Below the pieces are notes generated by a model. That model was not told the DNA's origin. It saw nothing but the letters and a program-made list of their open reading frames with translations, and searched no databases. Below are positions 1 through 64,000 of a stretch of DNA of 64,000 nucleotides, piece by piece (the first letter of the stretch is position 1; each line of letters opens with the position of its first letter). The DNA is taken from the NCBI RefSeq assembly GCF_900183975.1, contig NZ_LT853882.1, positions 2,907,501 through 2,971,500 of the forward strand, read 5' to 3'. This DNA is from Xanthomonas fragariae (lineage in GTDB: Bacteria > Pseudomonadota > Gammaproteobacteria > Xanthomonadales > Xanthomonadaceae). The position numbers were made by a program, and so were the translations under genes.

Positions 1-1066
1 TTCAATGTCGAACGCATCCAACCGCGAGTTGGTCTTGCTGCGCGTCCAGAACACGTCCATGTAGCCCTGCACGTTCGGGGTGAAATCGAAACTGCCGTGC
101 AGCGAGGCATTAGTGTGCTCGATCGGCGTAATCAGATACTGCGCGTCGTAGATGTTGTAGCTATCGGTGGCGGGTTGGTAGGGGCGGAATGCATCTTCGC
201 CCACCGGACCGGGCGGCACGCCATCGGCCGGAGTCAATCGACGTCCATCGGTCAGGAATGCACGGGTGTTGCTGCCGCGAATCTCACTGACCTGACCATC
301 GAGGTATTCCACCGCTTTTGCCGCATACTCGCGGTCGCGATTGAACACCGGATTCATCGAATTGCGGCTGAGCCCGAGGATCACCCCACCGCGGTCCCAG
401 GTCTTGCCCCATTCCACCCCGAGCGTGCGGCGATTCGCGTCGCCATGCGTGCTCTGCGCGTAATCCACCGTCGCCGCAAAGTGGTCGTACCTGTCCTTGA
501 GAATGATATTGACCACACCGCCGATCGCGTCGGACCCATACACCGACGAGGCGCCATCGGTGAGCACTTCCACCCGCTCCACCATTGATGCGGGAATCGC
601 GTTGACATCCACCCCCTGCGCCGATGCAACGCTGCTGGCGGGGCCGGACATGCGATGGCCGTTGACCAACACCAAGGTGCGCTCCGGCCCGAGATTGCGC
701 AATGACACTAGCGCGCGGCCATGGCTGAAACCGGAGTTGAGCGCGGGGCCGGACATGAAGCCGGCCATCATCGGCAAGCGCTGCAGCAATTGGCCTAGCG
801 TGTTCTGGCCGCTGTCCTCAATCCGCTGCCGGTCGATGACGACCACCGGACTGGCAGTCTCGACATCCACGCGTCGCAAATGGGTGCCGGTGACATTGAC
901 CTGATCCAGGGTCTGGGTTGCCTCGTCCGCGCTGTCGGCGCGCTGCTGCGCGGCAACCGGCAACCGGCAATGCCGTAAGCGCCAACGCGATAATCATCGC
1001 GCTGGCCAGCGTGGTGGTCTGCAAAGCAATGCACTTCGTTAGAACAGCGGAGCAGCTGGGCAACAT
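1..1066 (-). pseudogene. TonB-dependent receptor, 5' part, frameshifted in the signal peptide
   Basis: This is the N-terminal part of an outer-membrane TonB-dependent receptor; the gene runs off the left edge. From the ATG at 1066 the frame encodes a signal peptide (MLPSCSAVLTKC..., then a hydrophobic stretch ending LALTALPVAG). The mature frame then shows a classic plug domain with VNVTGTHLRR, TLVLVNGHRM, VERVEVLTDGASSVYGSDAI and GGVVNIILKD. The two parts lie in different frames. At about 951-966 the 7-mer GCCGGTT (minus strand) occurs twice in tandem, and removing one copy joins ALPVA to AQQRADSADEATQTLDQV in a single frame. As written, the product would stop early, so the receptor is probably off or null. 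A GAGG Shine-Dalgarno precedes the ATG. It lies downstream of, and on the same strand as, the glycosidase-like gene at 1528-3885, so import of a carbohydrate or peptide ligand is plausible. The family call is firm; the substrate is unknown. Confidence 0.85.
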
Positions 1067-1527
1067 AGGTAGTCCTCGTGCTTTCACAGGGGTACGGACC
1101 ACTTCCGCGCACGGTCGACCTACACCACCACAGCGCGAAGATGAGAGATTGATGACGAAAATAACGACGACACCAACACGCCGCATCGACGACATTCGTC
1201 AACAAAAGAGAAAACGCTACTCCCTCCTGAGAGCACGTGCCCGATGACTGACGGGCAACGCGAAAAAGTGTGCGACAAGGCCAGGATGCGGTCTTGACGA
1301 ATTTAGTCGGGCTACGTGCGGAAATTCACATGCTTGCGCCTGTTTGCCCGCCTGGGCGCGCCAGATGTAGATGTAGATGTAGAACAAGGTCGTTCACTGG
1401 CGAGATACGTCGGCAAGGCAGTGCACGTCGTTGGAAACTCAGCACCTGTAAAAAAACGGGAACCTTGCTTTATCGGCGTTTGGCGATGGAAGCACAGCGA
1501 CGTCCGATGATCAGCGTGCAGATGCCA
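1067..1527. other. 461-bp intergenic region
   Basis: I see no convincing gene here. It separates the 3' end of the glycosidase-like gene from the TonB receptor start, so it presumably carries the receptor's own promoter, which I could not place. It contains a short perfect tandem repeat, AGATGT three times at 1363-1380. Small ORFs in this interval have no recognisable domains. Confidence 0.5.
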
Positions 1528-3885
1528 TCACACATACCACGCCTGCACCCTCACCACTGCAGCACGACCCGGCAACGCTACGCGATCTGCATGCGGGCCT
1601 TGTGGGCGCGCGGGCCTACCGTCGATGAGCACGCGATCCAGCCGCGTGCCGGCCGGCGTGCGCAGCGTCAGCCACGTGCGTTTGGGTACCTGTTCCGGCA
1701 GCTGCACATCGGCGTCGATGCGGCGTGCATCTCTATCTGTGCACAACGTCAGCGTGACATTGCCCCAGCGGGTGGGCGCGGCACTGATACCCACTGCTGC
1801 GCCGCTGCCCAACCATGCACGCGGCACAGCGCGCGCAAGATACAACTGCTCGCCCGCGCTGTCGTCGCTGACCAGCATCCAGCGCAGCAGCAGCGGAATG
1901 GTCATCTGCGCCGGGATGCAGAACAACGGCATGCCGCCGGTGATGCCGCTGACCTCGCCGGCCGTCCAGCTGCCGCGCGTATGCACCTGGTAACGGTGCG
2001 CGTAGACAAACAACAGATACTCTTCGATGCGATCCAGCCGCAATAGCTGTTGCGCATAACCGTAGGAAATAAACCCGAGCAGATCGCGGCTGCCTGGTTC
2101 CGGCGGCCCGATATTGGCCACCACGCCGAGACTGGTGCCGCCATGCCCGCGCAGACAATCGATGACCAGGTTGGCCAACTCATCCGGCAACACGTCGGCC
2201 TGCAACAGCTCGGCATATGCGCGATGCGGCCATTGCTGTTCGCTGGGCTTTTCCTGCTGCAGTGATTGGCGGAAGGTCAGCTTGGTGCCGGGCAATGGGC
2301 CGACGTACGGTGGCGACAGATCGCGGCGCACGTTGGCGCGCAAGCTGGTCTGCAGGCCCGCACGCAACTGCTTTGCGCGGCGATGCCAGTCCGTTGCCAA
2401 GCCCGCGGCGCCGCCGAGCGTGCTCCACACTTGCGCGATGTCTTCCCAACCGCGGATCGCCAGCGCGCTGTTGGCGTAATACGGTTTCCACCATAGCGAT
2501 GGATCGGGAAACAGACAGGCATCCGATTCGTTCCAGCCGTGCAGCAGGCCATGACCATGCGCGCTGCGCGGCAATGCCAAAGCCTGGTCGTGCAGCTCAC
2601 ACAGCACCTGCGCGGTTGCCGCGATCTTGGGCAGCAAACGACGCAACCGCACTGCATCACCGGTGTAGCGCAGATAGCGCGCCAGTAGCGACAAGGTCAG
2701 CCCGCACTGCCCAACCTCTGGCCCGCGCATGTTCGGCAAGCCATCGTCCTGCACGAACGCATCGAAATAATTGTCGAGCACCGCGGCGGCCTGCGCGAAG
2801 CGGCCCCACTCCAGATTGGCGTAGAACGAACTGGTGAAGGTGTCCTGAAAGCCGTCGTACTCGTTGCCGTAATAGTCGCGCTCAACCGCACCGTATTTAG
2901 GGTAGTGGCCACCGGGCCGCACCACCAACTCGCGCGCGAACGCAAACTGCGCCATGTCGTTCCAGCTGGCATCGGGCAATTGCGCCTGCACGGTGCCGTC
3001 CAAGGCTTGCTGCCAATACGCCGTGAAATCAATCAACGCCGCATAGAATTGTTCTGCGGTAGCGGCGGTGCGCGACGGCGCAAATGCCGGGTAACTGTGC
3101 GTGTAATGCACTGCGACGATCTCGCCGCCGCGTACCTGCATCGTGCTGTGCCAGGTCTGCACCACAAAGCGATCATTGGCACGCACATCGGCAAACACCA
3201 GCACGTCGTACCAGGTGTCGGCGTGACCCTCGCGGCGCATCACCTTGCGCACCGCAGGCATCCAGCCGCCGAGCATGCCTTCCTCGCGCCGCTTGATCAG
3301 CGCCTCTTCGCCTAACTCGGCAAACGCATGCTCCGGGCGCGACGTGCGGCTGCGGCCGTTGGGCAGGATGGGCATGGTGTCCAGACCTTCACGGGTGCCG
3401 ACGAAGGTGGTCCACGGCCAGCGCCCGCCATTGTCCTTGGGGTCGAGCAACGAGGCCGGCGGCGGCGCCACGTCGCGCACCTGTGCCTCGTCCGGGTCGC
3501 CATCGCGCAGCAGACGGTCGGCGAGCAGATCGGCCTCGGCCATCGCCACCTCGGCCAGTGGCATGCCGAAATATGGCTTGCTCTCGGCTGGATATGCCGG
3601 CTCGGTGCGCTTGTCCAGCCGCAGCATGCCGCTGTCGGTCCACAACGTGAGCTGGCCTTGCGGGTGGTCGAGATGCTCGTAGACGGTCCAGTCCTGCTGC
3701 AGATGCCGAAAGCTGCAGAGCTTGCTACCGGCATGCGCAGCCGCGGGCAATGGTTCCAAGCGTGGGAGTACGGGCGCTGGCGGTGTGTTTGCAAGCGTAG
3801 CCGTGGCCGACGCCGCCATCGCGGCACCGGTGCCGACTGCCGCAGCCGCCGCCATGCCCTGATGCAGAAAGGTTCTACGGTCCAT
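1528..3885 (-). CDS. Tat-exported six-hairpin glycosidase-like protein
   Basis: A protein of 785 aa. The start at 3885 is chosen because it opens with a twin-arginine signal (MDRRTFLHQGMAAAAAVG) and has GAGGGCG just upstream; the same frame stays open 171 bases further upstream without sensible protein. The central and C-terminal parts carry aromatic, helix-rich repeats typical of (alpha/alpha)6 six-hairpin glycosidases, for example YYGNEYDGFQDTF, GLPNMRGPEVGQ, HGWNESDACLFPD and SWTAGEVSGITGG. The C-terminus looks like a small beta domain. I cannot assign a GH family, catalytic acids or a substrate from sequence alone. The setting (TonB receptor downstream, protease and hydroxyproline genes beyond) suggests plant wall polymer or glycoprotein degradation in the periplasm. 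Export by Tat is well supported; glycosidase activity is inference. Confidence 0.75.
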   Translation of the reverse strand: MDRRTFLHQGMAAAAAVGTGAAMAASATATLANTPPAPVLPRLEPLPAAAHAGSKLCSFRHLQQDWTVYEHLDHPQGQLTLWTDSGMLRLDKRTEPAYPAESKPYFGMPLAEVAMAEADLLADRLLRDGDPDEAQVRDVAPPPASLLDPKDNGGRWPWTTFVGTREGLDTMPILPNGRSRTSRPEHAFAELGEEALIKRREEGMLGGWMPAVRKVMRREGHADTWYDVLVFADVRANDRFVVQTWHSTMQVRGGEIVAVHYTHSYPAFAPSRTAATAEQFYAALIDFTAYWQQALDGTVQAQLPDASWNDMAQFAFARELVVRPGGHYPKYGAVERDYYGNEYDGFQDTFTSSFYANLEWGRFAQAAAVLDNYFDAFVQDDGLPNMRGPEVGQCGLTLSLLARYLRYTGDAVRLRRLLPKIAATAQVLCELHDQALALPRSAHGHGLLHGWNESDACLFPDPSLWWKPYYANSALAIRGWEDIAQVWSTLGGAAGLATDWHRRAKQLRAGLQTSLRANVRRDLSPPYVGPLPGTKLTFRQSLQQEKPSEQQWPHRAYAELLQADVLPDELANLVIDCLRGHGGTSLGVVANIGPPEPGSRDLLGFISYGYAQQLLRLDRIEEYLLFVYAHRYQVHTRGSWTAGEVSGITGGMPLFCIPAQMTIPLLLRWMLVSDDSAGEQLYLARAVPRAWLGSGAAVGISAAPTRWGNVTLTLCTDRDARRIDADVQLPEQVPKRTWLTLRTPAGTRLDRVLIDGRPARPQGPHADRVALPGRAAVVRVQAWYV

Positions 3886-4350
3886 AGTTGCGCCCTCAAA
3901 TGATCTACCCGGCATCCTGCGCGACTGCGCGCGCCGCGTCTTGTGACAGCCGTTTGGCGCGCATGCGGAACTCTGCACACAACCAAGCCCCCAGCGCGCC
4001 AATCGCTTTTTTGTGCATGCAGCGATGCCAGGCCGGTTATGAGCGCTCCGCATCACGCTGTCGCAGGGTCTGACTGGCGCACGTCATGCTGATGTTGCTG
4101 CGCAAACTTGCTGGTACGACGCAGCTGGTGTGGTCCACACGGATCGACGCAGCATCGCTTCGCATCGTAATCGGTCACGGGCGTCAACAGCGACCCATCC
4201 AGGCACGACATGGTGTTCAATGCGCCAGTGCTGTGCTGTTGTTGGTGGACAGGCTATCGTGGCGTCCTCTTACAGCACAACACGCAACATGTGCAATCGC
4301 ACACGCGTACATATCGCGTCCCTCTCACTATTGATGGAGTTCCACATCGC
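3886..4350. other. 465-bp divergent intergenic region
   Basis: It separates the Tat-exported protein (minus) from the sedolisin gene (plus), so both promoters should lie here. Open frames in it (for example 4210 onward, in frame with the sedolisin) lack family-like sequence. I could not identify clear -35/-10 pairs or operators. Confidence 0.45.
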
Positions 4351-5919
4351 ATGCATACGATTCTCGCTGGCAGTGAGCGCCACACCACGCCGTCCAGTGT
4401 CGAGGCCGGACCACCGCCGGTGGATGAGCGGCTGCGAGTGCTGCTGACAGTGCGTATGCCGGCATTGAATGCCGCTGCCGCCGTGCTGCTGCAACTGCCG
4501 GCCAACACCATGCCGGTTGCGTTTTCGCGCGCAGAGTTCAGCGAGCGCTTCGCTGCCAGTGCGGCGGATCTACAGGCGGTTGCCGACTTCGCGGCCAGCT
4601 ATGGATTGAAGGTCGAGCGCGCCCATGCAAACAGCGGCAATGTGATCCTGGAAGGAACCGTGCAGCAGTGCGAGGCGGCGTTTCAGGTTAGCTTGCGTGA
4701 GTACGTGCATGGCGCGATGCGTTATCGCGGCCGCACCGGCCCGGTGTCGATTCCGCAGGCGCTCGATGGCATCGTCACCGCCGTGCTCGGGCTGGATGCG
4801 CGTCCACAGGCGCAGACCTTGCCAAATGCACCGACACCGGCGCCCGCACCATCAACCCCCGCATCGCCCTCGTCCATCGCTAGTGGCCACGGTCCGACCG
4901 TGCAATACACACCCCCGCAGCTGGCGCAGTTGTACGGCTTCCCCGAGCATGACGGACACGGCCAATGCATCGGCATCATCGTGCTGGGCGGCGGCTATGC
5001 GCGCGAGCAGATGGCCGCCTACTTTGCGCAGCTACGCCTGCCGATGCCGGACATCGTGGATGTGCTTCTGCCCGGCGCTGACAATACGCTCGGTACCGGC
5101 AATGAAAATGCCGATATCGAAGCGCAGATAGATATCCAGATCGCCGGGGCAATTGCACCGGGCGCCAAGCTGGTGGTGTACTTCGCCCCCAATACAGACA
5201 ACGGTTTTCTGGAAGCGATTAATGCGGCCATCCACGACACCGAGCATTGCCCCGGCGTGATCGCCATCAGCTGGGGATTTACCGAATCGCAGTGGACGCC
5301 TCAGTCGCGCAAGGCATACGACTGCGCGTTTCAGGCAGCCGCACTACTGGGCGTCACCGTGTGCATCGCCGCGGGCGACGATGGCGCCAGCGACGGACAA
5401 CCGGGCTTGAATGTGTGCTTTCCCGCATCCAGCCCGTTTGTGCTCGCCTGCGGCGGCACGCGCCTGACCGTCACGGCAGACGGCGCCGACGAACAGGCGT
5501 GGTCGAAGGGTGGCGGCGGGCAAAGCAGAGTCTTCGCGCGCCCGGCCTGGCAAAAAGATCTGCTGTTGACCGATGAACATCATCGGCCCCAGCAACTGAG
5601 CATGCGCGGGGTGCCCGATGTGGCTGCCAACGCCGATGCGCAGACCGGCTACTACCTGTACATCAACGGACAGCCGGCGGTGATGGGCGGTACCAGTGCG
5701 GCCGCTCCGCTATGGGCGGCGTTACTGGCGCGTGTCTACGGTGTAAACCAGACGCAGCCCAGCTTTGTGGTGCCGCGCCTGTACGGGCAACCGGACGCCT
5801 TCCGCGACATCGTCGCGGGCGACAACGGTGGCTTCCGCGCGTCCACCGGATGGGATGCCAACACCGGCTTGGGCGTGCCCGACGGCGCTCGGTTGAAGGC
5901 ATTGTTGCAGAGAGCGTGA
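4351..5919 (+). CDS. Sedolisin (S53) pro-kumamolisin-type serine carboxyl peptidase
   Basis: An acid endopeptidase of family S53, 522 aa from the ATG at 4351. GGAG lies about 12 bases upstream; the frame is open from 4210, but that extension is not prodomain-like. Residues about 20-170 form the activation prodomain (VDERLRVLLTVRMP, NVILEGTVQQCEAAFQVSL), followed by an Ala/Pro-rich linker and the catalytic domain. The catalytic Glu and Asp are E257 and D261 (DIEAQID), the oxyanion Asp is D343 (AAGDDG) and the nucleophile is S449 in GGTSAAAP. A C-terminal calcium-site motif (FRDIVAGDNGG) is present. No obvious Sec signal is seen, though many sedolisins are secreted. It lies beside other putative extracellular degradative genes, which suggests protein turnover outside the cell at acidic plant apoplast pH. 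Confidence 0.92.
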   Translation: MHTILAGSERHTTPSSVEAGPPPVDERLRVLLTVRMPALNAAAAVLLQLPANTMPVAFSRAEFSERFAASAADLQAVADFAASYGLKVERAHANSGNVILEGTVQQCEAAFQVSLREYVHGAMRYRGRTGPVSIPQALDGIVTAVLGLDARPQAQTLPNAPTPAPAPSTPASPSSIASGHGPTVQYTPPQLAQLYGFPEHDGHGQCIGIIVLGGGYAREQMAAYFAQLRLPMPDIVDVLLPGADNTLGTGNENADIEAQIDIQIAGAIAPGAKLVVYFAPNTDNGFLEAINAAIHDTEHCPGVIAISWGFTESQWTPQSRKAYDCAFQAAALLGVTVCIAAGDDGASDGQPGLNVCFPASSPFVLACGGTRLTVTADGADEQAWSKGGGGQSRVFARPAWQKDLLLTDEHHRPQQLSMRGVPDVAANADAQTGYYLYINGQPAVMGGTSAAAPLWAALLARVYGVNQTQPSFVVPRLYGQPDAFRDIVAGDNGGFRASTGWDANTGLGVPDGARLKALLQRA

Positions 5920-6134
5920 TGTATGCGGCAGGTCGTGGCGTAACGCCGGGCAATTACCGACACCGCATCCGTTGGGGCAACCCCTGCCATTTGGCAATGT
6001 GACTTTTCGGCTGCGCCCGTCGCATGCCTGATCAGCCACACGTGTCGCATATACGCCGCTGCGTGTCGAACACGCGGCGGCGCTGTGGAGGCCAAACCCA
6101 CAAGGAACATAACACCGGCCGCGCCCGACGCGTC

Positions 6135-6431
6135 TCAGCTCAACACGTCCAGCAGGCTGCCAAGCATGTCGTCGGAGCGCCGCAACACGTTGGCGTTGGC
6201 CTGAAAGTCATTACGCGCCGACAGGCCTTCGACCAGATCGCTCGCCGGTGCCGATGGATCGGATGCGGCGCCTACCACGCTGGCCGCAACTCCGCCGTTG
6301 ACCTGTGTGCTGGCCGCAACCGATTGGCGCGGGCTGCCGTCCACCGGCTGGCGGGCCACATTTCTGGCGGCCACCTGCTGACTCAGCGCGGCAACCTGCA
6401 TTCCGGAACTGGCGATAGTGCTGATACTCAT
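6135..6431 (-). CDS. Small flagellar rod/hook C-terminus-like protein
   Basis: A 98-aa protein starting MSISTIASSGMQVAALSQQVAARNVA, with GGAGCC just before the ATG at 6431. The N-terminus resembles the start of flagellar rod and hook proteins, where an ALS..Q..ARNVAN-like heptad helix is typical. The C-terminus (GLSARNDFQANANVLRRSDDMLGSLLDVLS) resembles the conserved C-terminal helix of FlgC/FlgG/FlgE/FlgK. The middle is a short Ala/Val/Ser linker with no hook domain. It is therefore a 'tails only' flagellin-superfamily-like protein, isolated from any flagellar cluster. An IS5-family element sits about 50 bp upstream and probably separates it from its original promoter. Function unknown. Confidence 0.7.
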   Translation of the reverse strand: MSISTIASSGMQVAALSQQVAARNVARQPVDGSPRQSVAASTQVNGGVAASVVGAASDPSAPASDLVEGLSARNDFQANANVLRRSDDMLGSLLDVLS

Positions 6432-6482
6432 GGTGGCTCCGGTGCAGAAACTACGAAATAACCGATGACGCTCGCTTGCTAA

Positions 6483-7638
6483 GGAAGGTCTGAACAACGC
6501 ACCAGACCTCTAAAATTCGAGCCTGCTGCGTGCCAATAGCGCACAGAGTTGATGCGTACGATACGATTTCTACGGTTTCTTGCGGCGTTGGCTGGCGCCA
6601 GGCAGCATTATCCCCTGGCCGGCAGCAACTGCCGGCGCACCATCCACAGATTGGATAGTGCGAACAGGGTCAGCACATGCGCGGTGTTCTTGGCCAGGCC
6701 GCGATAGCGGACCTTGGTGTAGCCAAACTGGCGTTTGATCACGCGGAATGGATGCTCCACCTTCGCACGCACACTTGCTTTGAAGTATTCCCAACGTTCT
6801 TCCTGGCGGCGCTCGCGTTTGTTGCCAATGGCTTGAATCGTCGAACGCTTGGCGGCAATGAAAAAACCAGCCTTGCAGGTCTGCAGTTCTTCGCGTTTGT
6901 CCGCACCGGTGTAGCCGCTGTCGCCGAACACACTGTCTTCTTTGCCGTGCAGCAATGCGTGGGTCACCGTGACATCGGCCACATTGGCAGCCGTACAACG
7001 GACGTGGTGCACCAGCCCGGAAAACTCATCCACGCCGATGGGTGCCTTCATCCCGAAATACCACTGATTGCCTTTCTTGGTCTGATGCATTTCAGGGTCG
7101 CGCGCGCGGTCGGCGTTCTTGGTCGAACTGGGCGCAGCGATCAGGGTTGCATCGACGATCGTGCCGGACCGCAGGCTCTGACCCTTGCGCACCAGATCCG
7201 CGTTGACGGCCTCCAGCATCCGCGCTGCAAGGCCATGGGTTTCCAGCAAGCGGCGAAAGTTGAGAATCGTGGTCTCGTCGGGAACATTGTCCAAACCGCC
7301 GAGCCGGGCAAAACGGCGCAAGGTCCGGATCTCGTGCAACGCTTCTTCCATCGCCGGATCGCTCAACGCATACCACTGCTGCAGCAAATGAATCCGCAAC
7401 ATCGTCGCCAGTGCGTACGGCTGTCGACCAGGCCGCCCCGACACCGGATAGTGCGGCGCGATCAGTCCGAGCAAATGCCTCCACGGAACCACCTGCTCCA
7501 TCTCGGCCAGGAAGATCTCGCGGCGAGTCTGCTTGCGCTTGCCCAAACCTTCAGCGTCACCGAACGTCAGTTGCATGGATGACTCCTCAACGTAGGTGTG
7601 TAGTGTCGCGCATTTGAAGTGCGTTGTTCAGAGGTTCC
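6483..7638 (-). mobile_element. IS5-family insertion sequence, copy 1 (intact)
   Basis: A 1156-bp element with imperfect terminal inverted repeats: the left end starts GGAAGGTCTGAACAACGCAC, and the right end read inward starts GGAACCTCTGAACAACGCAC. It is flanked by a perfect 4-bp target duplication CTAA (6479-6482 and 7639-7642), matching the YTAR targets usual for this family. It carries one full-length transposase on the minus strand. It is a near-identical, inverted copy of the element at 8748-9902. Confidence 0.93.
6608..7576 (-). CDS. IS5-family transposase (copy 1)
   Basis: A 322-aa DDE transposase. It has the N-terminal DUF772-type domain (PVSGRPGRQPYALATMLRIHLLQQ) and a catalytic domain with the first Asp in SGTIVDATLI, the second in VFGDSGYTGADKREE, and the C-terminal Y-R-E-K type signature around VEHPFRVIKRQFGYTKVR. 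It is full length and uninterrupted, so it could supply transposase in trans to the damaged second copy 1.2 kb away. Confidence 0.95.
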   Translation of the reverse strand: MQLTFGDAEGLGKRKQTRREIFLAEMEQVVPWRHLLGLIAPHYPVSGRPGRQPYALATMLRIHLLQQWYALSDPAMEEALHEIRTLRRFARLGGLDNVPDETTILNFRRLLETHGLAARMLEAVNADLVRKGQSLRSGTIVDATLIAAPSSTKNADRARDPEMHQTKKGNQWYFGMKAPIGVDEFSGLVHHVRCTAANVADVTVTHALLHGKEDSVFGDSGYTGADKREELQTCKAGFFIAAKRSTIQAIGNKRERRQEERWEYFKASVRAKVEHPFRVIKRQFGYTKVRYRGLAKNTAHVLTLFALSNLWMVRRQLLPARG

Positions 7639-7811
7639 CTAACCGACCAGCGCACTCGCCGCTGGCAATCACCTCGCTCTTACCACAACCAGCACACGTG
7701 GTGAGCGTTTGCGACGCGAATAGAGCGGGCAGACAGAAACCGCGGTCCACATGTGCCACCTACCGATTCCAACCACGCCCGTCTCACCGCCGCGCACTCA
7801 CTTTACTCACA

Positions 7812-8747
7812 TCAATAGCTGCCCACCCGCACGCGCAGCACTACAGGCATCTCGCCCGCTGCATCCACGCGGCCGAAGTTGAGGCCGTAGTCGGTCTGGT
7901 CGCCGTTGAGCTGTTTTTCCATCTGCCAGCGTCCATCAACATACTGCACCTGCTCCACGCGCAACAATTGTCCATGCTTGGTATCGGCCGCATCGCGGAA
8001 AAATTCAATGCGTGCAGCCATGCCGGTAACCAAAAATTCCTCCGGCCCCAGTTGGGCCACAAGCAGCCGACCGGCGTGGTCGTCGTTGCCGGGCAGAATC
8101 GCCGGGGCATCGCCCCAGAGCGGAGCCCCAAAGGAGATCTTGGCCTGCCAATCGCCGAAGCGCAACGTGCGTTGCGGCGCACCGGGTTGCTCGGCCACCG
8201 CCTGCAGCCGGCCGTCGAAGGCGGCCTGGGCGATGATGCGCTGCATCGGCGCCAGCAGATTGAAGTTGACCGCATGCGCCGCCATCGCGGCACGGTTGGC
8301 GTCGCTATCGGGATTGCCGTCGATGCCAAATACCGAAAAACCTACCCCACCCTGCCCCAGCACATGGAATAGATATGGCGCGGTCGCCGCTTCGAAGCCG
8401 GTTTCCGATACCCATGCAGGATTGTCCGGCCGCGCGTACTGACCGATGACCTTGGTGTATTCGTTGTAATCGTTGGTGTAGATGTCGGTGCCGATAAAGT
8501 CGATCGATGGCGTGGCCGCGCGCCACAGCGTGAACATGTTGACCGTCGCACCGCCGGACGGATAATCCAGCCCCGGATAGCGCTTGCCCTTGTAGCGCAG
8601 CCAGGTGTTGACGTAGAGCGGCAACGGATACGCACGCTTGCCGGCGGCGGCCACCTGTTCGATATACGCGGCGGTCGCATGCGCATTGAAGGCTTCAGCA
8701 GCCTCGGCGCCGAACAGTTGCTGCCAGCTGCCCCGCGGTTTGCCTAG
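7812..8747 (-). pseudogene. GH35-like beta-galactosidase, C-terminal half (split by IS)
   Basis: This is the 3' half of the gene whose 5' half is at 9903-10608. In frame from the IS boundary it reads GKPRGSWQQLFGAEAAEAF and continues to the stop at 7812 (LRVRVGSY). It holds the region expected to carry the catalytic nucleophile (PAWVSETGFEAA) and a C-terminal beta domain. An ATG at 8654 could start a truncated product, but it would lack the acid/base glutamate. The orientation and reading frame are continuous with the 5' half once the IS and one target copy are removed. Confidence 0.88.
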
Positions 8748-9902
8748 GGAACCTCTGAACAGCGCACTTCAAATGCGCGACACTACACACCTACGTTGAG
8801 GAGTCATCCATGCAACTGACGTTCGGTGACGCTGAAGGTTTGGGCAAGCGCAAGCAGACTCGCCGCGAGATCTTCCTGGCCGAGATGGAGCAGGTGGTTC
8901 CGTGGAGGCATTTGCTCGGACTGATCGCGCCGCACTATCCGGTGTCGGGGCGGCCTGGTCGACAGCCGTACGCACTGGCGACGATGTTGCGGATTCATTT
9001 GCTGCAGCAGTGGTATGCGTTGAGCGATCCGGCGATGGAAGAAGCGTTGCACCAGATCCCGACCTTGCGCCGTTTTGCCCGGCTCGGCGGTTTGGACAAT
9101 GTTCCCGACGAGACCACGATTCTCACTTTCGCCGCTTGCTGGAAACCCATGGCCTTGCAGCGCGGATGCTGGAGGCCGTCAACGCGGATCTGGTGCGCAA
9201 GGGTCAGAGCCTGCGGTCCGGCACGATCGTCGATGCAACCCTGATCGCTGCGCCCATTTCGACCAAGAACACCGACCGCGCGCGCGACCCTGAAATGCAT
9301 CAGACCAAGAAAGGCAATCAGTGGTATTTCGGGATGAAGGCACCCATCGGCGTGGATGAGTTTTCCGGGCTGGTGCACCACGTCCGTTGTACGGCTGCCA
9401 ATGTGGCCGATGTCACGGTGACCCACGCATTGCTGCACGGCAAAGAAGACAGTGTGTTCGGCGACAGCGGCTACACCGGTGCGGACAAACGCGAAGAACT
9501 GCAGACCTGCAAGGCTGGTTTTTTCATTGCCGCCAAGCGTTCGACGATTCAAGCCATTGGCAACAAACGCGAGCGCCGCCAGGAAGAACGTTGGGAATAC
9601 TTCAAAGCAAGTGTGCGTGCGAAGGTGGAGCATCCATTCCGCGTGATCAAACGCCAGTTTGGCTACACCAAGGTCCGCTATCGCGGCTTGGCCAAGAACA
9701 CCGCGCATGTGCTGACCCTGTTCGCACTATCCAATCTGTGGATGGTGCGCCGGCAGTTGCTGCCGGCCAGGGGATAATGCTGTCTGGCGCCAGCCAACGC
9801 CGCAAGAAACCGTAGAAACCGTATCGTACGCATCAACTCTGTGCGCTATTGGCACGCAGCAGGCTTGAATTTTAGAGGTCTGGTGCGTTGTTCAGACCTT
9901 CC
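8748..9902 (+). mobile_element. IS5-family insertion sequence, copy 2 (transposase frameshifted)
   Basis: A 1155-bp element, one base shorter than copy 1 and in the opposite orientation. It is inserted in the GH35-like gene. The flanks are CTAG (8744-8747) and TTAG (9903-9906), a 4-bp target duplication with one mismatch. The inverted-repeat ends match those of copy 1. A few substitutions relative to copy 1 (for example HQIPTL versus HEIRTL in the transposase) show the copies are not freshly duplicated from each other. Confidence 0.92.
8810..9777 (+). pseudogene. IS5-family transposase (copy 2), 1-nt deletion
   Basis: The same transposase as copy 1, but with one A missing at about 9125: copy 1 reads CTCAACTTTCG, this copy CTCACTTTCG. 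The first frame runs from 8810 to a stop at 9244. The remainder, starting with the sequence for FRRLLETHGLAARM and including the DDE residues and the terminal LLPARG, continues in another frame to 9777. The product as encoded lacks the catalytic core. Confidence 0.92.
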
Positions 9903-10608
9903 TTAGCGCGCGTGCGATCTTGGCAGGCACCGGTTGCGCGAACGCCGCCTCGCCTGCCGGGCCGTAGCCGCGCACTGTGCCAATCGCACCGGGCTCGTTT
10001 TCCACCTGCACCAAAATCACCGTGTGGCGGTCGCCATCGATATTGCGCAAGTGCTGCATCAACGCAGTGAACGCACGTACATCAGCCTGCACGTTGGCGG
10101 CAACATGCGGGGACAGCACATCCACCGGTTCGCCATTGGCATCGCGCATCCGCGGATAGGTCGCCTCGTCGCGCTTTATCCACTCCGGCACGTAATGCAT
10201 CTGGCCGTTTTTCCAGCTGCCGAACCACAGCAACGCAACGCGCAAGCCTCGCTTGCGTGCGCCGGCAATCAATGCATCCACATTGGTGGTATCAAAACGC
10301 CCAGGCGCCGGTTCGAACTGCTCCCAATACACCAGCGCTTCCACGGTATTGGCATGCAGCGCGACCACTTCATCCAGTGCCTTGGGCAACACCGCCGGCC
10401 AGGCGTTGGAGTTGTGCAGCTGCGCGGCCAGCACGGTGTACGGCGCGCCATCGACGATCACCGCATGGCGACCATTCTGGGTAATGAAACGCGGCAGTTC
10501 TTCTGCGGCGGCGTGCACGGGCAAACCGCTTGCCAGCATCGCCAGCGACCACACCAGAAATGCGAGGCGCCTGCGCTGTTGCGCCGTAGCCAGAAAAAAC
10601 AAACGCAT
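9903..10608 (-). pseudogene. GH35-like beta-galactosidase, N-terminal half (split by IS)
   Basis: The 5' half of a secreted beta-galactosidase-like enzyme. It starts MRLFFLATAQQRRR with a Sec signal peptide (LAFLVWSLAMLASGLPVHAAA), then a TIM-barrel start (NAWPAVLPKALDEVVALHAN, VYWEQFEPAPGRFD). The acid/base glutamate lies in VQVENEPG, about residue 205. The frame hits the IS at ALR and stops about ten bases inside it. Its ATG overlaps the stop of the upstream protease gene as TAATG, so it was the last gene of that operon. Beta-galactosyl side chains occur on plant arabinogalactan proteins and extensins, which fits the locus, but the substrate is not shown by sequence. Confidence 0.88.
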
Positions 10609-12938
10609 TATCGCGCCCCCGAAGGCAGGGAATTCCAATGTGGTGTGGGTTCGTTGCGCAGATGGCGCACAAAGAAATCGTACTGACGGCGCTGCACATA
10701 GTCGATCGGCCCGCTGGACCGGCCCACCGAATGCTCGCCACCGGGCACGTTGAGCAGGTCGAAGTCCTTGCCGCTCTTGATCAACGCATCGACCACCTGC
10801 GCGGTGGAAGCCGGGTCGACATTGCTGTCCTGCTCGCCGACGATAAGCAGCAGATCGCCCCGCAGCCTGTCCGCATTGACAACGCCCGAGGCGTGCGCAT
10901 AACCGGCATCCACCGGCCAGCCCATCCACTGCTCGTTCCAGCTGATCTTGTCCATGCGGTTGTCGTAGCAACCGGCGTAGGCAACGCCCACTTTGTAGAA
11001 CTCCGGATGGCGTTCGAGCGCGCCCAGCGTGCTCTGCCCGCCGGCCGAGGCGCCGTAGATGCCGACCCGGCTGATATCGTAGGACGGATCCTTGGAGGCC
11101 AACGCGCGATGCCAGGCGATGCGATCTGCAACGCCGGAATCGCCCAGGTTTTTCCACGCGACGTCATGAAACGCCTTGGAGCGATTGGCGGTGCCCATGC
11201 CATCGATCATCACCACAATGAAGCCAAGATCGGCCTGCGCCTGCATGCCGATCTGCTTGTCGCCACCGGAATGATAGCCGAACGGCCAGAACGTCTTCGG
11301 CACAAACGCATCGTGCGGCCCGGCGTAGATGTTTTCGATCACCGGATATTTTTTGCGCGAATCGTAATCGCGCGGGCGCACCACCATGCCCCAGATGTCG
11401 GTGCGTCCATCGCGGCCCTTGGCCACGAAAGTCTCCGGCGCCCGCCAGCCTGCCGCTTGCAACTTGTCGATGCTGCCCTGTTCTGCTTGCTGCAGCAATC
11501 GCCCATCGATGGCATGCAGCTCCATCACCGGCGGCAGATCCGGGCGCGAATACGTGTCGACGTAATGCCGTCCATCGCCGGCAATCGCCACATCGTGATC
11601 GGCATCGGTGTGGGTCAGCCTGGTCAGCTGGTGGCCTTCGAAATCCACGCTGTAAAACTGCCGGTAATACGGATCCTTGCCCGCATCCATCCCACTGGCG
11701 GTGAACCAGATGCGCCGCTGCGCATCGTCAACACGCAGCACATCACGCACGATCCACGCACCGCGGGTGATCTGCCGTTTGACCTTGCCGGTGCGGCCGT
11801 CGAACAGGTACAGATGCCGCCAACCATCGCGTTCGGAGATCCACAGCACCTCGTCGCCGCGCCCATCGACATCGTGGCGAAAGCTGCGGTTGGCATACAC
11901 AAAGGTGCGTGCGTCCTCGCCCACTGCGACATGCGCGCGAGCGCTCTGCGCGTCCACCGCAATCACGCGCATGCGCTGAAAACCACGCTGTACGTAGTCG
12001 AACGCCACGCTGCGGCCATCGCTGCGCCACTGCAACGGCGACAACGAATACGCGTTGGAGAACAAGGCGCTATCCACATCACGGCGCTCGCCATCCACGT
12101 CGAACAGCACGGGCCGCTCCACATCCACCGCATCGCCTGGTTTGGGATACAGCTGGGTGTGCACTATCGGTTGACCGCCTCCGGCAGGCGCAGCCTCCAC
12201 GCGGGTGACACGGCGGGCAAGCCCAGGACGCACGCGATACACCGCCAACCGCTGCGAATCCGGCGACCAGGCGATGCTCTCCGGGTCGAAGTAATCGTCT
12301 GCACGCCCATCGTTACTGAGCCGGGTCACCTGACCATCGGATAAACGGCGCAGAATCAGGTTCCAGCCATCGGCGAGCGTTTCCCAGCGTCCGTCGGGCG
12401 AGCGACGCGGTGTATTGTCGGCCAGCAGGTCGGGGTCGCGCACCACACCGAACCCGCGTGGCCGTGCGGCTGCATCATCGCGCGCGCAGCGGTAGGTCGG
12501 CAGCGTGCAGCGCCAGGCATCGTCGCCCAGCTCGAAACGGATCTCCCCGTTGCGACGTTCGCCCTCCTGCGCATAGCTAAAGCGCTCGAATGGCAGCCGC
12601 AACGCGGTGTAGGTTTTCCCGGTTGCCTCACTCAAGCCCCGCGCCACGCGCGCCTGATCGAACGCCGATTGTTTTTGCAGTGTGGCCACATCTTCGCTGA
12701 CGAAGGCGAACCCACCCGGCACCGTCTTGCGGTAATAGAACGTGCTGTCGTCACGCCATTGCGCCGGCCATGCCACGTTCTCGGTCAGGGTGATCCACTG
12801 CTCGCGCAGACCAAGCGAGCGCTGATAATCGGCCGCGCTCGGCGCGGCCTGCGTGGCCGTCGACACCAACACGCTGCACGCCGCCAAGCCCCATAAACAG
12901 CGCAAGACCAATGCGCCGCAGCGCACATCATTCACCAT
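10608..12938 (-). CDS. Dipeptidyl peptidase IV-like S9 serine peptidase
   Basis: A 776-aa exported prolyl oligopeptidase-family enzyme; DPP IV members release X-Pro dipeptides from peptide N-termini. The start at 12938 has a strong GGAGGAGG Shine-Dalgarno inside the end of the permease gene (11-bp overlap) and gives a signal peptide ending STATQAA. An N-terminal beta-propeller (DPPIV_N, about residues 90-480) precedes the alpha/beta hydrolase domain. The catalytic triad is visible: S631 in YGASAGG, D704 in GEQDSNVD and H736 in GGEHSVGR. It is probably periplasmic. The stop overlaps the next ATG (TAATG), so translation is coupled on both sides. With the downstream Xaa-Pro type peptidase and hydroxyproline enzymes it would process proline- or hydroxyproline-rich peptides. 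Confidence 0.93.
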   Translation of the reverse strand: MVNDVRCGALVLRCLWGLAACSVLVSTATQAAPSAADYQRSLGLREQWITLTENVAWPAQWRDDSTFYYRKTVPGGFAFVSEDVATLQKQSAFDQARVARGLSEATGKTYTALRLPFERFSYAQEGERRNGEIRFELGDDAWRCTLPTYRCARDDAAARPRGFGVVRDPDLLADNTPRRSPDGRWETLADGWNLILRRLSDGQVTRLSNDGRADDYFDPESIAWSPDSQRLAVYRVRPGLARRVTRVEAAPAGGGQPIVHTQLYPKPGDAVDVERPVLFDVDGERRDVDSALFSNAYSLSPLQWRSDGRSVAFDYVQRGFQRMRVIAVDAQSARAHVAVGEDARTFVYANRSFRHDVDGRGDEVLWISERDGWRHLYLFDGRTGKVKRQITRGAWIVRDVLRVDDAQRRIWFTASGMDAGKDPYYRQFYSVDFEGHQLTRLTHTDADHDVAIAGDGRHYVDTYSRPDLPPVMELHAIDGRLLQQAEQGSIDKLQAAGWRAPETFVAKGRDGRTDIWGMVVRPRDYDSRKKYPVIENIYAGPHDAFVPKTFWPFGYHSGGDKQIGMQAQADLGFIVVMIDGMGTANRSKAFHDVAWKNLGDSGVADRIAWHRALASKDPSYDISRVGIYGASAGGQSTLGALERHPEFYKVGVAYAGCYDNRMDKISWNEQWMGWPVDAGYAHASGVVNADRLRGDLLLIVGEQDSNVDPASTAQVVDALIKSGKDFDLLNVPGGEHSVGRSSGPIDYVQRRQYDFFVRHLRNEPTPHWNSLPSGAR

Positions 12939-14514
12939 CGTCCTCCTCCAACGCCAGCTCATCGCTGCGCAAACCACTGCGCGCGCCCCAGTGGTAAACG
13001 AACAAAGCAATCAACGCCACGCTAAGCGTGTCAAACGGATACGCGATCCAGCCATGACCGCCGAACGTACCGGCCCACGACACCGCCATCACCAGCACGA
13101 AGAACACGATCAACCACAACGATGCGCGCACCTGACGCAGCAAGCGTGCCCGCCCTTCGCGCGAGGGCAAGCGATACAGCACATACAGCGCGAATGCGAC
13201 CACTTGCAAACCGAGCAACCACGACAAAGTGGGCCAGGTGGACCAGTAAACAATCAACGCTGCCACCATGAACGACAACGGCCCCAGCAGCGCGAAGCCA
13301 CGCACGCGGAATGGCCGCGGCACGTCTGGCGCGCTACGGCGCAACGCCGCCACCGTCACCGGGGCCACCGCATAGCTCAGCACCAGTGCAGCTGATACCA
13401 CGCCGATCAAGGTCTCCCACGACGGGAACGGCAGCGTCCAGAAGATCGACAAACCCAGGCTCAACCACAGCGCCGGACGCGGAATGCCCGACTCCGGGTC
13501 CACTCGCGTCAACACCGGCAAAAACGCGCCGCTACGCGCCCAGCCATAGACCACGCGAGGGGTGGCATTCATGTAGATATTGCCGGTGCCGCTAGGCGAC
13601 ACCATCGCATCGCAGATCACCAATGCGGCCAGCCACGCCATGCCCAGGGCCAGCGCGATGTCGTGATACGGCAACGCAAATGCCTTGTCGATGCCGCTCC
13701 AACCCGGCGCCAGCTGCGCGGCGGGAATAGTGCCCAGAAACGCCAACTGCAGCAGCACATAGATCACCGTGGACAACGCTACCGACAGGATCAAGGCAAT
13801 CGGAATATTGCGCTGCGGGTCGCGCACCTCGCTAGCCACCGACACGATCGGCGTCAGCCCCAGGTAGGCAAAAATGATGCCGCCGGCCGAGATCGCCGCT
13901 TCCACCCCGGCCATGCCCGAGGGTGCGAGCCCATGCACTGTGAGATTGCCTGGATTGAAGTGCTTCATCAGCAGCACGATCACCAGCATCGGCACCAGAA
14001 ACTTGAAGATGCTGACGATATTGTTGGCCAGCGCAAAGGTTTTGACGCTGAAATAATTGAGCAGGAAAAACAGCATCAGCAGTGCAAGCTGCACCAGCCA
14101 GCCCCAAACGCTGGGGCGGGTGCCGCCGGCCTGGTCGAGCACCGGAAACCAGGCCGCCGCATACTGCCGCGCAGCTTCCACTTCGATCGCAATCAGGCTG
14201 GAAAACGCGATCAAGGTGATGAAGCCGGTCAACGTGCCGAGCAACGCACCGTGCGAATACTCCGGGTAGCGCACCACTCCGCCAGCACGCGGCAATGCCG
14301 CGCCGAGTTCGCAATACACCAGGCCCAGCAGCAGTACCGCAATGCCGCCAAGAATCCACGACGCGATGCCGGCCGGCCCGGCAATCGAAGACACATGGCT
14401 GGCCGAAAACAACCAGCCCGAACCGAAGATCGACCCCAGCCCAATAAAGGTCAGGTCGGTTAGGCTGAGCCGTTTGCGGAACTTGCCTTGCATGGTCGCA
14501 CCGTGTGTGGTCAT
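12928..14514 (-). CDS. APC-superfamily amino acid permease
   Basis: A 528-aa inner-membrane transporter with about twelve hydrophobic segments. The N-terminus shows the APC signature (LTDLTFIGLGSIFGSGWLFSA), and ITLIAFSSLIAIEVEAARQ follows the third helix. A long charged C-terminal tail ends LALEEDDGE. The gene sits 55 bp downstream of a DUF885-type gene and overlaps the DPP IV start by 11 bp, so it is part of the same transcription unit. Uptake of proline, hydroxyproline or a related amino acid is inferred from context; the substrate cannot be read from the sequence. An internal start at MQGKFRKR (14493) is an alternative. Confidence 0.88.
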   Translation of the reverse strand: MTTHGATMQGKFRKRLSLTDLTFIGLGSIFGSGWLFSASHVSSIAGPAGIASWILGGIAVLLLGLVYCELGAALPRAGGVVRYPEYSHGALLGTLTGFITLIAFSSLIAIEVEAARQYAAAWFPVLDQAGGTRPSVWGWLVQLALLMLFFLLNYFSVKTFALANNIVSIFKFLVPMLVIVLLMKHFNPGNLTVHGLAPSGMAGVEAAISAGGIIFAYLGLTPIVSVASEVRDPQRNIPIALILSVALSTVIYVLLQLAFLGTIPAAQLAPGWSGIDKAFALPYHDIALALGMAWLAALVICDAMVSPSGTGNIYMNATPRVVYGWARSGAFLPVLTRVDPESGIPRPALWLSLGLSIFWTLPFPSWETLIGVVSAALVLSYAVAPVTVAALRRSAPDVPRPFRVRGFALLGPLSFMVAALIVYWSTWPTLSWLLGLQVVAFALYVLYRLPSREGRARLLRQVRASLWLIVFFVLVMAVSWAGTFGGHGWIAYPFDTLSVALIALFVYHWGARSGLRSDELALEEDDGE

Positions 14515-14569
14515 TCGTCGCCCCGAAGCATGAAAGTGCGGTTTCTACTGCGAAAATGACGTGCGTGGA

Positions 14570-16432
14570 TCAGTCGCTGGCAGGGGCCTTGGCATCTGCC
14601 GATGCATCTGCTGCATTGTCATCCGGATAGGGCGACACGCCACCGTCAGCGATGAAGCGGTCGATGCGCGCTTGCAGTACCGGCAACGGCACCGAGCCGG
14701 TCTGCAGCACCGCATCGTGGAAATTGCGCAGATCGAATTTTTCGCCCAAGGCAGCTTCGGCTTTGCGGCGCAGCTCCAGAATCTTCAGTTCGCCCAGGTA
14801 ATACGACAAGGCCTGCCCCGGCCAGGCAATATAGCGATCCACCTCGGTGCTGACTTCGTGCTCGCTCAGGGCGGTGTTGTCATGCAGATAGGCAATCGCC
14901 TGCTCGCGCGTCCAGCCCTTGTGGTGGATGCCGGTGTCGATCACCAGGCGGCAGGCGCGCCACATCTGATAGGTCAGATAACCGAAGCGGTCGTAGGGCG
15001 TGTCGTACATGCCCATTTCCTGGCCCAGATACTCCGAATACAACGCCCAGCCTTCGCCATACGCGGAGATGAAACCGTAGCGACGAAACTCCGGCAGCCC
15101 TTGCGCTTCTGCCGCCAACGGCATCTGCAGCGCATGGCCGGGCGAGGACTCGTGCAGCGTCAGCGCAGTCAGGTTGTACAGCGGCCGCGATGGCAGGTTG
15201 TAGGTGTTGACCAGATAGATACCAGGGCCGCCGCGGCCACCGGTGTAGAACGGCGCCAACTCCGGCGGCACCGGCTCGATGGCGAAGCGGCGCCGCGGCA
15301 GCCGGCCGATGTAGTCGCCCACCTTGGCATCCACACGCTTGGCGATCCACGCGGCCTGCTTGAGCAATTCTTCCGGCGTTTTGGCGTAGAACTGCGGGTC
15401 GGTGCGCAGGAAGTGCAGAAACGCAGGAAATACCGCCTGCCCGGCCGGGGGCTTGAAGCCGCTGGCGACAATGGTCTGGTCCATCTGCGCGCGCAACTTG
15501 GCCACTTCCTGCAAGCCGATCTGGTGTATCTGCTCCGGGCTCAGATCCAGCGTGGTGAACTCGCGGATCTGCGCGCGGTAATAGGCCTGCCCATCCGGCA
15601 AAGCTTCGCCAGCGAGCGTGGTACGCGCGCGAGGTTGGTACTCGTTGCGGATAAAGTCGAGCAATCTGGCGTAAGCCGGCAGCACCTGCGCATCGATCGT
15701 GTTGACTACCTGCTGCCGCAGTTGCGCCTGCACATCGGCCGGCAATGTCGCCGGCATCTGCTTGAACGGCGCATAGAATGGATTGGCCTGGCCCTTGGCC
15801 TGCACGACATCGGCGATGGACTGGTCGCGCCCAGTGAGCGTCACCCTGGGCTGGCTGAAACCGCGCGCCAGACCGGCCCGCATATTGTCCGTGTGCTCGG
15901 CGAAATAACGCGGGATATCGGCCAGCATTTTCAGATAGCGCCGATAATCATCGCGCGTGCGCAACTTGGCCTCGGCGCTGAAGCCCAGATCGCTCCAGAA
16001 CGACGAGTCGCTATTGAACGGCATTTCCCAGGCGCGAAAATGCTGCTGGTCCAGCAACACCAGCAACTGCTGCCGATACACCTGATAGCTCACCTGATCT
16101 TCGGCCGACAACTGCGCCTGCCCAATCGCATCCAGTTCCTTCAACGCCTGTTGCCAATACGCAGTGCGCAGATTTTGCGTGGCAACGTCGACCTTGGGCA
16201 GATGGTGGGACTGACTGCGCTGGGTGGCCTGATTGTTTTCATCCACCGCACCGGACAGCTGTGCCTGTCGCCAGCGCCATTCGCGTGTGTACAGCGCCTT
16301 GAAACGTGCCGCTGCGGTATTCTGCGTGGCCGCAGCGGGCTCGGCCGCCTGCGCGTGCACGGCAACGCCGCTCAGGCTGGCTGCAATCAATAGACTCAGT
16401 GCGCTGGCGCGTAATACGGCATTTGCGCTCAT
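14570..16432 (-). CDS. DUF885-family exported HExxxGH protein (second of tandem pair)
   Basis: A 620-aa protein starting at the ATG of an ATGA overlap with the previous gene, giving MSANAVLRASALSLLIAASL..., a Sec signal cleaved near VHAQA. It is helix-rich and shows the DUF885 hallmark LTLHESSPGHALQM (H427, E428, H433), a zinc-peptidase-like arrangement. It shares this architecture with its upstream neighbour (16429-18225): both have EDIHQIGL/EQIHQIGL-like segments and the late YLGQEMGMYDTPYDRFGYL/RLGKEIGFFKDPYNDYGRL match. The pair is therefore a diverged tandem duplication. A peptidase role on proline-containing peptides is inference from context. Confidence 0.85.
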   Translation of the reverse strand: MSANAVLRASALSLLIAASLSGVAVHAQAAEPAAATQNTAAARFKALYTREWRWRQAQLSGAVDENNQATQRSQSHHLPKVDVATQNLRTAYWQQALKELDAIGQAQLSAEDQVSYQVYRQQLLVLLDQQHFRAWEMPFNSDSSFWSDLGFSAEAKLRTRDDYRRYLKMLADIPRYFAEHTDNMRAGLARGFSQPRVTLTGRDQSIADVVQAKGQANPFYAPFKQMPATLPADVQAQLRQQVVNTIDAQVLPAYARLLDFIRNEYQPRARTTLAGEALPDGQAYYRAQIREFTTLDLSPEQIHQIGLQEVAKLRAQMDQTIVASGFKPPAGQAVFPAFLHFLRTDPQFYAKTPEELLKQAAWIAKRVDAKVGDYIGRLPRRRFAIEPVPPELAPFYTGGRGGPGIYLVNTYNLPSRPLYNLTALTLHESSPGHALQMPLAAEAQGLPEFRRYGFISAYGEGWALYSEYLGQEMGMYDTPYDRFGYLTYQMWRACRLVIDTGIHHKGWTREQAIAYLHDNTALSEHEVSTEVDRYIAWPGQALSYYLGELKILELRRKAEAALGEKFDLRNFHDAVLQTGSVPLPVLQARIDRFIADGGVSPYPDDNAADASADAKAPASD

Positions 16433-18225
16433 CCGCGTGCTCCCGGCGCAACCTTGGCCTGTGCAATCCACTGCCGTACGCGCTGCTGCAGCATCGCCAG
16501 CGGCATGGCGCCGCCGCCGAGCACAGCATCGTGGAACGCGCGCACATCAAAACGATCGCCGAGCTCTTTTTCAGCTTCTGCGCGCAGCGCAAGGATCTGC
16601 AACTGACCCAGCTTGTAACCCAGCGCCTGGGCTGGCCAGACGATATAGCGATCGGTTTCGGCCTGGATGCTTGGCTCGTCATCGGACCGATGGGCGTGGA
16701 AGAAATCCACCATCTGCTGGCGATTCCAATGCTTGTAGTGCACACCGGTATCGAGCACCAGCCGATTGGCACGCAACAACTCGCCGGACAGCCGGCCGTA
16801 GTCGTTGTACGGGTCCTTGAAGAAGCCGATCTCCTTGCCCAACCGCTCGGCGTACAACGCCCAACCTTCGATATAGGCGTTGTAGCCGGCCTGCTGGCGG
16901 AACGGCGGCAACGGCAGCGTCTGCGCGAGCGAGATCTGCAGATGATGTCCTGGCACACCCTCGTGATACGCGGTGGTTTCGATATTGATCAGCGTGCGAC
17001 TGGCGAAGTCGCTGGTATTGACTTTTACGATCGCCGGCTTGGTGCTTTCCGGATTGCTTTGCCAGTACTCGGCACCGGGCGCGGTACGCCGGAATGCTGG
17101 CATTGCCCGCACGTCCAACGGTGTTTTCGGCAAGTGCCCGAACAACTTTGGCAGCTCCGGTTCCATCGCCGCGATGTACTGACGATACTGCTGCAGAATC
17201 TGCTCGCCAGAGGTGGCGAAGTGGCGCTTGTCGGTCTCCACCGCCTTGCGCAAACTGGCCAGATCGGCGAAGCCTTGCGCCTTGGCGATCACCGTCATTT
17301 CGCCTTCGATACGCCCGACTTCCTTCAAGCCGATCTGATGAATGTCCTCCGGCGCCATGTCGGTCGTGGTCTGGGTATGGATGGCGTAGCGATAGCGGCG
17401 CTCGCCATCGGGCAGCGACCACACACCTTCGTGCGCACGACCTTGCGCGGCGTATTCGTCGCGCACGAATGCAGCCAATTTTCCGTAGGCCGGTCGCACC
17501 TGTTGGTCGATCGCAGCCAGCAGTTGCTTGCGCAGCGCGTCGCGCTGATCGGCCGGCACGGCGGCATCGAGTTTTTTCAGCGGCGAAGCGAATGGGCTCT
17601 GCTCGCCGGTTAACGCGGCAATCGTGTCGATCTGCTCAGGCAGGCGCTCCAGCAGATAACGCGGCTGCACCAGCCCATCCCTGGCGCCCTGACGCGACAC
17701 CGCGATGACCTGATCGATCACCGTCGGGATCGTCTGCAGGCGCTTGATGTAATCCTGATAGTCCTTTGCATTCTCGAACGCAAACGCGTCGCCAGCGCCA
17801 GCCAGCGCCAACTGGATGCCGCCGATCGGCTCCAGCGGCATCGCATAGGTCTTCAGCTCGATGCCTTCCAGCTTGTCGCGCAACTGGCCAAGCATCATCT
17901 GCAGGCTGAGCTGACGTTGCTCGTCCAATGCCTTGGCATCCACCGCTTCAAATTGCTTGAGCAGCTCAGCGGTGGCGGTGCGTTCTGCCTGCACGGCGTC
18001 GAGCGAATAATCGCTCCAACGGTCGTTGTAACGCTTGTCGCCGATGATGCTGGCGAATTCCGGGTTGTGCTGCAGCTGGTACTGCCATTGCTTGTTCAGC
18101 AGTGCATCGAAGGTTTTGGCGGCCTGTTCGCCGGTCGGCGCAAAGGTCGCTGGCGGCGCCGGCTTGCAGGCAGTAAACAACGCGGCCGAAAGCAGACCGA
18201 TGGCGACAGGACGCAGATGTTTCAT
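16429..18225 (-). CDS. DUF885-family lipoprotein with HExxxGH motif (first of tandem pair)
   Basis: A 598-aa predicted lipoprotein. The start at 18225 gives a lipoprotein signal with lipobox LFTAC (C20) and a GGAG site upstream. A much longer open frame extending to 19623 is only the shadow of the M24 gene. The domain runs nearly full length, with the metal-like motif TAYHEGVPGHHLQ (H421, E422, H427) about two thirds through. Its stop overlaps the next start as ATGA. It is probably anchored in the outer or inner membrane facing the periplasm. Family members are putative zinc peptidases, but the activity is not established from sequence. Confidence 0.88.
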   Translation of the reverse strand: MKHLRPVAIGLLSAALFTACKPAPPATFAPTGEQAAKTFDALLNKQWQYQLQHNPEFASIIGDKRYNDRWSDYSLDAVQAERTATAELLKQFEAVDAKALDEQRQLSLQMMLGQLRDKLEGIELKTYAMPLEPIGGIQLALAGAGDAFAFENAKDYQDYIKRLQTIPTVIDQVIAVSRQGARDGLVQPRYLLERLPEQIDTIAALTGEQSPFASPLKKLDAAVPADQRDALRKQLLAAIDQQVRPAYGKLAAFVRDEYAAQGRAHEGVWSLPDGERRYRYAIHTQTTTDMAPEDIHQIGLKEVGRIEGEMTVIAKAQGFADLASLRKAVETDKRHFATSGEQILQQYRQYIAAMEPELPKLFGHLPKTPLDVRAMPAFRRTAPGAEYWQSNPESTKPAIVKVNTSDFASRTLINIETTAYHEGVPGHHLQISLAQTLPLPPFRQQAGYNAYIEGWALYAERLGKEIGFFKDPYNDYGRLSGELLRANRLVLDTGVHYKHWNRQQMVDFFHAHRSDDEPSIQAETDRYIVWPAQALGYKLGQLQILALRAEAEKELGDRFDVRAFHDAVLGGGAMPLAMLQQRVRQWIAQAKVAPGARG

Positions 18226-18277
18226 GCATTCACTCCAGGAGAAACGGTGCGCCGGCAGCGCTCGATGCAAGGCGGTC

Positions 18278-18343
18278 GCAGGAGCGCGCTGGCGCGCGAA
18301 TGGCGTGACCGATGATGCGCTTCGCGTGCAAGCGCGCTCCTGC
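18278..18343. repeat. Intergenic inverted repeat (REP-like)
   Basis: GCAGGAGCGCGCT at 18278-18290 is exactly complementary to AGCGCGCTCCTGC at 18331-18343, with a GC-rich middle. It lies in the 140-bp gap between the M24 peptidase and the first DUF885 gene. Sequences of the type GGAGCGCGCT...GCGCGC recur between Xanthomonas genes, so this is probably a REP-like element and perhaps an mRNA stabiliser or attenuator inside the operon. Confidence 0.65.
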
Positions 18344-18365
18344 AGATTGGTGCGCCAGTTCAGGG

Positions 18366-19565
18366 TCATGCAAACGGTTGATTGATCGCCACCGACGGCG
18401 GCGTAAACCACTGCGCGCCCGCGTCGGTGACATAAAAATGGTCTTCCAGCCGCACACCGAATTGCCCCGGCACCACGATCATCGGTTCGTTGCTGGCGCA
18501 CATGCCCGGCTGCAGCGGCAACGCGTTGCCGCGCACCAAATACGGCGCTTCGTGGATCGCCAGGCCGCAACCGTGGCCGGTGCGATGCGGCAATCCCGGC
18601 ACGCGATAGTCCGGGCCGAGTCCGGCCGCTTCCAGCACGGTGCGTGCGGCCTGGTCCACTGCTTCGCACGCCACGCCCGGGCGTATCGCCGCAAACGCTG
18701 CCGCTTGCGCTGCCTGTTCCAGCTCCCAGATGCGCCGTTGCGCGGCGTTGGGCGTGCCATAAATCCAGGTGCGGGTGATGTCGGAATGATAACCCTGCAC
18801 GGTGCAGCCGGTATCGATCAGCACCAGCTCGCTTTCGTGCAGCTGCTGCACGCCGGGAATACCATGCGGAAATGCGGTGGCATGCCCGAACTGCACGATG
18901 CAGAAGGTCGAGCCGTTGTCCGCACCCAGCGCGCGATGCGCCTCGTCGATAAAGCGCACCAGCTGATCGGTGCCGATGCCTTCCTGCGCGATGCCGGCGG
19001 CCAGGCGCTGCACCAGCAAGGTCATGTCGCAGGCCTGCTGCATCAGCGCCAGCTCGGCGGGCGACTTGCACATGCGGCAGCCATCGATGATCGATCCTGC
19101 ATCGCGAATTGCTTTCCCCAGATACGCGCGCAAGCCGGTGTGCACCGCGAAGGCGATGCCCGGATCCAGAGCCAACGCATGCGCATGACGTTCGTCCATG
19201 GATTGTACGACCAGCGCATACGGGTCGTCGTGTTCTTCCCACAAATACTTGGTCGCCGGGATCTTCAGCACCGCATCCAGCGAGCCTTCTTCGAATGCAG
19301 GGCAGATCAGCACCGGGTCGCCATGCAACGTCAGCAGCAGCGCGACCAGACGCTCGCTCGCGCCCCACGGCACGCCGGTGAAATAGCGCAGCGAAGTGCC
19401 GGCGCCGATCAACAATGTATCCACGCCATGCGAGGTCATCAAGCTGCGTGCGCGTTCGATGCGCCGTTCGTACTCGTCGGTGGCGATCGGCGCGGCGCGT
19501 TGCGTCCATGGCGTCAATTGCACCCGCGCCTGCTCCAGCGACAACCCGCCGATCTGGCTGCTCAT
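18366..19565 (-). CDS. M24-family Xaa-Pro dipeptidase/aminopeptidase-like metallopeptidase
   Basis: A 399-aa pita-bread metallopeptidase. The start at 19565 forms an ATGA overlap with the stop of the dehydrogenase gene upstream. A creatinase-type N-terminal domain (residues about 25-165) precedes the catalytic domain. All five metal ligands are visible: D251 and D262 (LVLIDTGCTVQGYHSDITR), H331 (RTGHGCGLAIHEAPY), E360 (SNEPMIV) and E374 (VRLEDHF). No signal peptide is present, so it is cytoplasmic and would cleave imported Xaa-Pro or Xaa-Hyp peptides. Its place among the hydroxyproline catabolic genes supports that role. Confidence 0.92.
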   Translation of the reverse strand: MSSQIGGLSLEQARVQLTPWTQRAAPIATDEYERRIERARSLMTSHGVDTLLIGAGTSLRYFTGVPWGASERLVALLLTLHGDPVLICPAFEEGSLDAVLKIPATKYLWEEHDDPYALVVQSMDERHAHALALDPGIAFAVHTGLRAYLGKAIRDAGSIIDGCRMCKSPAELALMQQACDMTLLVQRLAAGIAQEGIGTDQLVRFIDEAHRALGADNGSTFCIVQFGHATAFPHGIPGVQQLHESELVLIDTGCTVQGYHSDITRTWIYGTPNAAQRRIWELEQAAQAAAFAAIRPGVACEAVDQAARTVLEAAGLGPDYRVPGLPHRTGHGCGLAIHEAPYLVRGNALPLQPGMCASNEPMIVVPGQFGVRLEDHFYVTDAGAQWFTPPSVAINQPFA

Positions 19566-21157
19566 GTGCCTGCTCCAAGATCGGCCGTGCTCCATTGCCC
19601 ATCGACCAGACGTGCGATGCCACCTGGATTGCGCTGGCGCAATTCGGCCGGCAGCAGCGCGTCCGGCACCGCGTCGTAGCTATGCAGTGCAGCGAAGCGA
19701 CGAATGGAGCCCGGCATGCCTACCGCGGTGAAGCCCGGATGCCCGGTGCTGGGGAACGGCCCCCCATGATTCTGCGCCGCGCTCACTGCCACGCCTGTCG
19801 GCATCTTGCTGTTGATCAAACGCCCGACGCGTGCGCGCAGCACCGGTGCGATGGCTTGCCAGGCCGCATCGTCGCTGCCATCGACCGCACGATACAAGGT
19901 GCCGGTGAGATTGCCTTCGAACGCGGCGGCAACCTGTTCCATCTGCGCAACGTCGCGCGCACGCACCAGCAGGCTCACAGGGCCGAAGGCCTCGGTCTGC
20001 AGCGCATGCGGGTTGGCGATAAACGCCTGCGCATCCACGCTCAACAAGGTTGGCGCATAGCGATGACCCTGCTGGCCGGTGTGCCCGCCGGCCAGCAAGG
20101 CTGCGCCGGCGGCACGCAAGCTCGCCACCCCTTGCTGCACGCCGGCCAGCCCCTCGGCCGAAAACAGCACCATCGGCATGGCCGCGTCGAAGTGCGCCGC
20201 GGTCGCTGCGACAAACGCATCGCCCGCTTCACCATGCGGCACCACCACCACACCGGGATTGGTGCAGAACTGCCCGCTGCCCAAGGTGCACGACGCAAAG
20301 AATTCCTGCGCCAACGCCGCGCCGCGTTCGGCCAACGCGCCCTGCAACAGGAACACCGGATTGACGCTGGACAGCTCGGCGTAGAACGGCACGCCGGCCG
20401 CATCGGCCGCCGCCTTCAACGCAAGTCCGCCCCCACGGCTGCCGGTAAACCCGATCGCACCTAGCCGCGCATCGCCCGCCAATCGCAGGCCGAGGGCGTT
20501 ATCGAAGTGATACAGCAACTGCACTGCCGCACCCGGCAGACCGGCTGCGAGCAGTGCCTGATGCGCGAGCTGCGCCATGCGCTGGCTGATGGCCGGATGC
20601 AGTGGATGCGCCTTGGCGATCACCGGATTGCGTGCGCCGATTGCCGAAGCGAAATCGCTGCCGGCAACCGCGTTGAAGGCGAACGGGAAATTGTTCGGGC
20701 CAAACACCACTACCGGCTTGCCCAGCGGCGCCAGATGCGAGCGCAGATCCGCGACGGTGTCGATGATGGGTTGTGTCCAGCTGTAGTTGCGCACCGCCTG
20801 TGCGGCTTGGCGCAACTGCCCGCTGGTGCGTGGCAGTTCGTTGCCGCGCAGGCGTGTGGGCGCTGGCAATGCGGTTTCGGCATGCGCCAACGCCACCAGC
20901 GTGTCGGCATCGGCATCCAGCGCGTCGGCATAGGCATCCAGGAATGCCGCGATCTGCTCGACCGGCGCTGTAGCCAGTTCCGCGGCCACCGCGTGCGCTG
21001 CCGCAACCGCGGTCTCGATATCATCCGCACCGCTGACCGGGAATAAAGGCCCGATCGCCTCGCCAGTAGTCGGGTCGGCGGCGCGGAAGCTGCCGGTTGC
21101 AGCGCGACTGGGTTGCCACTGGCCGGCCAGCAGGACGGGTTGGATCGTATCGTTCAT
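19562..21157 (-). CDS. Alpha-ketoglutarate semialdehyde (2,5-dioxopentanoate) dehydrogenase
   Basis: A 531-aa aldehyde dehydrogenase, the last step of hydroxyproline catabolism: 2,5-dioxopentanoate plus NAD(P)+ gives 2-oxoglutarate. The Rossmann region (VFGPNNFPFAFN, IGFTGSRGGG), the general-base glutamate E261 (YAELSSVNPVF) and the catalytic C298 (SGQFCTNPG) are visible. The ELSSVNP and GQFCTNPG forms are typical of the KGSADH subgroup. It is separated from the deaminase gene by 202 bp containing a strong hairpin and overlaps the M24 peptidase start by 4 bp. Confidence 0.93.
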   Translation of the reverse strand: MNDTIQPVLLAGQWQPSRAATGSFRAADPTTGEAIGPLFPVSGADDIETAVAAAHAVAAELATAPVEQIAAFLDAYADALDADADTLVALAHAETALPAPTRLRGNELPRTSGQLRQAAQAVRNYSWTQPIIDTVADLRSHLAPLGKPVVVFGPNNFPFAFNAVAGSDFASAIGARNPVIAKAHPLHPAISQRMAQLAHQALLAAGLPGAAVQLLYHFDNALGLRLAGDARLGAIGFTGSRGGGLALKAAADAAGVPFYAELSSVNPVFLLQGALAERGAALAQEFFASCTLGSGQFCTNPGVVVVPHGEAGDAFVAATAAHFDAAMPMVLFSAEGLAGVQQGVASLRAAGAALLAGGHTGQQGHRYAPTLLSVDAQAFIANPHALQTEAFGPVSLLVRARDVAQMEQVAAAFEGNLTGTLYRAVDGSDDAAWQAIAPVLRARVGRLINSKMPTGVAVSAAQNHGGPFPSTGHPGFTAVGMPGSIRRFAALHSYDAVPDALLPAELRQRNPGGIARLVDGQWSTADLGAGT

Positions 21158-21304
21158 TGCGGCACCTTCAGTCGCATGGAGTCAGACCCTGCGCACTGTG
21201 CAGCAGCGGCCGACCAAAAAGCAGGATGAGACTGTGGCGGTGAGTGCGACATTCTCATCGATCAACATAGCGCTACACGCGCGATGGCGACGCGTATCAC
21301 CAAT

Positions 21305-21340
21305 CCACACCGTGTGCTCACCTGCGAGCACACGGTGTGG
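21305..21340 (-). terminator. Perfect 15-bp hairpin between deaminase and dehydrogenase genes
   Basis: CCACACCGTGTGCTC (21305-21319) and its exact complement (21326-21340) flank the 6-nt loop ACCTGC, starting 20 bp after the stop at 21360. On the minus strand it is followed by ATTGG rather than a U-tract. It may therefore be an imperfect terminator, a processing or stability hairpin, or a protein-binding palindrome dividing the operon into two expression segments. Confidence 0.6.
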
Positions 21341-21359
21341 CGTCGTTGTCACTGCGTCA

Positions 21360-22265
21360 TTACAGCTTCGGCGCGGTGGCGATGGCGTGGTCGATGACCT
21401 TCAACGCAGCCTCGCGCTCGGCACCGTCGACCACCAGCCGCGGCGCACGTACGCGTTCGCTGCCCAGGCCCACTTTCTCCTGCACCAGTTTGATCAACTG
21501 CACGAACTTGGGCACGGTATCCAGGCGCAGCAACGGCAGGAACCAGTCGTACAGTTCCTTGGCAGCCGGGTAACCGCCATCGCGGGCGAGTTCGAACAAG
21601 CGCACCGATTCGTTGGGATAGGCATTGACCAGGCCGGCGATCCAACCCTTGGCGCCCATGCTCAGACCTTCGACGATGGCGTCGTCCATGCCGACCAGCA
21701 ACGCCAGGCGATCGCCGAGCAATTCCTGCAGCGCGGCGAAGCGGCGTACATCGCCGGAAGATTCCTTGACTGCCTGCAGATTGGGGAATTCGGCTGCCAG
21801 CTCGGCGATCTGCGACGGGCCGAAATCGGTTTTGTAGGCCACCGGGTTGTTGTACAGGATCACCGGCAGATCGGTCGCCGTGATCACCGCGCGTACATGT
21901 GCGCCCATCTCGCGCCAGTCGGTGGAATATACGTATGGCGGCAACACCATCAAGCCGCCGCAGCCGATGTTTTTGGCCGCCTTCGCCAGCGCCACCGCTT
22001 CGCCCGTCGCCAGGCTGGCGATGCCCGGCACCACCGGCACGCGGCCGTTCAATGCGGTGACCAACGTGCGCAGGATCGCCAACTTGTCTTCTAGGCTCAA
22101 CGTCGCCGCCTCGCCCAGCGAGCCCAGCGGCACGATTGCGGTGCAACCGGCATCCACCAGCGCATTGGCATGCTTGGCGAGGAAGTCGTGGTCGATCTCG
22201 CCAGAGGCGGTGAACGGGGTGGTGATGGCCGGCAATACGCCGTGCCAGAACGCAGCAATATTCAT
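21360..22265 (-). CDS. lhpC: DHDPS-family pyrroline-4-hydroxy-2-carboxylate deaminase
   Basis: A 301-aa class I aldolase-fold enzyme. In hydroxyproline catabolism this family converts cis-4-hydroxy-1-pyrroline-2-carboxylate to 2,5-dioxopentanoate and ammonia. The Schiff-base lysine is K167 (QAVKESSGD), Y138 lies in VILYNNP, and the GSLGEAATLS loop matches the family GTTGE-type loop. The start at 22265 overlaps the preceding stop (ATGA). Dihydrodipicolinate synthase itself is possible by sequence, but the neighbours (epimerase, D-Hyp dehydrogenase, KGSA dehydrogenase) make the deaminase call far more likely. Confidence 0.9.
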   Translation of the reverse strand: MNIAAFWHGVLPAITTPFTASGEIDHDFLAKHANALVDAGCTAIVPLGSLGEAATLSLEDKLAILRTLVTALNGRVPVVPGIASLATGEAVALAKAAKNIGCGGLMVLPPYVYSTDWREMGAHVRAVITATDLPVILYNNPVAYKTDFGPSQIAELAAEFPNLQAVKESSGDVRRFAALQELLGDRLALLVGMDDAIVEGLSMGAKGWIAGLVNAYPNESVRLFELARDGGYPAAKELYDWFLPLLRLDTVPKFVQLIKLVQEKVGLGSERVRAPRLVVDGAEREAALKVIDHAIATAPKL

Positions 22266-23575
22266 GGATGATTCCCTTGCGAGTCGGAAGTGAACGAGTC
22301 GGCCAGCGCCGCGAGGCGGACCGGGAACAACGGCGGCCGGCGGCCGGCGTCGGTGGAAAGATCGGGCGGGCAACGGCCCAGTTCGGCCAACGCGGTGCCG
22401 CAGATGCGGCCCTGGCAGGCGCCCATGCCGCAGCGCGACGCGAGCTTGGCGTCGCGTGCATCGCTGAAGCTATCCAACGCCCGCAGCGGCACGTCTTCGC
22501 AGCGGCAGATCAGCGTGTCCGGCTGCGCCAAAGTGCGGATGCGAGGATGCAATGCGAATTGCTGCTGCAGTAATTCGGCAAATGCGCGCGCGGCGCGACG
22601 ACGCGGCTGCAGGCGCAGCGCCGCGTCGGATGCATCGGCGGCCATATGCCCGGCCATCGCACCTTCGATCAGCGCGCAATCGCGTCCGCCGATACCGCAG
22701 ACTTCGCCAGCAGCATACACCTGCGTCACGCTGGTGCGCAGCAGCGTATCCACGCGGACCTGTTGATGCGCGCCACACGCTTCCAGCCGACAACCCAGCA
22801 ATTGCGCAAGCTCGGTGTTCGGCACCAGGCCATAGCCCACCGCCAGCTGATCGCAGGCGATACGCGTGCTGCCGGTGGGCCCTTCAATCGCGACTTCGCG
22901 CAGTTGCGTGTCGCCGTGTGCGGTGACCACCACGCTGCCGGCGCGATATGCAACGGCACGCAACTGCACACGCAGCGCCACTGCTTGCGCCGCCTTGCCC
23001 GGCCAGCGCCACAACTGCAGCGCGAACTGCCGCAATGCGGCAGCGCAGGTTTGTTCGTAGATGCCGAGCACCCGCGCGCCATGCCGCTGCAGGGTGGCCG
23101 CGCTGGCCAGCAACAACGGTCCACTACCGGCGACCACCACGCGCTTGCCAGCCAGCGGCCAACCCTGTTTGGTTAGTGCCTGCGCGGCGCCTGCACCGGT
23201 GACGCCGGGCAAGGTCCAGCCGGGAAATGGCAGCAGCAGTTCGCGCGCACCGGTAGCCAGCACCAACGCGGCGTAATGCAATTGCAGAGTGCCGTCCGGG
23301 CCATCGGCCAATAGCCAGCCCGGTTGCGCCAGCAGAATCTGCGTGCGCGTCAGCAGCGTGATCGACGCATCGCCGGAGACCTGCCGCAACAACGCGCGCG
23401 CATCCGCTGGCGCACCGTGCCGCACATCGTTGCGCCACACCTGCCCGCCCGCATGCGGCTGCATGTCCACCACGCCCACGCGCACGCCATGACTGGCCGC
23501 CGCCCGCGCCGCGGCCAAGCCGGCCGGGCCAGCACCGATCACCAACACATCGAAATGCTGCACGCGCTCAGCCAT
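22262..23575 (-). CDS. D-hydroxyproline dehydrogenase, FAD/NAD-binding subunit with C-terminal Fe-S site
   Basis: A 437-aa flavoprotein subunit of the HcnABC/LhpBEF-type amine dehydrogenase. The N-terminal dinucleotide fold is DVLVIGAGPAGLAAARAA, and a second fold lies near KRVVVAGSGPLLLASAA. The C-terminal BFD-like cysteine cluster reads CRCEDVP ... CGMGACQGRIC, which would hold a [2Fe-2S] centre. The start at 23575 overlaps the ferredoxin-like subunit by 8 bp. The heteromeric complex oxidises cis-4-hydroxy-D-proline and passes electrons toward the respiratory chain at the membrane. Confidence 0.88.
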   Translation of the reverse strand: MAERVQHFDVLVIGAGPAGLAAARAAASHGVRVGVVDMQPHAGGQVWRNDVRHGAPADARALLRQVSGDASITLLTRTQILLAQPGWLLADGPDGTLQLHYAALVLATGARELLLPFPGWTLPGVTGAGAAQALTKQGWPLAGKRVVVAGSGPLLLASAATLQRHGARVLGIYEQTCAAALRQFALQLWRWPGKAAQAVALRVQLRAVAYRAGSVVVTAHGDTQLREVAIEGPTGSTRIACDQLAVGYGLVPNTELAQLLGCRLEACGAHQQVRVDTLLRTSVTQVYAAGEVCGIGGRDCALIEGAMAGHMAADASDAALRLQPRRRAARAFAELLQQQFALHPRIRTLAQPDTLICRCEDVPLRALDSFSDARDAKLASRCGMGACQGRICGTALAELGRCPPDLSTDAGRRPPLFPVRLAALADSFTSDSQGNHP

Positions 23576-23813
23576 CGGTGCGTACCTGCATGCCATCGCG
23601 CGCACCCACCAAGCACGCGCGTTGCTGGCCGATGCCATCGATACGCACCCGGCATTCAAAACACACGCCCATGCCGCACAACGGCGCGCGTGGCTGGCCA
23701 CTGCACGACTGCCGAAAGTGCAGCGTGGCCTGTGCCACCGCAGCAGCCACGCTGGCGCCGGCCGGCACTTCGACCGGCTGCGCATCCACATGCAGACGCA
23801 CGGTCGCGCTCAT
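23568..23813 (-). CDS. D-hydroxyproline dehydrogenase, small (2Fe-2S) subunit
   Basis: An 81-aa Fer2_4-type ferredoxin-like protein (HcnA/SoxX-like) with its cysteines in CSGQPRAPLCGMGVCFEC and a later ACLV. The start at 23813 is the ATG of an ATGA overlap with the preceding oxidase gene. It is part of the three-gene dehydrogenase and probably relays electrons between the two flavin subunits. Confidence 0.88.
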   Translation of the reverse strand: MSATVRLHVDAQPVEVPAGASVAAAVAQATLHFRQSCSGQPRAPLCGMGVCFECRVRIDGIGQQRACLVGARDGMQVRTDG

Positions 23814-25000
23814 GCGGCCGCGCCGTGCACTGCACGCGTCGGCGCGTACGGGGATGGGTCGATGGCAGGAGTGCGCCCGAGCAGGCTGTCCACAATCATT
23901 CGTGCGCTCCCCAGTGCCGTGGTAACACCCAGGCCCTCGTGACCAGCGGCCACCCACACATCGCGGCGGCCGGGCACCGCACCAAGATAAGGGCGCCCGT
24001 CCGGTGTCGCCGGCCGCAAACCGGTCCAGACCCGGATCGCCTGCAACTCGCGCAACACCGGCAAATACGCGAATGCCCGCTGCAACATCTGCTGCAGCAC
24101 CGGCATCGACAGCGTGCGATCGTGCTCGCCGAACTGGCGCGACGAGCCGATCAGAATCTGCCCGGTTGGCCGCGGCTGCACATTGAAGGCAACGCTGGTG
24201 TCGTCGACGCCATGCGCCGAATCGGCGTAGCCCAGCTCCAGCAACTGATGCCGGATCAACCCCGGGTGGCGATCGGTGATGACCAGATGGCCCTTGCGCG
24301 GGCGCAAGGCCAGCTCGGGCAGCAACTGCGGCAAGGCAACGCCGCTGGCGACCAACACGGGGCCGGCCAGCGCCTGACCATCGTCCAGACGCACACCGTG
24401 CGCCTGCAATTGCTTCACGCTGCGGCCGGCAAACAGCTGTGCGCCCGCCTTGCAGGCCAGCCTCACCAGATGCCGCGCCACCCGTGGCGGGTACACCACT
24501 GCCTCATCGGGCACGCGCATGCCGCCGGCCAAGCCGGGCACCAACAGCGGCTCCAGCGCATATAACTGTGTCGCATCGATCGCTTCGGCATGCAGATCGG
24601 CCGCCGCCAGCCGCGCGATCTTGGCCGGCACCGCCGCCAGTTCGCGTGCATCGCGGGCCACCCACAGCGTGCCGCAGCGGCTGAACTCGGCCTCACTCAG
24701 TTGCGCAAAACGCTCCCACAAACGCAGCGAATACGCAGACAACGCCAGCTCGGCAGGGCTGTCGTCCATCGCCACCAGATGCCCCATCGATGCAGCGGTG
24801 GAGCCACCGCCGATGGGCCCCGGCTCAACAATCGCCACGCGCAGCCCTTCGCCAACCGCAGCCTCGGCACAGGCCGCTCCGACAATGCCGGCACCCACCA
24901 CAATCAAGTCATAGCTGCGTCGGGTGGACGCAACCGACGGCACAGCATCGGCAGCCGGCATACTGACAACGTCCTCCGATCCTGGCCGCAGTGCATCCAT
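23810..25000 (-). CDS. lhpB: D-hydroxyproline dehydrogenase, DAO-type FAD catalytic subunit
   Basis: A 396-aa D-amino-acid oxidase-fold (DAO) protein with the dinucleotide motif DLIVVGAGIVGAACAEAA at residues 31-48. Further FAD and substrate regions are GPIGGGSTAASMGHLV, LRPRKGHLVITDR and the C-terminal GLRPATPDGRPYLGAVP ... GHEGLGVTTALG. The start at 25000 shares one base with the epimerase stop (TGATG); a second ATG (MPAADAVPS) is an alternative. It oxidises the D-hydroxyproline made by the epimerase, forming the pyrroline acid used by the DHDPS-like deaminase. Glycine or proline oxidase activity is an alternative, but context argues against it. Confidence 0.9.
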   Translation of the reverse strand: MDALRPGSEDVVSMPAADAVPSVASTRRSYDLIVVGAGIVGAACAEAAVGEGLRVAIVEPGPIGGGSTAASMGHLVAMDDSPAELALSAYSLRLWERFAQLSEAEFSRCGTLWVARDARELAAVPAKIARLAAADLHAEAIDATQLYALEPLLVPGLAGGMRVPDEAVVYPPRVARHLVRLACKAGAQLFAGRSVKQLQAHGVRLDDGQALAGPVLVASGVALPQLLPELALRPRKGHLVITDRHPGLIRHQLLELGYADSAHGVDDTSVAFNVQPRPTGQILIGSSRQFGEHDRTLSMPVLQQMLQRAFAYLPVLRELQAIRVWTGLRPATPDGRPYLGAVPGRRDVWVAAGHEGLGVTTALGSARMIVDSLLGRTPAIDPSPYAPTRAVHGAAA

Positions 25001-25938
25001 CAGGCCACGATACCCCAAGCAAACGGGTCGGCAGGGTCGATCAGCAACTGCGCGCGCGCGATGATATAGGCATGCCCGCTGATACGCGGCGCAATGCCAC
25101 GCGCGCTTGCGCGATAACTGCCTTCGAACGCGCTGCCCAGAATGCCTTGCTGCACCCAACGCTCACCTTCGACCAGCTTGCCATCGGCGGCTAGGCAGGC
25201 CAGCTTGGCGCTGGTACCGGTGCCGCAAGGCGAGCGGTCGTACGCCAACCCCGGGCACAGCACGAAATTGCGTGCCACACCGCTGCCGTCGGGCGCGGCG
25301 CCGTTGACTTCGATATGGTCGATCTGGCCACCTGCCAACCCAGTAATGCCGGCTGTTTCCAGCGCTAGCCGGATCGCTTCGGTGTAAGCAGTCAACTCGC
25401 GCTGATGCGCCAGATCGAGCGCGCACGGTGCCTGTTCGGTGATGAAGAACCAGTTGCCGCCCCAGGCCACGTCGCCGCGCACCCGGCCGTGACCGGACAC
25501 GTCCACCTCCATGCCGGTCGCAAAGCGATAGCTTTCGACATTGTCGACTGACACCGTGCCGTCTTCGGCCAGCTCCACGCCTACCGTGCCGACCGGCGTT
25601 TCGATGGTGTGCTGGCCTGGCGCGATGCGCCCCAGCGCGGCCAAGGTGCGCACCACCCCGATCGTGCCATGCCCGCACATGCCTAGGTAACCGACATTAT
25701 TGAAGAAAATCACCCCGGTACAGGCGCTGGGCTCGCGCGGCGGCAGCAACAAGGCGCCGACCATGGTGTCCGAACCGCGCGGTTCACAGGCAATCGCGCT
25801 GCGCCACTGGTCGAATTCGCTGCGAAACCGTTCGCGGCGCTGCGCCAGATCGCCATCGCCCAGATCGGGGAAGCCGGACAGGACCACGCGGGTGGGTTCG
25901 CCGGCCGTATGGGAGTCGATGACATCAATGGTATGCAT
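25000..25938 (-). CDS. lhpA: 4-hydroxyproline 2-epimerase
   Basis: A 312-aa proline racemase-family enzyme. Both catalytic cysteines are present: C88 in GMCGHGTIG and C238 in DRSPCGTGTSAKLA. This separates it from the trans-3-hydroxyproline dehydratase branch, which has Thr at the second position. It converts trans-4-hydroxy-L-proline to cis-4-hydroxy-D-proline, the entry step of the pathway. It is the first gene of the operon, transcribed away from the AraC-type regulator across a 160-bp control region. Proline racemase is the main alternative. Confidence 0.93.
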   Translation of the reverse strand: MHTIDVIDSHTAGEPTRVVLSGFPDLGDGDLAQRRERFRSEFDQWRSAIACEPRGSDTMVGALLLPPREPSACTGVIFFNNVGYLGMCGHGTIGVVRTLAALGRIAPGQHTIETPVGTVGVELAEDGTVSVDNVESYRFATGMEVDVSGHGRVRGDVAWGGNWFFITEQAPCALDLAHQRELTAYTEAIRLALETAGITGLAGGQIDHIEVNGAAPDGSGVARNFVLCPGLAYDRSPCGTGTSAKLACLAADGKLVEGERWVQQGILGSAFEGSYRASARGIAPRISGHAYIIARAQLLIDPADPFAWGIVA

Positions 25939-26098
25939 GGCTCATGCTCCCACTGCCAGCCCGCAAGCGGCTAGCGTGCAATGCGAAGTCAAAATGCGGA
26001 AATCTGCACAATCGCTCACCTGATTCACAGCCCCGCGTTTGCGCTAGGATCATCGCTGGGCCGCATCTTCGTGCAGCCGTCAAATCGTGACCGCCACC
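25939..26098. promoter_or_regulatory. Divergent control region of the hydroxyproline operon and its regulator
   Basis: A 160-bp gap between the epimerase (minus) and the PAS-AraC regulator (plus). It contains the direct repeat ATGCGAA (25981-25987) / ATGCGGAA (25994-26001), with a 13-bp offset, a form suited to AraC-type binding, and a small inverted repeat AGCCCGCAAGCGGCT near 25959. On the minus strand TTGACT (over 25990) is a possible -35. The operator assignment is inference only. Confidence 0.4.
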
Positions 26099-26815
26099 AT
26101 GACTCCGATGGACCTCAACCTTCCCGCACTGGAAATGCAGACGCTGTTCGACGCGCTGCCGGACGTAGTGTTTTTCATCAAAGATGGCGAGGGACGCTAC
26201 ACACATTGCAACCTTACCCTGGTGCGCCGGCTGGGACGCAAGTTGCGCAGCGAGATCATCGGCCGTTCGCCGCTGGAAGTCTTCTCATTGCCGCTTGGCA
26301 GCCGCTACATGATGCAGGACCGCCGCGTACTGTGTGGCGAGCTCATCGACAACCAGCTCGAAGTGCATCTGTATCCCAGTCGGCTGCCCGGCTGGTGCCT
26401 GACCTTCAAGCGCCCACTGTGCGAGGCCGACGAAGTGATCGGCGTCGTCGGCATCTCGCGCGATCTGGGCCAGCCTGACAGCCGTCACTCAGCTTACGAA
26501 CGCTTGAGCCAGGTAATGGACCATATGCAGGCGAACTTCGGCGAGAACCTGCGCGTGCAGCGCCTGGCCGACTTGGCCGGTTTGTCGGTGGCACAACTGG
26601 AGCGGCACTTCCGCCGGGTATTCCAGGTGACCCCACAGCAACTGCTGACCAAGTTACGCATCGAATCGGCGATGCGGCTGCTGTACGGCGACGACAGCAT
26701 CGCTAGCGTCGGGCAACGCTGTGGCTTCGCCGACCAGAGCGCATTCGCGCGCCAGTTCAAGGCCACGGTCGGCATGACACCTCGCGATTACCGCGCGCTC
26801 AAAGGCCGGTTGTAA
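26099..26815 (+). CDS. PAS-AraC family transcriptional regulator of hydroxyproline catabolism
   Basis: A 238-aa regulator from the ATG at 26099; a GTG at 26087 would add four residues. An N-terminal PAS-like sensor (LFDALPDVVFFIKDGEGRYTH to about residue 125, ending GVVGISRDLG) is joined to a C-terminal AraC/XylS double helix-turn-helix (RVQRLADLAGLSVAQLERHF; SVGQRCGFADQSAFARQFK ... GMTPRDYRA). It diverges from the epimerase gene, so it very probably activates that operon in response to hydroxyproline or a pathway intermediate. A PAS sensor in place of the usual cupin-type arm is a noteworthy variant. Confidence 0.9.
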   Translation: MTPMDLNLPALEMQTLFDALPDVVFFIKDGEGRYTHCNLTLVRRLGRKLRSEIIGRSPLEVFSLPLGSRYMMQDRRVLCGELIDNQLEVHLYPSRLPGWCLTFKRPLCEADEVIGVVGISRDLGQPDSRHSAYERLSQVMDHMQANFGENLRVQRLADLAGLSVAQLERHFRRVFQVTPQQLLTKLRIESAMRLLYGDDSIASVGQRCGFADQSAFARQFKATVGMTPRDYRALKGRL

Positions 26816-27021
26816 GCACGCAAACAGGCGTCGACACATCGCTGGCGCAAATGCTGAATTCGGCAGGATGTGTGGCGACTTGGCGATGCTGTTTGCGTTG
26901 CCCAGGCAGCGATACTGCGGCACACCGGATGTTGCCCCGGATAAGGCTGCGCTGAAGGTCGCTTCAAGGCGGCGCAGGGGTCCGAATGGTAGAATTTCGG
27001 GTTTCCCCTACTGCGTTGCCA

Positions 27022-28662
27022 ATGGCCAGCTTTTTCCGCCGCAACAAGCCAACCACGCCCGACAGCTCGCGTACTTCGCGCTACAGCCTGGAAGAACTGG
27101 CAGCCGCATTCCCAACCGCTCCGTCTGCCGCCACGCCGGCATCGCCGGGCGAGGCAAGGCCGACTGCCGAGCCCAGCACAACACAGACACCAGCGCCGGT
27201 TGCGACGCCTGCACCTGCTGTACCCGCACGCACTGAACCTGTCACTTCGGCACCAGCAGTAACGACTCCTGCCGCGGCACCGGCCCAACAGCTTGCGCAG
27301 GACATTGCCGCGCGCACCGCCGAGGCGCAGAGCATTGCAGCCGTGCCAACGGCATCTGTGCCGCCGGCAACGCCCGCGCCTTCCGCTTTGCAGGCGCTGC
27401 CCGATCCGATTCCGTCTAGCGCGCCGAGCGGCCCCGCATCGGTTGTGGTGCCGCCGGTTGTTGTGCAACCGCAGACCACACTGGTGCCGCCTGCCGCTGA
27501 GCGTGTGCGATCTGTGCCGCCGTCTCAGAGCGCCGCTCCTGGGGCCGCTGCACCGCCGATCTCGGCAGCGCCGGTCGCCGCTTCGCCCGTCGCAACACCT
27601 GTGCCTACAGCGACACCGGTTGCCGCAACTCCGGCCGTCACTCCCTCTGTGGTGACCGAAACAGCCATCGTCACCGCCCCGGCGGCGGCGCAGGACAGCG
27701 ACAGCATCGCCGGCCAGCGCGACGCGCTACCGGCCGCGCCGGCCGGCAAGCCGGGTTGGCGCGAACGTCTGCGCAACAGCACCTTCGCGCGTAGTTTCGG
27801 TGGGCTGTTCTCGCGCAACCCCAAGCTTGACGAGGATTTGCTCGACGAAATCGAGACCGCGCTGATCACCGCCGACGTCGGCATCGGCGCGACCACTGCG
27901 TTGGTCGAAGGCCTGCGCAAGCGCATGAATTCGCGCGAGTTTGTCGATGCGCAGGCGATGTTCAAGGCACTGCGCGCCGACCTGATCGCGCTGCTGCAGC
28001 CGGTCTCCAAGCCGTTGATCATCGACCGCTCGGCCAAGCCATTCGTGGTGCTCACTGTCGGCGTCAACGGCGTCGGCAAGACCACCACCATCGGCAAGCT
28101 CGCCAAGCGCTTCAAGGACGAAGGCAACAGCCTGATGCTGGCCGCCGGCGACACCTTCCGCGCTGCCGCAGTCGCGCAATTGCAAGCCTGGGGCGATCGC
28201 AACGGGGTAGCCGTGATCGCGCAGGGACAGAACGCCGATGCCGCATCTGTCGCGTTCGACGCACTGAAGGCCGCCAAGGCGCGCGGCACCGACGTGCTAA
28301 TTGCCGATACCGCCGGCCGCCTGCACACCCAGACCGGCCTGATGAATGAGCTCGGCAAGATCCGCCGCGTACTCGGCAAGATCGACGCCGCTGCCCCCCA
28401 CGAAGTGTTGATGGTCATCGATGGCACCACCGGCCAGAACGCAATCTCGCAGCTGCGTCAGTTCCATGCCGCGGTCGGCGTCAGCGGTCTGGTCGTGACC
28501 AAGCTCGATGGCACCGCAAAGGGCGGCGTGGTGTTTGCGCTGGCACGCGAGTTCAACATTCCGATCCGCTTCGCAGGCATTGGCGAGCGCCCGGAGGATC
28601 TGCGCGTGTTCGATCCAGTGGCCTTCGTCTATGCGTTGTTGCCGGAAGCATTGGGCAGCTGA
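27022..28662 (+). CDS. ftsY: Signal recognition particle receptor FtsY
   Basis: The 546-aa SRP receptor GTPase that docks ribosome-nascent chain complexes at the inner membrane. The start at 27022 gives MASFFRRNK, a basic amphipathic N-terminus. Residues about 20-245 are a low-complexity Ala/Pro/Thr/Val region in place of the usual acidic A domain. The N domain begins around WRERLRNSTFARSFGGLFSRN. The G domain shows GVNGVGKTTTIGKLA (about 346-360), DTFRAAAVAQL, DTAGRLHTQ and TKLDGTAKGG. mutY follows 47 bp downstream, suggesting cotranscription. Confidence 0.97.
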   Translation: MASFFRRNKPTTPDSSRTSRYSLEELAAAFPTAPSAATPASPGEARPTAEPSTTQTPAPVATPAPAVPARTEPVTSAPAVTTPAAAPAQQLAQDIAARTAEAQSIAAVPTASVPPATPAPSALQALPDPIPSSAPSGPASVVVPPVVVQPQTTLVPPAAERVRSVPPSQSAAPGAAAPPISAAPVAASPVATPVPTATPVAATPAVTPSVVTETAIVTAPAAAQDSDSIAGQRDALPAAPAGKPGWRERLRNSTFARSFGGLFSRNPKLDEDLLDEIETALITADVGIGATTALVEGLRKRMNSREFVDAQAMFKALRADLIALLQPVSKPLIIDRSAKPFVVLTVGVNGVGKTTTIGKLAKRFKDEGNSLMLAAGDTFRAAAVAQLQAWGDRNGVAVIAQGQNADAASVAFDALKAAKARGTDVLIADTAGRLHTQTGLMNELGKIRRVLGKIDAAAPHEVLMVIDGTTGQNAISQLRQFHAAVGVSGLVVTKLDGTAKGGVVFALAREFNIPIRFAGIGERPEDLRVFDPVAFVYALLPEALGS

Positions 28663-28709
28663 TCGGCAGGCGCCTGCCGCAGTCATGACCTCCACCGCCA
28701 GCAGACCTC

Positions 28710-29783
28710 ATGCCCGCCGACTACGCCGCTCCCGCCGCTGACGCTTTCGTCGACCGTCTGCTGCACTGGTTCGACGGCCACGGTCGCCACGATCTGCCCT
28801 GGCAGCATCCGCGTGCACCGTACCGGGTATGGTTGTCGGAAATCATGCTGCAGCAGACACAGGTTGCGGTGGTCGTTCCGTATTTCCAGAAGTTCGTCGC
28901 CAGCTTCCCGACCCTGGCCGACTTGGCCGCAGCCGACAACGACACGGTGATGGCGCACTGGGCCGGGCTGGGCTACTACGCACGTGCACGCAATCTGCAT
29001 GCCGCTGCCAGGCAATGCGTCGCCTTGCATGATGGCGAGCTGCCGCGCGATTTCGCTGCACTGCTCGCGCTACCGGGTGTCGGACGCAGCACAGCAGGCG
29101 CCATCCTCAGCCAAGCCTGGAACGACCGCTTTCCGATCATGGATGGCAACGTCAAACGGGTGATGACGCGCTTCCACGGCATTGGCGGCTACCCCGGCCT
29201 GCCGGTGGTCGAAAAGCAGTTGTGGCAGCTGGCCTCAACGCATGTGGCGCACGTTCCAGCCGGTCGCCTGGCCGACTACACGCAGGCGCAAATGGATTTC
29301 GGCGCCACGCTGTGCACGCGTACAAAACCGGCGTGCGTGCTGTGTCCGCTGCAGGACGATTGCGTGGCGCGGTGCGATGGACTGGTCGAAGCGTTGCCCA
29401 CACCCAAGCCCTGCAAGCAACTGCCCGAACGCGAGGCCACCGCGCTACTGCTCGAAAACGCAGACAAGCACATCCTGCTGCAACGCCGTCCGCCGACCGG
29501 CATCTGGGCCTCGTTATGGACGCTACCGCAAGCCGGGACCGACGCCGGCATGCGCGCATGGTTCGCAACGCATATCGATGGCGACTACGAGCGCGCCGAT
29601 GAGATGCCGCTGATCGTGCACACCTTCAGTCATTACCGCCTGCATCTGCAGCCCTTGCGCGTGCGCAAGGTCGCGCTGCGCCCCGCCGTGCGCGACACTG
29701 ACGACCTACGCTGGGTTGCCCGTGCCGATCTCGGATCGCTGGGCTTGCCGGCGCCCATCCGCAAGCTGCTCGACGCACTCTAG
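28710..29783 (+). CDS. mutY: A/G-specific adenine glycosylase MutY
   Basis: A 357-aa base-excision repair enzyme removing adenine opposite 8-oxoguanine. The catalytic E44 ([10 protein letters not shown]), the helix-hairpin-helix [13 protein letters not shown] and the catalytic D145 ([12 protein letters not shown]) are visible. The [4Fe-4S] cluster ligands are C202, C209, C212 and C218 in the canonical C-x6-C-x2-C-x5-C spacing. The C-terminal MutT-like recognition domain ([20 protein letters not shown]) is complete. Confidence 0.97.
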
Positions 29784-29944
29784 AGCGAATGTCGAAACGG
29801 CGAGGTGCACCGGCGCGCAGCAGCATACGCAACTCGTACACTGCGATTCTGAGCGCGCCATCAAGCCAGCTGACAATCGCTCGTTACGTTTCGCCAGCCG
29901 CTCCAGGCGCGCACTTCAATACTTACGTATTCAAAGGAATCCGC

Positions 29945-30223
29945 ATGTCCCGCACCGTGTTTTGCCAGTACCAGCAAAGCGACACCGAAGGTCTGGATTT
30001 TGTGCCGTATCCCGGCGAACTCGGCCAGCGCATCTTCGCGCAGATCGGCAAGACTGCCTGGCAAGCGTGGCTGGCGCACCAGACCATGTTGATCAACGAA
30101 AACCGGCTCTCGCCGCGCGACCCCATGCACCGTGCCTTTCTCGAAGCCGAGCTGCAGAAGTTCCTGTTCGAGCGCAACGCCAGCAAGCCGGAGGGCTATG
30201 TCGCGCCGTTGAGTGAGGAATAA
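29945..30223 (+). CDS. yggX: YggX-type Fe(2+)-trafficking protein
   Basis: A 92-aa cytosolic protein that protects iron-sulfur clusters from oxidative damage. It shows the family features MSRTVFCQ with the conserved Cys7, [36 protein letters not shown] and KFLFE. It is placed after mutY, an Fe-S enzyme, a pairing seen in other proteobacteria. An imperfect 26-bp palindrome at 30245-30270 follows the stop and may act in transcription termination or processing. Confidence 0.95.
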
Positions 30224-30491
30224 CAGCGACTACGTGGCGGTGAAGCACATGACGAGCACTCGTCACGTGCTGTTAGCCGCTTTAAGATTGCTAAAGAGCT
30301 GTGCGGCTATTGATCAGCTTGCGCCTCACGTTCCTGCATCCTGGCCTCGCCTAATTGCTTCCCCGACACGCGCATCGCTTTTACATCAAGCAGTCGGATG
30401 ACCTCGATACGGCATAGGATGCAAATCATCGCTGGGCCGCCAAGCACGATGACATCGTCAAAACGCGCGGTCGCCCGCCCAATTCGGCCGG

Positions 30492-30745
30492 ATGAGCGTG
30501 CCCGATGCCAAGCGGCACGAAGATCTGGAAGCAGAGAACGACCGGCTGAAGAAGTTGCTGGCCGAACGGCCGTTCGAGAACGATCCGATCAAGCAGGCGC
30601 TCCGAAAAAAGTGGTGAGCGTACCGGCGCGTCGCGCACTGGTGCGCCAAATGCCTCAACGCGCACTGCTTACCAACACTGCTGCATGCGCGCACCGAGAT
30701 CGAGCGCTGGCGACGCGAATACACTGAGGAACGACCCAAGGTCGC
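30492..30745 (+). mobile_element. Decayed IS3-family element (orfA tail and orfB tail)
   Basis: At 30492-30617 the frame reads MSVPDAKRHEDLEAENDRLK ... and on to a stop after ALRKKW. This is the leucine-zipper C-terminus of an IS3-type orfA. It is followed directly by a VPARRALVRQ-like orfB start and then, after an internal deletion, by the orfB C-terminus (CLNAHCLPTLLHARTEIERW, then RREYTEERPK). Terminal repeats and the catalytic core are gone. Confidence 0.75.
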
Positions 30746-31068
30746 AGTGACTTCCGCGCAGATCGCGGCTGCCCAAAACAATCAGCTCTTCGATGCCGCC
30801 ACCTCGCCATCGATAAATTCGGCGACCGTTCTTGCTAATGCCGTCTTGCATTCAAGCGCACAGTTGTGAGCCATTGCCTGTGTAGCGCTTACTGGAAGCC
30901 GGCCAAGCGCCGCGCTGCTCACCACCGCGCGCAGGCGTGCGTACGCGCTGTTTTGCCGTAGCATGCGCGGGAAGCAAGCAGCTCTTGCGCACCGTGCGGC
31001 CGTTCTGGCGCCGTTGCGCGCGTTCTTTCCACGCCAGCGCATCTGTCTGGCGACCATGCGATGTCACC
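30746..31068. other. 323-bp region without recognisable gene
   Basis: It lies between the IS3 remnant and the methyltransferase start. Open frames on both strands (for example 30782-31057 minus and the 5' extension of the methyltransferase frame from 30937) lack family-like sequence. I see no promoter I would defend. Confidence 0.4.
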
Positions 31069-31728
31069 ATGCCGGGCTACCAGACCCAGATCCACGAGTT
31101 GACCTTCGGGCAGCTGACCTACGTCATCCGCGCGCTGGCGGACAAGCAGCAATACGCGGACCCCGATGAGAGCGCTGCCGAGGCCGGCATCTCATCGGCG
31201 CAGTGGAGCCTGTTCGGCCAAGTCTGGCCCGCCGGCCAGTTGTTGGCCGAAGCGATGGCCACGCGACCGGTCGACGGCAAGCGCATCCTTGAGCTTGGCT
31301 GCGGCCTGGGCCTTGCGAGTCTGGTGTTGCGCAGACGCGGCGCCGATGTGGTCGCCAGCGACCACCATCCGTTGGCGGAAGTGTTTCTGGCCTACAACGC
31401 GGCACTCAACGGGCTGGAATCGTTGCCGTATCGCCGTCTCGACTGGAACACCGGCGCGCCCAACATGGGCCAGTTCGACATGATCATCGCCAGCGACGTG
31501 CTTTACGAAACCCGCCACGCCACCATGCTGGCCAAGCTGATCCCCGAGCTCGCCAAACCCTCGTGCGAGATCGTCATCAGCGATCCCGGCCGCGGCAATG
31601 CCAACGCGCTGTCGCGCATGCTGGCGGATATCGGGTTTTCATTGATCGCCGACGAACGTCAAGCATCGGCACAAGTGGCCAAGGCCCCACGTCTGTTCGT
31701 GTATCGCCGCAACCTGGACAACTGGTAG
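31069..31728 (+). CDS. Class I SAM-dependent methyltransferase
   Basis: A 219-aa protein from MPGYQTQIHELTFGQL at 31069; the upstream in-frame extension from 30937 is arginine-rich junk. SAM motif I is ILELGCGLGLASL, an acidic loop follows (VVASDHHPLAEVF), and motif IV-like sequence is DMIIASDVLYE. It resembles the Methyltransf_16/nicotinamide N-methyltransferase-like group that often modifies lysines of proteins. The substrate is unknown. It stands alone between remnants. Confidence 0.85.
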   Translation: MPGYQTQIHELTFGQLTYVIRALADKQQYADPDESAAEAGISSAQWSLFGQVWPAGQLLAEAMATRPVDGKRILELGCGLGLASLVLRRRGADVVASDHHPLAEVFLAYNAALNGLESLPYRRLDWNTGAPNMGQFDMIIASDVLYETRHATMLAKLIPELAKPSCEIVISDPGRGNANALSRMLADIGFSLIADERQASAQVAKAPRLFVYRRNLDNW

Positions 31729-32256
31729 CCGGCAGCCGGCTGATCGCGCTGCCGCGTCGTCATGGCGCAGGCGCTTAAGCAAACAACGCGATCGGCATGT
31801 GTGGATCGGCCGCTGTATCGCTGTATCGCTGTGCTCACTCGTACGCATCGCCGTCGGGATATCTTGAGCATGCATTTCCCAGCTTTCGAGCATGCGCGTG
31901 TGGGACAGACGCGTGGATCAGAAAGGTGCGGCGGCGGTCGTAGCGGAAGGTGATGTAGTTGGTCCAATGCTGGCAGCACGATACGCCGTTCGCACCATCA
32001 AATTCGCGCAACATCGCGCCGTCAACTTACAGTGCCTAATCGCAAGCACCTCGGTGGCCAACATACTGTCGAGCGACAGCGGCATTCGTTCGCCGCAGCG
32101 CGTTTTTCGGTCGTGAAGACAGATCATCAAGCAGCTTGGCAGCTCACGCATAATTGTCGCAACGCCCACGTCCGATTGATGCGTTCGGGGCGATGCTGGC
32201 CTCGCACCAGCTACTCCAGTGGCGCATTCCCCAGCCAACGAAAACGAGAAATTCCA
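31729..32256. other. 528-bp region without recognisable gene
   Basis: It separates the methyltransferase from the KGG-repeat protein. The 170-aa minus-strand ORF reaching into it (31918-32430) is a shadow of the KGG gene. A minus-strand stretch near 31930-31990 reads CCQHWTNYITFRYDRR and could be a gene remnant, but I recognise nothing. The promoter of the KGG gene should lie at its right end. Confidence 0.4.
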
Positions 32257-32457
32257 ATGGCAAATCAGAACGACAACAAGGGTGGCACCAGTAACCGCGG
32301 TTTTGCTTCGATGGACGAAGAAAAGCAGCGCGAAATCGCCGCCAAGGGCGGCAAGGCAGCGCATGAAAGTGGCAACGCGCATGAATTCACGTCGGAAGAA
32401 GCGCGCGAAGCCGGCAAGAAAGGCGGCCAAGCGAGCGGCGGCGGCAATAACCGCTAA
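32257..32457 (+). CDS. KGG-repeat (YciG/Con-10-like) stress protein
   Basis: A 66-aa hydrophilic protein, MANQNDNKGGTSNRGFASMD..., with repeated KGG motifs (AAKGGKAAHESG, AGKKGGQASGGG) interleaved with a SEEAREAGK helix. Family members are small general-stress proteins (YciG in E. coli, Con-10 in Neurospora) of unknown biochemical role. It is monocistronic and followed 26 bp later by a strong terminator. Confidence 0.9.
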   Translation: MANQNDNKGGTSNRGFASMDEEKQREIAAKGGKAAHESGNAHEFTSEEAREAGKKGGQASGGGNNR

Positions 32458-32482
32458 CTAACGCAACGCTTCAAGTAATGCG

Positions 32483-32526
32483 GCGCTTTCGGAAGGGCTT
32501 CAACTCTTCCGGAAGCGCATTTTTTT
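32483..32526 (+). terminator. Intrinsic terminator after the KGG-repeat gene
   Basis: GCGCTTTCGGAAG (32483-32495) pairs with CTTCCGGAAGCGC (32506-32518) with one mismatch over a 10-nt loop, followed by ATTTTTTT. It is a textbook Rho-independent terminator on the plus strand. Confidence 0.9.
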
Positions 32527-32719
32527 GCAGGCTGCACGGCGTTTCATCTCATTAGACACCACCCCGGCACGATCGCGCCCGATGAGAAATTCGCTCCGAG
32601 CCTGATTGCCCGATCACGATTACGCGTGCATGCGCCTGTGCTGCACGAGGCAAACATATTCACACAACTCGATACGCTACGGCAGCATTTCAAGGCGAGC
32701 CGTGGCACGTACTAAATGA

Positions 32720-32953
32720 ACCCGCCGCGGCCTCGGTTCTGTCAACTACACCTATCACGAGCACTTGCACAGCGCGCTGGAGATATTGCCAGCCACGCCC
32801 GGTGTCTATCTCTTCCAAGGAGACGGCCGCGAGCTGCCGCTGTATATCGGCAAGAGCGTCAATCTGCGGGTGCGGGTGATGGATCATTTTCGTACGCTGC
32901 GCGAAGAATCGTTGTTGCGCCAGACCCGTCGCGTCAGCGTTATCCAAATCTAG
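32720..32953 (+). pseudogene. GIY-YIG nuclease fragment (Cho/UvrC N-terminus)
   Basis: An open frame of 77 codons without an ATG (preceded by an in-frame TGA at 32717). It encodes [26 protein letters not shown] and [19 protein letters not shown], the GIY-YIG nuclease module of UvrC/Cho endonucleases. It stops after RRVSVIQI, well short of the roughly 100-residue domain and any C-terminal part. It is a broken remnant of a Cho-like nucleotide-excision nuclease. Confidence 0.75.
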
Positions 32954-33799
32954 GCACGCAGCTGCTGAAATCGTTGGAAACGCATTTGCATTGTGTGGCG
33001 CTTCTGTAAGCGACCGGAAGACACAGTGCAGTGGTTGCGACGAGCGACGCCGCTGCAAGGCGCGCACGTATGTAGCAAGAATGGATCACAGACGTAAGAA
33101 GCCAGATAATTGGAAATCGAGGATCTTTTTTGCGTGACGACAACGACACTAGGCTGTGGCGCTGTATGAAACGTGCGCCAGAGGTGACAGGTATGCGGAG
33201 CCTTCCTGTATGACGCGTCATCCTGGGCTTTCCTGCGTGACCGATGTATCCGCCTTATGATCATTCGCAGCGCCTTGTTAGCTGCTCTGGATCTCGCAAC
33301 TTCGGTATTCCTTTGGGTCCAAAAACTCCGCCAGACAGGAGCCGACACGCAGCGCTTGCTCGCGTGCATCGCCACGATACTCGCCCTGCCCGGCGCCCTC
33401 GATCGTGGCCACGGGCGACGCACGATCGCGGTGGTAGACGAACGCGGTCGAGAGCCACAGGGTCGTGCAGGAGGCTTGGCTTTCCAACGTCTCTACGCGG
33501 AATTCACCGCAGTAGCCGTGGATCAATGTGCGTCGAAGTGTTTTATGCGTCATGCGCGCAAGTATCGCTACGCGCGTTTGAAGACCGCGTGGAAAACCGC
33601 CCTCGTTTCGCAGGCTGCACCACTGCCGCGCTCGCCAGCCGCGAAACCATGCATACCTGCGCGACCAAGACTAAGCTACGGACATGCCTAAGAAAACCGC
33701 CCACGCGAAATGGCGTATATCTGGCGCAATCGAGCAAAACTAAAGAAAACAAATCGATCCGGTAATAACCGTAAAGCCTTGCGAATGAAGGCTTGCAAA
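32954..33799. other. 846-bp gene-poor region on the 3' side of tRNA-Phe
   Basis: No gene is recognised. Candidate ORFs overlap on both strands: 33257-33691 plus, and 33278-33553 minus, which starts MTHKTLRRTLIHGYCGEF. None shows a domain; the minus-strand one could be a small hypothetical protein. A 7-bp hairpin AAGCCTT/AAGGCTT at 33774-33794 lies just after the tRNA 3' end and may end its transcript. The composition looks like decayed DNA. Confidence 0.45.
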
Positions 33800-33875
33800 T
33801 GGTGGCCGAGGACGGAATCGAACCGCCGACACGGGGATTTTCAATCCCCTGCTCTACCAACTGAGCTACTCGGCC
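33800..33875 (-). tRNA. tRNA-Phe (GAA)
   Basis: A 76-nt tRNA including an encoded CCA. The acceptor stem GGCCGAG/CTCGGCC, D arm GCTC-AGTTGGTA-GAGC, anticodon arm GGGGA-TTGAAAA-TCCCC (anticodon GAA) and T arm with TTCGATT are all complete. The gene-poor debris zone starts immediately beyond its 3' end. Confidence 0.97.
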
Positions 33876-34058
33876 ACTATCGCAACGATGCCTGCATGCG
33901 TTGCGAGGACGCGAATCATAGCGAGCAGGCGCAGTTTGGGCAAGCGTTGTGACGCACCTTGGCGCAGAACGGCGTCGGCACTCTCGGGTTTCTTGCACCG
34001 GTTCACGCCGCGCAGCGGGGTGCATGGCCTAGCCTGCGCGCGTTCATCGGAGATTGCC

Positions 34059-34595
34059 ATGCGCCTGCCCCGCCTGCTGTTGTCGTTCGTCGCCTTGCTG
34101 CCGCTGACTACGTTCGCGCAACAGCCGGTGCGTGCGGTGCCGCAGCTGGACATCTCACGCTACGCCGGGCAGTGGCACGAAATCGCACACCTGCCGGTGC
34201 CGTTTCAGAAGAAGTGCCGCAGCGACATCACCGCCAGCTATACCCTGCGCGACGATGGCTTGATCGGTGTGCGCAACCGCTGCCGCACCGCCGATGGCGG
34301 CTTGACCCAGGCCCAAGGCGTGGCCCGCCCGGTTGATGGCCAGCCCGGGCAATTGCAGGTGCGCTTCGCCCCGGAATGGCTGAGTTGGCTGCCGTTGGTG
34401 TGGGCCGACTACTGGGTGATCGCGCTCGACCCGGATTACCAATGGGCGGTGATCGGCGAGCCGGATCGCAAGTACCTGTGGGTCCTGTCGCGCTCGCCGC
34501 ACATGCAGAGCACACAGTTCGAACAACTCAAGACCCAGGCCACGCAGATGGGTTACGACCTGTCGCCACTAATCGTGGTTGCACCGTTGTTCTGA
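34059..34595 (+). CDS. Lipocalin family protein (Blc-like)
   Basis: A 178-aa exported lipocalin. The signal peptide is MRLPRLLLSFVALLPLTTFA with no lipobox cysteine, so it is probably periplasmic rather than lipidated as in E. coli Blc. The GxW motif is in YAGQWHEIAHLP, followed by FQKKCRSDITASYTL, RNRCRTADGG, YWVIALDPDYQWAVIGEPDRK and LWVLSR, the Blc/apolipoprotein D signature order. It probably binds or stores lipids of the envelope under stress. Confidence 0.93.
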   Translation: MRLPRLLLSFVALLPLTTFAQQPVRAVPQLDISRYAGQWHEIAHLPVPFQKKCRSDITASYTLRDDGLIGVRNRCRTADGGLTQAQGVARPVDGQPGQLQVRFAPEWLSWLPLVWADYWVIALDPDYQWAVIGEPDRKYLWVLSRSPHMQSTQFEQLKTQATQMGYDLSPLIVVAPLF

Positions 34596-34699
34596 CCTCA
34601 CTGCCTGCACAGCCCCCGGCGACGCGCACAAGCCGCAAGGTAGCGACCGTACTGCGTAGTATTCTTGACGCCGTCTCATCCCGCCAAGGAACCGAGTAC

Positions 34700-35176
34700 A
34701 TGCGTCGTGCCTATCGCCTTCTTCTTGTTTCGCTGGCCTGCAGCCTGCTGCTGAGCGCCTGCGGTGGCGCGGTGCGCCGGGTCTCCGAACCTGCGGCCAG
34801 CATCCAGCAGCTCACGGTACGTCCCGATGGCGCGTGGTCGGTCGACCTGCGGCTGCAGAACTACAGCAGCATCCCGATGCAGTTCGAGCGTGTGGCGCTG
34901 GAGATCTCCGCAGGCGAACAGGTGGTCGGTAAGCTCGACCAGGTCGTAGGCATTTCGATCGGGCCGGAGACCGCCGACGTGGTGACCGTCGACCTGCAAC
35001 CAACCTCCTTGGGGCGCATCACTGTGGCCGACGTGCTCGCTGGCGGACGCTCGCTGCCGTACACGCTCAAGGGCAAGGTGTGGGCGACCCCGCAGGACAA
35101 AAAGCAGCGCGATTTCAGCGTCGAGTCACGCAACACGCTCAGCCCGGCCCCCGGCCTCGACGGCGTGCTGCGCTGA
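34700..35176 (+). CDS. LEA type 2-like lipoprotein
   Basis: A 158-aa predicted lipoprotein with lipobox LLSAC (C21). The mature part is a single beta-sandwich of the LEA_2/WHy kind (WSVDLRLQNYSSIPMQFERVALEIS; VVGISIGPETADVVTVDL; LPYTLKGKVWA). Such proteins are associated with desiccation or envelope stress; the function is not established. The gene lies between the lipocalin and an acyl-CoA dehydrogenase and ends 38 bp before the latter. Confidence 0.85.
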   Translation: MRRAYRLLLVSLACSLLLSACGGAVRRVSEPAASIQQLTVRPDGAWSVDLRLQNYSSIPMQFERVALEISAGEQVVGKLDQVVGISIGPETADVVTVDLQPTSLGRITVADVLAGGRSLPYTLKGKVWATPQDKKQRDFSVESRNTLSPAPGLDGVLR

Positions 35177-35214
35177 CGCGCATGCCTCCCCGCACCCGCT
35201 TCTAAGGATCCCGC

Positions 35215-37008
35215 ATGAGCAACTACACCGCCCCGCTGACCGATTTCCGCTTCGCCCTGCACGACGTGCTCGGCGCTGACGCCCTGTTCGCCCGGCTCGG
35301 CTACACCGACGCCAGCGCAGACATCATCGATGCCGTGCTTGAAGAAGCCGGCCGCTTCACCTCACAGGTGCTGGCGCCACTCAATAGCGTGGGCGATGAA
35401 ATCGGCTGCGCGTTCGACAAGAGCACCCACGCGGTGACCACCCCACCCGGCTTCCGTGCGGCTTACGACCAGTTTGTCGAAGGCGGCTGGAATGGGCTGA
35501 CCGCCGAGACGCAGTTCGGTGGCCAGGGCATGCCGCACACGCTGGGCGTACCGCTGAGCGAAATGATCAACGCCGCCAACCTGGCCTGGGGCAACTTCCC
35601 GATGCTCTCGCACGGCGCGATGGAAGCGCTGCGCCAGCACGGCCAGGCTTGGCAAAAGGACATTTTCCTTAAACCGCTGATCGATGGCCGCTGGACCGGC
35701 ACCATGTGCCTGACCGAGCCGCATTGCGGCACCGATCTGGGCCTGCTCAAGACCCGCGCCGAACCCAGTGCCGACGGCAGCTACGCCATTACCGGCACCA
35801 AGATCTTCATCACCGCCGGCGAGCACGACCTCACTGACAACATTGTGCATCTGGTGCTGGCCAAGCTGCCGGATGCACCGGCCGGCGCCAAGGGCATCTC
35901 GCTGTTCGTCACCCCCAAGTTCAAGGTAGACCGCGACGGCGCCGTGGGCGAGCGCAATGCCCTGCACTGTGGCTCGATCGAGCACAAGATGGGCATCAAA
36001 GGCTCGGTGACCTGCGTGATGAACTTCGAGGGCGCACAGGGCTATCTGGTCGGCCAACCGCACAAAGGCTTGCAGGCCATGTTTACCATGATGAACACCG
36101 CCCGCCTGGGCGTGGGCCTGCAAGGCATCGGCCTGTCAGAACGCGCCTACCAGAACGCGCTGCGCTATACCCGCGAGCGTCTGCAATCGCGCGCGCTCAG
36201 CGGCGCCAAGTTCCCCAATAAGCCAGCCGACCCGATCATCATGCATCCGGACGTGCGCCGCATGCTGCTTACCATCAAGTCACTGACCGAAGGTAGCCGG
36301 CTGCTGGCGTTGCACGCTGCCAGCTTGGTCGACGTCAGCCACCGCGGGCAAAGCGAGCGGGAACGTGCCGATGCCGAGACGCTGGTGAGCTTCCTTACTC
36401 CGATTTCCAAGGCCTGCCAGACCGAGTGGTCGATCGAGAACACCTACCACGCGCTGCAGTGCTTCGGCGGCCATGGCTACATCCGCGAATACGGCATGGA
36501 ACAGCTGGCCCGCGATGCGCGCATCACCACCATCTACGAAGGCACTACCGGCATCCAGGCGCTGGACCTGATCGGCCGCAAGACCGCCGCCAGCCAAGCT
36601 GCCGGGTTGAAGCTGTTCCTGGCCGATGTCGAAACCTTCGCCAATGCGCAGGACGGCAATGCCGCGCTCGCGGAGTTCATCAAGCCACTGCGCGACAAGT
36701 GCAGCGAGTGGGCAATGCTGACCCGCGACGTGCTCGATCGTGCCGCCCGCAACCCGGACGAACTCGGCGCTGCCAGCTACGACTATCTGTTTTATTCCGG
36801 CTACGTGGTGCTGGCGTACTGGTGGGCGCGCAGCGTGGCCGCTGCCGACGCGTCCACGCACAGCGAAGATTTCAAGCGCTCCAAGCGCGAGACCGCGCGC
36901 TTCTATTTCGCACGCGTCCTGCCGCGCACGCTGACTCACGCCGCCACCATCCGCAGTGGCGCCGCATCGCTGATGACGCTGGAGGCGGAGCTGTTCGGCG
37001 AAGGCTGA
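35215..37008 (+). CDS. Acyl-CoA dehydrogenase
   Basis: A 597-aa FAD enzyme of the long acyl-CoA dehydrogenase branch that carries an extra C-terminal domain. It starts MSNYTAPLTDFRFALHDVLG. The substrate and FAD regions are CLTEPHCGTDLGLLKTRAEP, TGTKIFITAGEHDLTDNIVHLV, QCFGGHGYIREYGMEQLARD and the catalytic-base segment TTIYEGTTGIQALDL. The C-terminal segment (residues about 450-597) is helical. The role is fatty acid beta-oxidation, first step. No other beta-oxidation genes lie adjacent. Confidence 0.95.
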   Translation: MSNYTAPLTDFRFALHDVLGADALFARLGYTDASADIIDAVLEEAGRFTSQVLAPLNSVGDEIGCAFDKSTHAVTTPPGFRAAYDQFVEGGWNGLTAETQFGGQGMPHTLGVPLSEMINAANLAWGNFPMLSHGAMEALRQHGQAWQKDIFLKPLIDGRWTGTMCLTEPHCGTDLGLLKTRAEPSADGSYAITGTKIFITAGEHDLTDNIVHLVLAKLPDAPAGAKGISLFVTPKFKVDRDGAVGERNALHCGSIEHKMGIKGSVTCVMNFEGAQGYLVGQPHKGLQAMFTMMNTARLGVGLQGIGLSERAYQNALRYTRERLQSRALSGAKFPNKPADPIIMHPDVRRMLLTIKSLTEGSRLLALHAASLVDVSHRGQSERERADAETLVSFLTPISKACQTEWSIENTYHALQCFGGHGYIREYGMEQLARDARITTIYEGTTGIQALDLIGRKTAASQAAGLKLFLADVETFANAQDGNAALAEFIKPLRDKCSEWAMLTRDVLDRAARNPDELGAASYDYLFYSGYVVLAYWWARSVAAADASTHSEDFKRSKRETARFYFARVLPRTLTHAATIRSGAASLMTLEAELFGEG

Positions 37009-37182
37009 GCATGCCTGCCCTTGTCTGCTGCCGCGCCGCGCAAAATGCCGGCGCAGCGACAACCGCTTGACCGCGACCACGCTCCGCCAAGATCACCGGC
37101 ACACACAAGCGCACATGGACGAACCGATCCACCCAACTGCGATACACAAACTGTCAACGATCAGGTATAAGCTGCTTCACCG

Positions 37183-37839
37183 ATGGAGACAGACACGAAT
37201 GCAGGTGATGTGATCGTCCTCGGAGGCAATTGCACTCCGGTCGCGGGCGGCGCTGTCGCTGCGGTCCAGCAGCTTCCTACCCTGCGACTGCTCTCGCTCG
37301 ATGCGCATGGCCGCGTACTTGACTGGATCAACTGGCAAGACGCCGCCTGTTTGTATGCGCGCGACGCGGTGTCGTGGACGCTGGGCGAGCCCTGCATGCA
37401 GATTCATGGCGGCACCTCGCGCCTGACCGGCGAGCGCAGCACGCTGGAATTGCACCCCATCATTGCCGCGCGCGGCCATGCCCGCTCGCGTGCGCTAGAC
37501 CCGACCCCGACGCTCAGCAACACCGCCTTGTTCGCGCGCGACTCGCAGCTGTGCATGTATTGCGGCCAACATTTCAGCCGCCCCCATCTGACCCGCGATC
37601 ACGTGATGCCGGTGTCCAAGGGCGGCCGCGACAGCTGGGAAAACGTGGTGACCGCCTGTTTCCAGTGCAACTCGCGCAAGGCCAACCGCACCCCGCAGCA
37701 GGCGCATATGCCGCTGCTGGCGGTGCCGTACCGACCGAGCTGGATCGAGCATCTAATCCTGTCCAACCGCAACATCCTCTCCGATCAAATGACCTTTCTG
37801 CGGGCGCAGCTGCCTAAGCGCTCGAAGCTGTCGTTTTAA
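37183..37839 (+). CDS. HNH endonuclease domain protein
   Basis: A 218-aa protein with a C-terminal HNH nuclease module. The first zinc knuckle is CMYCGQHF, the catalytic part is LTRDHVMPVSKGGRDSWENVV, and the second knuckle is CFQCNSRKANRTP. The N-terminal 120 residues are conserved-looking but unassigned. It matches the widespread chromosomal HNH family in proteobacteria, whose target is unknown. It is not part of a recognisable restriction or phage cluster here. Confidence 0.9.
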   Translation: METDTNAGDVIVLGGNCTPVAGGAVAAVQQLPTLRLLSLDAHGRVLDWINWQDAACLYARDAVSWTLGEPCMQIHGGTSRLTGERSTLELHPIIAARGHARSRALDPTPTLSNTALFARDSQLCMYCGQHFSRPHLTRDHVMPVSKGGRDSWENVVTACFQCNSRKANRTPQQAHMPLLAVPYRPSWIEHLILSNRNILSDQMTFLRAQLPKRSKLSF

Positions 37840-37970
37840 GGCAGCTGATCCATTGTTCGGGCGGTCCACCGCTGTAAGCGATGGTCTGATCGCCGCAAAC
37901 AAACATGCGTAATTTGAGCGCAACGATTCAACGCGTTGTCCGTCCAGCGCATCGTGGTGCCCGGATAATG

Positions 37971-39477
37971 AGTCGCCCCTGAAAAACCCCAACCACCCAA
38001 CGACCGCAAGGCCTTGATGTCTGCACCGGCGTGCCAAAACTACCGGTGTTCGCTACGCTGAAGGCTGGTTTCTGGCAATTTTCAGTCATGCGTACACGCC
38101 GTCCTGCTGCCGAGCACATGCCTGCCGACGAGTTGTTTCGTTCGCGGCTGGAGAACCAGATCGATCTGCGTCATCCGCTGGCGCGGCTGAGCCAACGGAT
38201 GCCGTGGACGGCGTTGGAGCAAGCACTTTCATCGCGCTTGCCGGCCACCCAGGCCGGTGGCGGTCGGCCGGCATTGCCGGTGCGGCTGATTGCCGGTTTG
38301 CTCTACCTCAAACACGCCTACGACCTGTCCGATGAAGCGGTGTGCGAGCGTTGGCTGGAGAATCCGTACTGGCAGTTCTTCACCGGTGAGGTCGTGTTCC
38401 AGACGCGCTTGCCGAGCGATGCCAGCTCGCTGACGCGCTGGCGGCAGCGCCTGGGTGAGGCCGGGATGGAAGAGCTGCTGGCGCACACCATCAACGCCGC
38501 GCATGCGATGCAGGCGGTGGACGCACGCGAGTTGTCGCGGGTGATCGTGGACACCACGGTGCAGGAAAAGGCGATCGCCTATCCGACCGACAGCCGTTTG
38601 CTGGAGGTGGCACGCAAGAAGCTGGTGTTACTGGCCAAGCGGCACGGCATCGGATTGCGGCAGAGCTACGCGCGGCAAGGCCCGGCCCTGAGCCGCAAGG
38701 CAGGTCGGTATGCGCATGCGCGCCAGTTCAAGCGCATGCAGCGCGTGCTGCGACGTCAGCGCACGGTATTGGGGCGGGTGTTGCGCGATATCGAGCGCAA
38801 GCTGGACCAGGTGGAACCCGGCGTGCGCGAGCGCATCGCTGTCTGGCTGGAACGTGCGCAACGGCTGTACACGCAGCGTCCGAAGGACAAACAAAAACTG
38901 TACGCATTGCATGCCTCGGAAGTGGAATGCATCGGCAAGGGCAAGGCGCGTCAAGCGTACGAATTCGGCGTCAAGGTCGGCATTGCGGTCACCGCCTGCA
39001 AGGGATTGGTCGTGGGTGCGCGCAGCTTCCCGGGCAACCCGTACGACGGCGATACCTTGGCCGAGCAGCTGGAGCAGACACGCGGGTTGCTGCAGGATGT
39101 GAGCGTAGAACCGACGGTGGCGATCGTGGACCTGGGCGATCGCGGGCGCGAGGTCGATGGCGTGCAGGTCCCTGCATCGCGGCAAGGCCAAGACGCTGAC
39201 GCGACGGCAATGGCGCTGGATCAAGCGACGGCAGGCGGTGGAGCCGGTGATCGGACATCTGAAAGACGACTGCAGGTTGCGTCGCTGCAGGCTAAAAGGT
39301 GCCCAAGGCGATGCGCTGCACGTGCTCGGCTGCGCCGCCGGCTACAACCTGCGCTGGCTGCTGCGCTGGATCGCGTTTTTGCGTGCCTGGATGCGGGCGA
39401 TGAGATGGTCATCCTTGAGCACCGTGCCGCTGTCACCGACGGCACTTGGCGCTTGAAGGGGATTTTTCAGGGACGAC
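37971..39477 (+). mobile_element. IS5-type insertion sequence with frameshifted transposase
   Basis: The ends are AGTCGCCCCTGAAAAACCCC (37971 onward) and, read inward from the right, AGTCGTCCCTGAAAAATCCC (to 39477), inverted repeats with two mismatches in 20. I could not see a convincing target duplication. It is unrelated in sequence to the pair at 6.5-9.9 kb. It lies between the HNH gene and dxs, ending about 210 bp before the dxs start. Confidence 0.85.
38088..39456 (+). pseudogene. IS5-type transposase, +1 frameshift
   Basis: The first frame (MRTRRPAAEHMPADELFRSR ... to DLGDRGREVDGVQV) covers the N-terminal domain (RPALPVRLIAGLLYLKHAY) and the first catalytic regions (VIVDTTVQEKAI, VAIVDLGDRG). 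At 39170-39172 GTCCCTG replaces the expected GTCCTG. The family-like continuation LHRGKAKTLTRRQWRWIKRR, with EPVIGHLKDD, follows in another frame to 39456. One extra C therefore breaks the gene; removing it restores a roughly 455-aa transposase. Confidence 0.88.
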
Positions 39478-39689
39478 TAACGACCCAGCAATAACTTGGA
39501 CATCCGCACGGACGTCGCAGAGCCCGCACCGCGCCCGGGTGCGGCAGATTGCCGCAGGCGCATGTGATCGCTGCGCGTCTCAGCGTTGACGGTATGCGCC
39601 GCCATCACTTGCCGCTGATAGCTGAACCGATTTACTTGCCGGGCCTTCGCATGGGGAGGACAATACGGATCCAGAATATTGACGCGATG

Positions 39690-41606
39690 ATGATCGACTC
39701 CACCCGCTATCCGCGCCTGTCCCGCATCCAGACTCCCGACGATCTGCGTCGCTTCGACGAGGCCGAGCTCACGGCGATCGCCGAAGAGCTGCGGTCCTAC
39801 CTGATCGAGTCGGTGGGCAAGAGCGGTGGGCACTTCGCGGCCGGCCTAGGCGTGATCGAACTCACTGTCGCCCTGCATTACCTGTATCAGACTCCGGTCG
39901 ATCAGCTGGTGTGGGACGTCGGTCATCAGACCTACCCGCACAAAATTCTTACCGGCCGGCGCGACCAGATCCACACGGTCAAGCAGAAGGACGGCGTTGC
40001 GCCGTTCCCCAAGCGCGAAGAAAGCATCTACGACACTTTCGGCGTCGGCCATTCGTCCACCTCGATCTCGGCCGCGCTCGGCATGGCGATCGCCACCCAG
40101 CGCAACGGCGACGATCGCAAGGTAGTGGCAGTGATCGGCGATGGCGCCATGACCGCCGGCATGGTCTATGAAGCACTCAACCACGCCGGCGGCATGGACC
40201 CGGAGCCGAACCTGCTGGTGATCCTCAACGACAACCGCATGTCGATCTCCGAAGCGGTCGGCGGGCTGACCAAGATGCTCGGCCGTGCCAGCGGCAGCCG
40301 CACCCTCAACGCCATCCGCGAGGGCGGCAAGAAGATCCTCGGCAACAAGAAGAACAATCCCACGGCGCGCTTCGTGCGGCGTTGGGAAGAACACTGGAAA
40401 GGCATGTTTGTGCCGTCCACGCTGTTCGAAGAAATGGGCTTCCACTACACCGGCCCGATCGACGGACACGACCTGCCGGGCCTGGTCGGCGCACTGAAGA
40501 CCTTGAAGACCCTCAAGGGTCCGCAGTTGCTGCACGTCATCACCACCAAGGGCAAGGGTTACGAACTGGCCGAAGGAGATCAGATCGGCTACCACGCGGT
40601 CGGTCCGTTCGATCCGAGCACGGGTCTGGTGGCCAATGCCGGCGCCAGGAAGCCGACCTACACCGATGTCTTCAGCGACTGGGTCTGCGACATGGCCGCA
40701 GCCGAGCCCACGCTGTTAGTGATCACCCCGGCGATGCGCGAAGGCTCGGGCCTGGTGCGTTTCAGCAAGGAATACCCGCAGCGCTATTTCGACGTGGCGA
40801 TCGCCGAGCAGCACGCAGTTACGCTGGCGGCGGGCATGGCGACCCAGGGTGCCAAACCGGTGGTGGCGATCTATTCCACCTTCCTGCAGCGCGGCTACGA
40901 CCAGTTGGTGCACGACGTGGCGGTGCAGCAGTTGGACGTGCTGTTTGCGATCGATCGCAGTGGCGTGGTGGGCCCGGACGGTGCCACCCACGCCGGCAAT
41001 CTGGATCTGAGCTTCCTGCGCTGCGTGCCGCATATGGTGGTGATGGCACCGGCCAACGAAGCCGAGTGCCGTCAGATGCTGACCACCGGCGTGCGTTACG
41101 AAGGCCCGGCCGCGGTGCGCTACCCGCGCGGCACCGGCCCCGGTATTGCACTCGACACTTCGCTTGCCACCCTGCCGATTGGCAAGGCACAGCTGCGCCA
41201 CAGCGGCGCAGGCATCGCCCTTCTCGGCTTCGGCGTGACTGTGGAAGCAGCAGAAGCGGTGGGACGCGAACTTGGCCTGACCGTGGTCAACATGCGCTTC
41301 GTCAAACCGCTCGACAAGGCGATGCTGCTGGAACTAGCCAAGACCCACGAAGGCTTTGTCACCATCGAAGACAACGTCATCGCCGGTGGCGCCGGCTCAG
41401 GCGTGTCGGAGCTGCTCAATGCCCAGGGCATCACCCTGCCGATGCTGCACCTGGGCCTGCCCGACAGCTTCCAGCACCACGCCAGCCGCGAAGACCTGCT
41501 GGCCGAGGCCGGCATCGACCATGCCGGCATTCGTGCCGCCGTGCTCAAGCGCTGGCCGCAGCTGATGGTTGGCAGCAAGCCGTCGTTGAACGCTGCTGCG
41601 GGTTGA
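39690..41606 (+). CDS. dxs: 1-deoxy-D-xylulose-5-phosphate synthase
   Basis: A 638-aa TPP enzyme, the first step of the MEP isoprenoid pathway (pyruvate + G3P to DXP). It starts [16 protein letters not shown] at the second ATG of ATGATG; a GGGGAGGA lies rather far upstream, so the exact start is slightly uncertain. The TPP motif is [20 protein letters not shown] ... NDNRMSIS, the phosphate-binding region [13 protein letters not shown], and the transketolase-like [19 protein letters not shown]. It matters for undecaprenyl-phosphate supply, which the neighbouring xanthan pathway consumes. Confidence 0.97.
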
Positions 41607-42114
41607 GAGCGGCTAAAGGGCCACTGCGCTGAACGCCAAGCGGACGCAGCTCTGCTCAGCAGTGGCTCGCTCCCAAAAGGCCGCAGCAGGCCGATTCAGG
41701 CCCGTGTCCTCAAGGTGCATCTAACCCTCATATCCCCACGCGCCAGATACTCGTCCGGGGCCGTTATCCGGCTGATCGGCAAGATTGCTGCGATTGCGTT
41801 GCAGCGCGGTGGTGGCGATGCTCAACCAGTGCTCGCGCATGCGGCGTTGCAGTCAGCAACTGCTGGGACTAGCCGATGATCGTCTCCACGTCGGGATTGC
41901 CACTGCAGCCGCTTGGGCAATGGCGACAGAGTGCCCAAGATCCATAGATCGCCCTTGCTGACCTTCGACAAACAGCGACACCAGCATCAAGCCCGCTCCC
42001 GATACTGCTGCCTTGCGTCGCATCACGTACCGCACCCTGTTTGACACGGGCACTACGCGAAGCCGGCGACCGCCACGTTCGGGAAGCGTTCGGTCGCGCG
42101 CTTGCAGCGGTGGC
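41607..42114. other. 508-bp region between dxs and the cupin pseudogene
   Basis: A convergent intergenic region: dxs ends on the left and the minus-strand cupin/gum unit on the right. Small ORFs on both strands lack recognisable domains. I could not find gumN-like sequence or a clear terminator. Confidence 0.45.
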
Positions 42115-42576
42115 TCAGCGTGGGACGAGCGTTGCAAGGTGCGCAGCCAGTGGGGACGTAACGTCGAGCAGCGCAAATCCTTCCCAGACCAATCCGGGCG
42201 ATACCGTGCAGCCGACCAGGGTGAAGTCGCCGAGCGAACGCGCCGCCTGCCAGCATCCGGCAGGCACCAACTACATCGGATCGCCACGCTCGGCAGCATC
42301 CAGAATCAAGCGCTGCAAGTGCCGGTTGGATTCATCGTAGATCAGCAGTTCCAGCGCGTCGCCTTGTTGCCAATGCCAACTTTCTTCCGCGTCCACGCGG
42401 TGCCATGCGCTGCAATCGCCAGCACTGAGTCCAAAGCGGATCGCCGTCAGCGCCGGGCGGGCCTGCGCGTTGTCTGTGACCCGGCGTGCAGCAGCATACG
42501 TGCGGCGATAGTGCCCGCCTTCCGGATGCGGGTCGAGGTCGAGCGAACGGATCAGGGCAGCGGCGGTCGGATGCAT
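42115..42576 (-). pseudogene. Cupin superfamily (DUF985) protein with in-frame nonsense codon
   Basis: The frame starts MHPTAAALIRSLDLDPHPEGGHYRRTY and runs through FGLSAGDCSAWHRVDAEESWHW and LELLIYDES to DPM, then hits TAG at 42271-42273. Reading through in the same frame continues perfectly as LVPAGCWQAARSLGDFTL ... VSPGLVWEGFALLDV to a TGA at 42115, completing the 153-residue family length. A CAG-to-TAG change would explain the lesion. The 40-bp gap to gumM suggests it was the distal gene of that unit. Confidence 0.88.
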
Positions 42577-42616
42577 GCGTACATGCTCATGCTAGGCCAG
42601 ACTCCGCTGCCATGCA

Positions 42617-43411
42617 TCACGGCAAGTGCTTGCCCGCGCGCAGACAGGTGCGGAAGAACACCAGCAGATCCCAGCTATAACGCTTAAGCAGGCGGCGCGG
42701 CTCGTTGAGCAGCCGATACATCCATTCCAGATGCAGGCGACGCACCCAATTGGGAGCGCGCTTGGCGGTGCCGGACAAAAAGTCGAGCAATGCACCAACA
42801 CCGAACACCAGCGGCACACTCAGCGCATGGCTGTGATCAAGGATCCAGCGCTCCTGCAACGGATTGCCGAACGCCACTAGCAGCACATTGGCACCCGAGC
42901 GATTGATGCGCTCGGCCAAGCCCTCGCCTGCTGCAGCAAACTCACCATAGCCGTCACACATGCCAACCACCTGTTGCCCGAGCGTGCCAGTCAAGGTCGC
43001 CGCTGCAGTCTTGCCCACCCCGGGGCGCCCGCCCAACAGGAAGAACTTCAGTGGCTGCGCGCTTTCGCGGCACAGATAGGGAATCAGATCGGTGCCGTTG
43101 AGATTGCCAGCGAAGCGGCGGCCGTGGATCAACCGCGCTGCCAGATCCATCCCGATGCCATCGTTGACGATGCGCACGCTGGGTTCGCGCATGCGCATCC
43201 GCAGCGCCTGGCACTGCACGATGAAATTGGTGTTGGCGAAAAAGACCCGACGCGGCTGGCCGGCCGCCAGTGCATGAAACAGATCCAGCGCAAACGCTTC
43301 CTGCGTTGTGGACAACACCGGAAACCCGCCGAGTGGAATCACCACACCTGGCGGTGTTGCGAGGTTGTCCACGCCCGTTGTACCCACATCCACGCGCTGA
43401 CCCTGCATCAT
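42617..43411 (-). CDS. gumM: GumM, beta-1,4-glucosyltransferase
   Basis: 264 aa from the ATG at 43411, or 263 from the adjacent ATG. It is a WecG/TagA/CpsF family transferase that adds the second glucose to Glc-PP-undecaprenol, forming the cellobiose backbone unit of xanthan. Family motifs: FANTNFIVQCQALR, IVNDGIGMDLAARL, LFGVG-like VFGVGALLDFLSGTAKRAPNW and RLHLEWMYRLLNEPRRLLKRY. It is four bases downstream of gumL. The long upstream in-frame extension (from 43630) is a shadow of gumL. Confidence 0.95.
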   Translation of the reverse strand: MMQGQRVDVGTTGVDNLATPPGVVIPLGGFPVLSTTQEAFALDLFHALAAGQPRRVFFANTNFIVQCQALRMRMREPSVRIVNDGIGMDLAARLIHGRRFAGNLNGTDLIPYLCRESAQPLKFFLLGGRPGVGKTAAATLTGTLGQQVVGMCDGYGEFAAAGEGLAERINRSGANVLLVAFGNPLQERWILDHSHALSVPLVFGVGALLDFLSGTAKRAPNWVRRLHLEWMYRLLNEPRRLLKRYSWDLLVFFRTCLRAGKHLP

Positions 43412-43415
43412 CGAA

Positions 43416-44210
43416 TCACCAAAGGTCGTAAGGGAACGCGGCCAGCAGCCCGGCCTGCAGTTTTTCCAGATCGAACGCACCGTTGCCGCCCAGATCCAGA
43501 CACTCTTCCACGCTGTTGCCCGAATGCCATTGCATGCGCCCTGTGCCGTTGTAGTAGTCGTCGTACTTGAAGCGGTCTTCGCCGTTGCCCCAGTCCAGAT
43601 AGACCGCCGGAATTCTGTAGGCTTCGGCAAGGATCAATCCGTGCAGGGAACTGCTGACCACAAGTTCGGCGCCCAGCAGTGCGCTCATGAAGGTCGCAGG
43701 CTTGATGTTGGGAAACACCAGATGCTCTGCGTACGCGCTGTACTTTTCAACCGGTTCGTTGAAGTGCGGAACGATGGCGAAAGGACGCTTCTTCACCGTA
43801 CCGAGCGCATCGGCGGGAAAGAACATCGGCGTCAGCAGGCCGGGATCGCCATAGACTTCCGGCACCGCGATGCCACGATCGAGCAGGAACTTGCGCGTTT
43901 TCGGCCCGCGCACCGCACGCACATCGAGTGTGCTGAAGGTATTGCGCTCGGCGGGAATCTTGCCGTTGATGCCGCTGCCCCAGACGGTGTCGCCGTCCTT
44001 GGCAAAATGCAGCACCGACCCGATGGCGATCAGTTTCTTGCTGAGATCACGCTTCTCGATCAGCGTCTTGTCCTGCAAGGAGAGCACACAGGACACAATC
44101 ACCTTGGACAGATGATCGCCCATGTTGACGCCAGCGTTCTTCGGCTGCCACCAGAACAAGGCACGGCGTTCCGCATGTTCGATCCATTTCTGCAGCAAAG
44201 CATTGGCCAT
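43416..44210 (-). CDS. gumL: GumL, xanthan ketal pyruvyltransferase
   Basis: A 264-aa polysaccharide pyruvyl transferase that places a pyruvate ketal on the terminal mannose of the xanthan side chain, using phosphoenolpyruvate. Visible features: FWWQPKNAGVNMGDHLS, GSGINGKIPAE, VYGDPGLLTPMFFP, FAIVPHFNEP and the C-terminal VVSSSLHGLILAEAYRIPAVYLDWG, whose SSLHG motif is diagnostic of the superfamily. It is 36 bp downstream of gumK. Confidence 0.96.
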   Translation of the reverse strand: MANALLQKWIEHAERRALFWWQPKNAGVNMGDHLSKVIVSCVLSLQDKTLIEKRDLSKKLIAIGSVLHFAKDGDTVWGSGINGKIPAERNTFSTLDVRAVRGPKTRKFLLDRGIAVPEVYGDPGLLTPMFFPADALGTVKKRPFAIVPHFNEPVEKYSAYAEHLVFPNIKPATFMSALLGAELVVSSSLHGLILAEAYRIPAVYLDWGNGEDRFKYDDYYNGTGRMQWHSGNSVEECLDLGGNGAFDLEKLQAGLLAAFPYDLW

Positions 44211-44246
44211 AACGAGCAGTCTCCTTCTAAAGTTGGGTGCGCCGCA

Positions 44247-45446
44247 TCAGTGCGAGAGCGCGGCCTCCGAAGAAGCACGCACAGCTGCGCCATCTTGCTG
44301 CGGGTACAAACGGGTTTCTGGATACGCACCTGGATTCAGTACGCGGTCGGTGGTGTCGGACCAATTCAGGCATTGGCGGTAACGCACGCGCGGTGCTTCC
44401 AGCGCGCGACTGATGGCCGCAATGACCGACTCACCGTTGCCGGGAGTGTAGCCGAAACGCGATTGATACGGCCCCACGACGGCATTCGGACACACCGCAG
44501 GCAGGCCGAAGAAATCGTATTGCAGCAACTTCATCGAACTATCGGCCAGATACACCGGCACCTGCTCGGATGCATAAGGTGCGATCCCGAAACGAGCGTG
44601 CTTGATGTAGCCGATGGTCTCGGCGTGCTTCATCTCGCCATAGACAACCACGTTGTCGCCATAGCCGGGATGCCGGCCCATACCCGAGCCGATCACATGG
44701 AACGTGACCTGCGGGAACGCCTTGCTGGCAACCACGAAGAAGTCCGGATCAAACAACATCGAGCCCACCGCAACCGCATGGATGCCCTCGCCATACGGCG
44801 ATGGGTCGCCCAGCTGGTCCAGGTTGTGATCCACACCGTGGCCGACGTGATAGACGTTGTCGCGGCTTGCCACTTCCTCCGCCATTGCCGGCGACACCAA
44901 TGCGATCACATCCAGCGTCGGTGCAACCCGATCGAACTCGCGCTCGATATAGGACGCGACATTGATCGTGCTCAGGCCATCAGAAGCACGATAGACCAGC
45001 TTCGCTACCGGATTGACGCGCTTGGCCAACTCGATGAAGGCCACCGCGATACCGCTTTCGAACACGATCACGTCCGCCTCGCGCATCCAGTCCAGCAACT
45101 GGCGTGGTGGATGCGCGGCATACCAACGGAACATCGCATCTTCGACAGAACGCAGCCAGGCGCGGCGCGTGTTGAACGGATGCACCGTCGTGCGCCACAG
45201 ATAGCACTCCACGCCCTTGTGCGACACCACAGTGTTTGCAGTGTCGTCCAGCGGCAGCCGCATGTCGCCCTTCATGCGCGACAGCCGGCTATAGCGCAGC
45301 GAGAAAAACCGCGTGGTGCCGCGCAGCGCAAGTTGATCGGTGATGAAGTGGATATTGGCGCGCCGTGGCGTGCGGTAGTCGTGGGCGGACAAGACCAGAT
45401 AGCAAGGCCGGCGAATGCCGGAAGCGGCGGCGGGTGTATCGCTCAT
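44247..45446 (-). CDS. gumK: GumK, beta-1,2-glucuronosyltransferase
   Basis: A 399-aa GT70 family GT-B transferase adding glucuronic acid from UDP-GlcA to the inner mannose of the lipid-linked xanthan intermediate, at the inner membrane face. N-terminal acceptor domain: [25 protein letters not shown] and [15 protein letters not shown]. Donor domain: [39 protein letters not shown] and [17 protein letters not shown]. Position between gumJ and gumL is as in other Xanthomonas. Confidence 0.96.
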
Positions 45447-45510
45447 GGGCCGTGTCCTATGAATGAGTGGGAGAAAGCATGCAAGAACGCAGGCGAAGAC
45501 GATGTCGATC

Positions 45511-47016
45511 TCATTGGCGTGCCTTGGCCTGCTTCAGCAACTTGCGGATGTTGAGGATGGCAATGACATCGCGACGGAACGCCGGCCAGATCGCCAACGC
45601 CAGCAAGCAGACCGCCGCCATCGCGGCCGCACCGACAGCCAGCTGCTGCCACAGCGGGCCACCGACGGTGATGGATGCGTAATACGCGCACACCCCCGCC
45701 ACGCCATACGCGGTCATCGCACGCACCGCATTGGTGAACAGTGCAACCACCGGTGCGTCGGAGATCTTGCCGACCCAGACCAGCGACAACGGCCAGGTCA
45801 CCAGCAGGCCGAACGAGTAGCCGATCGCCACGCCCATCGCGCCCCAGCGCGAGCCGACGAAGATGCAGCCGATCAGCACGATGCGGCTGACCAACGAGAA
45901 CAGCAGCTGCGCGCGCATCAGGCCCCTGGCAAGAAACACCCAGTAGGTCGCGTAGGACGCGGTCTGGAAAATACCGCCCAGCGTCAGCACCTGGAACAGG
46001 GGCACCGCCTCGCGCCACTGCTCGCCCAGCACCAGCACGATCAGCGGCATGGCCAACGCGCAGGCGAAGGCGAACAGCGCAACGATCAGATGCACCATCA
46101 CCGTCTGCCCGCGCAGCAGGAAGGCGCTGAAGCGTTCGCGGTCGTCCTGCAGCTGCGACAACACCGGCAACGCCACGCTGGTGGCCGGCGCGTTGATCTG
46201 ATTCAACGGCATCATCAACAGCTGAAACGCACGGTTGTACAGGCCCAGTGCGTCCGGGCCGGTGCGCCAGCCGATGATGACCTGGCCGACGTTGCGGCTG
46301 GCATAGCCCAGCAACTGCGCAGCCATCAGGTTCCAGCCGAAGCTCATGAAGTCGCGCATCGGCGCCGAGCGTTGGTACCCGCCCGGCAACCAGCGTGCAC
46401 AGCTCGCCGCGATGATGAAATTGACCACCGCCTGCACCACCTGCTGCACCACCAGCGCCCAATAGCCCCAGCCCAGCAAGGCGGCAGCGACGGCCGCGCC
46501 CAGGCCCAGCACCTGCGATCCCACATCGCTGAGCGCGACCTGGCCGAACCGCAGCCCGCGGCTCAGATGGGCGCGGTACTGCGTGGTCATGCCGTTGATC
46601 AAGAAGGTCACCGCCAGCGCCTGGGAGATCGTCACCAGCGCCGGTTCTTTATAGAAATTGGCGATCACATGGGCAGAGGCGTACACCACCACCGACAACG
46701 ACAAGCCGATGCCGCTGTTGATCCAGAACAGGTTGTCGCGTTGCTCGCGGCTGACATGCTTGGCCTGCACGGCAGCGGCAGACAGGCCGAAATCGCGCAG
46801 GATCTCGGCCGCACCGACAATCGCGGTGACCATCGCCATCAAGCCGTAGTCGTAAGGCGTCAGCAGGCGCGCCAGCAGAATGATGCCGCCGAACTGCACG
46901 ACCATCTTGGCCGACTGGCCGATCATGGTCACCGCTGCCCCACCGGCGGCGCGCGAACCGAGGCTGCGCTGTGGCGGCGGCGTGGGGGATTTCATCGTTG
47001 GGATCTCTGCGGTCAC
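45511..47016 (-). CDS. gumJ: GumJ, Wzx-type lipid-linked oligosaccharide flippase
   Basis: A 501-aa MOP-superfamily polysaccharide transporter with about twelve to fourteen hydrophobic helices. The N-terminus has [20 protein letters not shown] and [20 protein letters not shown], typical of Wzx/RfbX flippases. It moves the undecaprenyl-PP-pentasaccharide to the periplasmic face. The ATG at 47016 overlaps the gumI stop (ATGA); MKSPTPPPQ at 46995 is an alternative start. Confidence 0.95.
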
Positions 47017-48062
47017 AGCGCGGCGTCTCCATCCTTGCCGAGCGCTTCCAGGTAGGTGCGGTAGTGCAGCTGTCCGATCCGTGGCCAGTCACGTTGCGAG
47101 AGATCCGGCGCCGGGCCGCGCGGCGCGGCACGCACCTGGTCCAACATGCCGGTCAGCAGCGCCGCATCGAATTCGCCTTCATAGAGAAACACCCAGCCCG
47201 GCCCCACTTCTTCGGCAATCGCCGCATTGGATTCGCTCCACGGTGCCAGCACCGGGCGCGCCAGCGACAACGCCAGCAACAAGGTGCCGGAGTTGTGCAT
47301 CTGCCGGTACGGCAGCACCACCAGCTCGGCCTCGCTGACTTCGCGTGCCAGCACCGGTTCTTCGACATAGGCCAGCAAGGCGCTCACACGCGGATCCTGC
47401 GCGCAGGCCTCTTCCACCAGGCTACGCATCTGCGGCGTGGCCGGGTTGCCGACGATACGCAGCTTCAGGCGCGGATCGTCGACCTGACGCATCACCTCCA
47501 GCAGCGTTTCCACGCCCTTGTACGGGCGGATCAGGCCGAAATGCAGCAGCCGCCCCGGAACCGGCGTGCCTTGCGGCATCTTTGCAAACCACTCGCGATA
47601 ATGGCCGTGCAGGATGGTGTCGGTGAATGGCGGTCGCGGTGGCGTGGTCGCGTTGATGCGGATCCAGCGACGCGTCAGCCGGTCGATCCAGCGCAACAGG
47701 CCGCGCTCGCGCCAGCCGCGATCCTCGTGCGGTACCAAGTTGTGCAAGGTGCGCACCACCGGCGTGCCGGTCAGCTGCAGCTTGAGCAGCAACAGCGCTG
47801 CACACATCTGCTTGGCCAGGGTGCCGACCGCGCTGGGATGGCGCAGCAGATATTCCGGCCAATGCAGATGCAGCACGTCGTAGCGCGACAACAGCGCATC
47901 GCGCATCGAAAAGAAGCGCGGCTGCACTGCAGCGGGCAGCGATGCGTAAAGCTGAGTCAGATACGGATTGGTGCTGGCATTGGGCTTCTCGGTGGAGAAC
48001 AGCACGGTGACCTGCGGCTGCGCGGACGCAAGCGCAGTCGTTGCCGATGCAGGCGCGCTCAT
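47013..48062 (-). CDS. gumI: GumI, beta-1,4-mannosyltransferase
   Basis: A 349-aa GT94 enzyme adding the terminal mannose from GDP-Man to the glucuronate of the side chain. The N-terminal region starts MSAPASATTALAS and later VLHLHWPEYLLRHPS. The C-terminal donor half has LLHFGLIRPYKGVETLLEVM and LVVLPYRQMHNSGTLLLALSLARPV, a GT-B arrangement. The start overlaps the gumH stop by 4 bp. Confidence 0.95.
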   Translation of the reverse strand: MSAPASATTALASAQPQVTVLFSTEKPNASTNPYLTQLYASLPAAVQPRFFSMRDALLSRYDVLHLHWPEYLLRHPSAVGTLAKQMCAALLLLKLQLTGTPVVRTLHNLVPHEDRGWRERGLLRWIDRLTRRWIRINATTPPRPPFTDTILHGHYREWFAKMPQGTPVPGRLLHFGLIRPYKGVETLLEVMRQVDDPRLKLRIVGNPATPQMRSLVEEACAQDPRVSALLAYVEEPVLAREVSEAELVVLPYRQMHNSGTLLLALSLARPVLAPWSESNAAIAEEVGPGWVFLYEGEFDAALLTGMLDQVRAAPRGPAPDLSQRDWPRIGQLHYRTYLEALGKDGDAAL

Positions 48063-49201
48063 CGCACTGCCTCCCGAGTACGGCGGGTGCCCAACGCGGT
48101 GTGGTACTCGTCGATGTAACGCCCGACCACATGCTTCCAGTCGTAGCGGCTCACGTACGCCATCGACGCTGCACGACGCGTATCGAAATCGGCATCCGCT
48201 TGCAGCGCCAGCGCCTGCACCTGATCTGCGGCCGCATCGATCCGGTCGCGGTTGACGATCACGCCCTGCCCCGATTCGCTGGCAAGACGCACGAACGGCG
48301 GGATGTCGCTGAGGATCGGAATCAGGCCGGCACTCATCGCCTCGACCGCAGCGATGCCAAAGCCTTCATGGCGCGACAGGCAGACAAAGAACTGCGCCTG
48401 CTGCATCAGGCTGCGCAACTGCTCCTGCGACGGCGACATGCTGAGCTGCACCTTGTCCTGCAAGCCCCGCTCGGCGATCGCCTTGCGCAGGTCGGCCTCG
48501 TTCAAATCGTATTCGCGCCCCGCGATGATCAAGCGCCACTGCGGGTCGCGCTGCAGTACCGCCTGCAGCAGCTCCAGGGTTTCGATCAGGCCCTTGTTCA
48601 CCGACCAGCGGCCGAAATACATCATGGTCCGCCCCGGCGTCGCTGCACCCTGCCCTGCGTATTTCTCCACGTCCACGCCGTTTTCGATCACCCGCAAACG
48701 CGCCGGCGACACCACCTTGGCGAACAGCTCGCCGTCGTTCTCGCTGGTGGCGATCACCCGCGCATACGCCAATGCCGAGGTGCGGGTGAGCGTCTGAAAC
48801 CATAGCTGCTTCATCCGCGAGGCATACGCCGTGTGGAAGAAGCCGCCGTGGGTGGACACCACCATCGGCTTGCCATGCAGCGGCCTGGTCAGCGCCAGAT
48901 AGTCGTAGAAAAAATCGATGCCGTGCAGGTGCACCAGATCGGCCGAGCGGATTGCGCTCAGCACGGACGGCGCCAACGGATAACGCGATGAGCCGCGATA
49001 ACCGATGCGTCGGATCGGCAAGCCCTGATACGTCTCCTGCTGCGCAAGTTGCGCGCTCGGATCGGTAAACACCCGATCCAGGGTCACGACCTCTACCGTA
49101 TCGGCACTGGTGGCCTGGTGTTGCCGGGCCACATTGAGAACGACTTCCTCCATGCCTCCGATCGAAGGATGGAATTGGCGGACGACATGCACCACTTTCA
49201 T
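48059..49201 (-). CDS. gumH: GumH, alpha-1,3-mannosyltransferase
   Basis: A 380-aa GT4 glycosyltransferase transferring the first mannose from GDP-Man to the cellobiose-PP-lipid. MKVVHVVRQFHPSIGGMEEV is chosen as the start because it gives the known GumH length; the frame extends 11 codons further. The donor-site motif is EGFGIAAVEAMSAGLIPILSD, with the E-x7-E glutamates, and MMYFGRWSVNKGLIETLEL forms the nucleotide-binding loop. Confidence 0.96.
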   Translation of the reverse strand: MKVVHVVRQFHPSIGGMEEVVLNVARQHQATSADTVEVVTLDRVFTDPSAQLAQQETYQGLPIRRIGYRGSSRYPLAPSVLSAIRSADLVHLHGIDFFYDYLALTRPLHGKPMVVSTHGGFFHTAYASRMKQLWFQTLTRTSALAYARVIATSENDGELFAKVVSPARLRVIENGVDVEKYAGQGAATPGRTMMYFGRWSVNKGLIETLELLQAVLQRDPQWRLIIAGREYDLNEADLRKAIAERGLQDKVQLSMSPSQEQLRSLMQQAQFFVCLSRHEGFGIAAVEAMSAGLIPILSDIPPFVRLASESGQGVIVNRDRIDAAADQVQALALQADADFDTRRAASMAYVSRYDWKHVVGRYIDEYHTALGTRRTREAVR

Positions 49202-49268
49202 TACGCCAATCTCCTGTGCCAGCGACGCAGACACATCTGCATGCTCGGCTGATCATTCTGGAAGCTCG

Positions 49269-50357
49269 TCATTTACGTTTCAATCCCAACATCCACGGCG
49301 CAACGCGCACCAACACCGCGCGCATCGGCACACTGACAGCGACAGCGAACGCGCTCAGGCCCATCGCCCAGGCCGGTGTGCCGATCAGGCTGCGTGCGAT
49401 CACACCCGTTCGTGCCACCACACTGGTAAGCACCAGGAACACCAATGTGTGCGTGCACAGGATCAGCAAGGTATTGCCACCGATCCACTGCAGCCAACGC
49501 CACTGTCGAACGAAATACGCCACGCACAAGGTCATCGCGGTGCCCAGCAGGCTGACCAGCAGGAACACCGCAGCGGAATGCCCGAACTGCAGATTGTTCA
49601 CATCCACTTGCACGTTCCATCCGGCCAGCCACCACCACGCTGCCGCCAGCACCGGCAGTGCCAACGCCCACACCGAGGCGCCAAGCGCGCGCAGTGCATC
49701 GGCATAACGCGACAGCCATCCGCCCACGGCGATGAAGAACAGCGCCACAGGCAATACATCCAGCGCCAACGGAAGCCGCAGGTGCAACGACGGAAACCAG
49801 CCTGCCCATGCCAACGCGAGTAACAGGCTTGCTGCCGCCAGGGCCGCCGTCGTCAGGCGCGTGCGCAAGGCGATATAGGCCAGCGTGGTGACGAACAAGG
49901 CCGGCAGGAACCACAACGCCGGAAGCACGTACAGACGCGTGCCGTTGGCCCAGAACAGGCCGACAAACGGATCCCACCACGGCAGCACATGCGATGGATG
50001 CGCCGCGCGGCTGGTCACTCCCATCAGCAACCAGCAGGCGTAGGCCACCAGGAAAAACGCGACATAGGGAACCAGCAACGTGCGCGCCAACTTCGCGATC
50101 GTTGACACCGTCATTGCGCGGTGGCCGAAGCGCTCGCCCACCCAGCCGGACAGCACGAAAAACAGCGGCACATGAAAACTGTAGGCAAACAACTTGTAGG
50201 CGGCCGGCATGCCGTTGGCATGCCCCAAAACCACCAGGACGATCGCCAGCGCCTTTGCTGCATCGATCTGCCAATCGCGGGCCAATGCAGGCGCCGGCGC
50301 GGCCTTGGCACCCAGGCCGTCGTGCCTGGCCGCGTTGGAATACGGTGCGGTGGTCAT
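49269..50357 (-). CDS. gumG: GumG, xanthan outer-mannose acetyltransferase
   Basis: A 362-aa acyltransferase-3 family membrane protein with about ten helices. It O-acetylates the external mannose using acetyl-CoA. Motifs: WQIDAAKALAIVLVVLGHANG, AYSFHVPLFFVLSGW (family HxxFFxxSG), ALWFLPALFV and NTLLILCTHTLVFLV. Start chosen at MTTAPYSNAAR (50357), 13 bp after the gumF stop. It is clearly paralogous to gumF next to it. Confidence 0.95.
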   Translation of the reverse strand: MTTAPYSNAARHDGLGAKAAPAPALARDWQIDAAKALAIVLVVLGHANGMPAAYKLFAYSFHVPLFFVLSGWVGERFGHRAMTVSTIAKLARTLLVPYVAFFLVAYACWLLMGVTSRAAHPSHVLPWWDPFVGLFWANGTRLYVLPALWFLPALFVTTLAYIALRTRLTTAALAAASLLLALAWAGWFPSLHLRLPLALDVLPVALFFIAVGGWLSRYADALRALGASVWALALPVLAAAWWWLAGWNVQVDVNNLQFGHSAAVFLLVSLLGTAMTLCVAYFVRQWRWLQWIGGNTLLILCTHTLVFLVLTSVVARTGVIARSLIGTPAWAMGLSAFAVAVSVPMRAVLVRVAPWMLGLKRK

Positions 50358-50370
50358 GGCGCAGCGCCGC

Positions 50371-51462
50371 TCATGCCGCCACCGGGCGGGCACCCAGGGT
50401 CCACGGCGCAAAACGCATCAGCAACCAGAGCAGCGGCACGCACGCCAGCAGCGCAAACACCGTCACGAACACTGCCCAGCCCAGGCCCGGACGCGAGGCA
50501 GCGAATCCGCCGGCCAGCGCCGCGACACCGGAGAGCACGAAGAACACCAGCATATGGGTGCACAGGATCAGCAAGGTATTGCGGCCGATCCACTGTATCC
50601 AGGCCCAGCCCTGCACCAACCGTGCGGCACAGATCACCATCAGTGAGCCGAGTACTGCGCTGACCACAAACCCGGCGTGGTTGCGGCCGAACTCCAGCAT
50701 GTTGACGTCGATGCGGCCATTACGACCGGCCAGCCAGGCCACCGGCAGCACGAGCAGCACCGTCGCCAGCGCGCTGACCGGCAAGGAGCTCGGCAGACGT
50801 GCGGAAACGTGGATCAGCAAGGCGCCCAGCGCGTAGAAGCACAGCGACACCGGTAGAACGTCCAGGCCGAAAAAAAGCCGTACCTGCTGGCCCGGAAACC
50901 AGCGCATCCAGCACCAAGCCAGAATCAACGACGCCACCGCGATCACCACCGGCGACAGCCAGCGGCGCAGTACCACGTAGCTCAGCACCGTCACCAGCAT
51001 CACCGGCAGGAACCACAGCGGGGGCTGCACATACAGATCGGGGCCGATGCCGGTGAACATCGCCACGATCGGCTCCCACCACGGATGGCTGCCCCAGCGC
51101 GCCGCCTTCTCGCCGATATTGCGCGTCAGCAACCAGTACGCGTAACCGAGCAGATAAAACGTCACATACGGCAGCAACAGGCTGCGTGCCTGCTTGCTGA
51201 TGGTCTGCGGCAAGCCGGTGGTCCGCGACGCATAGCCAGCCGCCAGCCAGCCGGACACCATGAAAAACAGCGGTACATGAAAGCTGTAGGCAAACAACGT
51301 CATCGCATGCGGCACGCCCCTGGCGTGGCAGAACACCACCAACAGAATCGCCAGGGCTTTGGTGGCATCGATACGCGGGTCGCGGCTGCGCCCGCCGGTG
51401 GCAACGTACGCACCGACGACCGGTGCAACCGGCTGCGGTGCTTGCGTTGCCGCCACACTCAT
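50371..51462 (-). CDS. gumF: GumF, xanthan inner-mannose acetyltransferase
   Basis: A 363-aa acyltransferase-3 family membrane protein acetylating the internal mannose. Motifs run in parallel with GumG: PRIDATKALAILLVVFCHARG, AYSFHVPLFFMVSGWL, PLWFLPVMLV and NTLLILCTHMLVFFV. The ATG at 51462 overlaps the gumE stop (ATGA); the longer in-frame ORF to 51921 is an antisense-type shadow of gumE coding. Confidence 0.95.
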   Translation of the reverse strand: MSVAATQAPQPVAPVVGAYVATGGRSRDPRIDATKALAILLVVFCHARGVPHAMTLFAYSFHVPLFFMVSGWLAAGYASRTTGLPQTISKQARSLLLPYVTFYLLGYAYWLLTRNIGEKAARWGSHPWWEPIVAMFTGIGPDLYVQPPLWFLPVMLVTVLSYVVLRRWLSPVVIAVASLILAWCWMRWFPGQQVRLFFGLDVLPVSLCFYALGALLIHVSARLPSSLPVSALATVLLVLPVAWLAGRNGRIDVNMLEFGRNHAGFVVSAVLGSLMVICAARLVQGWAWIQWIGRNTLLILCTHMLVFFVLSGVAALAGGFAASRPGLGWAVFVTVFALLACVPLLWLLMRFAPWTLGARPVAA

Positions 51463-52757
51463 CGCATGCCTCCCGCGGGCAGTGGCAATCGCGCATCCTC
51501 GTCGGCCGGATCCTGTCTGGGCAGCTGCGCAGCGCTGGCAGCAGACCAGGTCGGCCGCATGTGCCACAGGCAGCCGCACACGAACCACCACAATGCCGAC
51601 GTCTTGATCGAGAAGTAGCCGTTGGACACCAGCAGGCTCAGCGCGAATGCAAAGATTGCCAGGTTCTTGAACAACTGCCCTTCCTTGCTCGGCATCAACA
51701 ACAGGAACGAATACGACAGCAGGAAGGCGAGTACGCCGACGATCGACTGCGATGCGATGAAGTAGGCAATACCGCTGTCGAAGTAACGGTACGCCTGCGC
51801 AAAATCCAGGCCCATCCACGAGTTGAAGGACAGGTTGTTCATCGAATTGACGGTGAAGAAGATCCGGCCCATCGTGTTGTCCTGATAGGCCGTGATCCCG
51901 GTGATCCACACCAGCAACCACGCCGTCATGATCACGAGCAGAAAGACCAGGAACGCCAGCCGTTGATCCAGGCGTTTCAACAGCGGCGACAGCAGCACCA
52001 TCAGCACGCAGGTACCCGCCGCAAGTCGTCCGTCGGAGGCCACGACCATGAAACCGATCAAACCGACCGACAGGATCAGCATCGAGGGCCGCATCCAGCG
52101 CCAGAACACCAGCACGATCGCGGTAAAGAAGCAGATGTAGTTACCCATCGTCACCGGCTCGATGAACATCGAGGAGGCGCGGGGAAGATTGGAGCCTGGC
52201 AGGAAGTTACGCTCGCCCGGTCGCGTGGCGCTGACGAACAGGTTGCTGTCTTCGTTCCAGAACCCTTCCGCGCTCATGCCGCGCGCGTTGACGAAGAAGC
52301 TCTTCGGGTTGACCAGATCGCCATACGCGCTGGGCATCGCCAGTTCGAACGCGGCAACCAACGACACGATGATGGTCATGCGAATGAACAGCTTTGGCAG
52401 CGAGCCGGTGTAGGCCGAACCTAATACGACGAAAGCGAACACTACAAGCGCATCGCGAAAAAACTTTGGGTCGATCTGCCAGTTCATCAAAAAGCGCACG
52501 AACATCAACGTAACAATCAGCCCCAAGCCACTGATGACCAATGCGATGCGCTTGCGGCTCATTGAACCCAGACCGAGCACAAAACAGGCCGCGTAGACTA
52601 TGAACTCAACCGCATAGGTGATCACCGGGCGCACTGCGAACACGTTCGCGTTGATCAAGGCCAGCACCAGATTGTAACCGACGCCGACCAACAGCGTGAA
52701 CTCGATCAACAAGTTGTGCCAGCGGACGCGGGTCTCATCGCTCATTCGGATCAGCAT
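51459..52757 (-). CDS. gumE: GumE, Wzy-like xanthan polymerase
   Basis: A 432-aa integral membrane protein with about twelve hydrophobic segments and a large periplasmic loop (ARGMSAEGFWNEDSNLF region), as in Wzy/O-antigen ligase-like polymerases. It joins pentasaccharide repeats at the periplasmic face. It starts MLIRMSDETRVRWHNLLIEF and lies 82 bp downstream of gumD. No catalytic residues are assigned. Confidence 0.94.
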   Translation of the reverse strand: MLIRMSDETRVRWHNLLIEFTLLVGVGYNLVLALINANVFAVRPVITYAVEFIVYAACFVLGLGSMSRKRIALVISGLGLIVTLMFVRFLMNWQIDPKFFRDALVVFAFVVLGSAYTGSLPKLFIRMTIIVSLVAAFELAMPSAYGDLVNPKSFFVNARGMSAEGFWNEDSNLFVSATRPGERNFLPGSNLPRASSMFIEPVTMGNYICFFTAIVLVFWRWMRPSMLILSVGLIGFMVVASDGRLAAGTCVLMVLLSPLLKRLDQRLAFLVFLLVIMTAWLLVWITGITAYQDNTMGRIFFTVNSMNNLSFNSWMGLDFAQAYRYFDSGIAYFIASQSIVGVLAFLLSYSFLLLMPSKEGQLFKNLAIFAFALSLLVSNGYFSIKTSALWWFVCGCLWHMRPTWSAASAAQLPRQDPADEDARLPLPAGGMR

Positions 52758-52839
52758 GCAGACGCCTGCTCGGAAAGAGCGGCTGCGATGCAGCCGCCCG
52801 CGGCGCTATACGCGCCAGGTCCCATACTCCCCGCCGCCA

Positions 52840-54294
52840 TCAGTACGCGGTCTTCTGTCCGAACACACGCACTGCAGTAAGCACGATGATGCGGATATCC
52901 AGCCACAGTGACCAACGACGGATGTAGTCGAGGTCATACTGAATGCGCTTCTTCATCGTGCGCAGATCCGGGGTTTCGCCGCGGAAGCCGTTCACCTGTG
53001 CCCAGCCTGTGATGCCCGGCTTGACGTAGTGGCGCTGCATGTAGTGATTAATCAACTTTTCGTAGTGTGTGTTGTGCTGCGCGGCATGCGGACGCGGACC
53101 TACGATCGACATGCTGCCACCGAGCACGTTGAAGATTTGCGGCAACTCATCCAAGCTGCTGCGGCGCAGAAACGCACCGAAACGGGTAATGCGAGTGTCG
53201 TTTTTGGTCGCCTGCTGGATGGTTATGCCATGGTCGTCATGCACGCGCATTGAGCGGAATTTGTACATATAGAACTCGCGACCGCCCAGGCCGTGGCGGC
53301 GCTGGCGGAAGAACACCGGACCCGGCGAGCTCATTTTGACGCCGACTGCAATCGCAGCCATTAGCGGCCACAAGCTCATCAGGGCGATCACGGCCAGGAT
53401 CTTATCCTGCAACGCCTTGGCAACCATGAAGTAGTTGTCGCGATCCACGCCGCCCTGGCGCAGGTTGATTACCGGAACGTTGCCGATTTGCTCGCCGGAC
53501 TGGTTCAACAAACCGAAGTCGAATAGATCAGGCACCAGCTTTACGTTGATCGGATAACGATCCAGACGCTGCAGCAGCTGCTTGATGTGATCGCGCTCGC
53601 CCAGCGGCAGCGAGATCCAGACCTGCTCGACCTGATTGTCCTTCAGATATTCGATCAACGCGTCCGGGTCGCCCAGGCATGGCAGGGAATGACGCTGTTC
53701 GGTCATGGCGATGTCGTACGGCGTACGGAAATAGCCGACCAGATTCATACCGACCCAAGGATTGCGGCTCAGGTAATGATTGATCTTCATCACCGGGTGG
53801 CGCAGACCGATCACCACCACCCGCTGGACGTCCACACCTTGGGTACGCAGATGATTCAAGAAGCCGCGCAACAAGGTGCGCGCCGCCACCAGCGAAACCA
53901 AGCCGCCGACGAACCACAGGCCGATCCATCCACGCGACACCTGCTCGCCCACCTGCACGATCAGTGCGTGCACCGCGAATAGCGCAAACACACCGCCAAA
54001 TGCCCCACCCAGCACCATCAGCTCGCTCAGCAGGCCACGACCGCGCCAGCTTCGATAGAGCGGGAACAGGGCAAAGCAGATCACCGAATACAACAGGGTG
54101 GTGGCGATCGCGACCCGATAGGGTGCCGCCGGCACCCAGGAGCCAAAGACGATGCGATATGCCACCAGACCGGAGACCACGACCATGGTAAGGTCGAAGA
54201 CACGCAAAACCAAGTCAGCTGCAGCCGAATATTTGGACAACAATCGAGGAGAGGATGTCGTGTAAGTCGCGCTACTCAAGTCTGCCAAAAGCAT
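52840..54294 (-). CDS. gumD: GumD, undecaprenyl-phosphate glucose-1-phosphate transferase
   Basis: A 484-aa initiating transferase (WcaJ/PssY group). An N-terminal five-helix membrane region with a CoA-binding-like domain (QRVVVIGLRHPVMK) precedes the catalytic bacterial sugar transferase domain: RRHGLGGREFYMYKFRSMRV, RFGAFLRRSSLDELPQIFNV, GSMSIVGPRPHA and PGITGWAQVNGFRGET. It transfers Glc-1-P from UDP-Glc to undecaprenyl phosphate. The start MLLADLSSATYTTS gives the known length. 243 bp separate it from gumC, including small hairpins such as CCTTC-AAAC-GAAGG near 54450. Confidence 0.97.
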   Translation of the reverse strand: MLLADLSSATYTTSSPRLLSKYSAAADLVLRVFDLTMVVVSGLVAYRIVFGSWVPAAPYRVAIATTLLYSVICFALFPLYRSWRGRGLLSELMVLGGAFGGVFALFAVHALIVQVGEQVSRGWIGLWFVGGLVSLVAARTLLRGFLNHLRTQGVDVQRVVVIGLRHPVMKINHYLSRNPWVGMNLVGYFRTPYDIAMTEQRHSLPCLGDPDALIEYLKDNQVEQVWISLPLGERDHIKQLLQRLDRYPINVKLVPDLFDFGLLNQSGEQIGNVPVINLRQGGVDRDNYFMVAKALQDKILAVIALMSLWPLMAAIAVGVKMSSPGPVFFRQRRHGLGGREFYMYKFRSMRVHDDHGITIQQATKNDTRITRFGAFLRRSSLDELPQIFNVLGGSMSIVGPRPHAAQHNTHYEKLINHYMQRHYVKPGITGWAQVNGFRGETPDLRTMKKRIQYDLDYIRRWSLWLDIRIIVLTAVRVFGQKTAY

Positions 54295-54537
54295 GGGGAT
54301 GTCCTCCAAACTCGATACGGCGCATGCGGGGAAACATACGAGTCGCACGCGAGCTTTTAATCATCTCCGTCGAGCAATCACCGCGGTAATGCCTACCGAC
54401 CCCAGATCACTCGACAGCCCTTTGTTTCAACAGAGACAAACCTTCAAACGAAGGAGCCCGAAACATACGGGATCCCACCTTTTCCACGCTGAATCAGTTG
54501 TCACTTCAATTAACCATCGTTTTGCAACATCACGATG

Positions 54538-55962
54538 TCAGTTCAGCCGTGTCTCCGGCCCATTGCCGCGCAAGAAGTACCGCACGAGGGCCACAGCCAC
54601 GCCCAGAAATATGCCAAAGATGAGTCCTAAAGCGAGGTTCAATGTGAGTTTCGGCGAAGTCTTCGACGTAGGCACGTCTGCGGTATCGACAATGGTCACG
54701 TTGTTGACGCCAACGTTGCTGGCAACACCGATCTCTTTGTAGCGCTGCAAGAGCGCATCGTAGAGCTGGCGGTTGGTATCGACGTCGCGCTTAAGCATGT
54801 TGTAACGGATGCTGCGGCCCTGCAGATCCAGCTCGTTGTTACGCAAACCTGCAATGCGCTGGTTAAGCAGTTCTTCCTGATGAACCGACGCTTCATAAGT
54901 CGCCTTCAACGACTGACGGATGTTAATCACCTCACCATTGATCTGACGACGCGACTCTTCGATCTGCGCATTGAGGCGCTGCATTTCCGGGTAGTCAGGC
55001 TTGAAGGTCGACAGCTTCTGCTGATATTCGGTCGTCAGGCGGATCTGCTCGGCACGCAAGCTCTGGATCAGCGGATTGCTGAGCACCTGCGGCAGCGACA
55101 TGGCATCGCCGCTCGCGGCCTGACGCCAGGAGGCCTCAGTCTTGATACGAGCGTCCTGCGCCGATGCCAGCAGCGCGTTGAGATCGGTCAGATTCTGTGC
55201 GGGCAGCGACGGCTTGTCGTCGCCCACCGACACGATCTGCTCATCGGTCGAATACGAGACCAGATCCTTCTCCGAGTCTTCCACCTTGGCGCGCAGCTGC
55301 TCCAAACGTTCGGACAGGAACTGGCTCGCGAACGAAGACGCCTTTATGCGGCGCTCCTGCGTGCTGACGATGAACACCTTGGGATAGGTATTGGCGATCT
55401 TGGCTGCTAGCACCGGGTCCGACGAATCGTAATTGACGTAGACCAGACGCGAATTGAGGATCGGCTCGACCACCAGGCCGGCCAGCAAGGTGTCGGTCAA
55501 GCTGCGCTCGACGATCGCCCGACGCGAATCAATCGATTTGCCGGCTTCCGGGTTTTTGGCAGCCGCCTTTTCCAATGCTTTGGCGACCTGCTCCTTGAAC
55601 GCAGGCTCCTGATCGAGCTTAGCTTCGCGGATCACTGCACGCGCCAGCGAACGGCTCTGCAGCAACTGGTATTGGGTCTGATAGAAATCGCGATCCTGCG
55701 GCGACTCCACCGGCATCAGGTTGTCGACATTCACCACGTTGAGCGAGTCTCGCTCGATCTGCAGCGTGCTGGTCGCACGATACTTCTCGGGCATCAGAAA
55801 GGTGATGCCAAGGGCAAGCAACACTGCGCCAACGGTGATCAGGACGATCAGCCAACACTGCGACACCAGCGCGCGCCAGTAGTCGATCAGACCCACATCC
55901 GCCAGCTCGAGATGCCCGTGGCGATGAGACGAAGAGGAACGATTGTCGGAATTCATGCTCAT
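54538..55962 (-). CDS. gumC: GumC, polysaccharide co-polymerase (PCP, Wzc-like without kinase)
   Basis: 474 aa from the ATG at 55962, which overlaps the gumB stop (ATGA); MNSDN at 55956 is the next option. Two membrane segments bracket a long periplasmic coiled-coil: TM1 near CWLIVLITVGAVLLALGITF and TM2 near LALGLIFGIFLGVAVALV. Wzz-like sequence MPEKYRATSTLQIERDS follows TM1, and PTSKTSPKLTLNL precedes TM2. There are no Walker motifs, so no autokinase. It controls chain length and bridges to GumB. Confidence 0.96.
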   Translation of the reverse strand: MSMNSDNRSSSSHRHGHLELADVGLIDYWRALVSQCWLIVLITVGAVLLALGITFLMPEKYRATSTLQIERDSLNVVNVDNLMPVESPQDRDFYQTQYQLLQSRSLARAVIREAKLDQEPAFKEQVAKALEKAAAKNPEAGKSIDSRRAIVERSLTDTLLAGLVVEPILNSRLVYVNYDSSDPVLAAKIANTYPKVFIVSTQERRIKASSFASQFLSERLEQLRAKVEDSEKDLVSYSTDEQIVSVGDDKPSLPAQNLTDLNALLASAQDARIKTEASWRQAASGDAMSLPQVLSNPLIQSLRAEQIRLTTEYQQKLSTFKPDYPEMQRLNAQIEESRRQINGEVINIRQSLKATYEASVHQEELLNQRIAGLRNNELDLQGRSIRYNMLKRDVDTNRQLYDALLQRYKEIGVASNVGVNNVTIVDTADVPTSKTSPKLTLNLALGLIFGIFLGVAVALVRYFLRGNGPETRLN

Positions 55963-56657
55963 CGGTAAGCGCGCCAAACCATCACAAGAGGGGTCAGTTC
56001 CAGCATGGTGCGCAACCAGATGCGCGCATCCGAGCGGTACACCACGACGATGTCGCCGCCGTAGATCTCAGGATCCGGATTGGCTCCCTTCTCGATCGCG
56101 GTCAGGTCAAATCGCGCGATCATCTTTTGCCCATTGACCGTGCGGAACACGATGACGTTGCGGCGGCTGGCGACCGTACTCACGCCTTTGGCCTGCGCAA
56201 TCGCCTGCTGTAGGGTCAGGTTGGCGCCGATGACCGGGTAGATACCAGGCTCGTCGACCGCACCGGTCACCGTGACGCGACGGCCATTGGACTCCTGCAC
56301 GAAGACCGACACCTGCGGATTCTGCAGGTAGCCGGCGCGGTACCGGTCGGCCACCATTTTTTCGAGTTCACCGACTCCCATGCCGGTGGCCACAACGTCG
56401 CCGATCAAAGGCAACGAGATGTGACCATTCTGGTCGATGCGAACCTGCCGCTCCAGATCGTCGACCTGGAATACCTTGACCAGCAGCAAGTCGCCCGGAG
56501 AGAGTCGATACTCTGGCTGCACTGCCGACATTGCGAGCGGGTCGGGAAGCGGTAATGAGGACGCCATATCCTTACCGGTGCTGCAAGCGCCCAGTGCCAT
56601 CGAGCAGATCCACGCCAAGCTGATACCTTGGCAGAATCGTCTGATCAGTTTCTTCAT
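55959..56657 (-). CDS. gumB: GumB, outer-membrane polysaccharide export (OPX) lipoprotein
   Basis: A 232-aa Wza-like lipoprotein with lipobox LGAC (C25). A Poly_export domain (YRLSPGDLLLVKVFQVDDLERQ, LIGDVVATGMGVGELEKMV) is followed by a SLBB domain (RRVTVTGAVDEPGIYPVIG, LTLQQAIAQAKGV). It forms the exit channel for xanthan. The start at 56657 gives the established length. It is the first gene of the gum operon. Confidence 0.97.
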   Translation of the reverse strand: MKKLIRRFCQGISLAWICSMALGACSTGKDMASSLPLPDPLAMSAVQPEYRLSPGDLLLVKVFQVDDLERQVRIDQNGHISLPLIGDVVATGMGVGELEKMVADRYRAGYLQNPQVSVFVQESNGRRVTVTGAVDEPGIYPVIGANLTLQQAIAQAKGVSTVASRRNVIVFRTVNGQKMIARFDLTAIEKGANPDPEIYGGDIVVVYRSDARIWLRTMLELTPLVMVWRAYR

Positions 56658-57087
56658 GCGTGTGGCTGGCAGCCTCGGTTGGGTGGGACAGGACCTCGCG
56701 CAGCATTCAACCGGCCAACGCACCAGCACGAACGTACGACAGAGAAATTTTTCCCGAACACATCGGGAGCACGACAGGTATGGCGTGCTGCACTGCACTA
56801 TGGCATAGAACCAACACATCGCAAGATGCTGCACGCCATTTTTTTGACGACGTTGGCCTATTGATTCAAGTTCGTCATTATCACATTGACAAAACGTGAC
56901 ACACGTACTGTTAGTACGCTACTGATTTAGAGCGTTTTCGGGTACTTAGCGCCGTTCTCTGAACGAGGTCCATAGGAGGCCGGATTGCTGCAAACGGACT
57001 CTGCCACTCAATTTTTGAGGTTCTCCACTATGCCGATGTACGTATCGTGTTATCGATATGACAACAGCAAATTGCACGCTGCAGCGC
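56658..57087 (-). promoter_or_regulatory. gum operon upstream region
   Basis: A 430-bp non-coding stretch between the tRNA-Pro terminator and gumB. It includes the candidate promoter described separately and, just upstream of that, the perfect inverted repeat CGTACT-GTT-AGTACG (56904-56918). The open frame to 56834 on the minus strand is not protein-like. A long leader of about 200 nt before gumB is implied if the promoter is right. Confidence 0.55.
56864..56892 (-). promoter_or_regulatory. Candidate sigma-70 promoter for gumB
   Basis: On the minus strand TTGTCA (56892-56887) and TTGAAT (56869-56864) are spaced by 17 bp. The -35 box is a good match and the -10 box is weak. No other pair in the interval looks better to me, but this is pattern matching, not evidence of transcription. 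Confidence 0.35.
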
Positions 57088-57119
57088 AGCAAAAAGCCCA
57101 TGTCACGAAACATGGGCTT
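57088..57119 (-). terminator. Intrinsic terminator after tRNA-Pro
   Basis: A perfect 10-bp stem AAGCCCATGT/ACATGGGCTT (57094-57103 with 57110-57119), 6-nt loop, followed on the minus strand by a short T-run (CTTTTTGC). It ends the merR/tRNA-Pro transcript before the gum promoter region. Confidence 0.85.
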
Positions 57120-57125
57120 GATGTT

Positions 57126-57202
57126 TGGTCGGGGTAGCCGGATTCGAACCGACGACCACTAGTCCCCCAGACTAGTGCGCTACCAGGCTGCGCTATACCC
57201 CG
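57126..57202 (-). tRNA. tRNA-Pro (GGG)
   Basis: A 77-nt tRNA with encoded CCA. The acceptor stem is CGGGGTA/TACCCCG, the anticodon arm CTAGT-CTGGGGG-ACTAG gives anticodon GGG, and the T arm has GTTCGAATC. It sits between the MerR-type gene and the gum operon, the arrangement seen in Xanthomonas. Confidence 0.97.
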
Positions 57203-57263
57203 AAAATACTGCATCCCGCCACTAGGACGGCCTGCGATTATAGCGAGTTTATGAAACGTTTTC

Positions 57264-57620
57264 CTAGCGCCGCAGCAGTTGCAGGACTTCTTCCAGCTCC
57301 ATCAGCACCTGCTTGATGATCTGGTTGCTCAGCGCCGACTCGCTCTTGGCACCGTCACCTTCCAGGCGCAGGCGCGCACCGCCAATGGTATAGCCCTGCT
57401 CATACAGCAGGCCCCGAATCTGGCGCACCATCAGCACGTCATGACGCTGGTAATAACGTCGATTGCCCCGCCGCTTGACCGGCTCCAGGCTCGGAAATTC
57501 CGTCTCCCAATACCGCAGCACATGCGGTTTGACGTCGCACAGCTCGCTAACTTCGCCAATGGTGAAGTAGCGCTTCGCCGGGATCGGCGGTAGCTCGCGA
57601 TTACTGCCCGGATCCAGCAT
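57264..57620 (-). CDS. MerR-family transcriptional regulator
   Basis: A 118-aa regulator with an N-terminal MerR winged helix: [61 protein letters not shown]. The C-terminal helix ([21 protein letters not shown]) is a dimerisation coiled coil; there are no metal-binding cysteines. It overlaps the 3' end of ihfA by 20 bp. It matches the conserved MerR protein that follows ihfA in many gammaproteobacteria; target genes are unknown. Confidence 0.93.
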
Positions 57621-57900
57621 AAGCCTCCACCCGCTCCTTGAGCTTCTGGCCCGGACGGAAGGTCACCACCGTACGTGCCGAGATCGGAATTTCCTCACCG
57701 GTCTTGGGATTGCGACCAGGTCGTTGATTCTTGCGTCGCAGATCAAAATTGCCGAAACCGGACAGCTTCACCTGACGGCCCTGCTCCAGCGCATCGCGCA
57801 GCACGTCGAAGAACGCATCGACAAATTCCTTTGCCTCGCGCTTGTTCAGGCCGACCTCGTCGAATAGACGTTCGGCCATCTCCGCTTTCGTCAATGCCAT
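57601..57900 (-). CDS. ihfA: Integration host factor subunit alpha (GumA)
   Basis: A 99-aa HU/IHF fold DNA-bending protein: [26 protein letters not shown], then [26 protein letters not shown] with the DNA-intercalating Pro arm, and [14 protein letters not shown]. It was historically named gumA because it lies upstream of gumB, although it is a nucleoid protein. It is 21 bp downstream of pheT, as in E. coli. Confidence 0.98.
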
Positions 57901-57921
57901 GCCAATCCCCTGGTTACCGCC

Positions 57922-60300
57922 TCAACTCCGAATCCGGGCGCGATGCTCGCGCTCGATCACGGCGACCACATCGGTAACAACCGCATCCACATCCCGGTCG
58001 GTGAGAGTGCGCGAGTCATCCTGCAAAATCAAGCCCATAGCCAGACTCTTGAAACCTGGCTCGACCCCTTGCCCGACATAACGGTCGAACAACTGCACCT
58101 CGCGCAACAGCGGCCCGACCGTGGCCCGTACGGTGGCCGACAGCGCTGCCCAGGTCACCTCTTCCGGCACCAGAAAAGCCAGATCGCGCCGCACCGAAGG
58201 GAATCGCGACAACTCGCCGGCACGCGGCAGCGCGCGTTGCACCAACGGCTTCAGCTGCAGCTCGAACGCAATCACGTCCACATCGATGTCCAACACCTTG
58301 GCCAGACGCGGATGCACCTGCCCGATCCAGCCGATACAGGCGCCATCGCGGTAGATATCGGCCGACCGACCCGGATGCCCGAACGGTTGCGTCGACGGCT
58401 GGAACTCCAGCACCGCGCCACTGGCCGCAGCCAGTGCCACCAGATCGCCTTTCAAGTCGTGAAAGTCCACCTTGCGCGCTGACTCGCCCCACTGCAGTGC
58501 CAAGGCATCACCGCACACCGCCGCGGCGACATGCTGCGACTCCTGCGGAGCTGCGCCAGTTTCGGCGGCAGCGGCAAACACCTTGCCCAGCTCGAACAGG
58601 CGCACGCGCCCGGCCTGACGGGCAGCGTTGCGGCCCAACGTTGCCACCAGGCCTGGCAACAAGCACGGACGCATGATTGCCAGCTCGGCGCTGAGCGGAT
58701 TGGCCAACGGCACCAAGCCGTCAGTCAGCTGCCAGCGCTCCAACAACGTGGCGTCGACGAAAGCGTAATTGATAGTTTCCTGCAGTTCGCGCGCGACCAG
58801 TTGGCGACGCACGCTGAGCTCGTCCAGTTGGGTTTCGCTCGGCATCGCGATGCGGCTTGCACCGCCGGGCAACGTGGCCGGCACGCGGTCATAACCATGG
58901 ATGCGCGCCAGCTCTTCGATCAAATCTTCTTCGATGGCGATGTCGAAGCGACGGCTCGGCGCTACGACCTGCCAGCCCTCGGCGAACGCTTCGAGTTGCA
59001 TACCGAGCGCACTCAGAATACGTACAACATCGGCATCGTCGATCTGGATGCCGAGCACGCGCGCAATCCGCGCACGACGCAGCAAGATGCGCGATGGTTG
59101 GGACAAATGCTGCGGCAATTGTGCATGCACCACCGGGCCCGGCGTGCCGCCAGCCAGTTCCAGCACCAGCCGCGTGGCCACTTCGACCGCTTGCGGCGGC
59201 AACGCCGGATCCACGCCACGCTCAAAGCGATGTCCGGCATCGGTATGCAGGCCAAGCTTGCGGCCACGGCCCATGATCGCGGCCGGATCGAAATACGCCG
59301 ATTCCAGAAACACATTGCGCGTGGTCTTGGTGACGCACGTGTCTAACCCACCCATCAAGCCGGCCAATGCCACCGGCCGACCAGCGTCGGTAATGGTCAG
59401 GAAGCTGTCGTCCAACGTAACCTGACGCCCATCCAGCAACGCCAGCTGCTCACCACTGCGGGACCGCCGTACGCCGATCGGACCCTGCAAGGTATCCAGG
59501 TCGAAGACATGCATCGGCTGACCCAGTTCCAGCATCACGTACTGAGTAATATCCACCAGCAACGACACCGGACGCACGCCACTGCGGCGCAGCCGCTCGG
59601 CCAACCAAACCGGCGTCTTCGCAGCCGGGTCGATGCCTTCGATCACACGCCCGCAATAGCGCGGCGCCTCTTTGCCGGCATCCAGTTCCACCACCAGCGT
59701 GCGAGTCGACACCGGCGCTACCGCGCTCGCATCGAACGCCACCACTTCGCTGGCGCAGGCTGCAGCCACGTCGAACGCGATCCCGCGCAGGCTGAAACAG
59801 TCCGCGCGATTAGGCGTGAGTTTGATCTCGATGCTGGCATCTGGCAGCCCCAGATACTCGGCCAAGGCCTGTCCCACCGGCGCATCGTCCGGCAGCTCGA
59901 ACAAGCCGGACGCATCGCTGTCCAGACTCAATTCCTTGGCCGAACACAGCATGCCGTTGGACACCACGCCACGCACCTTGGCTGCGGTGATAGTCAACGC
60001 ACCGATCTGCGCACCGACCAGCGCCAACGGCGCCACCAGACCGGGGCGCGCATTGGGCGCACCACACACGATCTGCAGCAACTCGCCCTGCCCTGCATCG
60101 ACGCTGCAGACCTGCAGACGATCGGCTTCAGGATGCCGCACCGCCGCGACAATGCGCGCTACTACCACCTGCCCCAAAGCCTCGCCCAACGGCGTGACCT
60201 CTTCGACCTCCAGACCGATCGCCGTCAGCGTCGCGGCAAGTTCGTCACGGGTCGTTTGGATGGGGACGTGGCTGCGCAGCCAATTTTCAGAGAATTTCAT
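57922..60300 (-). CDS. pheT: Phenylalanyl-tRNA synthetase beta subunit
   Basis: 792 aa, starting at MKFSENWLRSHVPIQTTR, the conserved PheT N-terminus. The EMAP/tRNA-binding domain (VVARIVAAVRHPEADRLQVC) is followed by B3/B4 editing, B5 (SRILLRRARIARVLGIQID) and the C-terminal FDX-ACB domain (RFPSVRRDLAFLVPEEVTW). The 20 bases before the ATG are pyrimidine-rich with no Shine-Dalgarno, because a tandem repeat occupies that position. Confidence 0.97.
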   Translation of the reverse strand: MKFSENWLRSHVPIQTTRDELAATLTAIGLEVEEVTPLGEALGQVVVARIVAAVRHPEADRLQVCSVDAGQGELLQIVCGAPNARPGLVAPLALVGAQIGALTITAAKVRGVVSNGMLCSAKELSLDSDASGLFELPDDAPVGQALAEYLGLPDASIEIKLTPNRADCFSLRGIAFDVAAACASEVVAFDASAVAPVSTRTLVVELDAGKEAPRYCGRVIEGIDPAAKTPVWLAERLRRSGVRPVSLLVDITQYVMLELGQPMHVFDLDTLQGPIGVRRSRSGEQLALLDGRQVTLDDSFLTITDAGRPVALAGLMGGLDTCVTKTTRNVFLESAYFDPAAIMGRGRKLGLHTDAGHRFERGVDPALPPQAVEVATRLVLELAGGTPGPVVHAQLPQHLSQPSRILLRRARIARVLGIQIDDADVVRILSALGMQLEAFAEGWQVVAPSRRFDIAIEEDLIEELARIHGYDRVPATLPGGASRIAMPSETQLDELSVRRQLVARELQETINYAFVDATLLERWQLTDGLVPLANPLSAELAIMRPCLLPGLVATLGRNAARQAGRVRLFELGKVFAAAAETGAAPQESQHVAAAVCGDALALQWGESARKVDFHDLKGDLVALAAASGAVLEFQPSTQPFGHPGRSADIYRDGACIGWIGQVHPRLAKVLDIDVDVIAFELQLKPLVQRALPRAGELSRFPSVRRDLAFLVPEEVTWAALSATVRATVGPLLREVQLFDRYVGQGVEPGFKSLAMGLILQDDSRTLTDRDVDAVVTDVVAVIEREHRARIRS

Positions 60301-60304
60301 GGAG

Positions 60305-60332
60305 AGCCGGAAATAGGGAGCCGGAAATAGGG
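60305..60332. repeat. Tandem 14-bp repeat upstream of pheT
   Basis: AGCCGGAAATAGGG occurs twice in perfect tandem at 60305-60318 and 60319-60332, followed by AATCGC. The 127-bp pheS-pheT gap also holds CCATTCCCGAGCCCCGAGTC-like sequence near 60400, of the short intergenic repeat style common in Xanthomonas. The repeat abuts the pheT start and fills its ribosome-binding position. Confidence 0.75.
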
Positions 60333-60427
60333 AATCGCAAAAGCGTGGTCGCCGGGCCTTCGGAAGGAAACCAGTAGAGCCATGCGGCTCTTGCCATGCA
60401 CCATTCCCGAGCCCCGAGTCCCCACCA

Positions 60428-61435
<1,008 letters not shown>

Positions 61436-61528
61436 TCAACTGCTCAGCCGAACGGTATTTTCCGGATGCACCGAAACCCATTGCCACCCAAATCCTGCCA
61501 GTCATCGAATCAACCGATGCCGGTTGTC

Positions 61529-61718
61529 TTAAATGCAAAAGGGGAAGGACTCGCGCCCTTCCCCCTGCATATCTGCGTCTCTCTCACCGAAGACCTGCAC
61601 ACTAGATGCTCGGTTGCTCGCGATGATCTGGCGTTTCAACAGTCCGCACATGGATGTGCGGACTCTTGCGAGGGACTCGCACCTATACGCCGTGGGGCTC
61701 TTGCAGAGGGACCTGCCC
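61529..61718 (-). promoter_or_regulatory. rplT-pheS leader with terminator and possible Phe leader peptide
   Basis: On the minus strand a perfect 10-bp hairpin (AGTCCGCACA/TGTGCGGACT, 61641-61664) is followed by a terminator stem GGGGAAGG/CCTTCCCC (61541-61564) and TTTTGCATTT. A mini-ORF at 61570-61529, MQGEGRESFPFCI, preceded by a GGTGAGAGAG-like site, places two Phe codons (TTC CCC TTT) inside the 3' arm of that terminator. This may be an attenuator for pheST. A plain rplT terminator with a chance ORF is the simpler alternative. Confidence 0.5.
61531..61564 (-). terminator. Intrinsic terminator between rplT and pheS
   Basis: GGGGAAGG (61541-61548) pairs with CCTTCCCC (61557-61564), extended by partial pairing in the CGCGAGT loop. 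On the minus strand the 3' arm runs into TTTTGCATTT. It would cut transcription between the ribosomal genes and pheST unless overcome. Confidence 0.8.
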
Positions 61719-62078
61719 TTACGCAGCCAGCGCGCCCTTTGCTTTCTCAGCCAGCGCGGCAAAGCCGGCGGCATCGTGCACGGCGATGTCAGCCAGCACC
61801 TTACGATCCAGAGTGATGCCAGCCTTGAGCATGCCATTCATGAAACGACTGTAGCTGAGACCGTTGATGCGGGCTGCCGCATTGATGCGGGTGATCCAAA
61901 GCGCACGGAACACGCGCTTCTTCTGCTTACGACCGATGTACGCGTACTGCTGGGCCTTGATGACCGCCTGCTTGGCGACGCGGAAGACTTTACGACGGGC
62001 GTTGTAGTAGCCCTTCGCCAGATTCAAAACTTTTTTGTGGCGGCGGCGCGCCTGCACACCACGCTTTACTCGTGCCAT
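61719..62078 (-). CDS. rplT: 50S ribosomal protein L20
   Basis: A 119-aa basic protein, [32 protein letters not shown]..., matching the full L20 length with the conserved [20 protein letters not shown] segment. In E. coli L20 represses translation of rpmI-rplT by binding the mRNA; whether that holds here was not checked. It is 10 bp downstream of rpmI. Confidence 0.99.
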
Positions 62079-62088
62079 GGTTCAGTCC

Positions 62089-62286
62089 TCAGAGGTAGGG
62101 AAGCATACGGTCAAGACGGCCGGCGTCCTCGGCACGGACATGATTCGTCTGCCGCAGGTTGCGCTTCCGCTTGGTCGCTTTCTTCGTGAGGATATGGCTA
62201 CGGTTCGCGTGGCCGCACTTGTACTTGCCGGAGGCGGTCTTGCGGAAACGCTTGGCCGCCGCCCGGTTGGTCTTGATCTTGGGCAT
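62089..62286 (-). CDS. rpmI: 50S ribosomal protein L35
   Basis: A 65-aa protein, [23 protein letters not shown]..., with the conserved [18 protein letters not shown] core. The 240-bp gap from infC (62287-62526) is longer than usual and may hold a regulatory leader for the L35/L20 pair, but I cannot define one. Confidence 0.99.
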
Positions 62287-62526
62287 TGCTATGTCCTTGA
62301 TGGTGTTTTGTCACTGACACGGGCGGCAATCTTGCGACTACGCTTTCCATCCTTGCCCTTGCCTGCTTGTAAGCCCTTGATCGAACACGATCTGGACAGG
62401 TCCTAGTGCCGCTTGCACGGCTCCCCGGCAAAACCGAGCCGCGCAGTATGCCCGTTGCCAGAAATTCTTGCAAATCGTTGAGCTTGCAACAGGGACGGAT
62501 CCACCGGGGCCCGTCGCAGCGTCGGA

Positions 62527-63054
62527 TCAGATCTTCTTCTTCGGCGCGATCATCATGACCATCTGCCGCCCTTCCAGGCGCGGACGGGATTCAATGACGA
62601 TGTCTTCGCCCAGGTCGGCCTCGATCCGGGTCGCCATCTCGCGACCCAGCTCCTGGTGACTCATTTCACGGCCACGGAAGCGGATGTTGACCTTGACCTT
62701 GTCGCCCTCTTCCAGGAAGCGGCGCATATTGCGCAGCTTGATCTGATAGTCGCCCTCGTCGGTGACCGGACGGAACTTCAGTTCCTTGATCTCGACCTGC
62801 TTAGTCTTTTTCTTGGCCTCGTTGGCCTTTTTCTGCTGCTCGAACTTGAACTTGCCGAAATCCATGATCTTGCAGACCGGCGGATCTGCCTGCGGCTGGA
62901 TTTCGACCAGATCCAGGCCTTCTTCCTCAGCCTTGGCGAGCGCTTCGTCGCGCGACAACACGCCGACCATCTCACCCTCGCTGCCGATCACGCGAACGCG
63001 CGGCACACGGATTTCTTGGTTCTTGCGGTTCTGTTTGTTGTCAGGGGTACTGAT
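62527..63054 (-). CDS. infC: Translation initiation factor IF-3, ATC start codon
   Basis: 175 aa. The conserved N-terminus ([20 protein letters not shown]) is only complete if translation begins at an ATC codon at 63054-63052, preceded by GGGAG about 8 bases upstream; the first GTG/ATG-like option would remove this segment. Non-AUG AUU/AUC starts are typical of infC and allow IF-3 to repress itself. The N and C domains are complete ([40 protein letters not shown]). Confidence 0.95.
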
Positions 63055-63120
63055 ATTGCAATCTCCCAGGGGAATCGAACCGGCACATCCGGATCATTAT
63101 CCAGACAGGCCGGGGTTGGC

Positions 63121-64000
63121 CTACGCTACCTGCTCTGCCTGCAGGCGCTCGATGAAGGCCGAGACCGTCATAGTCCCAAGATCTTCTCCCGAACGCGCCC
63201 TTACGGCGACAGCGCTATTTTCCTTCTCACGGTCACCGACCACGAGCAGATATGGCACGCGTTGCAGCGTATGCTCGCGAATCTTATAACCGATCTTCTC
63301 ATTGCGCAAATCGACGCTCACACGGAAGCCTTGATTTGCAAGGGTTTTCCGAACCGAGTCCACATATTCGGCCTGAGCGTCAGTGATGTTGGCGACAACG
63401 ACCTGGACCGGCGCCAGCCAAGCGGGGAACGCGCCGGCGTGATGTTCGATCAAAATGCCGATGAAACGCTCCATCGACCCGACGATCGCCCGGTGCAGCA
63501 TGACCGGATGTTTCTTCTGGCTGTGCTCGTCCACGTACTCGGCGCCGAGGCGGCCGGGCATCATGAAATCGACTTGCATGGTGCCCAGCTGCCAAGTACG
63601 GCCGATGGCGTCCTTGAGGTGGTATTCGATCTTGGGGCCGTAGAAGGCACCCTCGCCCGGCAGTTCCTGCCACTCCACCCCACACACGCCCAGCGCGCTT
63701 CGTAGCGCGGCTTCGGCCTTGTCCCACGTGGCGTCATCGCCCAGGCGCTTTTCCGGGCGCAGTGCGATCTTGATCTGGATGTCGTCGAAGCCGAACGCGG
63801 TGTAGACCGCCAGCGCCTGCTGATGGAACGCGGTGACTTCCGATTCGATCTGCGATTCCAGGCAGAACACGTGCCCGTCGTCCTGGGTGAAGCCGCGCAC
63901 GCGCAGGATGCCGTGTAGCGCGCCGGAGGGTTCGTTGCGGTGGCAGGCGCCAAACTCGCCGTAGCGGATCGGCAGGTCGCGATAGCTGTGCAGGCCCTGA
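63121..64000 (-). CDS. thrS: Threonyl-tRNA synthetase, C-terminal part (5' end beyond window)
   Basis: The frame enters from the right edge with [20 protein letters not shown], continues through class II motif 2 ([14 protein letters not shown]), motif 3 ([17 protein letters not shown]) and the anticodon-binding domain ([18 protein letters not shown] ... [22 protein letters not shown]), and ends EQVA. The N-terminal TGS and editing domains lie outside. It is 66 bp upstream of infC, the usual thrS-infC order. Confidence 0.97.

Follow-up and report, generated by a model that had tools for sequence, protein, structure and literature searches.

A probable locus for the utilisation of plant hydroxyproline-rich glycoproteins in Xanthomonas fragariae and its relatives

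Does the string of hydroxyproline catabolic genes, peptidases and a glycosidase gene carried by the strawberry pathogen X. fragariae serve one purpose, the use of plant cell wall glycoproteins, or do these genes simply lie side by side? The window analysed here is a stretch of 64,000 nucleotides (contig NZ_LT853882.1, positions 2,907,501 to 2,971,500), and coordinates are those of the window unless the contig is named. A first-pass annotation had read positions 7812-26815 as a single wall-glycoprotein regulon. Our preferred reading, which we hold with a probability of about 0.78, is that these genes belong to a locus through which plant hydroxyproline-rich glycoproteins, extensins and their like, are utilised. 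The earlier proposal gains from the conservation of the gene string, its linkage to arabinosidases, a common sequence box and a reshuffled version of the assembly; it has to be amended in that the locus is larger than the block proposed and its GH35 gene is broken.

The centre of the locus is an 11-gene block on the minus strand (10608-25938) that combines the full route from trans-4-hydroxyproline to 2-oxoglutarate with a prolidase, two DUF885 proteins, an APC permease and a DPP IV-like peptidase, and that adjoins a divergent PAS-AraC regulator gene.

26087..26815, plus strand: AraC-family regulator with an N-terminal PAS domain (Pfam HTH_18 and PAS_4), divergent from the hydroxyproline operon
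25994..26011, minus strand: 18-bp box TTRTGCnGAwTTCCGCAT, a candidate operator, between regulator and epimerase
25000..25938, minus strand: 4-hydroxyproline 2-epimerase with C88 and C238 (Pro_racemase, 354 bits)
23810..24961, minus strand: DAO-family FAD subunit, putatively of D-hydroxyproline dehydrogenase (PF01266, 220 bits)
23568..23813, minus strand: 2Fe-2S subunit (PF13510, 79.2 bits)
22262..23575, minus strand: second FAD/NAD-type subunit, putatively of D-hydroxyproline dehydrogenase (PF07992, 110.6 bits)
21360..22265, minus strand: DHDPS-type protein, putative pyrroline-4-hydroxy-2-carboxylate deaminase (PF00701, 198.3 bits)
19562..21157, minus strand: aldehyde dehydrogenase, putative 2-oxoglutarate semialdehyde dehydrogenase (PF00171, 139.5 bits)
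18366..19595, minus strand: M24 prolidase (PDB 4r60/5cik/5cde, deposited as proline dipeptidase, about 810 bits over residues 12-409)
16429..18225, minus strand: DUF885 protein a with HEGVPGH (PF05960, 554.7 bits; export signal judged by eye)
14570..16432, minus strand: DUF885 protein b with HESSPGH (PF05960, 518.7 bits; export signal judged by eye)
12928..14514, minus strand: APC amino-acid permease (PF13520, 144 bits)
10608..12938, minus strand: DPP IV-like S9 peptidase with GASAGG (DPPIV_N and Peptidase_S9; export signal judged by eye)

The epimerase, with both cysteines where the first-pass annotation had placed them, matched PDB 4juu with 642.7 bits across all 312 residues. The rest of the complete route claimed there, a three-part D-hydroxyproline dehydrogenase, a DHDPS-like deaminase and a KGSA dehydrogenase, was recovered gene by gene at the level of Pfam family, so that this two-cysteine epimerase is accompanied by family genes for the dehydrogenase, the deaminase and the KGSA dehydrogenase of trans-4-hydroxy-L-proline degradation; for the aldehyde dehydrogenase, no NCBIfam equivalog stood above its own cut-off among the matches listed. 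The Xaa-Pro-type peptidase, two HExxxGH proteins, permease and DPP IV-like protease named earlier likewise proved to be M24, two DUF885 HExxPGH, APC and S9 proteins. Xaa-Pro dipeptidase activity is predicted for the M24 protein from its close relative 4r60. The DUF885 proteins are putative peptidases, as judged from the HExxPGH motif and from PDB relatives named lipoprotein or uncharacterized (3o0y, 3iuk and 3u24 for protein a). The S9 peptidase has PDB relatives 2ecf and 5yp1, and the permease matched NCBIfam TIGR00909 below that family's cut-off. The tight packing of the block was described earlier as overlaps of 1-8 bp and short gaps; we found overlaps of 4, 8, 4, 4 and 11 bp and, previously unmentioned, gaps of 38, 55, 140 and 202 bp. 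A further overlap of 34 bp at the start of M24 may mean that the start codon was placed too far upstream and that the true start is 19565.

The string extends well beyond this genome, as a synteny comparison made clear. All 32 loci titled Xanthomonas carried the six hydroxyproline genes, the regulator, M24 and DUF885b; DUF885a was present in 30, the permease in 31, the DPP-like peptidase in 30 and GH35, which is thus absent from some Xanthomonas, in 27 (one locus, L019, stops early at a contig end). Among 80 loci retrieved with M24, at least three of five hydroxyproline core genes adjoined in 77, at least one in 79 and none in L070, and a PAS-AraC regulator of at least 50% identity was found in 73. 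In a sample of 121 genomes of the order, 19 genomes of the two main families were epimerase-positive; M24 lay beside the core in 15 of them (the window itself included) and did not in three (G057, G165 and G111), while in G074 the contig ends before the M24 position. The order sample and the named loci are not independent, because several genomes occur in both.

Many relatives, G091, G116 and G136 among them, carry the hydroxyproline core and M24 with no glycosidase in the stretch read, so the core may serve hydroxyproline from any source. Such genomes speak for another explanation, namely that a general operon for scavenging hydroxyproline and proline peptides of any kind, collagen-like ones included, merely adjoins an arabinan or pectin degradation cluster. 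The HypR regulons of Alteromonadales point the same way: in the portion of the report available, they join hydroxyproline catabolism to collagenases and proline dipeptidases (PMC5343134). We nevertheless think this explanation unlikely, given a box common to both halves, a reshuffled assembly in another class and the published activity of related arabinosidases.

The locus extends about 24 kb past 7812-26815, mostly outside the window. In Xanthomonas relatives the distal part comprises c5, TonB receptors, GH121, GH43, a second DPP-like peptidase and a GH127-type enzyme; in X. fragariae the following were found.

3963..3980, minus strand: second copy of the 18-bp box, about 94 bp upstream of c5
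1528..3885, minus strand: c5, 785 aa, with a Tat-like start, without a named family, predicted to be (alpha/alpha)6 glycosidase-like
1..1134, minus strand: 5' part of TonB-dependent receptor 1, with a frame stop near the N-terminus in this strain, continuing left of the window
Left of the window, same contig: a GH43 fragment and a fragment of the second DPP-like peptidase
Left of the window, contig 2893716-2896706: TonB receptor 2
Left of the window, contig from 2891082: GH127-type enzyme

An S53 protease gene at 4210-5919 was considered as a member and set aside: it is also present in X. prunicola, but another gene takes its place in G003 and G010, and no box precedes it.

The linkage of the two halves was followed through GH127. 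A match was present in 44 of 46 genomes searched (none in G023, X. pisi, or in G043); its position relative to M24 on the same contig was checked in 18 of the 44, chosen because the match looked close, and there the two genes lay 6.8-38.4 kb apart on one strand. In the order sample, 12 genomes of the two main families had a strong GH127 match (E below 1e-100, a line set after viewing the list). In 11 of these, 12.5-40.3 kb separated GH127 from the epimerase, both genes being on one strand, and the twelfth was without an epimerase. In four genomes (G053, G062, G063 and G076) both families were present and did not lie within 45 kb of each other. Neighbourhood by chance was considered and set aside: a naive product puts it at 5e-26 over the 11 genomes, a figure that ignores shared descent and the choice of E-value line and is indicative only. 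GH121, GH43 and GH127 are linked in G003 (X. hortorum) and G004 (X. prunicola), where they form an arabinosidase cluster of the kind that acts on hydroxyproline-rich glycoproteins; the X. hortorum GH121 matched PDB 6m5a at E 1.4e-203 and, below that family's cut-off, NCBIfam HypBA2. In PDB, the GH127-type protein was matched best by 5opj rather than by HypBA1, a point in favour of a mere scavenging operon beside an arabinan or pectin cluster.

Against that explanation stands the 18-bp box, which is common and nearly exclusive to the two halves. We compared 68 intergenic stretches, namely those of loci in which the AraC and epimerase genes were matched near their first residues and lay in divergent orientation. 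The box was present in all 68 hydroxyproline promoters, and CTA followed it after 19 nt in 67. The consensus was derived from these same stretches; 63 sites differ from it at 0-3 of 18 positions, three at 4 and two at 5. In the X. fragariae genome the strict pattern matched just twice, in the hydroxyproline promoter and before c5. Across 22 genomes selected because they carry the locus, 37 of the 39 strict matches fell inside it, and the reversed pattern gave one match; the two outside (G037 and G132) were considered and set aside, no related gene being recognised beside them by inspection. The box is likely to be an operator, and the PAS-AraC protein would be the regulator that binds it. This regulator is an AraC protein with a PAS domain, not the GntR-family protein of a HypR regulon. 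One genome, G686, has a GntR/FCD gene in its block.

A reshuffled assembly in another class also weighs against chance adjacency to a scavenging operon. Five c5-bearing genomes there combine largely the same functions in a different arrangement; at E 1e-12 they gave no match to a D-hydroxyproline dehydrogenase subunit, to GH121 or to GH43, and one has a di/tripeptide permease in the block. In the phylum sample, the best two candidates per genome were scored.

The c5 protein itself had no Pfam or NCBIfam family at E 0.001 (two weak Pfam rows stood at E 0.05-0.06), and no sequence in PDB matched it at E 10 or better; by these profiles it falls in no named glycoside hydrolase family, and by fold it may be kin to one. 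A fold computed from 12 close sequences reached a pLDDT of 53.4 and was discarded as too poor, and one from 18 sequences reached 77.9 and was used; L067, which has a stop within the translated range, was excluded from the alignments. This model predicts that c5 is a glycosidase of the (alpha/alpha)6 type. Of the 121 genomes in the order sample, 8 carry c5, every time between epimerase and GH127; it was not found in 3 of the 11 GH127-linked genomes (G058, G080 and G155). In G372, of another order, it adjoins an S9 peptidase, with no hydroxyproline gene within the 40 kb read. To enzymologists, c5 offers an unnamed, glycosidase-like family whose substrate neighbourhood is defined; the work also names a candidate operator, and the DUF885 proteins gain a likely context.

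The GH35-like galactosidase, counted as one gene in the first-pass annotation, is split in X. fragariae.

9906..10608 (approximate), minus strand: N-terminal part of the broken GH35 gene (PF01301; PDB 8faa, 417 bits)
8748..9905 (approximate), plus strand: IS element within GH35 (transposase Pfam domains; transposase frameshifted), an inverted copy of the IS element at 6469-7652
7812..8747, minus strand: C-terminal part of GH35 with DUF5597 (PF18120, 138 bits)

The element is labelled IS5-type here from its transposase domains. When searched apart, the GH35 flanks met within 0-4 bp in five relatives, and the insertion therefore postdates the split from them. GH121 was not found in the X. fragariae genome, where GH43 is a fragment. 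The best reading is that much of the deglycosylating front end has been lost and that the locus is decaying in this strain. Unbroken, compact versions are carried by the plant-associated non-pathogen Stenotrophomonas rhizophila and by Luteibacter and Rhodanobacter. The arabinosidases, outside the window, are likelier than GH35 to be the key deglycosylating enzymes.

In the glycoprotein utilisation locus as we picture it, exported arabinosidases (GH43, GH121 and GH127-type), GH35 and probably c5 would strip the sugars, and exported proline-specific peptidases (DPP IV-like and DUF885) would trim the peptides that this exposes. Uptake of the products would fall to the TonB receptors and the APC permease, the prolidase would cleave Xaa-Pro and Xaa-Hyp dipeptides, and the epimerase, dehydrogenase, deaminase and aldehyde dehydrogenase would convert hydroxyproline to 2-oxoglutarate. 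The PAS-AraC regulator, acting on the box before the hydroxyproline operon and c5 (in other genera before GH127 or DUF885), would tie the halves together. The substrates of the peptidases, permease and c5, and induction by hydroxyproline, are what we infer from this arrangement. A bolder version, to which we give even odds, is that the AraC-controlled locus is self-contained and takes extensin from glycan to 2-oxoglutarate, that c5 is the first member of a new glycoside hydrolase family whose target is a Hyp- or Ser-linked sugar of plant wall protein, and that the arabinosidases serve to uncover peptide, not to obtain arabinose.

A third explanation is that the locus does not feed on wall protein but serves to silence peptide signals of the plant that are hydroxylated and arabinosylated (HypSys, CLE or PSY type), the glycosidases and DPP-type enzymes inactivating them and hydroxyproline catabolism clearing the product. 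Such peptides do bear Hyp-linked arabinose and proline-rich ends. The locus is also found, however, in Luteimonas, Dyella and Rhodanobacter, which are mostly soil bacteria. In the available part of the work on X. euvesicatoria, its arabinosidases are up-regulated in the plant, as signal silencing would have it, yet a triple arabinosidase mutant was unchanged in pathogenicity and non-host reaction (PMC6085000), and we consider this explanation very improbable.

The same portion of that work bears on the utilisation reading. XeHypAA (GH43), XeHypBA2 (GH121) and XeHypBA1 (GH127) act on extensin Hyp-arabinosides, which argues against a scavenging operon with unrelated neighbours; L-arabinose is not usable by the bacterium, and the authors, who find no virulence role, ask why the enzymes are kept (PMC6085000). 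The physical linkage, the common operator-like box and the reshuffled version in another class suggest an answer that can be put to the test, namely that the bacterium feeds on the peptide backbone. GH121 is under HrpX (PMC6085000), and the arabinosidases may therefore answer to a second regulator.

A link between hydroxyproline catabolism and arabinosidases was not found in print in searches of an open-access library. The distal part of the X. hortorum and X. prunicola loci has the families of the X. euvesicatoria arabinosidase cluster, in the same order by locus tags, including a prolyl peptidase beside GH43; the available part of the published account makes no mention of a hydroxyproline catabolic operon, a common box or c5 (PMC6085000). 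HypR regulons of Proteobacteria, as far as the available text describes them, similarly join hydroxyproline catabolism with proline peptidases, collagenases and a peptide permease, but HypR is a GntR protein and no glycosidase takes part, whereas the present locus has a PAS-AraC regulator and arabinosidases (PMC5343134). The 4HypE neighbourhood clusters share the epimerase, DAAO, DHDPS and aldehyde dehydrogenase, and the X. campestris structure 4juu is among the deposits of that study; no glycosidase linkage is described in the part available (PMC4113996). The Xanthomonas xyloglucan locus with GalD likewise places a GH35 inside a plant-wall utilisation locus, but GalD (7kmn) is another GH35 with another substrate, and 7kmn scores far below 8faa against this gene (PMC8245568). 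Finally, Bifidobacterium longum HypBA2 and HypBA1 share the GH121 and GH127 chemistry on hydroxyproline-linked arabinose; in the sections available, B. longum takes the sugar, whereas here the peptide backbone is the likely prize (PMC6085000, PMC7263609).

The window spans 2907501-2971500 on contig 1 of a 4.33-Mb genome, and its minus strand carries, from 25938 down to 10608, a block of six hydroxyproline genes (epimerase, three-part D-hydroxyproline dehydrogenase, DHDPS-type deaminase and aldehyde dehydrogenase) together with an M24 prolidase, two DUF885 genes, an APC permease and a DPP IV-like peptidase. A close solved relative of the epimerase is 4juu, an X. campestris structure deposited as 4HypE; those of the prolidase, 4r60, 5cik and 5cde, were deposited as proline dipeptidase and presumably come from the same species. 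The GH35 gene, described as unbroken in the first-pass annotation, is split by an IS element, and the flanks on either side of the element lie 0-4 bp apart in five relatives. The features used below are as follows.

26087-26815, divergent from the minus-strand block: PAS-AraC regulator
25994-26011, AraC-epimerase intergenic region: 18-bp box
18366-19595, minus strand: M24 prolidase
8734-9916: second IS copy, opposite in orientation to the first and about 1 kb from it, transposase frameshifted
6469-7652: first IS copy, inverted relative to the second, transposase frame open
4210-5919, other strand: Pro-kumamolisin/subtilase-type protease, between GH35 and c5
3963-3980: second 18-bp box, before c5
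1528-3885, minus strand: c5, a 785-aa protein of an unnamed family, predicted to be (alpha/alpha)6 glycosidase-like
1135-1159, minus strand: PIP-box-like motif before TonB receptor 1

Conservation of the block was scored by translated searches in 80 named loci, which were fetched with the M24 protein and are thus uninformative on M24-free operons. At least three of five hydroxyproline core genes were present in 77 of the 80 and at least one in 79; in L070 (Rhodanobacter sp. DHB23), M24, AraC and DUF885 occur together without the core. The other counts were AraC 73, DUF885 (45% or more) 65, APC permease (60% or more) 53, DPP IV-like peptidase (55% or more) 46, and GH35 (60% or more) 33 for its N part and 32 for its C part. 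Because some loci stop at contig ends, all these counts, those of the core included, are lower bounds. All 32 loci titled Xanthomonas had the six hydroxyproline genes, AraC, M24 and DUF885b, with DUF885a in 30, the permease in 31, DPP in 30 and GH35 in 27. Eight Dyella loci (L058, L060, L065, L066, L068, L069, L072 and L076) were without a close relative of the APC permease; they hold a weak match to it (about 25% identity), which in one of these genomes (L092) is itself an APC-family permease. In a separate order sample of 121 genomes, Pro_racemase matched in 43; among the 19 positive genomes of the two main families, M24 lay beside the core in 15, was absent there in 3 and was not visible in 1.

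The locus extends beyond the block seen at first. In this genome a GH127-type gene lies 40 kb from the epimerase. A GH127 homologue shares contig and strand with M24, at a distance of 6.8-38.4 kb, in 18 named genomes that had been selected because their match seemed close. Gene calling of 15 regions and translated searches gave the distal order in X. hortorum, Xanthomonas sp. LMG 31884 and X. prunicola: GH35, c5, TonB receptor, GH121, GH43, second DPP-like peptidase, TonB receptor and GH127, co-directional except for an opposite-strand gene between GH35 and c5. The protease at that place in the window is also present in X. prunicola; two relatives have a different gene there. A match to PDB 6m5a (E 1.4e-203) confirmed the X. 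hortorum GH121, which also matched NCBIfam HypBA2 at a score under the cut-off of that model. A compact form is present in S. rhizophila (M24, two DUF885, permease, DPP, GH35, c5, GH127, TonB receptor); in Rhodanobacter sp. OK091 and Luteibacter jiangsuensis the series is permease, c5, GH127 and TonB receptor. Around GH127 in L099 (Stenotrophomonas humi) and L091 (Luteimonas saliphila) the gene set is different, comprising another TonB receptor and three other shared genes (clusters c25-c28).

The order sample had not been chosen for epimerase-GH127 linkage. GH127 occurred in 24 of its 121 genomes, and together with the epimerase in 17. Twelve genomes from the two main families matched GH127 below E 1e-100, a line set after the list was seen, with further genomes matching weakly (1e-36 to 1e-46). 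Eleven of these carry GH127 and the epimerase on one strand, 12.5-40.3 kb apart, and the remaining genome, G047, lacks the epimerase. Four genomes of other families (G053, G062, G063 and G076) contain both genes at places that are not close, and in G074 and G091 the GH127 matches are weak only and located elsewhere. c5 was found in 8 of the 121, always between epimerase and GH127, and was not found in G058, G080 and G155 despite their linked GH127.

A shared box, TTRTGCnGAwTTCCGCAT, points to common control. It was present in all 68 AraC-epimerase intergenic stretches cut from as many loci (63 sites depart from the consensus used at no more than 3 positions, the other 5 at 4-5), beginning 72-77 bp ahead of the epimerase match, and CTA followed exactly 19 nt after it in 67. 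A profile of the box found two sites in the window, at the hydroxyproline promoter and before c5, and none in 20 letter-shuffled windows. The strict pattern TRTGCNNANTTCCGCAY matched 39 times in 22 whole genomes chosen for carrying the locus: each genome had one at its hydroxyproline promoter (22 matches), 11 lay 93-101 bp before c5, 2 before GH127 and 2 between M24 and DUF885, and the last 2 were elsewhere. The reversed pattern matched once. This genome has exactly two strict matches; the only matches outside the locus in the 22 genomes were L147 (G132:C1:3141204) and L148 (G037:C10:150333), beside which no related gene was recognised. The box was not found at the hydroxyproline operons of G057 and G165, where the stretch read, 1.7-3 kb upstream, has no AraC gene. 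It is present in a Roseateles locus with a related AraC gene and in G111, where the AraC position falls outside the stretch read. We infer that the PAS-AraC regulator binds the box.

c5 was detected in 4 of 398 phylum-sample genomes, among them this one and another with no more than a weak, partial match, and in 5 of 250 genomes around G504, from another class (perhaps Alphaproteobacteria). In all five, c5, GH127, TonB receptor, M24, APC permease, DHDPS and epimerase lie within about 18-25 kb, with aldehyde dehydrogenase in 4, DUF885 in 4, GH35 in 3 and DPP in 1; gene order and strands differ. Searches of these five loci did not find D-hydroxyproline dehydrogenase subunits, GH121 or GH43 at E 1e-12, nor the box or an AraC relative. 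The G686 block has a GntR/FCD regulator and the G590 block a POT di/tripeptide permease. Counting against this reshuffled assembly is G372 (own class, another order), in which c5, 8 kb from the contig start, adjoins an S9 peptidase and no hydroxyproline gene was found in the first 40 kb of the contig.

In this strain the frames of the regulator, hydroxyproline genes, M24, both DUF885, permease, DPP, c5 and GH127 are full-length, which, as the queries came from the same genome, says only that they are open. TonB receptor 2 is also full-length, covering residues 11-1006 of its X. hortorum counterpart. GH35 is broken, as is TonB receptor 1, whose frame closes near the N-terminus; GH43 and the second DPP are fragments, and GH121 was not found in the genome. 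Left of the window, a 2126-aa open frame (G000:C1:2898511-2904891) occupies the place that GH121 and the first part of GH43 take in relatives; its only Pfam match is marginal and implausible, and a PIP-box-like motif stands just ahead of it (L084 position 11936). Such a motif also precedes TonB receptor 1 in this strain and, in X. prunicola, GH121, in agreement with the HrpX control of GH121 described for X. euvesicatoria (PMC6085000). HrpX control in this strain is thus hinted at by the TonB receptor 1 motif; so simple a pattern is not specific, as it also occurs inside the permease gene.

This is probably, at roughly four chances in five, a utilisation locus for hydroxyproline-rich glycoproteins. 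The initial proposal, that one regulon deglycosylates, cleaves, imports and burns wall glycoprotein, was probably right in substance, for a locus larger than was seen; support is partial, as some Xanthomonas lack GH35 and searches of the five distant loci did not find the dehydrogenase.

According to PMC6085000, the GH43, GH121 and GH127 enzymes of X. euvesicatoria degrade the hydroxyproline-linked arabinose of extensin; their tags (XCV2724, GH127; 2728, GH43; 2729, GH121), with a prolyl peptidase beside GH43, run in an order that fits the distal order found here, and order and length suggest that the distal genes are orthologous to these arabinosidases. In X. campestris, deletion of GH2 and GH35 genes, which may include the counterpart of the present GH35, left virulence unaffected (PMC5958218), and the GH35 of the Xanthomonas xyloglucan locus differs from the one here (PMC8245568). 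Epimerase gene neighbourhoods have already been mapped (PMC4113996), and HypR regulons already combine hydroxyproline catabolism with collagenases and proline peptidases (PMC5343134). Our search of open-access literature found no paper linking the hydroxyproline operon with the arabinosidases. A nutrient utilisation locus is of a known kind; as far as the literature was searched, what is new is the combined use of glycan and peptide backbone under one box, and c5.
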